Part shown: piece after piece, positions 1 to 64,000 of the stretch
Layout: each line of letters begins with the position of its first letter
How positions within the stretch are numbered: position 1 is the first letter of the stretch
Assembly (NCBI RefSeq): GCF_018446385.1
Contig: NC_055987.1
Span: 3,222,205 to 3,286,204 of the forward strand
Length of the DNA stretch: 64,000 bases
Direction of reading: 5' to 3'
Source of the DNA: Zingiber officinale
Lineage: Eukaryota > Streptophyta > Magnoliopsida > Zingiberales > Zingiberaceae
The notes under the pieces: generated by a model
What the model was told of the DNA's origin: nothing
What the model saw: only the letters and a program-made list of their open reading frames with translations
The model's database searches: none
Translations under genes and position numbers: made by a program

Positions 1-341
1 GGAAGTTACGCATTGCTTATAATAATAAAGTTAACTTAAACTTTGTCCAAACATTAAAATATAGGATCACATAAATTACTCTAACGTATAATACTTCTTG
101 AACTTTAAATAATATTAAGGTAATTCCAACATCAACTTGTTTTATCTTTCTAATAAAACTAAGTTCCACTCTATAGTTGAATTTCATGAGAGTTAAATCT
201 GAAATCCTTGCATAGAGGAAAAGACTGAATGATGATTCCATGTCAATACTTGTTTGGTGTGTGTATTTATCTGATCTCCATTATGATGTTTTCTTCATTC
301 TGATTCTGCATTGCTACTTTGGATGTTTTTTTTTAATTCAG

Positions 342-429
342 CTACTTAATTGCTTCTATGGGGCTAGTTTTGTGGAGTTTGGGACTTGCATACCTTGATG
401 TATATGCACTAAAGATCAAAAGAGACCTC
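342..429 (+). pseudogene. CASP-like membrane protein (CASPL5-type), isolated exon 2 fragment
   Basis: Seen: a polypyrimidine tract ending TTCAG at 337-341 is followed by an 88-nt reading frame that encodes [19 protein letters not shown] and then [10 protein letters not shown]. This matches the central transmembrane segment of plant CASP-like proteins (Casparian-strip membrane domain family, four-helix plasma-membrane proteins). The exon opens in phase 2, exactly compatible with the exon 1 donor at 14930/14931. The frame stops matching the family right after RDL, at the CAGGGC terminus of a transposon-like sequence, so the rest of the protein is absent. No exon 1 lies upstream inside the window, although it could lie before position 1. 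Inference: a broken copy of the gene, or the displaced half of the copy at 14800. Confident about the family, less so about the subfamily. Confidence 0.72.
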
Positions 430-475
430 AGGGCTGGCTCAAGGCATGGCCTATGCCTAGGGCCCCTATTATATT
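429..475 (+). mobile_element. hAT-like terminal sequence (one end only)
   Basis: CAGGGCTGGCTC followed by a GGCC/GGGCCC-rich stretch resembles the CAGGGCYGG-type ends of plant hAT elements. It begins exactly where the CASP-like exon loses similarity. I did not find the matching inverted end or an 8-bp target duplication, so the element is truncated, rearranged, or ends in the AT-rich DNA to the right. Confidence 0.35.
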
Positions 476-1433
476 GGGGCCCACAAATTTTACATATATA
501 TCTATATAAATCAAATATGAATATTAATTTTAAAATATATGAGTTTAGATATTAAGTATTTAAAATTATAGCTAAAATAAATTTTAGTCGAGATTTATTT
601 TCATTGGTAGTTTTAATTTTTTACTAGCTAAACTATATTTGGTCAAAAAATTAAAATTTTTTATAAATTAAATCTGGATCGTTTTTATTTTTTTACTCAT
701 GTTAGATTTAATTGATAATTTTAATTTTTTACTATTAAAATTAGATTTGGTTGGTAATTTTTTTTATTTTTTTATTAAAATTTAATTAGTAATTTTAAAT
801 TTTTTACTGTTAAAAAATTAATTTATTAATCAAAATTAAATTTTGTTAATAAATTAAAAATATTTATCGATTATACTTAATTAATAGTTTTTTTATAAAA
901 ATATGATATTTAATATTGTAGTATTATTTGTTTCTTAACTTTTATTTTTCTTTCACTTTTTCAATAATTCACCATCGATATTTTCTAGCTAAATATTTTT
1001 GACTAAATAAATTTTATTAATAATTTATCAAAATTAAAATTGATAAAAAGACATTTTAGTTCACGAAACTTCCATCAATAAAGGATTTCGAGGAAGAGTA
1101 TATTATAAGTAGTGACTATATCTAGTAGTCAAACCTATTTCTTCTAGGTCACACAATAATTTTACCGTTATGTCGAGACTTTCCTTCCTCGAAGTTAAAA
1201 ATAATTGATATTTTTAAAAAAAAAATTGTAATTAAAATGTATATTAATAATATTCCAATAATTGATTACTTGTTTCTAAATTAGTTAATATAAAATATTT
1301 TAAATTTTTAGGTTTGACCTAAGATAAAATTATTGCTACTTAGCCTAGTTGACTACCACTTCCAATTGTATAAATAATCATTGACAATATATAAAATTGT
1401 CCTTTTAAATTTTACTAATAAAAATAAATGTCG
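476..1433. other. AT-rich non-coding stretch
   Basis: Very AT-rich DNA with recurring TTTTTTA-, GGTAATTTTAA- and TTAAAATT-like words. No open frame with recognisable protein similarity. It may be the interior of the hAT-like element that starts at 429. Confidence 0.6.
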
Positions 1434-1627
1434 CCCCAGGGACATAGTTGAGTTGACTAATACTTAATAGATATTGTTACAATGAGCAAGGTGTCGAATC
1501 TCGACAAAACCAAGAAAAATACTCTTCCCACAGTGACCAACTGTAGCTTTCCGATTTATCTCCTTACAGATGCTTGTAGGGTCGATCGTGTTGGACTGTT
1601 AGGGTGGCAAATTCCACCTTTTGCTAT
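1434..1627 (+). mobile_element. Degraded tRNA-derived SINE
   Basis: An A-box-like word (TAGTTGAGTTGACTAA, about 1445-1460) is followed about 35 nt later by a B-box-like word (GGTGTCGAATCTCG, about 1491-1504). That is the order and spacing of an internal pol III promoter. The 3' part (GATTTATCTCCT, later CCTTTTGC) resembles the 3' part of the SINE at 25080-25296, which suggests one family. Divergent copy with unclear ends. Confidence 0.42.
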
Positions 1628-1689
1628 AACTAATAAAATTAAATATTTCTAATAATATTTATTTAAAGAAATATTAATTTTTTTTCATG

Positions 1690-1960
1690 GTTTAAAGTGT
1701 CATGTCGAAACAGGCGAAACGCCTCGTTCCGCTTGGCGACCGGTACCGGCACGACCCCGGCACCAGACCCACGACAGGTGCGACGTGTTGCGCGACCCCG
1801 TGGTCACAGCGGAGGAGTCATTCGATCCTGCAACAGTAGCGGAGGGGTCATTACGATCCTGTAACAGTAGCGGAGGTGCGACGTCTTTGTTTTGTTTTTG
1901 CTGTTCTTTTGGCTTGCAGATCTGAAAGAAGAGCAAAGATTTGCTCTCTTCTGCAATCAG
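1690..1960 (+). other. GC-rich leader block with a short tandem duplication upstream of the NLR relic
   Basis: Abrupt change from AT-rich to GC-rich DNA at about 1700. A roughly 30-bp unit containing GGTCATTNCGATCCTG and ACAGTAGCGGAGG occurs about twice at 1808-1877. The block may be the 5' leader or promoter-proximal region of the NLR gene. No clear TATA box was identified. Confidence 0.4.
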
Positions 1961-4900
1961 ATGGCGGTGTCACTAACAGTGGGGGGATGGTTGGCGCAGG
2001 CCTTTATCCAGACCTTGATCGATAAGGCCAGCGACAAAGCCATCCAACTGTTTGCCGAGCGCCGGGGTTTTGCAGAGGACATGAAAAAGCTGCACACGTC
2101 GCTGCTGCAGACGCAAATCACCCTTGACGAGGTACAGAGTAGTCGGAGCAACAACATCAAGTGGAAGACATTGATGCAGGAACTCAAGGATGCTTCTTAT
2201 GATGCTGAGGATTTGATAGATGAGTTCCAATACAATATCCTCAGGCAGAAGATCAAAGGTGAAGAAGAGGACAAGGCAAGTGGCTCCAGTGGCCTTCTAA
2301 GCATTTTGCCTGCTGCAAAAAAATTGTTTGGTTCTTCCTATGATGAGAGAGCTAGAGTGAGGGAGATTCAAGGAAGGTTGGAGACTAGTATGAAGAGCAT
2401 CGTGAATCTGCCAGCAACACATGATAGAGGGAAGCAACCTGAGGTGAAGTTTCAGGCCAGAGAATCATGCTCTTCCCCGGTGGCAGACAAATTGATTGGC
2501 AGAGAGAAAGAACTGAATCAAGTGGTAGAGTGGTTGTTGGGGTCAGCTAATCAGGTGGAACCTGCATCCGGATTTGTCAACGATACCTTCTCTATCTTGC
2601 CCATTGTCGGGATAGGAGGTGCTGGAAAGACTACTCTTGTTTAGTATGCGCACAAAGACAATAGAGTTCAGGATCATTTTCACCTCAAGATTTGGGTCTG
2701 TGTGTATGACAATTTCACTGTGTAGGGACTCACTAAATCTATAATAGAGTCAGTAACTCTACAAAAACAAGGTGAGAATATGGGATTAGAACCTCTTCAA
2801 AAAATACTCCATCAGCATATTGTGAAAAAGAAGTTTCTGCTTGTTCTTGACGACGTGTGGAGCGATGATAAGAGTATCTGGGAGAAATTCTGTGCACTAC
2901 TCAAAGTTGGAGCTCATGGTAGCAAAATCATTGTTACAACTCGGGGCATGAAAGTTTCTAAAATGGTTAGCCTGGCAGAACCAATCTTGCTCCATGGTTT
3001 AGACGAAGATGCCTTTTGGCAATTGTTCAACGAATGCTCATTTGGCACACTCAACCCTGAAGACTATCCAGGGCTAGAAGACATTGGTAGAAAGATTGTT
3101 CGCAAGTTGAACGGCTCACCATTAGCTGCAAAGACAATTGGCAGGGTTCTGCGATCAAATATATGCCAGCAACACTGGGCCACCGTAATGGAGAGTGACA
3201 TATGGAAAGCAAAACAAGATGAAGATGATATTATGCCAGCTCTGCAGTTAAGTTATCAATATCTTGATGAAAATTTGAAGCATTGTTTTGCTTTTTGCTC
3301 GTTGTTTCCTATAGATCACAAATTCGATAAAACTGAGTTGGTTCGAATGTGGATGGCTGAAGGCTTCATTAATGAAGATAAAAACACAAAGAGTATGGAA
3401 GACGTTGGAAGTGACTATTTTCTTGAGTTTGTTAACAGTTCTTTTTTTCAAGAATCCAGATATCATTATGAATTTTGGGATGGATTTGGGATTAGAATTG
3501 TGATGCATGACCTTATACATGATTTAGCTGAGATGATTTCTACGGAAGAGACATGCAGGATTGAAAATAGCAGACACACAAAGCCGGCTTCCACAACTCG
3601 ACATTTACGAGTAGAAAAAGAAAAATTGCCGCTGGAGTTCTCAGGATACAACAAGTTGCGTACCTTGGTGTTGAAACTTTCACTACCCGATAGCAGCCTC
3701 TTTGAAATACTAAGAAGCATTCGCGTTCTGGTTGTAAGTTGGTGTGGCTTGCTGGAGTTATCTGAGCGTATTGGTAAATTGATTCACCTCCGTTATCTTG
3801 ATATATCATATTCTAAAATTAAAATTTTGCCTGACTTATTATGTGACCTTTATAATTTGCAAACACTGAAGGCAGAATATTGTTATGAACTAGAGTCCAT
3901 ACCACAAGAATTGGGTAAATTGGTCAATTTGAGACACTTTGATATATCAAACAATTTTAAAATTAAAATTCTGCCCGACTCATTGTGCGACCTTTATAAT
4001 TTGCAAACACTGAAGGTAAATGGTTGTTCTGAACTAGAGTCTATACCACAAGAATTGGGTAAGTTGGTCAATCTGAGACACATTGATGCAGATAAAAAAA
4101 TTTGGTTGATGATAAAGGATGTATGGAGACTAACTAATCTTCAAGAATTGCCAACATTTAGTGTTCGAGAGGATGATGAACTCAAACTTGGACAACTAAA
4201 GGATTTGACACAGCTTCATGGAACACTTTGTATTCAAAATCTTGAGAATGTTGTTGATGGCAAAGAAGCACAGCGGGCTAAGTTAAAGAGCAAAGTCCAC
4301 CTAAAAGAATTGGTGTTGGAATGGAATCTGAGATTGGATGGTGCGAAGGATGCCAAATTGGACGAGGAAGTAATTGAAGTTCTGCAGCCACATGAATCAC
4401 TCAAAATATTGACAATTAGATGGTACAATGGAGGTAGGTCGCCTAGTTGGTTGATGCCAAAAGTTCTACCCAATTTGGAAAAACTTGAATTAGAAAATTG
4501 CATGGAGTGGGATGACGTTCTGCCATTTATTGGTCAACGTTTGCATCTAATTGAACTTCGCATGACCGGCATGCCTGCTTTGAAACGACTGAGTCATGAA
4601 TTTGAAGGCAAGTGTTTTCCAAAGTTGCAAGTGCTTAAGTTATGCAAATTTAAAGCACTGAGAGAGTGGTCTTGCACTGAGGGCAAAGATCTATTTCCCT
4701 GCCTGCGTGAACTTTGTGTCATAGATTGTCCCAAACTAAAGAGATTACCGCCCTTCCCTCCTTCCCTAGAAATGTTGACAATAGAATGCTGTCCCAGGCT
4801 CATATTAAATAGCAAAACGGAAGATGACGAGGAAGGTGGCCGCCATCTACCGCCGTCACTCAAGGAATTGAAAAATATGCAAAACTTTTGTCCGACTGCT

Positions 4901-5463
4901 TGCACAACCTTACTCGATTGGAAATAAATGATTGTCTATACATACCGTCTATTTCTCTGGTTCAACTGGTCGAACTGCAATGCTTGTGCATCTCTGATTG
5001 TGATGAGTTGAGAAGGATAGAGTGCCTAGGACTCCTTAAATCCCTCAAAGAATTGAAGATTGTAGAATGTCCTAAGCTGGTTCAGTTGGATGTAGGAGAT
5101 GAGCAAGCAGGAAGCTTGTCATCTCTGCGTAAATTATGCGTGGACAATACTGCTCTGCTTAAAATGTTTCTTTTAAGAAACTCACTGCCATTCATCACAG
5201 AACTTGAAATTGAGTCATGTTCTGAGGAGGTGATATTTGTAGAGCCGATATGGGTGCCAAGCCTCACTGCTGTTACATCTCTAACTTTGCATAATTGCAA
5301 GAAACTACAATATCTGCCGACAGAGCTGCTGCATGGACTCACTCCTCGTCTCCAATGCCTACAGATATATGGCTGTCCACATATTCAACTTCAAGCGATA
5401 CCAGAGAACTTGCTTCCCATCATCCCATTCATGTCACTATTATCTTTGAATAGGCTGAAGTAG
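1961..5463 (+). pseudogene. CC-NB-LRR (CNL) disease-resistance gene, two nonsense codons and one frameshift
   Basis: Intracellular immune receptor family that detects pathogen effectors. The start is ATG 1961 (MAVSLTVGG), because the more upstream codons are TTG. Domains in order: Rx-type coiled coil with YDAEDLIDEF (about 2200-2230); P-loop GIGGAGKTTLV (about 2610-2641); RNBS-A KIWVCVYDNF; kinase-2 FLLVLDDVW (about 2835-2861); RNBS-B GSKIIVTTR; GLPLA-like GSPLAAKTIG; RNBS-D HCFAFCSLFP; MHD motif VMHDLIHDLAE (about 3500); then LRRs to the end. Breaks: TAG at 2642-2644 just after the P-loop, TAG at about 2726-2728, and a loss of one T in the TTTT run at 4886-4889, which moves the last about 190 codons into another frame. 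All pieces otherwise stay collinear with the family, so decay looks recent. No intron is needed. Natural pseudogene is most likely, although the homopolymer shift could be an assembly error. Confidence 0.88.
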
Positions 5464-7700
5464 TCAGAAAAGTTCAATGCGGATCGGAAGGGATAGTAAG
5501 TATCTTTGACTCCCGTTATTTTCATGTATATATTACTCTTATTTTTCATTTTTGTATCATATTTTTAGTTAATCTCAGCAATAGAAGAATCATGGTCTCT
5601 CTCTTCAAGTATATATGGCTCATCAACTTCTTCTTTTGCCATACATTTTTTTTTTGTCCAAGCTTTTAGGTCTTTGATATAATTAGTATTATTTACATGG
5701 CTCATTCTTTATTTTTTGTCTCTTGTATCGCATGCAATTTACAAGGTTAACTTATGAAGGCAAGGTAGTAAAGATACTATGGACGGTTCAGTTAATTATC
5801 ACAAGGATCTGGCTCTTCAAGGCGTACTATACATAAGAGCAGTAAAAATATTTGTTGGAGTTTGCTGATAATATTCCAGTGATGGATTTGTGATATGTTC
5901 TTATTGCGATATATAGCCTCTTCAAAATAAATCGTCTACTATGGGAACAATAATTTGCTCATTGTGTCATCGGTGTGGATTTCTTTAATTTTCCCTAGTA
6001 TTTGGGTGAATTTGCTAAATAAGTATCGCAGCAAATGAACTCAACGTTTTGACATTTGAATATTCTGCAACTATTATTATCGCATATGTGCCTTTTATAT
6101 TTAAATTTGGAACTTATTTAATAATCATGTTGACTCTTTGCGTACTCTTAATTCTTAACTCGTGTCTTGTAGGCTTTGTGATAGCTATTCACTTACAGTG
6201 TAGTATTGTCGAGTATAATAGCTTCTTTGTAATGTTCATATCGTTTCAATATATTGATTGTTTTTTAAGTAAGAAAATTTAATCTCTACGGGATTTTTTG
6301 TGCGTGTATAAGATAGCTATTTTTTTCTGTTATCAGTGTAAGTTAGTTTGGAATTCAATTTTGATTGCAGTATAAATTTATATAACACACACACACACAA
6401 TCTATTGTGACCCCTAATATCAGTAATAAAAATATATAACTATTATTATATTCTTTCACCAACACTTTAGGGGATTCTAGAATTTTATTAATAAAGAGAT
6501 TATTTTTTTTCTATATATATTCATATGAGTCGCTATGCCATGTATTTTATTTTTTAAAAATATATATAATTTTAATATCAAAATCCTAATTAATTTTGTA
6601 TTTTTAAAGTTAATTACGTTTCATAATTTTATTTTGGTGACGCAACTACCCCACTTGAGAATATATTTCGTCAAAGGCAATGCTTTTTTTACCTTAAAAC
6701 GTAAGATTTATTTGAATTCTTTATTAAATCTAATTGAGCGACACTTTTGATCTTTAGCAACAAAATGGAACTAGTTGACAAAAACGACATGATACTTTAT
6801 GGTTCAACTCTTAAAGAGAATTTCGCTTGCACAATCTTGAATTAACTATTTTATGCTCTTTTTTTTTCCCTCCACGTATATTCTTATAGTGGTGAATTTA
6901 TTATCTCATTGAATACAAACCCCCGCGGGATCTTTGTCGTCATAGTTTTTAAACTCGTAATTTTTAATGAAAAGTGCACCACCAATAAAACCCTCTGATT
7001 GTGAAATATACATACAAAGTTCATATTATAAAATTAACTAAATATTTAGTTAAAATGAATCCTCAATCTTTCCTTTTAGTTTATGTACACTTTAAGTAGC
7101 TAGGGGCTAATTTATAGTGGGAAAAAAAAATCCAAATACATTTTTCTCCTTGTTTACCCATTTTTAAATATTAATTTATATTGTAAAATATCTAGGAAAT
7201 TAATATCGAGTGCCTACTATTTATTAAGAAAACTAATATTGAGATTAGTTAATTGAAATAGGGACTGAATTGAAATAAAAAAAAATGTAATTTTCTTTAT
7301 GCAAATTTGCCTACTAAGTTAGAAAATTCACATAAGCTATCTTATTCAAATATTTTATCCTAAATTTTAGATTGGATAGCTAAAAAATTTTTACAACAGG
7401 TACCCTAAATTTAGATTTTTGATGAATAGTGATTCTCTAAATTTAGAGAATGAAACTTATACTCTAAAAATAAAATAAAATTTCTTTTCAATCTTTCTCC
7501 TTCCATCCATTTTTTTCAATCTTTCATCTTTCACTCATTTCATAAATATAATAATAAAAAATTGAAGAAAGAGAAGAAAATAATAAAAAATTAAAGATAA
7601 TAAAAATTTTAGAATAGTTGATGTAGTGTGTAGTAAAAAATGATTATTTAAATTTAATAAAACAAATTATTTATCTTAAATTGTAGATATAGTAATGAAG
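5464..7700. other. Intergenic, no gene recognised
   Basis: AT-rich DNA downstream of the NLR relic. The first about 60 nt may be its 3' UTR. An AC microsatellite sits at about 6381-6400. Around 7380-7470 there are short inverted words (CTAAATTTAGAG), possibly MITE debris. Open frames here show no recognisable protein. Confidence 0.6.
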
Positions 7701-7734
7701 TGAATGCTTGATGCGTTTGTCTCCAGTGACTTAG

Positions 7735-8190
7735 CATTTCCTACGTGGGAAAAAAGAAATGAAACAAACAGCGAAACTTTTGCCCTAAAATCCCCTCGGC
7801 TTCTCCTTCTCCTCCACCCGCGACACGACTTCTCCCTTCTCCTCCACCCACATCCGCGACGCGGCTCGGCTCTCCCTTTTCCTCCACCCACGATTGCGGC
7901 TTCTCCTTCTCCTCCACCAGTGGAGCTTCTCCAAGTCCTAAAGGTCCTCCACGCCGCGAAGCTCCTTCACCAGTGAAGCTCCTCCATCAGCGAAGCTTCT
8001 CCAAGCCCTAAAGCTCCTCCACACCACGAAGCTCCTCCACCAGTGAAGCTCCTCCACCGGCGTAAGCGATGGCAAGCCCTAAAGCTCCTCCATAGCCTAA
8101 CGCCATACTTCCCCCGGAACAAAAATTCCTCCACCAGCAAAACTCCTCCACAGTAATTCTGTCGAAGCTCCTCTATGCCCAAATGCCACA
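7735..8190 (+). repeat. MULE left terminal inverted repeat
   Basis: Pairs with 13870-14545 in inverted orientation. The outer about 170 bp align almost base for base. The inner part is built of a tandem word close to GAAGCTCCTCCACCAGT (7920-8170), which reappears inverted in the right TIR at 13890-14035. Confidence 0.8.
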
Positions 8191-8921
8191 CTAACTTGGT
8201 CGATGTGGAGAGGATATCATTTGGAGGGAAGGTAGGGTTATTTTCTTCCTTGTAGTTCCTTTGGAGGATTTTTATTGCCTGATTAATTGGAGGAATATGT
8301 TTCTAGTGCTTATTTCAGCACTGAAATGCTACTGTTTGATCATCAATGTTACTGTCTCTGTTGGATTTAGGAGTCGTTTGGGGAATTTGAGATTCTTTGT
8401 TTGTTTGATTGATTGACTTCAGATTTTAGAAGGATTTTAGGTTGCGTGAGTAAATATACATCCCTTTTGCCATATATGATGTTATGGGTGAAGTATTGTT
8501 GTATATCATATAGCTGCAAACAATTTGGTAATTAGGCGATCTTTCTGGTTTGTATTTGTTTTCTCTTCTTTTCTTTTTTGTTGGTTGCTGACATTTCTTC
8601 TTAGATTGCTATATTTTTTCCTATTACATGTTTTGGTCATGATTGATGACTTGTTCTTGTATAAGATTATTACTTTTATGCTAGACACTTGTATCAAAGG
8701 AAACTATGTTCCTATTTCTTTTATGCTAGGCACAAGTAGGAAAGATTATCCAACCAATGCCTATTTTAATCGAGACCAATCATTATTAACACAACACTGG
8801 AAGTCTGGTTTAGAAATTCAGAGATGTGAATTATTTGTGAGAAATGATTAGAGTATGTATCCAGTTAACTGAGGACAACTATTGATATAAAAAAAATTAC
8901 AGGACAAACAAACAAATATCC

Positions 8922-9498
8922 ATGACAGCCAGCTCTTCATCAGCAACATCTTTGACTCGAAGATGCATGAATGATGAACAAGGTGAAACTCCCAATATAT
9001 TATGTTATTGTGGGTTAATAGCTACCCTCTGGACATCATGGAAGGAAACAACCCAGGAAGGTGATTTTTTTTCATGTCCACAATTTAGAGTAAGTTTTAT
9101 TTATATAAAATTATTTCAAAATCAAATTTATTTATATATTGAGATCTCTTATATGTTATTTAACTATTGGGTTTTCATTAAGTTTATTCGATATTCAGGA
9201 TAGGGGATGTGACTTCTTCTTATGGCATGATCCAGAATTGTCAGAGAGAACTAATGCAATTATTAATTATTTGAAGATGGATAAAAAAAAATTACAGATG
9301 GAGATTAGTCAATTGAAGAAATTTAATAGTTACGAGGGTGCAATTGATTGCAATGATCTCCTGGAGGATGTGAACAACTATGTTACTATAAAGTTGAGTG
9401 ATGAAATATGTTCACTGAATTGGAAGTTTAGAGTTGTTGTTGTTGTTGTTGTAGTTGTATTTACTTGGATTGTGATGATCTTGAGGTGGTTGATGTAA
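8922..9498 (+). CDS. GRF-type zinc-finger protein with C-terminal membrane anchor, two exons
   Basis: Exon 1 is 8922-9089, intron 9090-9198 (GTAAGT...ATTCAG), exon 2 9199-9498. Joining is phase 0 and gives 155 residues with no stop. Seen: Cys28-x-Cys30-Gly, Cys52, and after the splice Cys60 followed by DFFLW, the C-x-C-G ... C ... GC-FF-W pattern of the GRF zinc finger. A lysine/glutamate-rich coiled-coil stretch follows (about 80-110). The end is a hydrophobic segment starting with about nine valines, partly coded by a GTT microsatellite, then FTWIVMILRWLM. Known: plant proteins with GRF finger, coiled coil and one C-terminal helix are common and poorly characterised. It lies inside the MULE, convergent to the transposase relic. 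Inference: an accessory gene or passenger of the element. Expression is unknown. Confidence 0.75.
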
Positions 9499-9744
9499 TT
9501 TACTATAAGCAAATAACTTTAGATGTAATGAAAGATGTTTCTAGGTTTTTAATGTACCTTATCAGTGTTTTATGGTTTAATGTACCTTCTCAGTTATTCT
9601 TGGTTGTTCACTCACATATCCTTTCATGTCCCATGAGTTTATTCCTAGCAACTTTCAAAATGTAATTGAGAAATTGAATTTGCAAAGTTCGCATGATGAA
9701 TTACATTTGATATCTGAATCGAGTGTATTTAATTTACATTAGTG

Positions 9745-9862
9745 ATCAAATGATAGAAGTTGCCTTGAGTGCATTTAATTGTTATCAGATGATAGAAGTT
9801 GCCTTGAGTGCATTTAATTGTGATCAGATGATAGAAATCGCCTTGAGTGCATTTAACAAGGA
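9745..9862 (+). repeat. 39-bp tandem repeat, three copies
   Basis: The unit starting CAGATGATAGAAGTTGCC recurs at 9747, 9786 and 9825, with a weaker partial copy just upstream. It reads through as a repeated 13-residue peptide in one frame, but it lies after the GRF stop codon and has no start context, so it is treated as non-coding MULE interior. Confidence 0.85.
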
Positions 9863-9865
9863 CAA

Positions 9866-11219
9866 CTCTTATGTTTGTCACTTTGTTTCTCGATATTATT
9901 TATTCCTATGCATCTATAGTTATGGAGATTTATAAGAAGGAAGATAGGTAAATTCTAAGGTCATTTCCATTAAAGTTGAGAAGACTACTTATTATTGGCT
10001 AACCAAAGTGATGGATTCTCCTCTCTCTAATTTGTTTCCTCTCAGGCAGCAACCAAAGTGATGATTTCTTGCTTCTCATAATGATGTCATTTCTTTGCAT
10101 CTTAAAATAGTTCTTAGTATATGCCACAAGGGGAAGGAGTTGCAGACCCTTAAAGTTAACAGTTTTGAAAGAAAAACTGCAGCTTTTGATTAACTTCATG
10201 TTTTCCTTGAAATTAGAATGCCACTAATCTTGATCGAACAACACAGTGCTCAAGCAATAGTAACTTCACAATATCGACTAGCATGCTTTGAATTTCAAAC
10301 ACACTGATATATAATATAGTTATGTAGAACAAAGCACCAGTATATAAAACCAGAACAAGCAAGACTAGATTAATAATCTCAAAATGAACAAAGTGTTTAA
10401 AGTTCAGTTACAAGACAACACATTCCAGTAACACACAAAATTTAGAAGTTCAATTGCATTACAATCTTCTATTACATTTCAGTAGCAACATTTTAACTCT
10501 TGTCTTCATGGAATAATTCATCTCCATTCATAATCTGTGGTTTGGAAGTATGACAATCATTCCTCCCACCCAATCCCGGATCATCATTAATCTTAAAATT
10601 CATCTTTTCAGTTTTGCCTTCCTGGAACAAACAGAGAATGAGCATCTACCATCAAGACAAGGATTGTGAAAAATTCTCTTTCAAAATTTGTATCTTTCTG
10701 GATAAGAGAAGATACCTTGAACAAATCAGCATGCATTTGTAACAAATCAGTAGGCTTCTCAAAAGACCTTGTTCTCTCCATTGTCTGCACATATGTCCAC
10801 ACACTTGACCATTTTCTTTCCAAACCAAATGTTACATAGAAAACACACAATCTTGAAACAAAGAGTGAGGCTACATGATAGTTACCGATAATAGAAGGGC
10901 TAGATGATGGTAATATGTCAAACATTAGAAAGTTTACAGTGAAAGAAGAAATAATGGTACCTGAAAAATCCAACAGTTCTTTATCCAACCTGAACAATCT
11001 TTAACTCTCTATAAGAACAGAATCACCACTTAGATTTAACAAAAAAACTAGAAATACAATAAATCAAGAATTTGCAATCAAACCTGGAAATTTGTCAATT
11101 TGTTCAATGTTTGATAACTCATCTTTCTTTCTATCAATTGTAGAACCCTATAGGCAGATGTACTTATGCAAATTATTAATAAAACATAACACCAAAGTAA
11201 CAAATGACACCAAATATAC
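9866..11219. other. MULE interior, no gene recognised
   Basis: Space between the convergent GRF gene and the 3' end of the transposase relic. A minus-strand open frame at 10608-10997 has no recognisable similarity; it may be transposase 3' UTR or intron. Confidence 0.5.
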
Positions 11220-13350
11220 AAACCAAATCTTTTTCTGAGACTTTGCCTTTGCCCTTTTCACAATTTGTTCAATTTTAGATTGTTTTCTTTTTGTCGGTGG
11301 ACGTCTACGAGACCTACTTTCAGTGGACTATGAAACTTTTTGCTCTCATTTCATGATTCCTCATGTATTATGTTGTTGTCCTGATCACCATCCAACGAAT
11401 TACCAATATTGGTATACATAAACTTTTTTTTTGCTTCTTTTAATATCCCTATTAAAACAAAGCACCTCTCATCATTTTTTGACCCAAGTTGTCCCACTTC
11501 CTGTAACAATGGTTGAAGATTATTATATCTTCGTCTTTCCTCTGTATACTAACAAGAATCATCATAAAATATTGGTGATTCCTTGATATTCATGTTTAAT
11601 GTCTTTGCGCCATCGTTCCAAAATATAATTTTCTGGAACTGTAGTGACTTTTCTTTTTACCAGAATGGACATCAAATGTCTACACACAATTCCATGAAAC
11701 TCAAAGAGACAACACAAACACTTCATCTGACATTGTAACTCACTATATTGTACCCAAAAGGAAATCTCTTTTGGAGTTGTTCCATCTTTTCCATATACAG
11801 TTCCCATCACCTCAAAAAAAAAAATATTGACCCTTCTTCCTTCACAAATGAAGCATTACAAAACATCAAACCTCGTAGTTCATTTTGAAACAACTTAAAT
11901 ATCTTATTAGTGTAAACACTTTGAAACTGTTTTTCAATTGGATTGCCACTGATGACCAAAATTATTGAATTGAAAGACACAAAATTAAATTATCTTCCTT
12001 TTCTATCTTTCTTTTCAAAGCATTGTCATATTGTTCAAGAAAGTGCTTCAAAGTTGTTTTCGAATGAACATAATCATCAAAAAATGCATTCATACTCTCA
12101 CTTCTTTGAGTTGTCGACATACCTATCCAAAATTTATCTTTCACATACATAGGCATCCACTTATTACAAACTTCATATAAAAAATTCAACCAATCATTTT
12201 TCTCTAAGTTAAATTCTTTGAAAATTTTTTTCTAGTTGCTATCACATTCTGTAGACGTCAAAGAATTATAAACAATATTCTTCAAGTTTCTCTTTATCAA
12301 CTTATAATTGGCATGACTACTAAACTTGGCTAGAAGTTTTTTCATAATATACCAAAGATATAAATGATGATGAGAGTCTGGAAATACCTCAAGAATTGAA
12401 ATTTCCATGGCTTTGCATTGATTCGTAATAATAGCTCGTGGAACTCATGCTCTCATGCTTGTCAACCATGATTTAAATAACCAAATGAAAGTTTTTGAAT
12501 CTTCTTTAGATATCAAACCACAGCCAAGTAATATGGATTCACCATGATAATTTACTCCAACAAATGGAGCAAATGTCATTTCATAACTATTGGTAAGATA
12601 TGTGGTATCATATGTAATGACATCAGAAAAAGAATCACATGCAGCCCTACATCTTGCATTAGCCCAAAATATATTTCTTATGCGAGAATCTTCATCTACA
12701 TCAATTACATAAAAGAAATTTGAATTTCTACTTTGCATATGACAAAAGTAATTATTCAAGACTTCTGCATCACCATTCCCAAGCCTTAATCTCCTTGCTT
12801 CAGTCACATAATTTCTACACTTTCTCTGATCAAACGGCAAATTTCATAACCACTAGCTTCAACAACAAATGATTGAAAACTCTTACTCAAAATTATTCCC
12901 GCTTGATCATTCAACTCTAATTTCCTCTTAGTTTAGGAATCTAACACTTTGCATCTAAAATGTCTTGACTTCCTTGGACTTAATGTATGATTGTGTTCTA
13001 GTTGAATTCTAGTAATGACACATAGTTCATCATTCTGAACTATAATATTAATCTTTGCTTTGCAATCCGTTATACTACAAGCTCTAGGATAAAAAGAATT
13101 TTTCACTCTAGGAACGTCTTACCATTTTTAGAGCATCTGAATGAAAATACTTTATCTGGCCATCATCTCCTTTTTTAGAACCCAACTTTGAAATACCAAA
13201 ACCAAGACCCTGGACATATGATTTGTAAAAAGCACGGACTTCTTCTTCAGATGAAAAATACATCCCAACATGTGGAGTATCAAGTGTATTTGAGCTTGAC
13301 GAATCACCCAACACTTGCACATCATCCTCAATTAATAGTTCTTGCTCCAT
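11220..13350 (-). pseudogene. FAR1/FHY3-type MULE transposase, multiply broken
   Basis: Starts at ATG 13350. Order on the minus strand: an N-terminal FAR1 DNA-binding region (VGMYFSSEEEVRAFYKSY, then a CKAKIN / LEHNHTLSP zinc-binding part at about 12980-13110); the MULE transposase core (VITYDTTYLTNSYEMTFAPF, about 12560-12640); a middle region with TTQRSESMNAFFDDYV (about 12080-12130); a SWIM zinc finger CLCCLFEFHGIVCRHLM (about 11660-11720); and a basic tail with CKRAKAKSQKK (about 11220-11270). Breaks: a splice-like or frame break after codon 75, a stop in the linker at about 12938, a frameshift at about 12840, a stop at about 12445, and a probable Trp-to-stop at about 12232. In host genes this family gives light-signalling regulators. 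Inside TIRs it is the element's own transposase. It cannot make a full protein as it stands. Confidence 0.82.
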
Positions 13351-13869
13351 AGTAATTTAACAACCTAAATTCAAACAAAATAGTTATTGGCAAACATAAA
13401 TAAATAATAGTACAAAGAAATGTTTAAGAACATCATTAGAAAAAAAAACTGAAATGAGAATATAACAAGGAACGTACATAAATAAATAATTCAATATGTT
13501 TCTTTTGCTGTTATGAATACACATAACTTACAAAATAACAAGGAACAAACAACACGCATTGTTGATGCCATAATTGTGAAGAAACAACAAAGCATCAATC
13601 AAGGTACCCCTTTAAGTAGGATAATGAATCATGAAATTTAACTAAAATACAGGAGAAGATACAGTGAGTGAATCCACTTCCTATACATTGGGAACTCTTT
13701 GCATAGGAAGAAATTTTAAAGGTGCTTAACAGATTCTGCTATGTCTATCCATCCATGTTGGATCATCAAAAATACATAAGAAAGTTCATGAATTGTTCAA
13801 TCATCACCATGACATTTAACTAAAATACAAGAGAAGATATAGTGAGTTACCATAATGGAAAGGGCAGGA
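13351..13869. other. MULE interior / transposase 5' region
   Basis: No gene recognised. This stretch separates the transposase start from the right TIR, so it should hold the promoter and leader if the gene was transcribed inward from the TIR. No clear TATA box noticed. Confidence 0.45.
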
Positions 13870-14545
13870 GGAAGAACGAGATACTGCCAGGAGTAGCTTC
13901 GCTGGTGGATGTTGGGTGGTGGAGCTTCGCTGGTGGAGGAGCTTCGCTAGTGGTGGAGCTTCTCTGGTGGAGGAGCTTCGCTACCAGGAGTAGCTTCGTT
14001 GGTGGAGGAGCTTCATTGATGGAGGAGCTTTAGGGCCTAGGCCGTGGAGGATGAGCTTCGTGGCTTTTTGGGGTGGCATCTTAGGGTCAGTTGGTCGTTG
14101 CCGTGGGTGGAGGAGGAGGGAGAAGTGGCGAGGGTGGAGGAGAAGGGAGAGGCAGCAATTTTAGGTTAGTTTCATAGCTGATTCCCGCGACTGTGGTGGA
14201 GGAGAAGGAGAAGCCACGACCCACGCTTCGTGGCTTTGCCGGGGTGGCGTCTTAGGGTTAGGTTGGCCGTCGCCGTGGGCGGAGGAGGAGGGAGAAGTGG
14301 CGAGGGTGGAGGAGAAGGGAGAGGCAGCGATTTTAGGTTAGTTTCGTGGCCGATTACTGCGGCCGTGGGTGGAGGAGAAGGGAGAAGCCGAGCCGCGTCG
14401 CGGATGTGGGTGGAGAAGGGAGAAGTTGCATCGTGGGTGGAGGAGAAGGATAAGCCGCGGGGATTTTAGGGCAAAAGCTTTGTTGTTCATATCATTTCTC
14501 TTTTTTTTTTTATTTTCTTTTTTTCCAAGTAGGAAATGTTGAGTC
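13870..14545 (-). repeat. MULE right terminal inverted repeat, internally duplicated
   Basis: Inverted partner of 7735-8190. It is longer because a roughly 170-bp unit (CGTGGCTTTNNGGGGTGGC ... GATTTTAGGTTAGTTTC) occurs twice in a row at about 14058-14225 and 14228-14345. The left TIR shows no such duplication, so TIR lengths are unequal. Confidence 0.78.
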
Positions 14546-14799
14546 ATTCATTGAGCATTTCGTGCTCCGTATTGTTGTAACATATCATTTCTCGCACTCC
14601 ATATCGCTCACTGCGCCCCCTTTCCCTGCAGAAGAAAATGAGGTAGAGGAAATCAATGCCTTCGTCGAATCCGAGAAATCAAAAGAGATTGATACAGATT
14701 TCAGGGTGGGAATAGATGCGTGAAGGAAGATGATCCACAAGGAGTGGTGTGAGGAGATCTAGGGTTGCTTGGCAAGAGGCAGCAGCAGTAGCGACGGTG

Positions 14800-14930
14800 A
14801 TGAAGGTGGTGGTGGGAAGCCTTGGAGCATGGAGTGGACTACTACTGTGGACCGGACAGTGCGTCTTTGCAGGGGCCTCTATTGGGGTTGTGGTATCTGC
14901 ATTGGAGTTCTCTAACTACACCGTTTTTTG
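14800..14930 (+). pseudogene. CASP-like membrane protein (CASPL5-type), exon 1
   Basis: ATG 14800 opens [17 protein letters not shown], followed by a first transmembrane helix [19 protein letters not shown] and NYTVF. This matches the start of plant CASP-like proteins. The exon ends TTTTTG before GTACGG at 14931, leaving two bases that with the first base of the exon at 342 would make the family's usual Cys codon. About 200 nt of GC-rich leader upstream (14600-14799) fits a 5' UTR. The intron is entered by an LTR element at 15196 and a CACTA at 19872. No second exon appears downstream in this window. The only exon 2 seen lies 14 kb upstream on the same strand, in the wrong order. Hence a disrupted gene, or one with a very long intron leaving the window. 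Confidence 0.7.
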
Positions 14931-15195
14931 GTACGGACTCGATTTCTTCGCTTCCTTTTCCAGATCTGTTTTTATTGCATAATTGCTGAGCTCCATTTTT
15001 ACTGCATTGTGTATTATGCTTGACCTTGAGAAAATGGCGAGTTTTGTTTGAAGATTATATTCTCATATGGTTGTAGTTTTGAAATTTGTCTACCATACAT
15101 TTGGTGTCATAATTGATTGATTTGCTCATAGATGCTCCACTTTATGTTTTTTTTTTTGAAAAACTTGTTAAATATTTTAAGAAAGCTGAACAAAT

Positions 15196-16069
15196 TGTTG
15201 GTGTAGCGAAAGCCGGCAAGAGGGGGGTGAATTGCCTGAAAAATAAAACTATACCCTCCTCGAAATTTTCAACTCAAATAGTGCAATAGTAAAATAATAA
15301 AATTAAAAGCAGAAATGAAAAGGGACTCAGAGGTTAACCGGGTTACAACCACGAAGGTTGTTAATCCAGGGCGATGAAAAGCGCACTAGAAAGATCTCCA
15401 TCTCTAAAGGCAGAGAAGCCTTTTACACTTTGGAAGTTTAGAACTATTGCTAGAAATGACTACACAGTTGATTGCTTGAGTTAATTTTTAGATCTGGACC
15501 AATGCTATATTTATAGCCTTGGTCGGGGCGCCCTGAAGAGTTCCAGGCGCCATGGGGGAGAAAATTTTATCCCCCAACGAATAGATCGTGGTTTGACCGT
15601 GATCAAGATAAGAAGGAATCCCGGGCGCCCGGAATGGATCCGGGCGCCCGGACTGTGAAGTCAACCAGGTTGACTTTTTGTCCAAGCCTTCTGCTCTATT
15701 TCAGCTTGTCTCGGTCCGGGTCTCTTCTGCTCCGGCTCCGTTTGCTTTGGTGATTTCGGCCAACCGGAATAGGGCTGACCCAAACCCAATTCTCGGTCTT
15801 CTCCTCGAGCAGTCTTCCGTCCCGGCTTTACGTCCCTCAAACGCCGTGCACGTTCTTCACGCCCACCGGTGTACTCTTCCACAGATTTCTCATCCTTCGG
15901 ACGCACCGAGCCCGTCAGCTTCCTTCCCGTGCCGTCTTTCTCGCTAGCTGCGTCTTCCGCTCGACTTCCTGCGCTCCTAAGCTCCTGCACACTTAGACAC
16001 AGGGATTAGACAAAACAGGACCCAACCTAAACTTGGTTGATCATATCAAAACAACCACGGGGTCCAACA
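15196..16069 (-). repeat. 3' LTR of the gag-only element
   Basis: On the minus strand it holds the palindrome pair CCGGGCGCCCGG twice (plus-strand positions about 15617-15652), a second GGCGCC pair, then GGCTATAAATATAGC, a likely TATA region (about 15508-15525). The 3' terminus has a GGGGGG tract at about 15220 on the plus strand. Confidence 0.9.
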
Positions 16070-16088
16070 ATCTCCCCCTTTTTGATGT
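16070..16088 (-). promoter_or_regulatory. Polypurine tract of the gag-only element
   Basis: On the minus strand the purine run AAAAAGGGGGAGATT directly abuts the 3' LTR. This is the plus-strand priming site position of Copia-type elements. Confidence 0.8.
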
Positions 16089-16870
16089 GCATCAACCCAA
16101 GTTTAAGTTAGGGTAAAACAAACAAATAGTAATTTACTAAACTAACATTTTTGGCGCAAAAATTGCAATAATAAAATTTGCAACATAAGTTAGAATTTTT
16201 TTTAATTATCCTAACTCCCCCTAAACTTGTTACTTAATTCTCCCCCTTTGATCACAGCAAAAACAGGGTAAAAGCAGTTTTTTTTTTTAAAATGCTAAGT
16301 TCATTTTCAAAAAATTTTCAAAATGCTTTCTAAGTTGAAAACATTACTATATAAAAAAAATTTCAAAATTAAGATGTAATTTTAATTGAGAATTTTTTTT
16401 TTAATTTGTAAGTACAAAAATATTTTTAGAAGACTTAAACAAAAAAAACTTTCTAACTTTAGAAGACTTTTTAGCAAAAATAGTTTTAAAGATTTTTCAA
16501 GTTTAAATGAAAGAATTTCTAATTTCAGAATAGATTTAAACTTAAAAAAAAACTATTTGAGAATTTTTCAAAAAATATTTCTAAGTATTTTTCAAAATTC
16601 ATGTGCAGTATTTAAAAATGATTAAAAAAATATTTAAGTAACCTTTTTAAAGCATTGTTTTATTCTAATTTTAATACTTTTACCAGAAAGTTAATTAAAT
16701 ATTTTATTTCGATATTTCAGCTTCCAGGTCGTGGAGAGACACTTGGTCTTCTTGGTTATTGGAGCAACAACCATTTCCTTAGACAAAGCTTCATAAAGAA
16801 ATTCATTGTTTAATTTACTCGCTGTAAGCTCTAACTTATAAAGTTTTTAATCTAGTAAAGATTTTGGAAT

Positions 16871-18823
16871 TCAGTATAGATTCCTTTCTACTGGGTTATT
16901 CAAAAATTTAGGGGGTACATAATTTCTGGGAACTTTCCTAAGTTGTCCCTGATGTTTTCTAATATACCAGTTTAATTTTCCGTAGACCTTAATTTTTGAT
17001 TTTTGAAATCGATTTGGTCTTAAACATGCATTCTCAGTTTTCAATTTTCCAATTTCTAAATTTAATTTTTCATTTTCTAGATTCAAATTCTCTAATTGCG
17101 TTTTTAAGTTGGCAATTTCTTTTTTTGATTTGACTAAGTCTTTGGTAAGTACCTTAATAAACTTGAAAGATCGAGAAGGAGTGACATCACGTACCTTACT
17201 TACCTCACTTGGTGATGCTCCCCCTTCTTCGGAGCTTTCTTCTTCTGATTCTCCCCCTTGATCAATGCTCATCTCTGAGTCCGAGTCATCTTCGAAGAGA
17301 TGATTGGCCACCAGTCCTAGTCCCGAGAAAGCTTCGGCTTCTGACTCGGATGATGAAGAATCATCCCATGTAGCCTTCAGGCTCTTCCGTGTAGAGGACG
17401 TCGATTTTTGAGGCTTCTCTTTGTTCTTTTTCTTCAGTTTGGGGTAGGGATGTAAATGAACCAAACGGTTCGTGAGCTATTCGGAGCTCGATTCGGTAAA
17501 AAGCTCGTTCGAGTTCGTTTGTTTATCTTATCGAGCCGAGCTCGAGCTCGATTTCGAGTTCGACAGTTTTATCAAGCTGAGCTCGAGCTTAAGGATATTC
17601 GGCTCGTGAGCTCGCGAACATGTTCGTTTATAGGCTCGCGAGACAAAAAAACGAGCGTTAAATCGAGCCAAAAAATGAGCTCTAAAACGAGCCAAAAAAA
17701 TGAGCTCTAAAACGAGCCTTAAACCGAGCCAAAAAATTCAGCCAAAAACGAGCCCAAAAACGACCCCGAGCTTGCTTAACGAGTTAGGCTCGTTAACTTT
17801 GATAATCGAGCTAATAATGAGCCAAGCTCGAACTGTTCGCGAGCTTGATAATTCTAAAACGAGCCGAGCTCGAGCCTTGTGATAAAGCTCGATTCGAGCT
17901 CGAGCCGAGCTCGAGCCCGAATATAACTTAAACGAGCCGAGCTCGAGCCTGATACTGTTCGGCTCGATTCGGCTCGTTTACATCCCTAGTTTGGGGCAGT
18001 CATCCTTGATGTGCTCTTCCTCGTTGCAGTTGTAGCATCGGACCATCCTTCTGTTGCGTTAATGCTTCCTCAAGTGCGATTTAAATTTAATAGTTTTAAC
18101 AAATTTATTTAGCTTTCTTACCAAAAGTGCTGCTTCGTTTTCGTCGATCGATGCTTCGGAGTCGAGATAGTCCTTTTCGGCTTGTAGGGCAATGTTGAGG
18201 TTCGACTTCTCTACTGGTTTCTCTGCAAGTCGAGACTCATGAAGTTCGAAAGTAGAAAATAAGTTTTCTAAACTACTTACCTCAAAGTCCTTAGAGATGT
18301 AGTATGCATCTACTAAGGACGCCCATTCAGGGATTCTAGGGAAGGCGTTGAACGCGTATCGGATGGAATCTCGATTTGTTACCAATTCGCCGAGATTCGT
18401 CAGTTGCGTAATCAGCTCCTTGATTCTTGCTTGGAGTTACGCTACCTTTTCGCCAGTGTTCATCCGGAGATTCGTTAGTTGTGTCCGAAGGATGTCGCGC
18501 CTCGCTAGCTTTGCTTCCGAGGTACCTTCGTGGAGCTCTAGGAATTTCTCCCAGAGGTCGTTTGCAGAGTCGTAGCTTCCGATCCGGCTTACCTCCTGGG
18601 GCGGCAGAACGCTGAGCAGGTGGAATTCCGCCTTTCCGTTGGCCACAAAATCAGTCTGCTCTTTCTTTGTCCAGTTGTACTCTTCTTTGTCTTTTGGCGC
18701 TGCATATCCATATTTCATTATTAATAATATATCAAATTCAGTTTTAAAAAATACCTCCATTTTTCGCTTCCATGTAGCGAAATCTCTGTCGAATTTCGAG
18801 GGATGAATATTTGCTCCGACCAT
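16871..18823 (-). pseudogene. Copia-type gag, two nonsense codons, interrupted by a MITE
   Basis: Starts at ATG 18823 (MVGANIHPSKFDRDFATWK). The DUF4219/UBN2-like gag fold follows, with DLWEKFLELHEG about 75-90 residues in. TAA at 18437-18439 and TAA at 18059-18061 break the same frame. The CCHC zinc knuckle CYNCNEEEHIKDDC follows at about 18000-18045. The 544-bp MITE sits right after the knuckle. Beyond it the frame resumes with a lysine-rich stretch, an acidic serine-rich region (about 17210-17370) and a long coiled coil (KKEIANLKTQLENLNLENEK, about 17050-17130). It packages element RNA in the family. A nonfunctional relic here. Confidence 0.82.
17445..17988. mobile_element. hAT-type MITE, 544 bp, TSD GTTTGGGG
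   Basis: Inverted ends TAGGGATGTAAATGAACC and (right end) GGCTCGTTTACATCCCTA. Perfect 8-bp duplication GTTTGGGG at 17437-17444 and 17989-17996, the hAT signature. The interior is packed with GAGCTCGAGC-type palindromes and AAACGAGCC repeats. No coding capacity. Inserted in the gag relic after the zinc knuckle. Confidence 0.93.
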
Positions 18824-18868
18824 CGTCTTTGTGCTTCAGTCGGCGGTTAGTTCTTCTGAGGCGGTGTG

Positions 18869-18880
18869 GCTCTGATACCA
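18869..18880 (-). promoter_or_regulatory. Primer-binding site (initiator tRNA-Met)
   Basis: The minus strand reads TGGTATCAGAGC two bases inside the 5' LTR. This is the standard plant Copia PBS complementary to the 3' end of initiator tRNA-Met, and it fixes the element's orientation. Confidence 0.93.
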
Positions 18881-18882
18881 AT

Positions 18883-19773
18883 TGTTGGTGCAGCGGAGGC
18901 CGGCAAGAGGGGGATGAATTGCCTGAAAAATAAAAACTATACCCTCCTCAGAATTTTCAACTCAAATAGTACAATAGTAAAATAATAAAATTAAAAGCAA
19001 AAACGAAAAGGGACTCAGTAGTTAACCTGGTTACAACCAAGAAAGTTGTTAATCCAGGGCGATGAAAAGTGCACTAGAAAGATCTCCTTCTCTGAAGGCG
19101 GAGAAGCCTTTTACACTTTGGAAGTTTAGAACTATTGCTAGAAATGACTACACAGTTGATTGCTTGAGTTAATTTTTAGATCTGGACCAAGGCTATATTT
19201 ATAGCCTTGGTCGGGGTGCCCCGAAGAGTTCCAGGCGCCCTGGGGGGATAAAATTTTATCCTCCAATGAATAGAACGCGGTTTGACCGCGATCAAGATAA
19301 GAAGGCATCCCGGGCGCCCGAAATGGTTCTGGGCGCCTGGACCTCCGGGCGCCCGGACTGTGAAGTCAACAAGTTGACTTTTCGTCCAGGCCTTCTGGTC
19401 CGTTTCAGCTCGCCTCGGTCCGGGTCTCTTCTGCTCCGCCACCATTTACTTGGGTGATCTCGGCCAACCGGAATAGGGCTCACCCGAACCCAATTCCCGG
19501 CCTTCTCCTCGAGCAGTCTTCCATCCCGGCTTTACGTCCCTCGAACGTCGCGCACGTTCTTCACGCCTACCGGTGTACTCTTCCACAGCTTTCTCGTCCT
19601 TCGGACGCACCGAGCCCGTCAGCTTCCTTCCCGTGCCGTCCTTCTCGCTAGCTGCGTCTTCCGCTGGACTTCCTGCGCTCCTAAGCTCCTGCACACTTAG
19701 ACACAGGGATCTGACAAAACATGACCTAACCTAAGCTTGGTTGATCACATCAAAACAGCCATAGGGTCCAACA
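18883..19773 (-). repeat. 5' LTR of the gag-only element
   Basis: Direct partner of 15196-16069. It carries three GGGCGCC-type palindromes at about 19308-19355 where the other LTR has two. G tract GGGGG at about 18908. Confidence 0.9.
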
Positions 19774-19879
19774 CAAATGTGACGGCTATAGGCGGAAGGA
19801 TGTGAGTATTAGTCTCCGTCCTAGGAGTTTTGAATGCTTTAAGCACTTATGCACTCAAAGAACCCATGTTTCACTACAA

Positions 19880-20215
19880 CAAAAACCTTCATAGACATCG
19901 GTTTTCCACCGGTGTCTATTTCATTTTCGACCGATGTCTATTTCATTTTTGACCCATGTCTATGAAGCCGATGTTAAAAGTCTGCCATTTTAGACATCGG
20001 GTTAAAACCGGTGTAGTATCACTTAACGACACCGATCTTCGAATCGGTTATTAACCGGTGTAGTATCACTTAACGACACCGTTTCATCAACGGTGTAAAA
20101 CTGATGTAATATTGTATGTTAATAACACCAGTTTTGGCAGCGGTAAATGACCGATGTAATATTAGTTAATAACACCGGTTTTGCAGCGATGGAAAACCGA
20201 TGTAATATGTATATT
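19880..20215. repeat. CACTA left subterminal repeats
   Basis: Short degenerate copies of ACCGGTGTNNTAT, CGATGTCTATTTC and CACCGNTTT in both orientations. In characterised CACTA elements such regions bind the element-encoded protein. The same words recur near the right end. Confidence 0.8.
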
Positions 20216-22828
20216 TTTTAACAGCACAAATTTGATTTCCGAAACAATGAAAAACCGACAATAACAAAAAAAAAAGCACAAATATTCACAAATTATACAA
20301 ATATTCTTCATTCAATAATATTCATAAAATACACAAATATTCACAAATTATATAAAAAATCTTCTTACAACAATATCCATAAAATACCCAAACATTCTTT
20401 TTACATCAAAAGCTAGCTATTAGATATCAAAATCAAGGTAGAACATTCTTTTAACACATCAAGGTAGAACCGCACTTCAAATGCAATCTAGCATGCATTC
20501 AGCCCACTCGAACCTCACTTCATCAATTTCAACTCTGGAGTACTTGAGATTTGTAAACTGTAAAAACACATAAATCCACCATATGTCAAATAACTAAAAC
20601 AAATGTGTACATGTATCAAATAAAATGGAATACTGAGTTTTTAAAGGCTGCTGTGGAAGATAACGAATATAACATAGAATCTAAAAATTTCATATATGAC
20701 ACTTAGTATATGCTGCTTAGAATATAACATAGATAATTTGCTCCTTCTAATTCAAGTGTACAGATTGATAAGAACCGACAGCATCGTACAACAACTTACT
20801 AGGCATGATAATGGTTGAACAAAGAAATATGATTACACAACAAATCCAGTGAAGGAAGCATAGAAGAACAAAGCTACCTCTGATGAAGAGATATACTATT
20901 TATTGTACTACCTCTGATGCCATTTTGGTATCCTGAATATCCTGCACTAAGCTCCCTATTTTCTGTGATTTCTGCTACCAACCACAGCAGCAAGGAATGC
21001 GGCAAGAAGGCAGCTGCCTCCTTAGTTCAGCACCCAAAACAACAAGTTAGAGCTTTCTTTGGGTCCATTCAATCCTCTAGTAAGTAAAAACATGAGTTTC
21101 AGGGAATAATGCAGTTAAGATGTAATGTACAAGATTAAACTGAAAAGAAATACTTCTTAACCATACTTTTTGAAATGCCCCACTAATTACCTCAACCCCT
21201 CCTTGCATGTGCCGTGATTTACCTCTTTTCCAAATAGTGGAGGGTCACCTTGTTGGGGTTGCCAAGGTGACGGTTTCACCTTTTGCTTCCAAATAAGAAG
21301 TGTAAGGTGCTTGTTACCACCAGTTGACATCAAGTGCCATCAAGTGCTGGTTGTAAGAAGAGAAAGAACACATCCTCTTAAGTTTCTCAAGGAGTGTAAC
21401 CAGATCAAAGCAAAACTATACACACCAACCATATTAATCAGGACATCCTAGTGAAATATCCCAGAATGGTCTAGGTACAATGGAACATGTGAATGTTGAG
21501 TAAAGGATATGCAAACACGAGGATAAACACATCATTAGTAATTCATGACCCTCAAAGCTATGGCTATAAGTTGGTTGCCCTCTTTCCTTTGTATGTCCAA
21601 ATACCATCAAATATCAGACATGAAATGTGTTAAATTAAATTGTACTATTCTTGATCCGAACAAATATCAGATTTTCATTTTTCATGATGACTATACACAA
21701 ATGATATAAGAAACAACTATGTTGCTCTGGGTGCTAAATAATTTAACAAAGAAAAATATTTATCAAAATACACAGCTAAATTCATTGCCTAAGTACCTTG
21801 GAAAATACAAATGTTATATTGTGCCTATAACTATGGTGCTGGAACACAATCACGGCATTGCTAAGTAGCTTGATTCATTGTTCTTGATCATGTATATCTT
21901 TGAACATATATGATTCACATTACACAAGTCAGATCATTATAAATACAGCCCGAAACAAGTGTGCATTCTCTGCCAACCAACTTAAAGCACAAAAGAGAAA
22001 ATCCATATGAATACTGTAAACAATACAAGGATAGCCTTGTATATAACCCACCAACCTATTGGACCATGGATCATCAAGACCTTGTCCAGTTTCTAATCAC
22101 TACAGAAGCAACAACTCATGACACTACATGCAATGTCAAAATGGAATATATTATAACAAGAGAGAAGAGGAAGCATACCGAATCCCAAAATTGAAGAACA
22201 AATCACAAAACCCAAAAGGGAAAAATCCATTAGATATAAGATTTCTATAATAATAATGCATACTCCAGAAATCATTAGATGCCTTGGAGAAGAAAAAACA
22301 AGATGCAGCCTGCAAATGTTCAACCACACGTAAGTGTAAACAGGCATTAACATTAGTTAAGACAAAGCTCAGGAAGAGAGGGATCATTGATCAGTAACAA
22401 GAAAGACATCCAGCATAGAACCATTATATTGGCATTCATCGTTCAGCCACAGATCCTCCAAGTAACTTAGGATATCTTTACTATACTTGACTCTGCCATA
22501 ATCAATAATGCATGTAGTATAAAAGCACTTAAACAGTATAAAGACACGGTAGTCATATCATTGATCTTAGCATGTCCGATTCAGAATAAGCTATTTTCGA
22601 GTTAAGGAACTTACCACCCAAATGACAAAGCTATTTCTGCTCCAAGAATTTCACGAGTGGAACTTCATAAAGCTTGACTGCCTTCTCATTATCAATGCAT
22701 GCATCAACACTCTTATTAAATGTTTCATTTGCTTGACAGAGCACTAGAAGAAAGATACTTTCTTTGGAGAACAAAATGGCTTAAACTAGAGATGATTAAT
22801 CACCTTTAATCGCTGATTTAGTTTCAGT
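20216..22828. other. CACTA interior, no gene recognised
   Basis: AT-rich sequence without a recognised protein. It may contain further captured intronic or UTR pieces that cannot be identified from sequence alone. Confidence 0.5.
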
Positions 22829-23240
22829 GTTTCATATCTGGTCTCTTTGGTGCAGGAAGTAATACAGAGTGGAAAAGGTTTATACAATATAGCAAACAAG
22901 TTATCTAAGAACTTGCAAAATGGAAAACCTCAACCAACAAATATTGATCACTTGACCCAAAACTCTGATCATTGTAATATCCAACATAAAATAGCATTAA
23001 AAACACATTAACAGATAGATGATCAAGCAGCATAGATTCATTGTTTCATATCTGGCCCCTTTGGTGAAGGAATTCAAATGTACGCATGGGGTACTGAACT
23101 AAAGATACTACGGAGTGGAAAAGGTTTATACAATCTAGCAAAAAAGTTGTCTACGAACTTGCAAATGGAAAACACCAAAAATATTGATCACTCGACAGAA
23201 AACTATGATAATCGTGATAACCAACATCAAAAAATCACAT
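22829..23240. repeat. Two diverged direct copies of a roughly 190-bp segment
   Basis: The segment starting TGTTTCATATCTGG, containing GGAAAAGGTTTATACAAT and ending near CCAACAT, occurs at about 22829-23005 and again at 23044-23240. It sits directly 3' (minus sense) of the captured P0 exon 2. Arose before or after capture. Confidence 0.8.
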
Positions 23241-23253
23241 TTATTATATTCAA

Positions 23254-23676
23254 CACCTTGTACTTGGCAACCTCCTCGCTAACTTCCTTAAGATCGCCCT
23301 TTGTGAATATCAATCCCACATTCCCCTGAATCAGTCAAGGATAATTACTAAATAGCTAAATGATCGATTCATGGAGGAACTAAAGATGAGGAAATGGGAA
23401 ATGGCGAAGAGTGCGTACGACGAGAAGGGGGAGGAGGTTGAGGAAGTCCTTGTTGCCGGTCTTCTCGGTGTGGAAGCGGATGCAGCGGCGGATGAGGGTG
23501 TTCTTGCCCATGAGGATGACGGAGTCGCCGCGGAGGCCCCTGCGGATGCTTTGGAGCTGGTTGGACCCAACATTGTCGGCGGCGGCGATTAGGACCTTCC
23601 CGTACTCGTCCAGAAGCGAGCACAGCTTCTTGTCGTAGCAGACCTTCTTCTCCGCTTTCGAGAGCTTCACCACCAT
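23254..23676 (-). pseudogene. RPLP0: 60S ribosomal protein P0 (RPLP0) fragment, exons 1 and 2, captured by CACTA
   Basis: ATG 23676 starts [19 protein letters not shown]. It runs through [20 protein letters not shown] and the rRNA-contact region [16 protein letters not shown] to LNLLPLLV. A donor GTACGC follows (exon 1 23419-23676). After a 93-nt intron ending TTCAG, exon 2 (23254-23325) adds [20 protein letters not shown] and KYKV, then similarity stops. P0 is the stalk-base protein of the large ribosomal subunit, about 320 residues; only about the first 110 are here. Both splice sites and the frame are intact, showing capture of genomic DNA, not cDNA. It cannot make a working P0. Confidence 0.9.
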
Positions 23677-23914
23677 CTCGATCTAACTCCGGGCGACACA
23701 ATGGGAGACGGAGAAAGGACAGAGATGGAGGGACAAAGAGTCCGAGCCGCCCTTTGCGCTGCGATTCACCCCGGAGCGCGATTAGCAGCAAGAGAGATTA
23801 GCAGGACGCGATTAGCAGCAAGAGAAATGGGGCGGCCATCCTTTTACCGGTCATAGTGAAGGGAAGGAGGAGCGAGCGACCTCGGATGGGGATCTGAGAG
23901 AGGAGATCCCCATC

Positions 23915-24249
23915 TCTCAGATCAGCGGCGAGCTCCTCGTGGATGCGTGTGGCTTCCCGGTGGGAGCGGCCGGGAAGTGAGTGCGAGAAGTGGAAGGACT
24001 GCCCCCATCCCCACTCGTAGATGTCTGTGACGAGGTTGTAGAAGGTGTCGACGAAGGCAGGGACGTTATCGTCGTCGGGCGCGGTGGCAATGCCCTCCTT
24101 GGAGCGGAGAAAGAAGCACAAGTCAATCTCATCTTAAGGTTCACTGCCCGCTTGCCTTTCACTTCCGCCGAGCCCCTCACCCACACGAACCAGTAGACCG
24201 CGATAGCGCCGATGACGACCGCCGTCCACATCGCCGTCAAGAGATCCAT
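23915..24249 (-). pseudogene. SMT2: Sterol C-24 methyltransferase 2 (SMT2-like) 5' fragment, captured by CACTA
   Basis: ATG 24249 starts a membrane anchor (MDLLTAMWTAVVIGAIAVYW), then GSAEVKGKRAVNLK. A shifted frame continues FFLRSKEG, then VPAFVDTFYNLVTDIYEWGW and GQSFHFSHSLPGRSHREATR. This is the N-terminal quarter of plant 24-methylenesterol C-methyltransferase, the ER enzyme that diverts sterol flux to sitosterol. The SAM-binding core (motif I) is absent. A small deletion or frameshift at about 24120-24140 joins the two parts. It lies head-to-tail with the P0 fragment, about 240 bp apart on the same strand. Confidence 0.85.
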
Positions 24250-24592
24250 TGCTAGTCTTTCAAATGGTATCTCCTAAAAGGAGGATGCAGAGGATCAGGG
24301 TTTCGATTTATTGTGGGTGAGGAGAAGCCCAAAAGAAAGGGCGCTACGAAAGTCCGCCAAAATTTTGGTTCATAGACACCGGTTTTAAAAACCGCGGTTA
24401 AAATCGATGTCTATTAATGAAAAAAAGGCGCTCATAGACATCGGCTAAAAAAACCGATGTCTATGAGCGAAAATCTGCGCTCATAGACACCGGTTTTTGG
24501 AAAAATCGGTATAAAATACTCAAATACATCGGTTTTTGCTTAAAACCATTGTTGTTCCACTGATGTCTATGAGGATTTTTGTTGTAGTGTTT

Positions 24593-24892
24593 CTTCACTC
24601 TTGTCTTAACATTCTGAAGAATATCTGAGAGAAAATCAAGTATTTTTTATGGTCATAAAGCAATCATCCTTTAATGAGCACTATGACCTCTGTTAATTGC
24701 TAAGGTGCATGCTCTGTGACCTTTGTTAATTTACCTCGGCAATAGCTTCGTGCTCTGCCGAGCAACCTTACGAAGGATCACCGATCGATATTCTTGGATT
24801 GGCCAGGTGGAAGAGCCCTCAGGACAATAACACAGTGGTCCACGGAGAAGTATAGTTAGGCAAGTACCTCATCATTAGGCATTGTTGGTATT
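24593..24892. other. Short intergenic stretch right of the Pack-CACTA
   Basis: About 300 bp with no recognised gene. GC content rises at 24735-24850, perhaps debris of another repeat. Confidence 0.4.
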
Positions 24893-24990
24893 GCAGTATT
24901 GCTAAAAGGAAGTTGGAGATCAAAGAAAAGTTGGGCGATGCTTCTGCAAATTATAGAATACTCTCCGGAAGCAAATATTGCAAAAGATAA
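24893..24990 (-). repeat. Dispersed TTGCTTCCGGAGA repeat, inverted relative to the cluster at 50800-51370
   Basis: Reverse complement reads ATTTGCTTCCGGAGAGTATT, then TTTGCAGAAGC, and farther along GATCTCCAACTTCC. The same word order occurs on the plus strand at about 50840-50990 and 51235-51320. Confidence 0.78.
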
Positions 24991-25079
24991 GTTTGGAGAT
25001 AAGTTAGAGACTTTCATTATCAAACGTAATCCATCGTTCAATTCAACCACACTCTCTTCCAATCATTCATATATGAATG

Positions 25080-25296
25080 TTGGTCCCCTTGGATAAGTCT
25101 AGTGGCTAGCGTATGAGGTGTTGTCATAATGAGGTATGAGGTTCGAAACTCGGTAAAGCCGAGGTAAATATCTTCATTATGTGCTAGTTCCTATTCCAAA
25201 GGTAAGTAGTCACCCGTGATTTACCTCCTCCGTGTTGACCCTGGGACGGGTTGGCGGGGGCGCTAAGGGCGAGCGTATTAACCTTTTGCCACAATA
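25080..25296 (+). mobile_element. tRNA-derived SINE
   Basis: A-box region TAAGTCTAGTGGCTAGCG (25094-25111) and B-box GAGGTTCGAAACTC (25137-25150) at internal pol III promoter spacing. The GC-rich 3' body contains GACCCTGGGACGGGTTGG and ends CCTTTTGCCACAA. The tail has no poly-A of note. Resembles the weaker copy at 1434. Confidence 0.7.
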
Positions 25297-25579
25297 TATG
25301 AAAGTTGACTCATCAAAGATTAATTAAAATTATTTAATATATAATATTACAAAGTTGAATCTATCATATGTGAACGTTCACGTCCGATAAAGACTATTAC
25401 TCCCATAAATTTCCAACATAATTCTATTGATATATGTATTTAATGATAGAGTTACGATAAAAAATAATTTATTGGGAAATAATTTATTGAAAAAGAGTTT
25501 ACCAACAAAATTTTATTTTCCATCCATGATTTCTAATGAAATTAATTTCCGTAATTATTATTTTCCAATGAAAAATAAA
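25297..25579. other. AT-rich spacer, no gene seen
   Basis: Nothing recognisable apart from the start of ACCGATGGAATC-type words at its right edge. Confidence 0.5.
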
Positions 25580-25785
25580 CTTCCATAGTAAATAACACCG
25601 ATGGAATCACCGATTCCATTGGTAAATTCTATTTTGGAATACCGACAGAATCATCAATTTCATCGGTAAGGGGTTTTGATATTTACCGATGGAATCAGTG
25701 ATTCCGTCGATATTTCGTGTTGGTATACCTAAAAGGATTTACCGACAGAATCATCGATTCCATCGATATTAAAAAAAATTTCAAC
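25580..25785. repeat. CACTA-like subterminal repeat cluster without visible TIR
   Basis: Six or so copies, in both orientations, of TTACCGATGGAATCNNNGATTCC variants. The same ACCGACGGAAT core marks the subterminal regions of the CACTA at 43724-47512. Probably a truncated relative. The AT-rich DNA to 26376, with AAACATCCATACAA-type repeats (26040-26210), may be its interior. Confidence 0.6.
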
Positions 25786-26376
25786 AAACGGTTATATTTA
25801 TGCCCTAACCTGTTTACAATTTTTATATATAAAAGAAATCATCACAAACTATGACATTTTTTTATATACAAACGATTTAAGAGGTTCACAATCTACACAA
25901 TCATATTTCACATTCATCCATATATTCATACGATCACATTTCACAATCCACACATATGAACATTTTTTCATACATCTTAACAAATACATTTTATACATTT
26001 CATACAATCCATAATATCACTAACACAAATAAACTAACATCCATACAACCAAACATCCATATGATCAAACATTCATACAACAAAACATCTATACAAACAA
26101 ATGAATAGAAAGTATCTAAATATCCATAATAAAAACAATCACAATCATCTAAAACAAGCAAAATCTAAACATTCATATAAACAAACATCCATACAAACAG
26201 ACTAATAGAAAAAAAATGTAAATATCCATAATCTAGAAAATCATACAGAAAGTCAAATACGATAGATTTATATTATATTTATGTATAATTAAAAATGTTG
26301 CATATATGTATAACTAATTTTGATACATGGATAGAAGAAATGAGCAAATGATGATCATCAATGTCAATAGGCTTGG

Positions 26377-26628
26377 TGTAACGCCCCAGCCCGGGCGGGC
26401 CCACCCGGACCGAACCGGGAACGCCACCAGAATTGTCTATCGAGTTGACGACCCTAGAAAACTTCCCAGGAGGTTACCCATTCTCAGATTTCTCCAAGCC
26501 AAACACACTTAATTTTGGAGTTCTTAAGTTTGGGCTTCTGAAAAAGAAGATGCACCTTGGTGATATGGATAGTACCTTCTAACCTTTTAAGCCATACTTA
26601 ACCAGAATCTCAGAACCAGGGTATTACA
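26377..26628. mobile_element. Cassandra-like TRIM, solo LTR with 5S rRNA-like core
   Basis: Starts TGTAACGCCCC and ends GTATTACA, as Cassandra LTRs do. The core at about 26463-26525 (CTTCCCAGGAGGTTACCCA, then CTTAATTTTGGAGTTCTTA) matches the antisense of plant 5S rRNA (GGGTGACC...GGGAAG; AAGTTAAGCG). No partner LTR, PBS or 5-bp duplication was seen. Not a functional 5S gene: it is diverged and partial. Confidence 0.7.
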
Positions 26629-26829
26629 TGTAGTTTGAGATGTTCCTAAACTTTGATTAAAGCATATCTCATCTTGTTTCACTCTCTTGTAACAATTTGT
26701 ATTCGAATGCTACATTCACAACTCTTCAGTAAGGGAGAAAAGTAAAATAGACGGGAAATCAACCTCTCTGTCAATTGAAATTTGAAGGGAAATAAAGGGA
26801 AAGGAAAAATGTCATCTTTATTTCGCCTG
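26629..26829. other. Spacer, no gene seen
   Basis: Sequence between the Cassandra-like LTR and the start of the LTR-element remnant. Nothing recognised. Confidence 0.4.
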
Positions 26830-27010
26830 CCTACGTATTGACGTCATCCGAGGCGATATCCGAGTCCTGACCGAGTTCGACGTCTTAGGACCTAGGAACT
26901 TTTCTCTAGGAGGTGTCCATATAGATGATGAGGGTGTCATATCTTGGCGGAGGCGGGCACAACACTAGCCAGACCTAGATGCCCAGGAGGAGGCAGAGCA
27001 GGACGAGTTT

Positions 27011-27337
27011 ATGGTCGCACTATTCGACGAGGACACTCTGGCCCCGGTACCACCTCCACCTCCAGGCCGAGCAAATCGTCCCATTCCTCGCACTCTAGGT
27101 GATCGAGTTGCCAGCCTCGAGCTATCTATGACGAGTCTCCGTCGAGAGGTGCGACAGGAGATCTCTGACTTACGACAAGAGGTGCGGCAGGAGGTCTATG
27201 ACTTACGACGAGACGTGAGACAGGAGATCTCTGACATTCGACGTGATCTATCCAGCTCCCGAGAGGATGGTCGGACTCGTCATACTGAGCTGATCGAGAT
27301 GTTACGTTCCTTGGGATCCGGACCACCCTCCTCCTAA
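27011..27337 (+). CDS. Coiled-coil tail of a plant retroelement gag-like protein (partial)
   Basis: Open frame continuing from similar coding sequence upstream (from about 26830, with a stop before the ATG at 27011). Residues 10-30 are proline-rich. Residues 40-80 are a heptad-like repeat, LRREVRQEISDLRQEVRQEV, coded by a 33-bp DNA unit repeated about three and a half times (27136-27250). It ends LGSGPPSS. This resembles the C-termini of 'putative plant transposon protein' ORFs in non-autonomous LTR elements. The exact start and the missing N-terminus are unknown. Coiled coil suggests self-association (inference). Confidence 0.5.
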   Translation: MVALFDEDTLAPVPPPPPGRANRPIPRTLGDRVASLELSMTSLRREVRQEISDLRQEVRQEVYDLRRDVRQEISDIRRDLSSSREDGRTRHTELIEMLRSLGSGPPSS

Positions 27338-27339
27338 TC

Positions 27340-28702
27340 TTGATAGACTTGATCATCACTATGTATATTTTGTTATGATCGTTGTATCTTGACGTCAACA
27401 TTGACTTATGCTATTCTGACTTACTCTGACTTAGTTATATCTCGACTCTGACAATGATTTACCTTGATGTGTTTAATAGACTAGGATATTAAAATTGCAA
27501 AAACTATTTTCAAAAATAGTATTTTCAAATTCTAGGATAAAATCTTTGTTTTTCTAAAATCTTCCATTATTTCTAGAATTTTAAATCAGTTTTAGCCTTA
27601 GACTAGAACAATTCCTTAGAAAGCATGTTCCCCTAGGGCTAGTACTTGAGCATCTCACCAACAGCCTAGGATTCCCTTGTTTGTAATTGCCGAACATAGA
27701 AAGGGGTGAGATGCATAGGTAAATTGTTTGGACTTAAGATGCTTATTTCAGTGCATCGACATAAGTCTGGGTGTTAAATACCAAACAGACATTAATCAGG
27801 TTAAGTCATTCAGTTTAGTCAAACACTAACTGATTACAATTAGACTTAACTTGACTAACCAAGTGAAAGCTGCTATCCTCTAATAGTCAGTAAGTAGCTA
27901 ACTGGTTAGACAGATTTTGTAATGTCAGGTTCAGGGGGAGGATTAATTATTTTTATACATAATTTAAAATTAATTTTTGAAAAATATCTCCTTTTAAATC
28001 AGTTTAACACTATCTAGGTGTCTTAATTTTTTTTTAAATTTTTCAAACTTAGTTTTGAATGTTAAACTTACTTGATTTACTTGTTTAAACTTAGGTTTGA
28101 AAATTAGTTTTATTTTCAAACTTTAAACTTTTCAAATTTAATTTTGAAAATTATACTTTCTAAACTTAGTTTTGAAATTTAGACCTTCCAAACTTAGTTT
28201 TAAAAAGTTAGTTTTTGAAAAATAAAGTTTATTCGAGTTTGTAACTTGGACTCTTCATTTGGAAAATTATATTCTACTTGGGTTTAAAAACATATTTTTT
28301 GGAGATTTATTTTAAAAATTGGAAGTTACTAACTTAGGTTTGAAAACTAAATTCACTTAATTGGATTTAGTTTTGAAAAATTAAAGTTAAAATCACAAAT
28401 TTTAAAGTTAACTATTTTCAAGTCATCTTTTTAAGTTAACTGTCTTTTGAAAAATATTTCTTTCTATATTTCTAGCTAGCTTAAACTCCCCCAAGCCAAT
28501 CTGACTTACATTTCTAAGACTTCTTTGCATTTTTTTTAATCTGTTCTATGTTTATTTTTGATAAATACCAAACGGGGAGGGTTAGGTGATTTAAGTTAGT
28601 TAAACAATAAAATTTAAAACAAAGCTAACTTAACAAACCTTATAAATGCTTGTTTTCACTTGCATATTTTTATCACTAACTTAACCAGGTTGTCATTGCA
28701 TC
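27340..28702. other. Internal non-coding spacer of the LTR element
   Basis: Repeated short words (CTTAGTTTTGAAAANT, AAACTTAGGTTTGAAA) occur throughout 27960-28420. No protein recognised. Similar spacers occur between gag and PPT at 16080-16870. Confidence 0.6.
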
Positions 28703-28722
28703 AAAAAGGGGGAGATTTTTGG

Positions 28723-29800
28723 TGTGATTAGCACTAACGGTATAACTCAAGTTTTGATGAATGAGAAAATAGGTTAAGTTAGTTTCGTTGTTATCTAACA
28801 CTCTGACCAAGTGTGCAGGAAAAGCCCAGACAGGTCGATGGGTTGACCTGATGTCTAGCACAAAGCCCAGCTAGGTCGACGGGCCGACCGGATAGCTGGC
28901 ACGAAGTCCAAACGGGTCGATGGGTTGACCGAACATTTGGCATGAAGTCCAGCTAGGTCGACGGGTTGACCGGATAGCTGGCACGAAGCCCAAACGGGTC
29001 GAAGGGCTGACCGGACGTCTGGCAGGTAAGTGAAGGTAAGTCGCTGGAGGGGAGTGACTGTGAGGACGCGTTCCCAGGAAGGGAACATTAGGCGTCGATT
29101 CTACTTAGACCCATTTCAGATATCTAAGTCGAGATCGTGACTAGATTCCAGTCTCGAGGAGACGGAATCTAGCTAATACTCTACTTGTTAATTTTAAACT
29201 ATGCTAACACTTTGTTTTGCAGGATATATATATCGTATGTTTGCCTCCAGACTAACGTTTTCTTGCAGGAAGGAAGTTGCTGGAAAACCAGGGTCCGGGC
29301 GTCCGGGAGAGATCCGGGCGCTTGGAGGTAAATTTTATCTCCCAACGAGCCTCGCCACGTGGAGCATCCTGGTTAGGTCAGCTACGTCATATTCAGCGCG
29401 CCCGAAGGGATCCGGGCGCCCCGAAGCTCCTATATAAGGAGGTAAAGGCTGAAGCTCAACACAACAACAAAACAACGAACAATTTGCTCTCCTGTGCTCC
29501 TACAACACTGCGAAGGCTCTCGGACAAGTTTTGGTTTTCTTATTATTCTCTTATTATCGGTTTTATTTTCCTTTACTAAAATTCCTGTACTGCATTTGTA
29601 AATACACTTCGAATTATTAGTAATTGCCCATCAAAAGCACCCTTGCGTGCGGTCCTTAGAGTAGGAGTCGCCAAAGGCTCCGAACCAAGGAAATCATTGT
29701 GTTTGCTTTGACTTGTTTATTTTCCGCTACGTGTCTCATTTTTTTTTTTAAATCGCTATTCCCCCCCCCCCCCCCTTCTCGCGAAACTCATGATCCAACA
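28723..29800 (+). repeat. 3' LTR with 41-bp palindromic minisatellite and C15 tract
   Basis: Begins TGTGATTAGC after the PPT and ends GATCCAACA. Five 41-bp units occupy 28823-29027. CCGGGCG-type palindromes lie at 29296-29322 and 29400-29420. The TATA-like CTATATAAGG is at about 29430-29439. A C15 run (29761-29775) lies 25 bp before the end. Confidence 0.8.
28823..29027 (+). repeat. 41-bp tandem repeat, five copies, containing GGTCGACGGGYYGACC
   Basis: Units start at 28823, 28864, 28905, 28946 and 28987. Odd and even units differ (AAACGGGTCGA versus AGCTAGGTCGA), so the array looks like a higher-order dimer. Each unit has an imperfect inverted repeat around GTCGA...GACC. Confidence 0.93.
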
Positions 29801-29862
29801 GTTACATTTCTAAACCAAAAGTTCATTGGTTAAGTAAAGATGATAGAATTAATAATTTTATA

Positions 29863-30138
29863 TTGTTTAATTATATGCAATTAAAGTTGAAGAATGTGAA
29901 TAGTGAAGTTATCCATGATAATCATAAATGTAAGTTACTTCATTGGTGTGGTGAGGGAGTTGTTGCAGAAGGTCGAGTTGCATCCACAGATCCAAAAGCA
30001 AAAGTGCATCACGTTCCTCTTGGAGGATCTTGTTGGAAGGTTTGGGTTGATAAAGTTTTGGTGGAGAAGGATGACTTGATACGACCAAATGATGAAATGT
30101 TTTATCTCAATGATGCAATAGGAAGGATGGATGTCTAA
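29863..30138 (+). pseudogene. C-terminal piece of a CACTA-associated plant transposon protein (DUF8039-like)
   Basis: Encodes KCKLLHWCGEGVVAEGRVAS, then HHVPLGGSCWKVWVDKVLV and RPNDEMFYLNDAIGRMDV. This is the VVAEG-R ... PLG ... V-V-V ... RP ... Y--DA pattern found at the C-terminus of the second protein of many plant En/Spm elements. Only about 90 residues remain. Function in DNA binding or regulation of transposition is inferred from the family. Confidence 0.6.
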
Positions 30139-30499
30139 ACTTTTAGTTTTGTGTGAGTGATATAGATTCTACTTATTTGAAAGTTATACATTTTTGTTGG
30201 ATAAAAATCATGTTACTAAGTGAACTCTTGCTATGTTTTAAAAATGTTCTTCTCTTATTGTCTAATGAATACTAGACGTTAATTATTTTATTGTTAAGTG
30301 TGGTGCTGATTGTTGGTTGTGTTATTTTGATTTATAGCTCGTGTCTATAAATTTAGTTTTTGTGTTTCTGCACGTTGTGTAGCATATATTATTAAGTGTG
30401 GTGCTGATTGTTTCTGCATTTTATGTTTCTACACATTGTGTTTGTTTTTGCATTTTGTGTTTCTACACGTTGTGTTTTTGCATTTTGTGTTTCTGCCAC

Positions 30500-30871
30500 G
30501 ACGTGTATTGCATGCTATAGAAATAATGAATTGCACGTCGAGAATAATACTAACGATAGGGTACATTGCACACCGCAGAAAAAATCAATTACGGCGTGTA
30601 TTCCATGCCGTTGATAACTCTAATGACAGCGTGCATTGTACGCCTCGAATACTATCAATTGCGAGGTGTATTACACACCGTTGATAACACTAACGGCAGC
30701 AGAAATTGCACGTCGCGAATACTATCTATTGCAGCGTGTATTGCACGCTGTGAATACTTCAATTACAGCATGCATTTCACATTGTTGATATCTTCAGACT
30801 TTCAACAACTACCATTGTGTAGAATGCAATGTACACTGCGGATAGCATATTTGCGCGCCGCGAAAACTTAT
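30500..30871 (+). repeat. CACTA right subterminal repeats
   Basis: About eight diverged copies of a roughly 50-bp unit containing GTGTATTGCACGCCG and GAATACTNNCAATT. Confidence 0.8.
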
Positions 30872-30884
30872 ACTTGTTGTAGTG

Positions 30885-31531
30885 CATGGTGATGTAGTAG
30901 CATTGAACTAGGCTAGATCTTGTCAGACCTTCCTTTTTAATTAATTTGATTCTGATTAGGTTTGGATTTTCATGGCATTTAATTCAATTTATGAGACCTA
31001 ACCGAATTTTATATAGAACAACAAAATACTAATGAGAGTTTTGGTTTCTATTGTTGGGTCTTTTCCGTATCATTGCTATCTGAATCTTTCTTTTAGTTCA
31101 TGTTCAATCCCTTACACAACCAAATGCTTGCCGGGATCAGTAAGTGCCGACCTAGCCCCCTATTAGTGTAGTTAATAATCTACTATTATATTTGATTTTA
31201 TGGGTTTGGGTATCAACAAATTACACATGTATTTATAGCAAATTACAGTTAGTTACCTAAGTTGTAGCTTGTTGTTAGCTAACAATACAAACATTATCAC
31301 TTTTTGTTGACCATTGACATCAATACCGCTATAAATATAATTGTCAATAACATTACCAATGCCACCACTATCAACCTAATTTTACAACAAATTGTGTCAA
31401 GTAATGTCACTATAATATAATTTCACTAACTTAAATATAAAAAAATCATGATAATTAAGACTAAATGTGTAAGATACTGTCTGTTTGCCGGGCAGAGACT
31501 GTTCTGGGACGTGACAAAATGCATGTTGTTT
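30885..31531. other. Spacer, no gene recognised
   Basis: AT-rich DNA between two oppositely oriented CACTA coding remnants. Nothing else seen. Confidence 0.45.
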
Positions 31532-31752
31532 AATTATTAACTTGTTCTTGTTCATTTTGTTGCCTCTGATTTTGTAAAAACATGCTTCTCATTTCTTGCA
31601 TTTCTGGTTGAAGATTATACATCATATTTTCAAGATGTTTAATGGTTCCATTTTGTTGCACAGACGTTCTAACTTTTGATGGTGTAACTCTAAATCTCAT
31701 TCCTCGCACTCTATCTCGAGATACCTTGCCAAATAAAAGGCTAATTGCATCA
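31532..31752 (-). pseudogene. CACTA-associated transposase (Transposase_24-like) fragment
   Basis: Minus-strand frame reads GKVSRDRVRGMRFRVTPSKV, then a helical stretch with NMMYNLQPEMQEMRSMF and a glutamine/asparagine-rich end. This matches the VRG-G---TPS ... coiled-coil segment that precedes the DUF8039-like domain in plant CACTA proteins. It is on the opposite strand to the piece at 29863, so the two are not one reading unit. Confidence 0.45.
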
Positions 31753-33957
31753 TTAGCAATGTTAGTGTATTTAGAGATTCAGATTGACATTCTTCTATTT
31801 CTTTATGCAAATAACAAGATACCAGCTTTGTAAACCAAGAAGTTTAGGATACTAGTAACATTTGTATGAAAACTTTTAGATATAATAACAAGAGATAACT
31901 AATTTATTACTATATCCAATCTACTAATAAATGTTCAATCTACTAGCTCTCTGACAAGTACCGATGAAAGGTTCGAACATTCTGATCCGAATGTAGGAAT
32001 CAAATCCTTGAGGGAAATGGAACCATGTGGTCGTAGTCTTGAGCTACTAGGTAGGGGCAACTTTTCGACAAATAAATTAAACTCTACCTTATGGTCCATT
32101 ATGCTATAGTCGCCTCACTTAGGGTTCAAGAACTCTCGAAGATGAAATACACTAAAAGGGTAGAGAAATATCGTCTCTGCCTCTCACAAGTCATCTTTTA
32201 AAATTTTCACTAAGTAATGTCTTGATCTCGCAAGTGATAAGCAACTAGCTCTATCTTCTCCACATCATTATGGGTCATATATCTTAATATACCTTTTAGG
32301 TTATCTAACCGGGTACGAGCTATCCATGGTCAAAATTCCCATGGTATAGGATACATCGATTCTTAATTGAATATAATAGTATGAATATACAATCCTTGTT
32401 CATTACCCAAGTGGTAATGACAAGAACGGTATGGTTGTTGGTATTTCCTAAGACTATGTTCCTTGATCTCTAATAGATTGTTGACGGGTCGAACCCCTAC
32501 TTTCCAACTAAGTATTAGTTGGTGCTACAGAAGAATCTACATTCTTTGCATCATGTTCGGGTCCCTAACATGTCAACTAGTCGCTTCCATGGTCGACCCT
32601 ACCACGATTGCAAATAGAGCTGATTTACTAAGTGTAATCATGCTAAACAAAATCAGTGAGTACGTAATAGACACGTATTAAAATGATTACATAATCCAAC
32701 TAAATGGGAGAGAGTCTAACCAATCATACCTCAATTTCTATGGCATTCAACTTGGCTAATAATAACCTACACTAAGTAGTGAACATAAAAGATAAGATAA
32801 AACAAGTTAGAGAATATGATTCTCAGATCAAGAGATAAATGTTTGGTTGGACTATACATAAGATAAATATAGAAATATTTGTCGGAATAGAAGCGCGGAT
32901 GTGTCATATCTCTTATGAAAGAGTTTAACCCTATTTGGTTTAGTCATGAACCAATTTAGTTTAGCAATGAACCAACTTGATTTAATTGTGAATCAAACTA
33001 AGGGGTTAATGGGCTAATTTTTGGTTAAGGCATAATGAGTTGGATTTGGACTTTCTAATCCAACTTATTAAGGAGGACTATATATTGATATGGTTAAGAG
33101 ATAATTAATATACAATTCATTATTGGTTTGCGTAGGTTTTGGAAATCTAAACCCAATATCTCTCTCTCTCTTCCTCTCTCTTGCCGCCGACCACAACAAG
33201 AGGATCTTCTATTGTTGTCGTGAGCCACCCAAAGGAAGAAGATCTTCCTTTTGCATCTTCTTTCTCTTCTTGAATCTTCTCATTTGCTCGTGACTAGTAT
33301 TTTCCAAAGGCGAAGTTTGTTCTCTTGGAGTTATCTTGAAGAGCTCAACGTGGATATGAATAGAGGCGAGGTTCGATAACGTCGCAAAAGGTTGATGTCC
33401 TTCTCGTTATAGGTCATCCGTAAGGTATACCTAGTATAATTGTTATTTGATTTTGTTTTGTTTTATGATCTTGTCTATGCGATTGTATCTTGCATGCGTG
33501 TGGTGTGTGTGATGTAATAAATTAGTTTATTTATTGTTAAGTCTTCCTCTATGTATGTTTATGAAACGTGTTTTTAGCACACACCGCATCGAGCATATCC
33601 TAACCGACAAAAACGTTGACGGAGAGAGGAATCTGAGGCTTGGGGGAAGAGGATCACTAATGGTACTCACAGCCCTGCAAACACCACAGACCAAGCACCT
33701 GAAAGCGTTAGAGCGAGAACCAGGGAAGAGGTTCTTGTGCGTAGGCTCTCCGACGCTCAAGTCAGAAGAGAGGCTGAGCAAAAATAAGACGAACAATGCA
33801 CGTAAGTAAGACTATTGTAAAATGCGTACTTGGCCAACGGAGATGACCTTCCTTTATATATTGCCTTTTATGACCTCTGCAATCATAAGACATCAGAGAA
33901 TGTCATATGTCAGGGGGTGCCCAGTGAAAGAGGATGTATGACGGACTTCCATTGGGT
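31753..33957. other. Intergenic DNA with probable old LTR debris
   Basis: No gene recognised. Around 32935-33000 the words TTAGTCATGAACCAA, TTAGCAATGAACCAA and AATTGTGAATCAA form a short degenerate repeat. A CT-rich stretch at 33160-33180 precedes a GC-richer block. An open region at 33530-33810 has no known product. Confidence 0.45.
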
Positions 33958-34030
33958 AGAAGTGTTGGTGGCAATCAAACTCTAAGGTTTTAATGTCCGA
34001 TAAATATGTTTAAGTATAGTTAATAGAGTT

Positions 34031-34246
34031 TGATCATGGAAAGACCTAGTTGTAGGCTAGACAAGGGAAAACTCAGTAGATCATGGAAGCCAGGTGGATT
34101 CGATAGGTCTGGAGGATTTAATCCCTGGGTAGCCGAATATTGAGTCTTGGAAAGTCCTAGTTGTAGGCTAGGCAAGGGAAATCTCGGTAGATCGTGGGAG
34201 CCAGGTGGATAGGTCTGGAGGACCTGATCCCTGGGTAGTCGAATAC
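34031..34246 (+). repeat. 110-bp tandem duplication inside the solo LTR
   Basis: CCTAGTTGTAGGCTAG followed by CCAGGTGGAT and ATCCCTGGGTAG occurs in two consecutive copies starting at 34031 and 34141. A partial third copy begins at 34247. Confidence 0.88.
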
Positions 34247-34814
34247 TGAGTCTTGGTAAGTGAAGCCAGGTGGAGAAAACCCTAGGGGGTGGTAACCTTA
34301 GGTTCTGGTGAGTGAAACTAGATGGTGAAAATCTTAGGGGGAGATAGCCTTAGGTAGCGAGAAGTCTTGGATGAGTGAACTCCAAGTAAGGATGATCAGA
34401 TGATTTTTGATCGACTGTGCGCGGTCGACCGGACCAGTGGATCTCGGTAAATCTAAGTTTAGGTTTACCATAGTATTTTGTATTACAATTATTGATGTTG
34501 GCTAATATAGTATTGCAGGAAAAGTCTTAGTGGATCAGGCGATGAGACACTAAGCAAGCAAAGTCCAAACATGTCTGGAGGACCAATGTTTGGCAGGTAG
34601 GTTGAGATAAGCAACTGGAGGAGCGACAATGAGGTTGTGTTCCTGAAAGGAATAACCTAAGGTCGCTGATTCAACTGAATAAAGCAGGAAGGTTTCCATG
34701 TTGAGATCAAGACAGTTGAACTGTCTATTATTATTACTCATGCATTAGATATATTATTACTGTGCTAATATCTGTTTTGCAAGATTATCATCTAACACTA
34801 TTTTGCAGGTTTGG

Positions 34815-35215
34815 CTTGATCGGTCGACCGAACCTGATAATCGATCGATCGAACATGGCTAACTCAGAACAGACACCAGTTCAGATCAAAGCAGAGTGAA
34901 ATCCGATCAAAGCTTGATCGGTTGACCGAACCCTGACGATGTGGCACAGATCAGTTCGATCAAAAGCAGAGAAGGAAACTAAGCTGATCGGTCGACCAAA
35001 CTAGGAGATCGGTCGATCGAACTAACACCTCATCAATGCAACATTAAGTGCGAATCTCGGCGAACAGGAAAATTCTCTGTTCAGTCGACCTAAAAAGGTG
35101 TTCGGTCGACCGAACACTTTAATGTCATTAAATGTCGAAGATCGAATCAGCATCAGATCTTAGCGAAGATGGAATGAAGCTGGTTCGGTCGACTGAACCC
35201 AAGGATCAGTCGATC
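34815..35215 (+). repeat. GGTCGACC / ATCGATCGAT palindrome block
   Basis: Variants of TCGGTCGACCGAAC and ATCGATCGATCGAAC occur in pairs at about 34818-34856, 34913-34932, 34984-35024, 35081-35118 and 35182-35220, separated by non-palindromic spacers of 40-60 bp. Confidence 0.85.
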
Positions 35216-35714
35216 GAATGTCGACGACTCTTATAAAAGTGAGCTCGAGGTCTGAGGCTGAGTAACAAATGAAAACGGATTTGTTCGAAGTTCATCTCTG
35301 CGCAAGCTATTGTTCGTTCTACTACTCTTCTACACATCCATCAAGCAAGCTGTTATACCATCCAAGAAGTACCGATCGAGCTGCATCTTCTATCTAAGTA
35401 ATCGGTATATTTATTTAGCTTGTTTTGCACTTAATCTAAAGTAAGATAGTAGGTTGTTACTATCTTACTCATTTCATTGTACGATCTGCTTTTCTCTGAG
35501 ATTTTCAGAGAAAAGAATTTTAGTGGATTATCCAATGATGTGATCAAAGATTGCGGGCCTTGGATTAGGAGTTGACCTAGGATTCAAATCAAGTAACCGA
35601 ATTATGTTATTTAATTTTTGCTGCATGACTTTGATTTAAACGTGTAAAAGAAAAGTTTTTAAAAGCGCGATATTCATCCCCCCCTCTATCACACTCTTTC
35701 GATCCTACAAGAAG

Positions 35715-36237
35715 AAGGTTCCACAGTTTGTATGTGATAGAGCATTAGAATATTCTCTTACTTATAGCTATTATTCTCTGTCAAACTATTACGACTCCCT
35801 GAAAATGGTTCCCTAAATATCAAAAAGATGAAGAATCTGATCATGCCAACTAAGCAATAAGGAAATCTAAGACTCCAGATTCATCAATTTGTCCATCAAA
35901 CAAGAAGTTAACCACTAGAAAGAGAAAAGAAAAGACTGATGATGCTCTAGGTGACTTGGTGAGAGAAATTCACAAGTAAGTTATTGATGTTAATGAGGCT
36001 AATGAGGAGATGAAGGAAATTTCCACCTACTTTAAGAAACAAACCGAGAGTGGTGATAGAAAAATGAAGATCTATGATGAGCTAATAGAACTTTCTGAAT
36101 TTTCTGAGCAAAAAATTATAGATGTTATAGAGTATATTCTCAAGGATGAACACAAGATTGACAACTTCTTTACATTGCCAAAGGTATTTAGGAAAAATTA
36201 TGTGATGAAACAGCTCAATAAGATCCATCCAAAATGA
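35715..36237 (+). pseudogene. Myb/SANT-like protein C-terminal fragment
   Basis: Reads KKLTTRKRKEKTDDALGDLV, a stop after IHK at about 35980, then EEMKEISTYFKKQTESGDRK and LKDEHKIDNFFTLPKVFRKN, YVMKQL. The basic linker followed by a helical tail ending F--LP...R--YV--QL resembles the C-terminal part of plant Myb/SANT-like DNA-binding proteins, including those in PIF/Harbinger elements. The DNA-binding domain itself is not present; the solo LTR insertion lies just upstream. Uncertain whether it is of host or transposon origin. Confidence 0.4.
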
Positions 36238-37738
36238 ATTAAATATTTGAATTAGGTTCTTGGTACTTATGTTTTGATATACTTTGGACTGAACTCGGAT
36301 GAATCTTTTTTTTGGATTGAACTTGGATGTTATTGGATTGAACTTGAAGCAGCTCAATGTTATTTCTGAATTCTCTGAGCAAAAAAATGTTGTCATTTGG
36401 TCTTGATGTTATTACATGAAATATTTGATAGTGGACATTTTGTTTTCTCTTTCATGTTCTACTTGTTTAATTTGCCAATTGATTTATATCTAATGTATAG
36501 TTATGGTGGGCATTTGTTTTCTTCATGGTTTCTAGAATTCATTCCAGCTCCAAATAGATGTACTCTGTGTTTCAATTTTTCTGGACTGGTGGCACAATTT
36601 TATAGGCTTCACTTGCATGGGTATGAATTTTTGTGAACGAGCTAAGGGCTAAAACTGTTGGAAGATATTAATGTACTATCTCCTTTTTTAATATAGGAGA
36701 ATTGCTGAGGTCAAAGATAACGAGAAGATAAGGGCACTGGAAGAGATTTTTTATGCATTAGTTGTTGAAGAGTTTGTTGAAGCTGATGTTTCCTTGGCCC
36801 CTACAATATCTCAATCTCTCTTTCATTTTTATCAAATTTATGCATGTAACCTGCTCTCTTCTTGAAACATATTATGATATATTTTGATATGTAAGAACTT
36901 ACTTTGTTATTATTATGAATTGCTTGTACTAAAAAAGGTGATATTTGTGTTGGCTAAACAGCACATGTGATGTGGTGAAGAGTGCAGATCAAAGAACATC
37001 ATCACAGATTACTGGTTGATTAATGTACTTATCAGCTTGATTCACAGATTATTAGAAACATTTGTCTATCAGCCTAAATTAAGTTGGTTTCTTAAACCAT
37101 TCTCAATTTTTGAGAAAAAAAAAGCATCTTTTATAATTGAACAACATTTCCAAACATATGTGTGTAATCCTTTGTCAATGCCATCTTTTTGGTTAATATG
37201 AAAAAACAAATGGCATTCTGAAGAGAACTCCACTCCACTGTGATCCAATCCTTCCGTACAATCTCCGCTCCAACTCAAACCTTTCACATAAAGTACTTTA
37301 GCTTAGCCCTTGACAATGCAACTGCAACTGTCTAGCTAGACTCAATCTAGAATTATCCAATTATTTGCAGTAAAAGCTTGTGGTCCCTGAATCTTATCAA
37401 ACTCACCTAGGACGAGTTGCTAACAACCCAAACAAATCACACCCAATCTGGTTGAACGTTGCCCACTTGAGTTGAGCTCCACATACCTTGGTCAAGCTAA
37501 AGCCAGTTCGAGCAACATTAACGTAATTTTGGTTTTCTCTCATTCCCACGTGCCTTCTTTCTACTATAGTCAAGAATCTGCATTTCACCATATCCAAAAG
37601 AAATCCTATGAAAAATAGTTGTTTAACACATGTATGTTCATCTATTGAAACTCTACTAGCTGTGAGATTTTTAAGAATTAAATGCCACCGTCATAGCTTG
37701 TCATGAAATAGCACGAGTATAGAAAAGGTCATACCTAA
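36238..37738. other. Intergenic; one exon-like fragment near 36700-36800
   Basis: Mostly AT-rich. At about 36697-36790 an open stretch encodes RIAEVKDNEKIRALEEIFYA and LVVEEFVEADV. It starts after a plausible AG acceptor and looks like an exon, but I cannot name the protein. Other frames here show nothing recognisable. Confidence 0.4.
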
Positions 37739-38009
37739 TGGTAATAATAGAAACAATCTCTAATTAATTTTAATTAATTGAAATTTATTATATTTGACAC
37801 ACAATCAACATCGACATGAATCAAATAGAAAAAATAATATTTCCAACTCTATTATATTACTATGTTTATAATTATACGATTGCATGCTTTATTTAATCTT
37901 TTTATTATTGTTTTGGACAATTTGTATAAATAAGCCTATTGACTTTAGTAATAAGATTATCAAAAAGTTTTATATAATTATTTCTTTCCTCTACCCATTA
38001 ATTTCTACA
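37739..38009 (+). repeat. 5' LTR of the Ale-like Copia
   Basis: About 271 bp. Aligns with 42577-42844 throughout (for example TTTTGGACAATTTGTATAAA in both). Ends CTACA; the other copy ends CTATA. Confidence 0.88.
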
Positions 38010-38021
38010 TGGTATCAGAGC
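38010..38021 (+). promoter_or_regulatory. Primer-binding site of the Ale-like Copia
   Basis: TGGTATCAGAGC immediately after the LTR, complementary to initiator tRNA-Met. Confidence 0.93.
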
Positions 38022-38489
38022 GATGTTCCTTTCTTTTCCTTATCTTCCCTCAAAATTTAGCTTCTTCCTTCTTTAATTCCTCTTCCAGCACCTCAATTTC
38101 AACACCAGATTTCTATAACATTAGTCAACAACAACGTGAACATCTTGGAGCACAATAGCAACTTGGAGCAATCCAAAGATCAGTGTGCTCCAGTAACATC
38201 TTGCAATCTCATCGCCAATGTCCTTTCTTGCCAGTTTTGTGCGGCAACATCGGGAACTTCGACAACTAGAGTAACAAATTTTTTTTCTTCTACTAGTTTG
38301 ATTTTCGATTCTATGCATTGAAAAAAAAATCGAGAAAAAAAACTGAGAAAAAAAAAGTGAGGAAACAAATCCAGAGAAAAAAATGTGAGAAAAAAAAAGA
38401 AAAAAAATGAGAAAAAAAATCGAGGAAAAAAAGTGATAAAAAAATGAGAAAAACAAAAGTGAGAGAAAAAAAATAGAGAGAGAGAAAAT

Positions 38490-39420
38490 ATGTCTTCTCT
38501 CAAGTCAGTTGAAATCTCTTTTTCATCACAAAATAGCTCTTTTTCAATTCTTATGGTTCCTTCTTTCTCCGTTAAACTTGATCATAATAATTATTTACTA
38601 TGAAAATTACAATTTCTCCCTTTACTTTGTGTTCATGATTTACTTGGTCATGCTAATGGTAGTTTATCCTCACCTCAAAAAGATGATTCATCTTATACTA
38701 TTTGGTTTAAGAATGATCAATTAGTCTTGACTTGTTTAATTTCATCAATTATTGAATCTATACTTCCTTTGCTCGTCGGGCTTAACACTTCGCGTCAGGT
38801 TTGGGAAGCTCTTGATCATTCTTTTACATCTCACTCTCAAGCACATGTTCTCCAACTTCGTCTATAATTACAGTCTGTACAACGAGGAGATGCCTCCATC
38901 AATGACTATATGCAATCAGTCAAGACCATTGCTAATAACCTAGCTGCAATCAGATATCCAGTCTCTGATCTAGAACTATTAATACATGTTCTTGTAGGTT
39001 TAGGTCCTCAATATGATAGTTTTGTTCCCAGTGTGACGACTCGCATGGATCAAGTGTCACTTAAAACGCTTCATGGCATGTTATCCTCTCATGAAAGGCT
39101 TCTACAAATACAATCTCAAAGGATATCAGATTCTCTATCTTTATCGGCACACATGATTAGCAAGGCTCCACAACTTGATCAACATAATCAGCCTCCTCCC
39201 TAATATGGTCACCAAAATCAATTTAGAGGTTTCAGAGGTCGGGATCGAGGTCGAGGACGCTGTCAGATTTGTTTTAATTACGGTCATTATGCTCAAAATT
39301 ATTATAAAAGATATTATTCAAAATTTTGAGGACCTGTATCATCAAGTCAACCCTCTCTCTCATCTTGGCAATCCAATACTCAATCATCTAATTCTGGAGC
39401 ATTTTCACTCTCCATCCTCC
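38490..39420 (+). pseudogene. Copia gag (UBN2-like), several stops
   Basis: ATG 38490 (MSSLKSVEISFSS). Gag segments SVKLDHNNYLL, WEALDHSFTSHSQAHVLQLR and INDYMQSVKTIANNLA are in order, with stops including TGA where Trp is expected (about 38599) and TAA at about 38865. The zinc knuckle CQICFNYGHYAQNYY (about 39259-39303) has Tyr where the last ligand Cys is expected. Followed by frame breaks toward protease. Confidence 0.8.
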
Positions 39421-39479
39421 TAATATAAAATCATCAGTTCCTGAAATCCCAAGATGGCATCCAGATTCTAGAGCAACTC

Positions 39480-40725
39480 ATCATGTTATATCGAAATATA
39501 ATATTCTCACAGAAGCTTCACCTTATCATGGACCCGACATGATACAAATAGGCAATGACTCAGGTTTGTAAATTGCTCAAATTGGAAATACATCCTTTCA
39601 TTCATATGGTTGTACTTTTCGCATGCGTAATACTCTTCATGTCCCTTCTATTACTAAAAATTTGCTTTTCGTCCATCAGTTTACTCTTGATAATAATGTG
39701 TTCTTTGAATTTCATTCTCATCATTGTCTTGTGAAGGATCCAACAACAGAAAATATTCTACTTCGAGGAAATATTAAAGGCAGTCTTTATCATCTTTAGC
39801 CCACCTATACTAATGCGTTTGTTGGAGAACAAATTGATAATTCTCTTGGCACGCACGTCTTGATCATCCGTCTCTACGTGTTGTTCAGAATATCATTAAC
39901 CAGTATGGTTTACCAATTTCTTTAGTCTCCTCTTCTTATTTATGTGAAGCTTGCATGAAAGCAAAATCTCATAAATTACATTTTGTGTCTTCTTCTCGCA
40001 CTTCTAGTTTTCTTTTAGAAATTATTCACTCTGATGTGTGGGGTCCTGCTCCTATTCTATCTAATCAAGATTTTCTTTATTATGTTATTTTTATTTATAA
40101 TTTCAACAAGTTTACTTGGATTTTTCCTATGAAAAGAAAGTTTGATCTCTTTGATATTTTTTTGTCACAGTTGAGCCCTATTTTGATCGTAAAATCTTCT
40201 CCCTTCATTCTGATTAGGGTGGAGAGTATCAAGCGCTTCATCGCCATCTTACTTCCTTTGGCATCATCTATCGAGTCTCTTGTCCCCACACTCTTGAACA
40301 AAATGGATCCGTCTAGAGAAAACATCGTCATGTGGTTGAAACTGCCTTAGCTCTTCTTAATTATGCCTCGGTTCCACTAAAATTTTGGGATGATGCCGTC
40401 CAAACCGCAGTCTACCTTATAAATCGTTTACCCACTCCACTACTTCAAAATAAGTGTCCCTTGAAAAGACTTTATAATTGTCTTCCAGATTACTCCTTTC
40501 GTATCTTTGGTTGCACATGTTATCCTTGGCTACGACATTACTCTAAGCACAAGTTAAACGCTCACTCATTAAAATGTGTTTTCCTTGGTTTAGTAATTTA
40601 CATCATGGGTACCGTTGCCTCCATATTTCGATCGGTCGGATATATATTTCTCGACATGTTACTTTTGATGAATCTCTGTTTCCGTTTGCAGTTGCTACCT
40701 CATATCCTTCTTCAGATAATTAAGG
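39480..40725 (+). pseudogene. Copia protease/integrase relic
   Basis: GAG-pre-integrase part CEACMKAKSHKL (about 39945) leads to the integrase core: first Asp in IIHSDVWGPAP (about 40023), second Asp region with GGEYQ in a shifted frame and a stop (about 40215-40235), then ETALALLNYASVPLKFWDDA and INRLPTPLLQ. Frames change at least twice. Confidence 0.78.
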
Positions 40726-41049
40726 TAACTATCTAATATCACCAAGCAATATACTAGAAGTCCCACATATTGATTCATCAGGACATATTAAAAGTACAAG
40801 GGGGGGGGGTGATATCTTGGGTCCTGCTCCATCTCCACAAGTTCATGTAGACTCGGCAGCTAGTGGTGATCCACTCTCTAGTTCTGATTCTCATCCGTCT
40901 GACCACTCATCTCCGAGTAGCTCTAATGATGATATTTCTCAATGGATGCTTCCTCTAAGCGATATTTATGCATGATGTCAACCAGTTTCCACTCGTTATC
41001 CTCTTCCATGTGCTCTTATTACTTCTGCAAATTTTGTTAAACCTTCTAG

Positions 41050-41790
41050 TTTTACACAGACAGTCAAAGATCCAAATTGGCGTGTTGTGATGGCTATAGA
41101 ATTTGATGCTCTTCTCCGTAATATAACCTGGAGCTTAGTCCCTCATACCCCATCTATGAATATTGTGGGATCTAAATGGGTTTACCGAATTAAGTATCGT
41201 ACAGATGGTTCTATTGAATGTTACAAAGCTCGCCTTGTTGCTAAAGGCTTTAATTAACAACCAGTTATTGACTTCAAAGATACTTTTAGTCCAGTCGTCA
41301 AAATTACAACTATCAGATTGCTACTATCTATAGCTGTAAGCTCCAATTGACCAATACGCCAATTAGATGTTTCCAATACTTTCTTTCATGAACACCTTGA
41401 AGAAATTGTTTATATGAAGCAACCTCCTGGATTCATCCACCCGTAACTTTCAACACATGTGTGTCAACTTCAGAAGTCTATATATGGTTTTCGACAGGCA
41501 CCTCATCCATGGTTTCATCATCTATCTACCTGGCTTCATACTCAGGGATTTTCTGGCTCAAAAACAGACTCTTCCCTATTCTACAAATGTAATGAGGAAT
41601 TTTCAATATTTGTTCTGATTTATGTGGATAATATATTAATAACTAGTAGTGATCAAAATGACATTACTACATCTTCTACGTCAAGAGTTTTCTATTCGGG
41701 ATCTTGGCAATGCTCATTTTTTTCTTAGCATAGAGTTTCTCTCACATTCTGAAGGTTGTCTTCTCTCTCAGAGCAAATACATTACTGGGC
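41050..41790 (+). pseudogene. Copia reverse transcriptase relic
   Basis: Segments WRVVMAIEFDALLRNITWSL, GSKWVYRIKYRTDGSIECYK, ARLVAKGF then a stop, VYMKQPPGFIHP then a stop, and SIYGFRQAP. The catalytic box reads YVDN (about 41620) instead of YVDD, so a catalytic Asp is lost in addition to the stops. Confidence 0.82.
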
Positions 41791-41799
41791 TCCTACAAT

Positions 41800-42560
41800 G
41801 AGCTAAAATGGATGGTGCACGTCCTATCTCCATATCAATCATTGAGGGTGGTTTCACTGCACATTTATCCTCCTCTTCGATGTCTAACCCCCAGATCTAT
41901 CGTAGTATTGTTGGTGTCTTACAATATGTCACAATTACACGACCCGATATTTCTTTCGCTGTGAATCATGCCTGTCAATTTATGCATGCTCCTACTGAAC
42001 ATCATTGGGAAGGTGTAAGAGAATTATTCAATATCTCAAAGGCACTATTCTATATGATTTTCTTTTATATCGTCAGTCTTCACGAGAGTTGATTGCCTAC
42101 AATGATGCAGTTTGAGCTGGATCTCCTGAAGATAGACGTTCTACTAGTGGATATGCTATATTTTTTTGGCCGAAATCTTGTTTCCTGGCTTTTAAAAAAG
42201 CAACCTATAGTCTCTCGCTCGAATATTGAAGCTGAATATAAAGCTATCGCTAACGCAATGTCAGAAATTATTTGGCTACAATATCTTCTTTTAGAATTAT
42301 ACTTTTTCCCAACCGCCACGCCTAAAATATGATGTGATAATATTGGAGTGACTCATCTTGCGGCAAATCTTATTTTTATGCTCGTACTAAGCATGTAGAG
42401 ATTGACTTTCATTTTGTTCGCGAGCGTATGACGACTCGACAACTTTCGGTTTCTTATATCTCTACGGAAGATCAAATCGTTGATATATTTACCAAACCAT
42501 TATCTAGACAACATTTCACCAAGTTAGCACTCAAAGTCAACGTTCAGGCACTGCCGTTGA
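41800..42560 (+). pseudogene. Copia RNase H relic
   Basis: IYRSIVGVLQYVTITRPDIS and FAVNHACQFMHAPTEHHW, then after frame breaks [20 protein letters not shown] and [18 protein letters not shown]. Stops follow before the PPT region. Confidence 0.8.
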
Positions 42561-42576
42561 GTTTGTCGGCAGGTAA

Positions 42577-42844
42577 TGACAATAATGGAAATAATCTCTA
42601 ATTGATTTCAATCAATTAAGATTTATTATATTTGGCATGCAATCAAGATCGACATGAATCAAATAAGAAAAATAATATTTCCAAGTCTATTATATTACTA
42701 TATTTATAATTATTATGATTGTATGTCTTATTTAATCTTTTCATTATTATTTTGGACAATTTGTATAAATAAGTCTATTGGCTTTAGTAATAAATTATCA
42801 AAAAGCTTTATATTATTTCTTTCCTCTACCTATTAATTTCTATA
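42577..42844 (+). repeat. 3' LTR of the Ale-like Copia
   Basis: Direct partner of 37739-38009. Scattered substitutions and short indels between the two indicate an old insertion. Confidence 0.86.
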
Positions 42845-42999
42845 CTACCTTCTAGTGGGTAGTAGAGGCGGACGAGCAGCGACAGCAGTGATAGTGCGGC
42901 GGCCGAAAGTGGCAGCAGTGGTCGGTGGGTCAGAGATGGTAGCAACAGGAAGCAAGCTTCCTATGGCGGCCAGAGGTGGAAGAAGCGACAGTAGGCGGT

Positions 43000-43135
43000 G
43001 GAGGTGGCAGCCGGCCGACAAGATGTGGGTGGACAGGAAGTGGTCGACGGTGGCAGCCATCCGACAAGATGTGGATGGACAAGAAGTGACCGGCGATGGC
43101 TGTCGGCCGGCAAGATGCGGGTGGTCAGCAAATGG
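43000..43135 (+). repeat. 46-bp GC-rich tandem repeat, about three copies
   Basis: Units containing GGTGGCAGCCNNCCGACAAG followed by ATGTGGRTGGACARGAAGTG. They lie in a GC-rich block (42860-43160) between the Copia 3' LTR and AT-rich DNA. Both strands stay open because of the composition, but no protein is recognised. Confidence 0.75.
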
Positions 43136-43964
43136 GCAGGAAGAAGATGACGGAGAAAAAAAAAACATCTTAGTTTTTTCATTTTTTTAAAACTTATATA
43201 TTTAATTAAAACTATCTATAAATAAAAAAAATAATAAACAAAAATCTAATTATATATATATATATCACTATTAATAATATAATATTATTATTATTCAATC
43301 AAGGATAATATGATAAAATATTACATTAGGTTTTGTACTAAAACCTCCAAACAAATGAGATTTTATTAGATTATCTAAATTGAATCAAACAACCAATGGT
43401 TATATTTCATTCCCAATAACTTGATTATGTGATTACTATTACTTGGTAATCGCATAACTAAGGTTGTGTACCATAACTTCAACTAAACACATGGAGTTGT
43501 TGGTGTGCAATGGTTTACACAAGCACAATATGTTTTTTATTTAGTTGAATTTCTTAGGCGCTAGAGTTTTGCGTCTTGGAAGAATCGGAGAGAAAATGGA
43601 GACAACTGCTTGTATTTTAGTTAGTCCTTACATGTGGAGGAAGATTAAAGCATGGTGAAATTAAGCTCAACAACTTCAATTGAAATTTAATCCTCCTTAA
43701 CACGAGCAACGTTGAACGCGAGCCACTACAAAAAAAAAATACAGTTTTATCGACGGAATTACCGATGGGATTTATTATCCGTCGGTAATATTCGGATTTA
43801 CCAACGAAAAATTGTTTCCATCGGTAAACACACCTAAAAAAACCCTAGCAGCCCTTGCCTTTCTTTCCACGCGCGCGGACGACGACGGGTTCTCCTCCGA
43901 TTCGCGATTCACCGGTAAGATGAATCTCCTCTCCACTTTCCTCTTTCCTCTTCCCTCGGTGGTC

Positions 43965-44225
43965 GTTGTGCCATCTGTCAACGACCCGCTGGCCGCTGTG
44001 CCGGCTGCCAGCGGCCTGCTAGCCGCTGTGCAGGCCGCTAGCGGCCGCCAGCGGTCCACCGTCCGTTGTGCCAGCCGCCAGCGGCCCACCGTCCGCGGTG
44101 CCATCCGCTAGCTGCCCGCCGTCCGCTGTGCCGGCCGCCAGCGGCCCGTTGGTCGCTGTGTCGGCCGCCAGTGGCCCGCTGGCCACTATGCCGACTGCCA
44201 ACGGCCCGCTGGCCGCTGCGTCGAA
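43965..44225 (+). repeat. GC-rich 30-bp minisatellite
   Basis: About eight or nine units of CGCTGTGCCGGCCGCCAGCGG followed by CCCGCTGGC, strikingly GC-rich inside an AT-rich element. One frame reads as an Ala/Ser/Pro-rich repeat, another as Pro/Arg-rich. No recognised protein, so coding status is open. Confidence 0.85.
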
Positions 44226-44579
44226 TGCTGGTGAGAAATGTTATTTTTTGTACTAGTTATTTGTTTGAAAAATTTTGTACTAAATTATTTTTATTTTGTA
44301 AACAGATAGCATTTGCTACTCTTCTCCAGTTGACCTACACATCTTCAGGTATAATTTAGTAAATTATATTTTATATTATTTAGCATGGTTTAATTTAGAT
44401 TTATGTTATGTTCGTATATTAATCTGTAACATAATATAGTTATTTTGTTTGTTTTGTGTTTGTACGTTAATATTTGCTAATTTCTAATTCTCAATTTATT
44501 AGTTTAAGGTGATAATATCTATGAACAAAGCTTGAATGTACAATTGATTAGAAAAAAGATTTATTAGAGATGATTTTAT

Positions 44580-46974
44580 TGCTGAAGTTGAAGAATTTGT
44601 CAACTTTGCTAAAGTCATCCAGAATGTATGAATGATGCTGAATTAAAGTGTTCGTGTAATCATAAAAAATATCAAAATAGAGCTTTCTGTGAAAAAGATA
44701 CTGTAAAAATGCATATATATAGGAATAATCTTGTGCCAAATTACTACAATTGGTACTGTCACGGAGAACCTTATTTGTATGAACCAATTGGACCTTCCAG
44801 TGGTTCATCATCTGGCACAACTTTTACTGTGCATGACTCATCAACTTATGATATTGGAATGCAATCAATGGTTCACGATGCAATGAATGTCACAGTTGAT
44901 TATTCCAATATAAACGAAAGACCTGCACCTGAATATCAACAGCTATATGAAATGTTGAAGACTAGTGAAAGAGGTGTGGAAAGGCATTCCCTCAAGTCAC
45001 TAGCAATTATCAACTACTGCAAGGTTATTGAATATGAAAGCAGAACATTATTTTTCTGAAAGATGTTATGATGATATATGTCAATTGATGTCAGAGTTGC
45101 TTCCTGCTGAATACATAATGACAGATAGTTTTTACAGTACCAAGAAATTGGTTAGAGGTTTAGATTTGCCTGTAGAGAAGATTTATTGTTGTGTAAACAA
45201 CTGCATGATATTTTGGAATGAAGATAGCTGAACTGAGTGAATGCAAAATCTGTACTCACCCTCATTATAAGAATGATACTCGCATACCATGGAAGAAGAA
45301 GAAAAATATTGCTTGAAAAGTGATGTATTACTTTCCTTTGACTGCTAGACTTCAACGCTTGTATGCATCTGTCGCTATAGCTTGTCACATGACGTGGCAT
45401 CATGAACATGAGCATGAAGGAGGAATTATGTGTCATTCTTGTGATTCCTCTGCATGGAAATATCTTGATACTGTATTTGTTCCCTCGTTTGCAATGGAAC
45501 CACGTAATGTGAGATTGAGACTTTCCGCTGATGGATTACAACCATTTGGTCAATCGGGACAGCAATATTCATCCTGGCCAATTATATTAGCATCGTACAA
45601 TTTACCACCCTGGATGTGCATGAAAGATGAATTTATGTTCCTTACTGTGATTATTCCTAGTCCAACCAATCCCAAAGAGAAGATTGATGTTTTCTTGCAA
45701 CTGCTAATTGCAGAATTAAATGATTTATGGAATATAGGGTCGGTGACTTATGATGTTGTAAGTAAAACTAATTTTAGATTGCATGTTGCATTATTATGGA
45801 TGATCAGTGATTTTCCAGCATATTTAATGTTGTCAGGATGGAGCACGGCGGGTAAATTAGCTTGTCTACACTGCATGACAGATTCTGATTCCTTTTCATT
45901 ACCTTGTAGTCGGAAATTATCCTGGTTTGATAATCATCGGAAATTTTTACCTGTTGATCACCCTTTCGGTGGAATAAGAACAATTTTCTAAAAAATATTG
46001 TAGGTAGAAAACATCCTCCAACATTCCATACATCAGGTGAAGAAATCATTGAACAAATAGACAGTTATGGATTTCTACCAGTATCTCAATCTGGTTCTGA
46101 TGAGATAAATAGACACATTGTTAGGATGTGCCAGTATGGTTGGAAAAAAAGGAGTATTTTTTGGGAGCTCCCCTATTGGAAAGATCTACTCATTCGACAT
46201 AATTTAGATGTCATGCATGTTGAGAAAAATTTCTTCGATAATATCTTTAACACTGTGATGAATGTGCCTGGAAAAACTAAAGACACTGCAAAATCTAGTG
46301 AAGAATTAAAAGAATTAGTAAACAGACCAGAGTTGCATCAAAATGAAATAACCAATAGATTTCCAAAGGCTTGTTATATATTAGACAAAGACGAGAAGCA
46401 GACATTATGTAGTTGGTTGAAGGAAGTAAAATTTCCAGATGGGTATGCCTCAAATATAGCTCATTGCGTGGATATGAATAGGTTAAAGACATTTGAGATG
46501 AAGAGTCATGACTGTCATGTATTCATGCAAAGACTTATTCCAGTAGCTTTCCATGATTTACTTTTTTATAATGTTTGGCAAGCCCTCACAGAATTAAGTC
46601 TATTTTTTAGAGATTTGACAACGAGGTGTATTATAATGGATGATATGCTTCGGCTAAAAGTAGACATTCCTCTCATATTATGTAAGTTAAAGCGCATATT
46701 TCCAACTAATTTTTTTGATTCAATGGAACATCTGCCAGTATATTTGTCATATAAGACACAAATAGTTGGTCCTGTGCAATATAGATGAATGTATCCATTC
46801 GAACGATTTTTTAGAAAATTAAAGAATAATGTTCATAACAAAGCAAGAGTTGAGGGCTCAATATGTAATGCTTATTTGGTTGAAGAAGTATCTTTTTTCT
46901 GCTCTTATTATTTTGCTGATAATGTCAAAATCAGACATCGCAAGGTTCCTAGAAATTATGATGATGCTTAAGCA
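44580..46974 (+). pseudogene. TNP2-like CACTA transposase, broken
   Basis: In order: N-terminal zinc-binding-like HPECMNDAELKCSCNHKKY and VPNYYNWYCHGE (about 44620-44770); KIYCCVNNCMIFWNEDS (45179-45229); the catalytic region MTWHHEHEHEGGIMCHSCDS, EPRNVRLRLSADGLQPFGQS and YNLPPWMCMKDEFMFLTVII (45388-45655); FPAYLMLSGWSTAGKLACLH (about 45810-45870); then RHNLDVMHVEKNFFDNIFNT (46195-46254); and a DUF4218 region with LPVYLSYKTQIVGPVQYR, a TGA where Trp is expected (46786-46788), and MYPFERFFRKLKN. Frames change near 45055, 45230 and 45990; some may be introns. Confidence 0.85.
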
Positions 46975-47279
46975 ATAGACCATTCGATGCTTTCTATTTT
47001 TGAGTTTCCTGGCAAGCCAATAGGTGCATCTATTTCTAGATTCTTAACTCCAGATGAATACCATGCTGCAAGAAAATACATACTCTTAAATTGTGAAGAA
47101 GTCAAACCATACATAAAGTAAGACTTCTCTAATTAAAAAGTTATCCTCCATTTAATTTGTTACTTGGTATCTCATTTACCTTAAAATTACCTTCTTTTCC
47201 AGCTTGTATGAACAACAACTATATCTACAAAATCCATCAATGAATACAGGACCGGTTTTTTTTTCGATACAGAGTACCC

Positions 47280-47495
47280 CTGGCTCCGACGGAAGTTATA
47301 TTTCCGTCGGAAAACTTGACGATAGCTGTCCAGCGGGGTTTATTGACGGGAGTATAATTCCGTCGATATATTACCGACGGAAATAAAAATTTCGTCGGGA
47401 AAATAAGTTCCGACGTATATCCTCGCAACCGATTATTTTCCATCGGTAAAGCCTTCTACCGACGGAATACCGACGAATATTTTCGTCGGTAATCC
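47280..47495 (+). repeat. CACTA right subterminal repeats
   Basis: Multiple copies in both orientations of CCGACGGAANT / ATTCCGTCGGTAA words, matching 43740-43830 and more weakly 25580-25785. Confidence 0.82.
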
Positions 47496-47512
47496 TAGAA
47501 ATTTTGGTCGTG

Positions 47513-49228
47513 AACGAAACCATGCGTACCCGGTCCATCGGCCATCCACTTCAATTCTACACATTGTTTCTCATTGCTCCTCCTCCTCCTCCACCACTCA
47601 CGGGTAAATTAAATTCTCAATCAATCTCTTTGACGGATCACCCAATAAACGCTTGCCTCGTTGAAGAGAAGACCGATCTAGGTGGGTTTGCAACTACGAT
47701 GGTTAACCACCTCGACGGCGCCAGCACGCTGGACGGCGATGGCGATGACGAAGCAAACGGCGATGGGAGAAAAAGAATCTCGATTCTGGTGGTTAACCAT
47801 TAAATAAGCTAAATGAATATATACAAAAAAAAAAAAGACATTTTTCACTTTGCCTCTCATATTCTTTTCTATTATTAATCCAACACCAGCCTCTATTTCG
47901 TTTCAATTGTCAGCTTAACATTTCGTTAATGTAATTTATGCTTTTTAAAATACAATTTCTAATAGAAAGTGAACTCAAACTTAACGTATTTTTTAATTCA
48001 CCGTGGTATTCTTTTAACCTTGTTTAAAGCATGAAGATGCTAATCCATTATAGTTAAACATCGGATAATTGTGACAGAAATGTGCGACTAAACTTAGATC
48101 TAATTTATCCAAGTGAAATGGTGTAACTCGAGAGTTTAAACTACGAGTTTTCAAAAATATTGATCTCGAGCCCAAGCCTGAACCGGACCGGGAACCGAAC
48201 CATTACCGGATCAAAATTTTATTAGCTGAACGAGAACAAATGTTCCGGTTTGATTAGCAAAAATAAAGTCAGTCTACTTCTTTCTTTAAGATTTCATCCG
48301 ATTTTTAATGTGTTATGATAAGACATTAATGATAGTTGAAGGGTTTAATTGAAGATTGCTAAATTTGGATAAACACGAATCCACGTTCTCATATTGCATA
48401 CGAACGCACGTTCTCTAATAATTCACCGTATTTCCATCGTCTTAATTCCCAGCGACTACCGGTACTGATGTTACCGGTGCCACATGGGGACCTTACTAGT
48501 GATGTGCACTCGTGGGTCCATGTGTTTGCAAGATCCGGTTCAATTGGAGTCGGTTGTGCCATCGGAGTTTGATGGTTTTAATGATGATGGAAAATTTGAT
48601 AGCAATTTAACGTAAAGATAGGGGTACTATTTAATAATTTTGAAAAGAAAAATATTCTTTAAAAAAATAAGTTGAAAAAATACACTAAAAGTAGGGCCTA
48701 TACACGAGAGGACAATAAATCTAAAGGGGAATCATAATTAATTATAATTGAATTATTATAATCTATAGATAATTATAAATAGTTCATCTTCTAATTTATT
48801 TTATAATAAATTTTATTGACCAGAATTTGACCAGTTAAAAATTTTTATCTCTCAATCATAATATATGTATCATACATGTAATTAATATATACATATGATA
48901 TTACTAAAATGTTCATGCATATATATGCATGTATATATTATGGATGGTCAGATTTTGATCATTTAGTATTATTTATTTGTGAACTAAAGGATATGATTGG
49001 GATCAGGGATTGATGAATTTAATGGTCTAGGGAAACCATGCTTAAGAAAGTGAAACGGACAAAAACAAAAATGGAAGAGATATTATTGAATTTAATGGTC
49101 TGGATGGATCTATTTATCAATGTAATTATAAATTAAATATAATTTAATTAATGTTTGATTAGTCTTCCTCCATGAAAAATGAATGGGAGAGAGAGTTTTG
49201 AACGAACGGTTCGCTTCAGATAAATTCA
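47513..49228. other. Intergenic, no gene recognised
   Basis: A moderately GC-rich stretch at 47570-47790 has an open frame but no recognised protein. The rest is AT-rich. A CCGGACCGGGAACCGAACC word cluster lies at about 48183-48205. Confidence 0.5.
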
Positions 49229-50775
49229 TTTTTGTAATTATATTATATATATTAATTACTTTTAATTAATCCTGATTACTCAGTTGAAATAAAACTTATA
49301 TTGATTATTTTTTAATTAATACTGACTTAATCAACTTAAATAAAAACACGTGGATTTTTTTATAATTATATTATATATATTAATTATTTTTAATTAATCC
49401 TGACCTAATCGAACAAAAAATGCACCGATTTTTTTAATAATTATTTAATATATATTAATTATTTTTAATTAATCCTGATTTAGTCAGCTGAACTAAAAAT
49501 GCGAGATTTTTTTTATAATTATATTATATTTATTTTTTTTTTTAATTATCCTCGTTTAGTTAGTTGAGCTAAAAACTGGTGGAATTTTTTTGTAATTATA
49601 TTATATATATTAATTATTTTAATTAATCCTGGCTTAGTAAGCTGAACAGAAAAGGCGTGGAATTTTTTTGTAATTATATTATTTATTTTTAATTAGTTCT
49701 GACTTAGTCAGCTGTATTAAAAATGCGTGATTTTTTTTAATAATTATATTATATATATTAATTATTTTTAATTAATATTGATTTAATAACCTGATCTAAA
49801 AACATGTGGAATTTTTTTTTTGTAATTATATTATATATGTGAATTATTTTTAATCAATCTTGACTTAGTCAGCTGAACTAAAAATGAGTAGAATTTTTTG
49901 CTGTAATTATATTATATATATATAATATTAATTATTTTTAATTAATCCTAGCTTAGTCAGCTGAGCTAAAAACACATGGATTTTTTTTATAATTATATTA
50001 TATATATGAATTATTTTTAATTAATCCTCACTCAGTAGCGGGTGATTTTTTTTTGCAATTATATTATATATATTAATTTTTTAAAATTAATCCTGATTTA
50101 GTTAGCTGAATTAAAAACGCATGATTTTTTTTTATAATTATATTATATATATTAATTATTTTTAATTAATCTTGACTTAGTTAGCTGAATCAAAAGCTCG
50201 TTGAATTTTTTAAAAAAATAATTATATTATATATTAATTATTTTTAATTAATCCAGACTTAATCAACTGAGCTAAAAACCTGTGATTTTTTTTATAATTA
50301 TATTATACATTAATTACTTTTAATTAATTATGATTTATTGAGGTAATGAGGCGAACTAAAAACGCATGGATTTTTTTTTTGTAATTTTATTATATATATT
50401 AATTATTTTTAATTAATCCTAACTTAATTAGCTAAACTGAAAAAGTGAGGATTTTTTTTTATAATTATATTATATATATTAATTATTTTAATTAATGATT
50501 TAGTTAGTTGAACTAAAAATGCATAGATTTTTTTATAATTATATTGTATATAAACTAAAAATGTATGAAATTTATTTTCATAATTTTATTATATATATTA
50601 ATTATTTTTAATTAATCATCACTTAATAATATTATATATAAAAATTATTTTAATTAATTCTGATTTAGCCAGTTGTACTAAAAAGACGTGGATTTTTTAT
50701 AATTATATTATATATATTAATTATATTTAATTAATTCTGTCTTAGTTAGCTAGCTGATGAACTAAAAACGCGTGG
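49229..50775 (+). repeat. AT-rich satellite-like array, about 19 units of about 78 bp
   Basis: Each unit runs TTTTTTTATAATTATATTAT, then TATTAATTATTTTTAATTAA, TCCTGACTTAGTCAGCTGAA and CTAAAAACGCGTGGA. Unit length varies from about 65 to 90 bp because of T-run and TA-run differences. Unit starts I could place include about 49360, 49430, 49507, 49585, 49663, 49732, 49812, 49893, 49981, 50046, 50124, 50204, 50285, 50370, 50450 and 50690. The GAC/TTAGTCAGCTGA segment is the most conserved part. Confidence 0.92.
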
Positions 50776-50799
50776 AAAAAAATTATTGACTTGTCATAT

Positions 50800-51370
50800 G
50801 CGATTAAGCGTAGAGGCGGAAGTCTCCAATTTGCTTTGATCTCCAACTTTCTTTTTAGAATATATTTGCTTCCGGAGACTATTTTTGTAGTTTGCAGAAT
50901 CGTCGCGCAACTTTGTTTTGATCACCAACTTCCTTCTAGAGCAATATTTGCTTCCGGAGACTATTCTGTAGTTTGCAGAAGCACCGGCCACTCAACGGCA
51001 GCAACGATCACTTCCCTGATCCACTTTATTTGGAGGTAATCAAATCTCGTAGACATATATATTACTTTACTATATATTAATCCTTACAATTTCCCATCAA
51101 TTAATATATGACGTGTGTCCTTGATAACTATTGTGTTTTGTTTGTACAGTTCTTCTTTTTGACTGGAAAAACTTTATAAATCGTGCTAGTTTATGCATCC
51201 AAATTAAACAAGAACAATATTTGCTTAGAGGCGGAAGTCTCCACCTTTGTTTTTCCTTTTAATAATTTTTACTTCCGGAGACTATTCTGTAGGTTGTAGA
51301 CGCATCGGCCACTCAACGGCAGCAACTATCACCTCTCCATTTTATTTGAAGGTAATCAAATCTATATCTA
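50800..51370 (+). repeat. Dispersed TTCCGGAGACTATT repeat, three copies
   Basis: GCTTCCGGAGACTATTNTGT, AGTTTGCAGAA and CGGCCACTCAACGGCAGCAA recur at about 50868-50910, 50950-51010 and 51265-51335. GAGGCGGAAGTCTCC begins the block at 50811 and again at 51229, forming inverted GGAAGTCTCC / GGAGAC arms. CACACACA microsatellite at about 51374. Confidence 0.82.
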
Positions 51371-52529
51371 TATACACACACACATGTTGAGATGCGCATA
51401 ATTATATCACCTTTTGATCCAAGTAATTACTACTGTCTCTGTTTTTTTACGGTTATTTTTTATAGGAAACTTTTTATAAATCATTCTAATTTATACATCC
51501 AAATTAAACAAGAACCATCTATTCATAGGATCATGCTATTGCCGAAGATTCATAGTATAGAATTGCAGAAAGTAATAACTGCGAAAATAATCATAAACCG
51601 AACTTGAATTGAAAGACGTCGCCATATATATAGTCTCGATTTCAGTTCGAAAGCGGGAGACGGAGAAGACGCAACGGAAAGTCTTCCACTAGAATTACAG
51701 CAGCGATTTCTTGAGTTTCTCTTAGATGGGATGAGCAAAGATTCTGATACCGTAATTTAGTGGGGATCACACCCCTTATAAACTTTAGATCCGAACCTCA
51801 TTAACAGCCCATCATTATTAATGACAACTAGTTAATGGATTTCATACATACAACCCACATTCAATAACATACAAGACACCAATTAGATCTCTTTATCAGG
51901 TTTTTACACGACATACTCGTATGCTATTAATTAACATGTAAGTCCATCAAAATTGAGAAATTAAATCTAACAACCTTTCACTTTAGCTATATACGCATTC
52001 TACATATAACATATTTTTAAAAATTTTGTTGAGCTCAATAATATCAAATCTTATGAGTTGAATATCCTTTTAAAATAATTTGATCCATCAATTTCACTGA
52101 TATAGAACTAAAGATATCATAGTTATCTCACTTGTAACAAGTCTCGGTATAGATCTAATGTAGATGTGTGAAATAAAAGTTACATAAAATATAATTTACA
52201 CATGGTTATTCTCAACCGATCCTATTTATGACTTCAATGAGTCTATATCATATTTACAAATACCTTTTGCAAAACTACATCAGTAAACTATAATTATTCT
52301 TATGACTCCAACAAGTCCATAACATATTTATAAATACTAAACTGGAATAGTAAATTACAATATTTTATTTTAGAGTGTTATGACAAAAGACACATATATG
52401 CAAATAGTATGTACAATAAACTAAAATATGTATTCATTAATATACAGAATCAAGGACTAAATATAAATTCCTACTAAATAGGTACTCGTCTAAAAGAAGA
52501 ATTCTCATATTCATAATTACATACTAATG
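51371..52529. other. Intergenic with probable old LTR debris
   Basis: No gene recognised. The part from about 51830 precedes (in minus sense follows) an RNase H fragment and is probably the LTR and untranslated part of that Copia relic. Confidence 0.45.
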
Positions 52530-52875
52530 AAATATCTTAGGCATCGAACTCTTGATAAACAGATCTACTAATATGAAATCTATATATGTTGATATGCTCT
52601 ATCATCACCAGATCATCTGAACTCGTTTTTAACCACCAAGAACTTGATATCGATGTGTTTAAACCTCGATGAACTATGGTTGTTTTTGGAATATAGTTAT
52701 GTAATTTTATTATCATAATTGATCCTCAATGACTTATCAATGTCATCGACAATTTGAAGCGTCATGATGAAGTTCCACAGTTATATTTCATGATTGGATG
52801 CTTCATTGCAAGCTATAAATTCTTCCTCCATAGTGAAACTCACTATAAATATCTATTTGACACTTTTTCATGATA
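52530..52875 (-). pseudogene. Copia RNase H C-terminal fragment (first)
   Basis: The minus strand reads MEEEFIACNEASNHEI, a stop, then LRINYDNKI, YSKNNHSSSRFKHIDIKFLV. This matches the MEAEFVAC ... R-YCDN ... FSKNNKS-S--KHIDIKYL block of plant Copia RNase H. Several stops. Confidence 0.7.
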
Positions 52876-52889
52876 TAACTCATCTTGCC

Positions 52890-53141
52890 AGCATGAAGAT
52901 ATAATCTGAGGTGGACCTTCACTATCCAAGCTATGAATAAAGCAAAGAATATAAATTAAATGTAAAAAAAATACACAATGAGAAGGGGAGAAAGAGATAG
53001 CCACATAGGAGGTTAGCGAATTGTATTAAAAAGTCTTAGGGTTTACAAAGAAAAAAGGGGGATATAAATAGACAACAAAAGTAATAAGAAAAAAAGACTA
53101 GTCAACCCTTACATAATAATAATAATCAATTATACTAACAT
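52890..53141 (-). repeat. Probable 3' LTR part of an Ale-like Copia relic
   Basis: On the minus strand, a GGAGGATGTTAG purine-rich/TG junction at about 53135-53146 directly follows the second RNase H fragment, the normal position of a PPT and 3' LTR. Left limit uncertain. Confidence 0.5.
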
Positions 53142-53159
53142 CCTCCCTGAAACTCACGA

Positions 53160-53509
53160 TGCACTAGCAGAAAGCATCAAAAGTTTGTAACCAGAAATTG
53201 AAAATGTATGGTGTAATGTGCCTTGGTGGGCAAGTTTGTAATTTGCATGGAAGATTAGACAAACGGTAAGGTGATGGTACGATTCTGATAGTGATGGTGA
53301 GTAAGATAACAATCAATCTCGATATACCTGGTACACTCATGAAAGATAGAATTATAAGTAATTTGAATTGTATTGGAGTTGTCACAATGCATAGAGGTAG
53401 GGTCTAAGAGAAAAATACTCATATCAGCAAGTAATCAACACAACCAAACAATTTCAGCATTATTAGAGGTCATAGCACGATATTCTACTTCGATAGAAAA
53501 ACAAGATAC
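53160..53509 (-). pseudogene. Copia RNase H C-terminal fragment (second, Ale-like)
   Basis: The minus strand reads VSCFSIEVEYRAMTSNNAEI, VWLC, MHCDNSNTIQITYNSIFHEC, TRYIEIDCYLTHHHYQN and later ITNLPTKAHYTIHFQFL. This is the C-terminal RNase H block of an Ale-type Copia. Its upstream part is cut by the LTR starting at 53510. Confidence 0.75.
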
Positions 53510-54082
53510 TGTAGGACCGGGTTGACTGACTTTAGGGGGTGAATAACCTGCTATTAAAAACTAACTTCTCATGCTAACCAGCTTAACAAGGACACACACA
53601 CATTATGTTAGAATAAATAACATAAACAGAAGTGATAGGGTTTTACTTTGTTACAACCTAGGTGATTGTTAGTCCAAGACTATTGAAGTTCCAGTAACAA
53701 TCTCCTTCGGAGAGAGTAGCCTTTTACAATAGTTGAGTACATGAATGAAAAATAGTAAACAGGTAAATACGAGTGTGTTTTTGATAACAGAGTGCACAAT
53801 CCTATTTATAGCTTTCCTAGTTGAACTGACCATTTGCGATCAATTATCGCAATTTAAAGTTTATTGGTCAATTGATTGGTCGACCGAATTTTGAACCTAC
53901 TCGGCTTTGCGTCTAGATCCAACCTCTCCGAATGAAACTTGTGTTTGGCCAACTGATCCTCTTGATCGATCAACTGAACCTCTGATCTTCCTACGACTTA
54001 TTTGACCTAATGAGTTCACGCTTCTGATCCAATGTTCAGTTGACCGATCCATTCTTTCAATTGATCGAACAAGCTGGAATGG
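53510..54082 (-). mobile_element. LTR fragment A (TGTAGGACCGG...), palindrome-bearing
   Basis: Starts TGTAGGACCGG followed by GGGGGTGAATAACC, the same terminal layout as the other LTRs when read from their 3' end. Contains CCTTTTACAATAG, a TATA-like CCTATTTATAGC (about 53801) and GGTCGACCGA / GATCGATCAACTGA palindromes (53875-54070). Truncated on the right by LTR B. Confidence 0.7.
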
Positions 54083-54515
54083 TCTATTAGGACCGTGATG
54101 TCCATTAGAGGAGGTGGAGGTGGGGGGGGGGGGGGGGGAATAGCGTTTCGTCGTGCTTGTCGGTTGTTTCATCTTGATGATGTGCAACATTAATAAACAC
54201 AAGACACACACAACGGTAACAATTAGGATTTAATTGGTATCCACCTCAAGAAGAGGTGACTAATCCAAGGATCCACACATGACACGCTATCTCCACTATG
54301 AAACACTCCTTCTCAGTTGCAGCCGGAGGCGGAGAAGCCTCGTACAAACTCACACAACAACACACACAAAAATACAAGAAGAGAGTACAAGATACAAATA
54401 AAAACACTACTTCTTCTTGCTTACTTGTAGCTTGTTGTTGCCTCTTGAACCTTGGACAAGCCCCTCCAAGTGCCTTCAAGACTGGCAGTGAAAGTCAGAG
54501 AAAGCGCTGTGAAAC
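54083..54515 (-). mobile_element. LTR B, first part, with G17 tract
   Basis: Begins near TATTAGGACCGTGATG, then GGTGGAGGT and a run of about 17 G (54122-54139) followed by AATAGCG. Interrupted at 54516 by the Angela-like Copia. Its continuation is 63191 to the window end. Confidence 0.65.
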
Positions 54516-56364
54516 TGTTGGATTTTTCGGGCCGCGAAAACCGCTTTTTCGCGTCGCGAAAACCCCGAATCACCCTAGCCAACGGATCTCGTGCGAAGAA
54601 AACTTTTCAAAAACGATACGAGTACGAGTTTACAACTTAGATCTACTCCTAGATCTACATGAAGAAGAATTATACCTTCGAAGCGTGCCTTTCGCGTATC
54701 CCGCTCGTCCAAAACGCCGGATCTCGAGAGTATCAAGATAGATACCCCTCTAGAAGTATCCACACAAACACGTAGGTGGAGAAAAATACACAAAGAGGTG
54801 TGCTAGCACCTATTTGTGGTTCGGCCAAGATGAGGAGGAGAAGGAGAGCTTGAGAGGAAGAAGATGCAATAATCATCACTTGAATGAAAATGAATCCATC
54901 TTCATTCAAATTGTGGCCGACCACATTTCCCAAATGTAACCCCCTCATTAATGCATTAAGTTGTCATCAAAGAGGGAATGTAACCTCCATGAGGTGGCAC
55001 CCACTAGTAACTCCTATGAGGTGGCAACCATGATGATGTGGTGCATCATCATTGGTTCACATCAATGCCAACTCACCAATGAGGTGGCATAAAGTCAAGT
55101 CAAACTTGACTTTTAATCTTCCTCTCAAGTCAAGTCAAACTTGACCAAATCTCTTCCATGGTTGATCTAATCTAACTATTTGATTCAAGCTAACTTAATA
55201 TAATGAATCTAATTCATTAAATTAAGTTGATTTAATGAGTCATAATCTAAATTAGACTCATTGAATACATGAATCAACTTGAGTCTAACTCAATTAGCCC
55301 AATTTGGATTACTCTTAATCCAATTTGATCCATCAAATGAATCAAGTCCTCTTGGTTCATCATATGAACCTAATCTCCATCTAATTGTCCTAAGTGTGTG
55401 ACCCTATAGGTTCTTGTAACGTTGGCAATGCCCTAAACCCATTTAGGAGCATAAGTAATGAGCGGTATCTAGCAACACATCATTACTACCCAAGTTACAA
55501 GAATGTCGAGATCCAACATCACCTTGTGACTACTAATTGTGACTCCTCACAATATATGACAAGTGTCCTTCTATCCTAGACATCTAGATTGGTCAATGTG
55601 AAGCATAGACCGTGTCATCCTCTGACCAATCTAAATCTTGAACTCCAAGTAGACTCACTAAATCAAATGAACTCAATATCCTATATTGACTCATTTGGGC
55701 ATGGCCATGCACTTCGTGGTCTCACTCTATCAAGAATACCGATGTCTCTCCCGTCATATAGGAGGGATAGATCCCATCTACATCACTCACATCCCTCTGC
55801 ATAATTTGTTATATATCCAGTAATCGCCTTTATAGTCCACCCAGTTTCGGGTGACGTTTGACGAAACCAAAGTACATAACTCCTTATGTAGGGATCTATT
55901 GTGACTTTAGGTATAAGGACTAGTAGTCATACTAATAGCCACATGAGAAAGTATATGACACTCATATAACGATCCATGATACTTTCTCATGGCGGGTCAT
56001 TCAGTATACATTCTCTAATGTATACCCATGTGTCAACTTGATATCTCTATATCCATGACTTGTGAGATCAAGTCATCGAGTTGACCTACATGCTAGTCTT
56101 ATTGCATTAACATTGTCCCTGAATGTTAATACTCGACTAGGAATGATTAAGAGTAGTGTTCCCTATATCATCTCACTATCGGTTCAACTAACCGATTGAT
56201 ATAGGTGAGAACCATCTACTCAAGGACATTATTATACTTAGTTTATTTGGCACAAATACAAGTAAGTATAATAACCAAAATCCAAATGCCTTTATTTATA
56301 GAATATGATACAATAAGTCCAAAATACAATCATTTAATGATTGGCTCTAGGGCTCTAGCTAACA
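54516..56364 (-). repeat. 3' LTR of the Angela-like Copia
   Basis: TGTTGG...CTAACA. Contains a hairpin CATGAGAAAGTAT ... ATACTTTCTCATG (55942-55992) and GTCAAGTCAAACTTGAC twice (55093-55146), itself an inverted repeat. Both are also in the other LTR. Confidence 0.92.
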
Positions 56365-56378
56365 ATCTCCCACTAGCA

Positions 56379-57900
56379 CTAGTGCCAATCAGTGTAGGCT
56401 CTAAGCCCAAATGACCTAGTGTGACCATCATGCTTCTTCTGTGCCAAAGCCTTGGTCAAGGGATCTGCGATGTTAGCCTCTGTAGGTACTCTGCAAATCT
56501 TCACATCTCCTCTCTCGATGATCTCTCGAATGAGATGGAAGCGCCGTAGTATGTGTTTGTTCCGTTGGTGTGAGCGTGGTTCCTTCGCCTGTGCTATAGC
56601 TCCATTGCTGTCACAATAGAGCTCAATGGGGTCAGCAATGCTAGGAACCACCCCAAGTTCAGTGATGAACTTGCGGATCCAAACTGCCTCCTTTGCTGCC
56701 TCTGATGCAGCAATGTACTCGGCTTCTGTCGTAGAATCAGCTACTGTGTCCTGCTTAATGCAAAATACGAACCCCGATTGCGATCTATAGTCATCCTGGT
56801 CGGTCTGGAAGCTAGCATCACTGTAACCCTTTACAGCTAGCTCATCATTGCCTCCATATATCAAGAAATATTCTTTAGTCCTTCTTAAGTACTTAAGAAT
56901 ATTCTTGACCGCTATCCAGTGACTTTCACCTAGATCTGACTGGTATCTGCTCGTCATGCTCAAAGCATACGAGACATCAGGTCGAGTACATAGCATGGCG
57001 TACATGATCGATCCTATGGCTGAGGCATAAGGGATCTGATCCATGCGGTCTCTCTCCTCTCTAGAAGAGGGACCTTGAGTCTTCGAAAGACTCACGCCAT
57101 GTGACATCGGCAGAAATCCCTTCTTGGAGTTCTGCATGGCAAACCGAAGGAGTAGCTTGTCAATGTATGTACTCTGACTTAGGCCAAGCAATCTCTTAGA
57201 TCTATCTCTATAGATCTGTATCCCTAGAATGTGGGATGCTTCACCTAAGTCCTTCATTGAGAAGCAACTCCCTAGCCAAGTCTTGACAGACTGAAGCATA
57301 GGGATGTCCTTCCCAATGAGTAGTATGTCATCCACATACAATATGAGGAAGACAACTATATTCCCTACAACCTTCTTGTAGACACAAGGCTCATCTTCGT
57401 TCTTGATGAAACCAAACTATTTGATTGCATCATCGAATCAAAGATTCCAGCTCCGAGAAGCTTGCTTTAGTCCATAAATGGACCTATGCAGCTTGCATAC
57501 TAGTATGTTGTGGATCTACAAAACCCTCAGGTTGTGTCATGTACACATCCTCGAGTAGGTTTCCATTCAGAAACGCGGTTTTGACATCCATCTGCCATAT
57601 CTCATAGTCATGGTAGGCTGCAATAGCAAGCATGATCCGAATGGACTTAAACATCGCTACTGGAGAAAAGGTTTCATCATAGTCAATACCATGAATCTGC
57701 TTGAAACCTTTAGCTACCAAGCGACCCTTATAGATAAGTCCATCCATGTAGTCTTTCTCTTAAAGATCCACTTGCACCCAATGGATTTTACCCCTTCAGG
57801 TGGATCAACCAAAGTCCATACTTGGTTGGTGTACATGGATTCCATTTCGGATCTCATGGCCTCTAGCCATTTCTCGGAATCTGGTCTCATCACAGCTTCC
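56379..57900 (-). pseudogene. Copia reverse transcriptase and RNase H, few breaks
   Basis: RT begins WLEAMRSEMESMYTNQVW; a frame change in KWIFKRK (about 57745); then GRLVAKGFKQIHGIDYDETF and DVKTAFLNGNLLEDVYMTQP. A frame break or stop lies at about 57420-57485. It continues to the catalytic box YVDD in ILYVDDILLIG (about 57330). RNase H follows with KYLRRTKEYFLIYGGNDELA and DSTTEAEYIAASEAAKEAVW. Between SGFVFC and IKQDTVADS about 11 residues usual in the family are missing, an in-frame deletion at about 56755. It ends HTRSFGLRAYTDWH. Confidence 0.85.
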
Positions 57901-59430
57901 TGATAGGTGGTAGGCTCATCCTCTATGAGCACAATGTCATCATGGTCAGACAAGAGAAATGAGTATCTCTCAGGCTGACGACGTACCCTATCAGACCTGC
58001 GAAGAGGTATGTCTACTTGAACCGGTTGTTGTTCCTCAACTCCTTGTGGAACAACATCATCCACAACACTTTGTGGTTCCAGTTCAATTTCCATCGAGGC
58101 ATCAGTGCTATTGTTCGCATCTTGAACTTCTTCAAGATCAAACGCGCTCCCACTAGTCTTTCTAGAAACAAAGTCCCTTTCTAGAAAGACCCCAGTCTTT
58201 GCCACAATTTGACTGGGAATGTAGAAGTAATATCCCTTGGTTTCCTTGGGATATCCAATGAAATAACACTTGTCGATTTGGGTCCTAATTTGTCCGAGAC
58301 TTGACGCCTAACGTAAGTCTCACAAATCCTCATGAGACATCTCCGGACATCTCCACCATATCCTATATGGTGTCTTTATCACGGCCTTGGATGGAACTCG
58401 GTTGAGTATAAAAGCTGCCGTGTCTAGAGCATAGCCCCAAAGGAATGTCGGAAGATCTGTGTGACTCATCATAGACAGTACCATATCTAATAAGGTACGA
58501 TTTCTCCTTTCGGACACACCATTCCACTTTGGTGTTCCAGGAGGAGTGAGTTGGGATAGAATCCCACACTCAGCTAGATAGTCACGGAATTCATGGCTAA
58601 GGTATTCTCCACCTCGATCGGATCGAAGTATCTTAATACTCTTGCCAAGCTGGTTCTGTACTTCATTCTTGAATTCTTTGAACTTTTCAAAGGATTCTGA
58701 CTTATGTGTCATCAAGTACACATAACCATATCTACTGAAGTCATCAGTAAACGTGATGAAGTACCTATAACCGCCTTTAGCAGTGACATTGAAAGGGCCA
58801 CATACATCACTATGTATGAGTCCTAACAAATCAGTCGCCCTTTCGCTGTGCCCACTAAAGGGAGTCTTGGTCATCTTGCCTCGTAGGCATGACTCGCATA
58901 TCTCATATGATTCTAAATCAAATGAGTCCAGCAAACCATCCTTATGGAGCTGGGATAAGCGCTTGTCATTTATATGACCTAAGCGACAATGCCAGAGATA
59001 GGTTTGGTTCAGGTCATTTGACTTGAACCTCTTGGTATTTATGTTATAGATAGGGCTCTCAAGGTCAAGAAAATAGAGTCCGTTTATCAGAGGTGCACTA
59101 CAATAGAACATATCGTTTAAATAGACGGAACAACATTTGTTCTTTATTATAAACGAGAATCCTTTCTTGTCCAAACAAGAAACTGAAATTATGTTCTTAG
59201 TCAAGGCAGGCACATAACAATAATCATCTAATTCTAGTACTAGCCCAGAGGGCAGAGATAGATGGTAAGTTCCTACAGCAATAGCAGCAACCCGTGCTCC
59301 ATTGCCTACTCGTAGGTCTATCTCACCCTTCGTCAATGCCCTGCTATTTCTCAGCGCTTGTACATTAGTACAAATGTGCGAAGCACATCCGGTATCTAAT
59401 ACCCACGATGAAGAAATAGAGAGGTTGACT
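57714..59430 (-). pseudogene. Copia protease, GAG-pre-integrase and integrase
   Basis: Protease motif DTGCASHICTNVQ (family DSG/DTG, about 59385-59412). HCRLGHINDKRLSQLH and CESCLRG form the HHCC zinc-binding region (about 58890-58995). The integrase catalytic residues are in HSDVCGPF, RSDRGGEYL and NGVSERRNRTLLD (about 58490-58810), the DD35E triad intact. A frame change near 58320-58330 separates it from the linker KTGVFLERDFVSRKTSGSAF, which leads into RT. The long open frame (58320-59336) suggests young age. Confidence 0.88.
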
Positions 59431-59514
59431 TCTATAACATGTATACCTGAAGTAGAAATCTTATTTCTCTTCTTCTTAAGATCTTCCAGGTATTCTTTGG
59501 AGTTCCTTTTCTAG

Positions 59515-59849
59515 TGCCTTGCTTGTCCTTGATATAGGTGACAAAGATGTTCAACCATATCATAAGCGCTCATCAACTCATGTTGCTTCTGAAGCTCTGA
59601 GTTCATGGTTGCGAGCATAAGACAGGACACATCTAATGCGTCATCTTGATGCTTCTTGTAAGCATCTCGGTCTGCTCGCGTGGCAGTAGCAGGAGGAGCC
59701 TCCGGAATGGGTTGCTCCAGAACGTACAGTTTACGTTCTTGAGTGAGAACTATTCTCAGGTTCCTGTATCAGTCCAGGAAGTTTGCTCCGTTGAGCTTGT
59801 CCTTCTCAAGGACAGATCGCAGGGAGAAGGTGTTCGTATTTGACGTCAT
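59515..59849 (-). pseudogene. Truncated Copia gag with internal deletion
   Basis: ATG 59849 opens MTSNTNTFSLRSVLEKDKLN, with TGA where Trp is expected after GANFLD (about 59770). It runs to MLATMNSELQKQHELMSAYD and LYQGQARH. Directly after, at about 59515, a TAG and KRNSKEYLEDLKKK follow, sequence that in relatives lies after the zinc knuckle. The central gag and the CCHC knuckle are therefore deleted. Confidence 0.8.
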
Positions 59850-59850
59850 G

Positions 59851-61330
59851 GTTATCTACAACAGAATAAAAATAGAAATAAATATCATATTCTTAATTAT
59901 TTAATTAGGCCTTTAACTAAATGATGCTCCCACTGAATTCTATAATTCATGTGGGACAAGATCCACATCATACTAACCCTTGAGTTAGTTTTGGCTAATA
60001 CGCCCAAGATTTAGTATGATCGGTAGGTAACGATTACCAATTACATCTCTATGCAACTCTTGTTTATAGGATAAAATCTGCATTTATATTAAAACTCGAG
60101 TTAGCTTTGGCTAATACGCCCGAGAGTTAATATAAACATGATTTTGTCCTACTTTTCCAAACATTGGAAGAATGCCTATAGTTATACTCGATCCAACCGA
60201 GTTAACTAGGGATACTCAATCTTATTGAGTTTATATTCACCCATGCGTTGATAGGCGGGACCAAGATTGTCCCTCCGCACCCTACCAAGATAGTATGCGT
60301 TGCTCTGCTTTGGCAGATTCAACAACATCATGCGATCGAGGTAGTGATGGGTATCACAGCATGGTAGGCATTTTGAGTTGTCGTGATTTAGATCTAATCT
60401 AAATGATGTTGTATCATATACACGAAATAGATCTAATCTAATCAATAGAGTGCATCTTGTACACGATGTAGATCTAATCTAATCGTAAGACACTAATTAA
60501 TTACTTAATTAAACATGCATCATATACACAAGTAATTAACTAAGTTTTTGTGATTAGTCATGGCCCTACTACGATCTTCTCAAGCCAATGAGAAGATCGG
60601 ATAGTCAACCTAAGGTCAACTTCTCAAGCGCCTTCCTTTTGACCACCTTGTGTTACTCGCGCCTTCCTCGTAACTCCGTCTCGAGTGGACCTTCCACAGC
60701 TCTAAATTTGTACATTACAATTTTTGAAACTCGAGTTACATTCGAGTCTAAATCTAATTTACAACCAGAATAATAGAAAGGCATGACGCGCAGGTCGTGA
60801 AAATAAAATAAAAAATAAAATACAAGCACGCACATTACATAACGGCACGCAGACCGTATTATGAATTACAACACAATATCCAAATCTAATTTGGGTCATT
60901 TGGGCCATGACTATCACAAAATTAATATATAATTCAAAATTATATATTTCTGTAATTTTTCATAATTTTACAGATTTTATGAGTAAATTTTTTCCGGCGG
61001 TCCCGATTAGCGATTTCGGGCGCAATCGCGGAGCAAATCCCCTTGCGGGGTTAGGGGCAGTACCCCTACCCGCGATCTAACCATCGCGAGTTGCTCCTAA
61101 GCGATCCAAAAGTGCCTTATCCCGCTGTCCCAAAAAGATTTGGGTCGAAACGATGCCGTTTCGGGAAAAACTTCTCGGTAGTCGAAGCCTACAAGTGTAT
61201 AAACACTTGTGCTTCGCTTCTACGAGAAAAATTACTCTTAAAACTATAAAAACCATAAATTTACAGAAATGTACAGAAACTTTAATTTTTCATAAAAATC
61301 AAATTAAACTCGTACAAGCTTCGCACGTGG
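59851..61330 (-). other. Long 5' leader of the Angela-like Copia
   Basis: Non-coding region between PBS and gag. Contains two copies of GAGTTAGYTTTGGCTAATAC followed by GCCC (59982 and 60098) and three of AGATCTAATCTAA (60390-60483), plus a GC-rich stretch at 60985-61100. Long, possibly structured leaders are typical of this lineage. Confidence 0.7.
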
Positions 61331-61342
61331 CTCTGATACCAC
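61331..61342 (-). promoter_or_regulatory. Primer-binding site of the Angela-like Copia
   Basis: The minus strand reads TGGTATCAGAGC directly inside the 5' LTR. Confidence 0.92.
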
Positions 61343-63190
61343 TGTTGGGTTTTCCGGGCCGCGAAAACCGCTTTTTCGCGTAGCGGAAACCCCGAATCAC
61401 CCTAGCCAACGGATCTCGTGCGAAGAAAACTTTTCAAAAACGATACGAGTACGAGTTTACAACTTAGATCTACACCTAGATCTACATGAAGAAGAATTAT
61501 ACCTTCGAAGTGTGCCTTTCGCGTATCCCGCTCGTCCAAAACGCCGGATCTCGAGAGTATCAAGATAGATACCCCTCTAGAAGTATCCACACGAACACGT
61601 AGATGAGAAAAACACACAAAGAGGTGTGCTAGCACCTATTTGTGGTTCGGCCAAGATGAGGAGGAGAAGGAGAGCTTGAGAGGAAGAAGATGCAATAATC
61701 ATCACTTGAATGAAAATGAATCCATCTTCATTCAAATTGTGGCCGACCACATTTCCCAAATGTAACCCCCTCATTAATGCATTAAGTTGTCATCAAAGAG
61801 GGAATGTAACCTCCATGAGGTGACACTCACTAATAACTCCTATGAGGTGGCAACCATGATGATGTGGTGCATCATCATTGGTTCACATCAATGCCAACTC
61901 ACCAATGAGGTGGCATAAAGTCAAGTCAAACTTGACTTTTAATCTTCCTCTCAAGTCAAGTCAAACTTGACCAAATCTCTTCCATGGTTGATCTAATCTA
62001 ACCATTTGATTCAAGACAACTTAATATAATGAATCTAATTCATTAAATTAAGTTGATTTAATGAGTCATAATCTAAATTAGACTCATTGAATACATGAAT
62101 CAACTTGAGTCTAACTCAATTAGCCCAATTTGGATTACTTTTAATCCAATTTGATCCATCAAATGAATCAAGTCCTCTTGGTTCATCATATGAACCTAAT
62201 CTCCATCTAATTGTCCTAAGTGTGTGACCCTATAGGTTCTTGTAACGTTGGCAATGCCCTAAACCCATTTAGGAGCATAAGTAATGAGCGGTATCTAGCA
62301 ACACATCATTACTACCCAAGTTACAAGAATGTCGAAATCCAACATCACCTTGTGACTACTAATTGTGACTCCTCACAATATATGACAAGTGTCCTTCTAT
62401 CCTAGACATCTAGATTGGTCAATGTGAAGCATAGACCGTGTTATTCTCTGACCAATCTAAATCTTGAACTCCAAGTAGACTCACTAAATCAAATGAACTC
62501 AATATCCTATATTGACTCATTTGGGCATGGCCATGCACTTCGTGGTCTCACTCTATCAAGAATACCGATGTCTCTCCCGTCATATAGGAGGGATAGATCT
62601 CATCTACATCACTCACATCCCTCTGCATAATTTGTTATATACCCAGTAATCGCCTTTATAGTCCACCCAGTTACAGGTGACGTTTGACGAAACCAAAGTA
62701 CATAACTCCTTATGTAGGGAACCATGGTGACTTCAGGTCTAAGGACTAGTAGTCATACTAATAGCCACATGAGAAAGTATATGACACTCATATAACGATC
62801 CATGATACTTTCTCATGGCGGGTCATTCAGTATACATTCTCTAATGTATACCCATGTGTCAACTTGATATCTCTATATCCATGACTTGTGAGATCAAGTC
62901 ATCGAGTTGACCTACATGCTAGTCTTATTGTATTAACATTGTCCCTGAATGTTAATACTCGACTAAGAATGATTAAGAGTAGTGTTCCCTATATCATCTC
63001 ACTATCGGTTCAACTAACCGATTGATATAGGTGAGAACCATCTACTCAAGGACATTATTATACTTAGTTTATTTGGCACAAATACAAGTAAGTATAATAA
63101 CTAAAATCCAAATGCCTTTATTTATAGAATATGATACAATAAGTCCAAAATACAATCATCTAATGATTGGCTCTAGGGCTTTAGCTAACA
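61343..63190 (-). repeat. 5' LTR of the Angela-like Copia
   Basis: Direct partner of 54516-56364 with scattered substitutions and short indels. Same hairpin (62768-62818). Confidence 0.92.
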
Positions 63191-64000
63191 GATCACACAC
63201 AAATCGCAGATGAAGCTCGCAAAGAACTGCGGAGAAAATGCTACTCCCAGACTTTAAACAGTGCTCCCAATCGATCCAAATCATCCCCAATCGATTGCCA
63301 CGTCAGCACCGATCCATCGCAGCCGTCCATCGCTCGTTTCCTGCTCAACGGTCACTTCCCAATCGATCCACCGATCGATTGGGGCTGTCTGAATCGATCG
63401 ACTGATCGATTCAGCTTCATTCTGTGCTCTCGCGTCCGCGCGAGAGCTTCTGCTTCCAATCGATCAACCGATCGATTGGGAACATCTGAATCGATCGGTG
63501 GATCGATTCAGATGCATTCTGTGTTCTCGCAATCGCCCGAGAACTTCCCTGCCCAATCGATCAGCTGATCGATTGGCAGCTCCCAATCGATCGCCCGATC
63601 GATTGGGAAGGGTTCTGTGCTCACGAAATATGGTCCCAATCGATTGGGTCATTCCTTCCTTCATAGCACACTCCAATCGATCAGCTGATCGATTGGAGCT
63701 TGTTCAATCGATCGCCCGATCGATTGAACACCCTGGACTTGACTCAAACTCAAGTCCAGCTCCCCAAACCCAACTCTTGGTCAACCGTGACCTGTTGGGT
63801 TTGCACGCCTAGCATTTTGCTACTCTCGACCAACCTCGAACTAGCCTTCTAGCCTCCTCCATCAGCCTTGCGTCCCTCGGATATCTCCCCATCCTTCACG
63901 CCTTGCCTTCTGGAGCTTCCATCGGCCTCATCCTAGTTGTCGGGTTCTCGTAGCCAAATCACCCTAGGACTTGCTCTGCCAAGATCACACTTGGACTTTC
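63191..64000 (-). mobile_element. LTR B, continued, runs off the window
   Basis: Resumes at GATCACACACAAATCGCAG after the nested element. Contains the four-module ATCGAT palindrome array and then CCTTGCGTCCCTCGGATATC-type DNA resembling the 15800-15960 part of the gag-only element's LTR. The other end lies beyond 64000. Confidence 0.6.
63356..63735 (-). repeat. Tandem array of ATCGAT palindrome pairs, four modules
   Basis: Palindromes CCAATCGATC-n-GATCGATTGG at about 63358, 63455, 63554, 63582 and 63672, and GAATCGATC-n-GATCGATTC or TCAATCGATC-n-GATCGATTGA at about 63390, 63489 and 63704, with spacers CAC, ACT, AAC, AGCT, GCCC. GCTCTCGCGTCCGCGCGAGAGC (63426) and GTTCTCGCAATCGCCCGAGAAC (63523) are further inverted repeats between pairs. 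Confidence 0.9.

Follow-up and report, generated by a model that had tools for sequence, protein, structure and literature searches.

According to sections of Bousios et al. (2010, PMC2829016), the LTRs of Sireviruses (Ty1/copia) contain repeated-motif (RM) boxes, which are palindromic, element-specific, present in high copy number and located upstream of the TATA box; the latter follows the palindrome island after 37 bp on average. The published RM words include CGGTCGACCG from Vitis and ACAATCGATTGT from Tnd-1, and 12 of the 13 published RMs have a CGG-CCG core, Tnd-1 being the exception. The same sections list multiple copies of AGGGGGAG, the junctions AT/TG and CA/ATTGGTATCAGAGC, a poly-C signal and large LTRs as Sirevirus features, and set Tnt1 apart from the Sireviruses. 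In maize, an excess of Sirevirus small RNAs maps to the palindrome clusters (Bousios 2016, as reported in part of PMC10760457). Modular U3 evolution is described for the Tnt1 superfamily in passages of PMC1838419, and pairwise recombination in Onsen bursts in part of PMC5668417.

The DNA analysed here (the window) comprises 64,000 nucleotides from Zingiber officinale. For five of its LTRs, designated A to E, the initial annotation had claimed CpG palindromes in the same relative place upstream of a TATA-like region. The features are as follows.

15196..16069, minus strand: A3, the 3' LTR of element A, with the w1 word (CCGGGCGCCCGG), TGTTGG...CCAACA ends and the TSD CAAAT just outside
15515..15735, minus strand: palindrome block of A3; TATA follows at about 15515 (LTR sense)
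16070..18882, minus strand: internal part of element A, which holds a copia gag fragment (Retrotran_gag_2) and is broken up by a hAT-like insert
18883..19773, minus strand: A5, the 5' LTR of element A, with the PBS TATCAGAGC at 18869
19203..19439, minus strand: palindrome block of A5, in which identity to w2 and w3 LTRs is 28-72%
28722..29800, plus strand: LTR B, with a 15-C tract near its end, TATA at about 29431 and PPT octamers at 28707 and 27933
33963..35709, plus strand: solo LTR C, with the TSD AGAAG on both sides, a poly-C tract and TATA at about 35231
34815..35225, plus strand: palindrome block of C, with an GATCGGTCGACCGAAC-type word in pairs 21 bp apart
53512..54100, minus strand: fragment of an LTR (D); its GGTCGACC/ATCGATC words are degenerate and lie upstream of TATA (about 53810)
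54100..54508, minus strand: 3' part of LTR E; a nested copia element lies between it and the E block
63191..64000, minus strand: remainder of LTR E, cut off by the window end
63350..63740, minus strand: palindrome block of E, with eight ATCGATC-N4-GATCGAT dyads whose outer arms differ and are complementary

Element A is 4.6 kb long with the TSD CAAAT, and both A palindrome sites are its two LTRs, which differ in palindrome number. Among its open frames scanned, no pol match was found and the gag fragment stood alone. In LTR B, GGGCG words precede TATA, and an imperfect array of GGTCGA...TTGACC occupies 28823-29020. By eye, the LTR order of E is found uninterrupted in locus L003. When the window was scanned for Rfam families and tRNAs, none were found.

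The initial annotation was confirmed in part. Direct reading of the sequence showed words of the GGGCGCCC type at 15617-15652 and at 19308-19355, words of the GGTCGACC and ATCGATCGAT types in 34815-35225, and long ATCGATC-N4-GATCGAT dyads at 63350-63740. As chance baseline, 300 dinucleotide shuffles were generated per interval. For perfect CpG dyads, the observed number was reached by 0/300 shuffles in C and in E, by 59/300 and 90/300 in two short A intervals, by 149/300 in B and by 71/300 in D; the values for six control intervals were 25/300, 38/300 and, four times, 300/300. A mismatch-tolerant test of wider slots yielded 4/300 for A3, 0/300 for A5, C and E, and 3/300 for B near TATA. The upstream array of B (28800-29060) had no site at the threshold of this test, and D was not significant (43/300). 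Two of the tolerant-test controls, located in the paired LTRs of one nested copia element, contained two quasi-palindromes each without CpG (7/300 and 6/300), and a third contained no quasi-palindromes. The claim of CpG palindromes in five LTRs therefore holds for E and C, far above shuffles, for A by the tolerant test and for B beside TATA; D did not exceed its shuffles. A location upstream of a TATA-like box in LTR sense was found for A, B, C and D, whereas E offers a TTTAAAG candidate at most.

Position was conserved in a larger sample: in 26 LTRs with A-type flanks, 213 word hits (overlapping) lay upstream of TATA and none downstream. The word nearest to TATA was at a median distance of 35 bp (range 16-164). 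These LTRs stem from a flank set of 28, of which 27 have a left-flank match and 26 of those a recognised TATA (L049 and L059 were left out). The set consists of 18 fetched loci, L003, L006, L007 and L008, two window LTRs, and four w3 LTRs that were found through their word and not their flank. Eight of 40 scored A-flank matches had become loci first, and the 18 fetched later were hand-picked, mostly partial matches. Excluded were L001 and L004, which are the window LTRs, and L002 and L005, which are copies of window LTRs 27 kb away. The labels w1 to w3 were assigned by hand, L052 and L058 having few clear words; the numbers per word type are not frequencies, since w3 was found by word and the choice of fetched loci favoured partial flank matches. 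Loci L009-L038 were drawn by the words themselves and are uninformative on slot frequency. For E-type LTRs the scan gave no clear TATA; an E-type cluster was present in one (L043) of five evenly placed 10-kb regions (60 Mb on C1, C3, C5, C7 and C9).

The slot arrays match the Sirevirus RM boxes in being palindromic, element-specific and placed just upstream of TATA. As judged from its sequence, element A also displays the other Sirevirus hallmarks tested (PPT, junctions, poly-C). Polypurine octamers AGGGGGAG lie in element A at 16072 (terminal), 16215 and 16240 and, some 1.15 kb upstream within an open frame, at 17218 and 17251. In element B they are at 28707 (terminal) and 27933. Two further octamers of the window, at 23426 and 34336 (inside LTR C), are outside the position preceding a 3' LTR, and the window copies of C, D and E are without the region ahead of the 3' LTR where octamers lie. 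The transition from the PPT to the AT/TG attachment site reads AGGGGGAG-AT-TGTTGG in A and AGGGGGAG-AT-TTTTGG in B, TG having become TT in the window copy. The 5' LTR/PBS junction CA/ATTGG (or AGTGG) TATCAGAGC is present in A at 18869 and, as CCAACAAGTGGTATCAGAGC, in L007 and L008; it is absent from the window copies of B to E. A poly-C integrase signal near the LTR end occurs in A, B, C and D, and a run of C5 or longer in L010, L019, L020, L024, L029, L034, L037 and L038; no such signal was found in the scanned stretches of L033, L043 and the block-side part of E. The CGG-CCG core is contained in CGGTCGACCG and CCGGGCGCCCGG, and not in ATCGATC-N4-GATCGAT or TGAAGGCGCCTTCA; the latter two words appear to share the Sirevirus lineage and the slot, but not the RM signature. 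The proposed single LTR superfamily stands at the level of the Sirevirus lineage and no closer. The flanks of B and C, described as recognisably shared, match weakly (58 bp at 72%, E = 0.007).

Among LTRs with A-type flanks, different words occupy the slot. Flank identity to A5 is 85-94% for w2 LTRs and 77-90% for w3 LTRs. A5 and L016 are 87.3% identical over 324 bp on the left and 79.6% over 304 bp on the right, A5 and L048 are 87.7% and 86.6% identical in their flanks, and in both pairs the block gave no BLAST hit. In 50-bp bins against A5 (six of the 13 w2 and all four w3 LTRs), identity was 70-96% in the left flank and 28-72% in the block; the baseline, identity of LTRs to their own shuffles over the whole length, is 33-38%. 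L044 and L045 carry w2 with a right flank 94% identical to A5, compared to 90-92% for the w1 copies L057-L061. One word is also common to LTR families with unmatched flanks, the L016 block matching the blocks of L010, C and L019 over 40-41 bp only. The loss of detectable block homology between homologous flanks looks like block replacement, and the mosaic edges hint at a possible recombination hotspot.

The initial annotation had further asked whether core identity is independent of flank phylogeny. Both flanks argue against this: the number of word-label changes was 3 on the right-flank tree (28 LTRs; shuffled mean 12.0) and 4 on the left-flank tree (26 LTRs, omitting L049, which has no left match, and L057, which is too short; shuffled mean 11.3), and on either tree 0/200 shuffles were as low. 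In one-clade tests, w3 was rejected on the left flank alone (p-AU 0.035), whereas w2 (p-AU 0.116 right, 0.131 left) and w1 were not rejected. The notion of a modular slot is supported in that A5-L016 and A5-L048 have homologous flanks on both sides of blocks without BLAST similarity, and in that one word recurs in LTR families with unmatched flanks, but not in the sense of a flank-independent core. For the most part word type tracks flank phylogeny, with few exceptions, and exchanges may therefore be few and old. The right flanks of w3 LTRs have diverged as well (77-80%; 42-96% by bins), so that part of the pattern could be due to fast divergence outward from the block. Moreover, in five of six profiled w1 copies one or more palindrome bins are only 50-78% identical to A5, which shows that units turn over quickly without exchange. 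The w1 and w2 blocks have a similar order of parts with GGCGCC central in both words, and may be very diverged homologues.

These observations bear on the view that a single ancestral block changed by rapid point mutation and unit turnover, with no exchange between lineages. The clustering of word types on both flank trees, the tests that left w1 and w2 as single clades, the shared GGCGCC centre and part order, and the variable palindrome bins among w1 copies would all fit such simple divergence. We nevertheless consider it unlikely, since in two tested pairs the flanks are alike on both sides of a block without BLAST similarity, and w3 does not form one clade on the left flank.

The words are abundant and rigidly spaced. 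The dyad CAATCGATC-N4-GATCGATTG has 61,882 exact sites genome-wide, in an assembly that probably contains both haplotypes, so that allelic copies count twice; overlapping dyads in tandem runs were counted separately, and the handling of nested variable-gap matches is unspecified. Of the 63,730 pairs of half-sites no more than 16 nt apart, 61,882 (97%) have a spacer of exactly 4, the letters of which vary. Among 10,221 pairs of GTCGAC words, 9,329 keep a distance of exactly 21 bp. Spacings of 21, 29-32 and 49-53 bp resemble multiples of 10.5, but helical phasing as a general rule was rejected by Rayleigh values at 10.5 for distinct distances (E 0.28 and GTCGAC 0.09, no peak; GGCGCC 0.46, modest).

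Arm symmetry is open to two further readings. The palindromes could be RNA hairpins, U3 lying at the transcript 3' end, that serve packaging, dimerisation or 3' end formation of the element or act as templates for host-recognition small RNAs. Arms co-vary within single LTRs in E (297/426 pairs, 217.5 when permuted) and for GTCGAC (299/476, 270.7 when permuted), with 0/5000 permutations as high in each case. Matched outer arms number 61,882 and 80,940 genome-wide and mixed ones 4,913 and 4,875, corresponding to a computed odds ratio of about 209. Folding z-scores are -17.2 for E, -5.3 for C and -5.7 for A, against -2.95 for one control LTR stretch, and the small-RNA excess over maize palindrome clusters (Bousios 2016, via the part of PMC10760457 cited above) agrees with this reading. 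We still regard hairpins as rather unlikely. G-U mismatches do not exceed A-C mismatches at outer positions 1-5 of E (21:21) and GTCGAC (19:22), although the ratio for GGCGCC (39:22, positions 1-4) leans towards hairpins, but comes from sites that are related copies; the GGCGCC words show no within-LTR co-variation (161/270, 163.6 when permuted); and the would-be loop is conserved, TCGA being central in 40 of 48 TCGG-N4-CCGA sites, which fits a site in DNA better than an unpaired loop. Alternatively, the arms might be of purely mutational origin. Intrastrand template switching makes imperfect inverted repeats perfect (quasi-palindrome correction); if this occurred during reverse transcription and slippage spread the units, function would be unneeded. 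This would account for symmetry without selection and for the unequal palindrome numbers of A3 and A5. We deem this very unlikely, because it does not account for words being confined to the region upstream of TATA, for spacings held at 4 nt and 21 bp across thousands of sites, or for the like words in grapevine and tobacco Sireviruses found in sections of PMC2829016.

The explanation that we favour, with somewhat better than even confidence, is that the slot is a Sirevirus U3 cis-regulatory cassette, made up of sites for dimeric proteins and passed between elements by template switching. What is directly observed is the location of the slot, the abundance and rigid spacing of the words, the co-variation of their arms and the loss of detectable block homology between homologous flanks. 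The cassette would be an array of about 2-10 repeated-motif palindromes, its median end 35 bp before TATA, and the core words would be putative sites for symmetric (dimeric) nuclear proteins setting the time of element transcription. If two RNAs are packaged together, a switch of template during reverse transcription might give a related element a new cassette, whose words could afterwards drift as both arms change in step and as units are duplicated or lost. Modular U3 evolution in Tnt1 (PMC1838419) and pairwise recombination in Onsen bursts (PMC5668417) are precedents. A possible protein-recognition code, as originally proposed, would fit the rigid spacing; however, a single protein reading a fixed word would not lead one to expect co-varying outer arms, for which hairpins or palindrome-correcting mutation are the better fit. 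A stronger version is rather doubtful: that the arrays are recognition cassettes swapped whole by recombination between Sirevirus lineages, drawn from a limited set of fixed-register symmetric words, so that an element could come under a different silencing signal or DNA-binding protein, encoded by the host or by an element, with its LTR otherwise unchanged. VANC anti-silencing proteins and the short motifs of Arabidopsis VANDAL transposons would set a precedent for motif-protein codes that diversify within transposons; VANDAL is a different transposon class from the ginger LTR elements.

The regulatory role of the Sirevirus palindromes was left open in 2010. With one dyad present in more than 60,000 exact copies and its sister form in more than 80,000 (both haplotypes counted), with three word types on one LTR background and with fixed spacings, ginger offers enough variation to separate protein-site, hairpin and mutational explanations. 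Cassette exchange, if true, would explain how Sireviruses change or escape regulation.

Compared to passages on Tnt1 (PMC1838419), the ginger LTRs are alike in that the U3 regulatory region differs sharply among otherwise similar elements; those passages contain no comparable palindrome arrays. The maize Sirevirus cis region likewise has LTR regulatory palindrome clusters with strong predicted secondary structure and high variability, whereas its word, CACCGGAC-N3-GTCCGGTG, differs from those of ginger (PMC10760457 and PMC5311732, in part). Among the RM boxes in sections of PMC2829016, CGGTCGACCG (Vitis) and ACAATCGATTGT (Tnd-1) are close to two ginger words. ATCGATC-N4-GATCGAT and TGAAGGCGCCTTCA lack the CGG-CCG core. 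The sections compared describe no fixed-spacer co-varying dyad, no 21-bp pairing and no differing blocks on one LTR background. Other words on homologous flanks, a 4-nt spacer, arm co-variation and 21-bp pairing are what the ginger slot adds to the RM boxes as these sections describe them.

Five LTR elements of the window (A to E) had initially been annotated as carrying CpG palindromes in a common slot upstream of TATA. The features of the window are listed below.

Features of the window
1871-5463, plus strand: gene of the NB-ARC/LRR disease-resistance type, spread over three open stretches that occupy two frames; the domain scan covered the middle one (2726-4927) only
12445-12843, minus strand: fragment of a MULE transposase domain (domain match)
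15196-19773, minus strand: element A; TSD CAAAT; two LTRs, both with CCGGGCGCCCGG-type words
33963-35709: C, a solo LTR; TSD AGAAG; GATCGGTCGACCGAAC-type words
44613-46788, plus strand: DUF4218 domain match (45958-46788) adjoining other open frames
54100-54508 and 63191 onward: E, split by a nested copia element; eight ATCGATC-N4-GATCGAT dyads
about 54509-63190, minus strand: Ty1/copia element nested in LTR E; integrase and RVT_2 matches

The NB-ARC/LRR gene possibly contains introns or is broken. The arrangement of DUF4218 beside other open frames resembles that of CACTA transposon genes; CACTA-like ends were seen by eye near 19872 and 30880. Element A harbors a hAT-like non-autonomous insert (17445-17988) with inverted ends TAGGGATGTAAA/TTTACATCCCTA, the 8-bp repeat GTTTGGGG on both sides and abundant GAGCTCG words inside.

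The chance level of each slot was determined with 300 dinucleotide shuffles. The palindromy observed in the slots of C and E was reached by no shuffle. In a mismatch-tolerant test, the slots of element A (4/300 and 0/300 shuffles) and the TATA-side part of B (3/300) were significant; the upstream array of B contained zero sites at threshold, and the D slot was not significant (43/300). Two of three control stretches, namely both LTRs of the nested Ty1/copia element (repeats of 272 and 300 bp with 96-99% identity, without a CpG palindrome array), reached 7 and 6 of 300 in this test with repeats that contain no CpG. Judged by these shuffles within the window alone, the slot claimed for five LTRs is supported for four of the five elements, weakly in B. 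The palindromes of the two LTRs of element A are not alike. Each of them has a nearer relative at another locus (C2:3.21 Mb, window, C1:3.97-3.99 Mb), L006 for the 5' LTR (A5) and L003 for the 3' LTR (A3), which suggests duplicated or allelic copies.

According to Bousios et al. (2010, PMC2829016), 13 Sireviruses possess palindromic repeated motifs that are specific to the element and gather upstream of TATA; the clusters form CpG islands in most cases, and the words include CGGTCGACCG (Vitis) and ACAATCGATTGT (Tnd-1). Element A displays further published hallmarks: several AGGGGGAG octamers, the AGGGGGAG-AT-TG junction, CA/ATTGG-TATCAGAGC, and a poly-C tract close to the LTR end. The poly-C tract also occurs in B, C and D, and the PPT also in B. 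Because such motifs are published and the other hallmarks are present in element A, the slot is, on sequence grounds, the known Sirevirus feature in another host. The SIRE lineage is reported to be prevalent in Amomum, a genus related to ginger (PMC11066291); a literature search combining Zingiberaceae and Sirevirus returned no paper.

Words were counted in the 3.09-Gb assembly (211 contigs), with the reversed word as control. The dyad CAATCGATC-N4-GATCGATTG has 61,882 exact copies (control 0). Its spacer letters vary; its spacer length is rigid, since relaxation to 0-16 raised the count only to 63,730. The corresponding numbers are 6,616 for GTTCGGTCGACCGAAC (control 0), 11,453 for TGAAGGCGCCTTCA (control 0) and 26,318 for TCCGGGCGCCCGGA (control 1). 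GTCGAC words are paired: among the 10,221 pairs whose words lie 0-30 bases apart, 9,329 have a gap of 9, corresponding to 21 bp from centre to centre. ATCGATC dyads (at most two mismatches) follow each other at 12-bp steps with common half-sites in the E-type LTRs L034 (885-945 of the LTR), L037 (885-933) and L024; these runs are possible intermediates of unit amplification. L040 contains a further CpG-palindrome cluster with different words (AATTCGTCCCAGA and TTGGGACGAAAA types; 1636-2450), located in one of five evenly placed regions.

The arms of the dyads co-vary. Genome-wide, matched arms were found 61,882 (CA/TG) and 80,940 (GG/CC) times and mixed arms 4,913 and 4,875 times (reversed control 2 and 0), which gives an odds ratio of approximately 209; these counts, like all those on co-variation, represent non-independent events, because the sites are related through descent and duplication. 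When right arms were shuffled among the sites of single LTRs (5000 shuffles), 297 of 426 were paired in E words versus 217.5 after shuffling, and 299 of 476 versus 270.7 in GTCGAC words; in both cases no shuffle was as high. GGCGCC words showed no co-variation within LTRs (161/270 versus 163.6).

A search with 300 bp of the right flank of LTR A gave 7,008 candidates, 40 of which were scored matches. Eighteen of these matches, mostly partial ones, and 10 more LTRs formed a set of 28, which comprises three word types; the four w3 LTRs entered via their word.

Word types of the 28 LTRs
w1: CCGGGCGCCCGG, 11 LTRs
w2: TGAAGGCGCCTTCA or TGGAGGCGCCTCCA, 13 LTRs
w3: GTTCGGTCGACCGAAC, 4 LTRs

The three labels require 3 changes on the tree of the right flanks (28 rows; shuffled mean 12.0) and 4 changes on that of the left flanks (26 rows; shuffled mean 11.3). 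L044 and L045 (both w2) are placed among w1 on the right-flank tree, and a single w3 clade is rejected on the left-flank tree (p-AU 0.035); a single w2 clade is not rejected (p-AU 0.116 and 0.131 for right and left flank). The initial annotation had proposed a modular block that is swapped or fast evolving; core identity proved neither fully congruent with flank phylogeny nor independent of it. Given the few changes and these exceptions, the words travel mostly with the lineage, with few exchanges or switches.

In w2 LTRs, identity to A5 is 85-88% for the left flank, which was matched in 12 of 13, and 85-94% for the right flank; in w3 LTRs the respective values are 87-90% and 77-80%. The A5 block gave no BLAST match with the blocks of L016 and L048, the two pairs tested. 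Identity profiles in 50-bp bins (6 of 13 w2, all four w3 and 6 w1 LTRs) show 70-96% on the left side and 28-72% in the block for w2 and w3. After TATA, identity is at least 84% in 30 of 36 bins for w2 and patchier for w3 (42-96%). Five of the six w1 LTRs, too, have one or more palindrome bins with an identity of 50-78%; unit turnover therefore occurs without a change of word. The L016 block matches the blocks of L010, C and L019 over 40-41 bp only, i.e. one word pair, and BLAST found no match between the respective flanks.

Rigid spacing, the conserved centre and the position before TATA favour symmetric protein sites. We regard it as somewhat probable that the block is a regulatory cassette of putative dimeric protein sites ahead of TATA, and that such cassettes would be exchanged between elements by template switching. 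The main rival, which we consider rather unlikely, is hairpin-based recognition of the palindromes. Arm co-variation fits hairpins or palindrome-correcting mutation, as does the strong RNA folding (z -17.2, -5.3 and -5.7 versus -2.95 for one control). The mismatch types, G-U to A-C, are 21 to 21 in E words, 19 to 22 in GTCGAC words and 39 to 22 in GGCGCC words, and do not separate protein sites from these readings.

Published work already covers the slot as well as its palindromes and the diversity of its words. Among the texts, listed titles and abstract openings covered by our literature search, there was no precedent for different word types sharing one LTR background, for the composite N4 dyad whose arms co-vary, or for pairing at 21 bp; Bousios et al. 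(2016), the most pertinent paper, may describe some of this. The exchange step of the cassette model has precedents, as far as the relevant sections of the two papers go, in the modular U3 evolution of Tnt1 (PMC1838419) and in pairwise recombination during Onsen bursts (PMC5668417).
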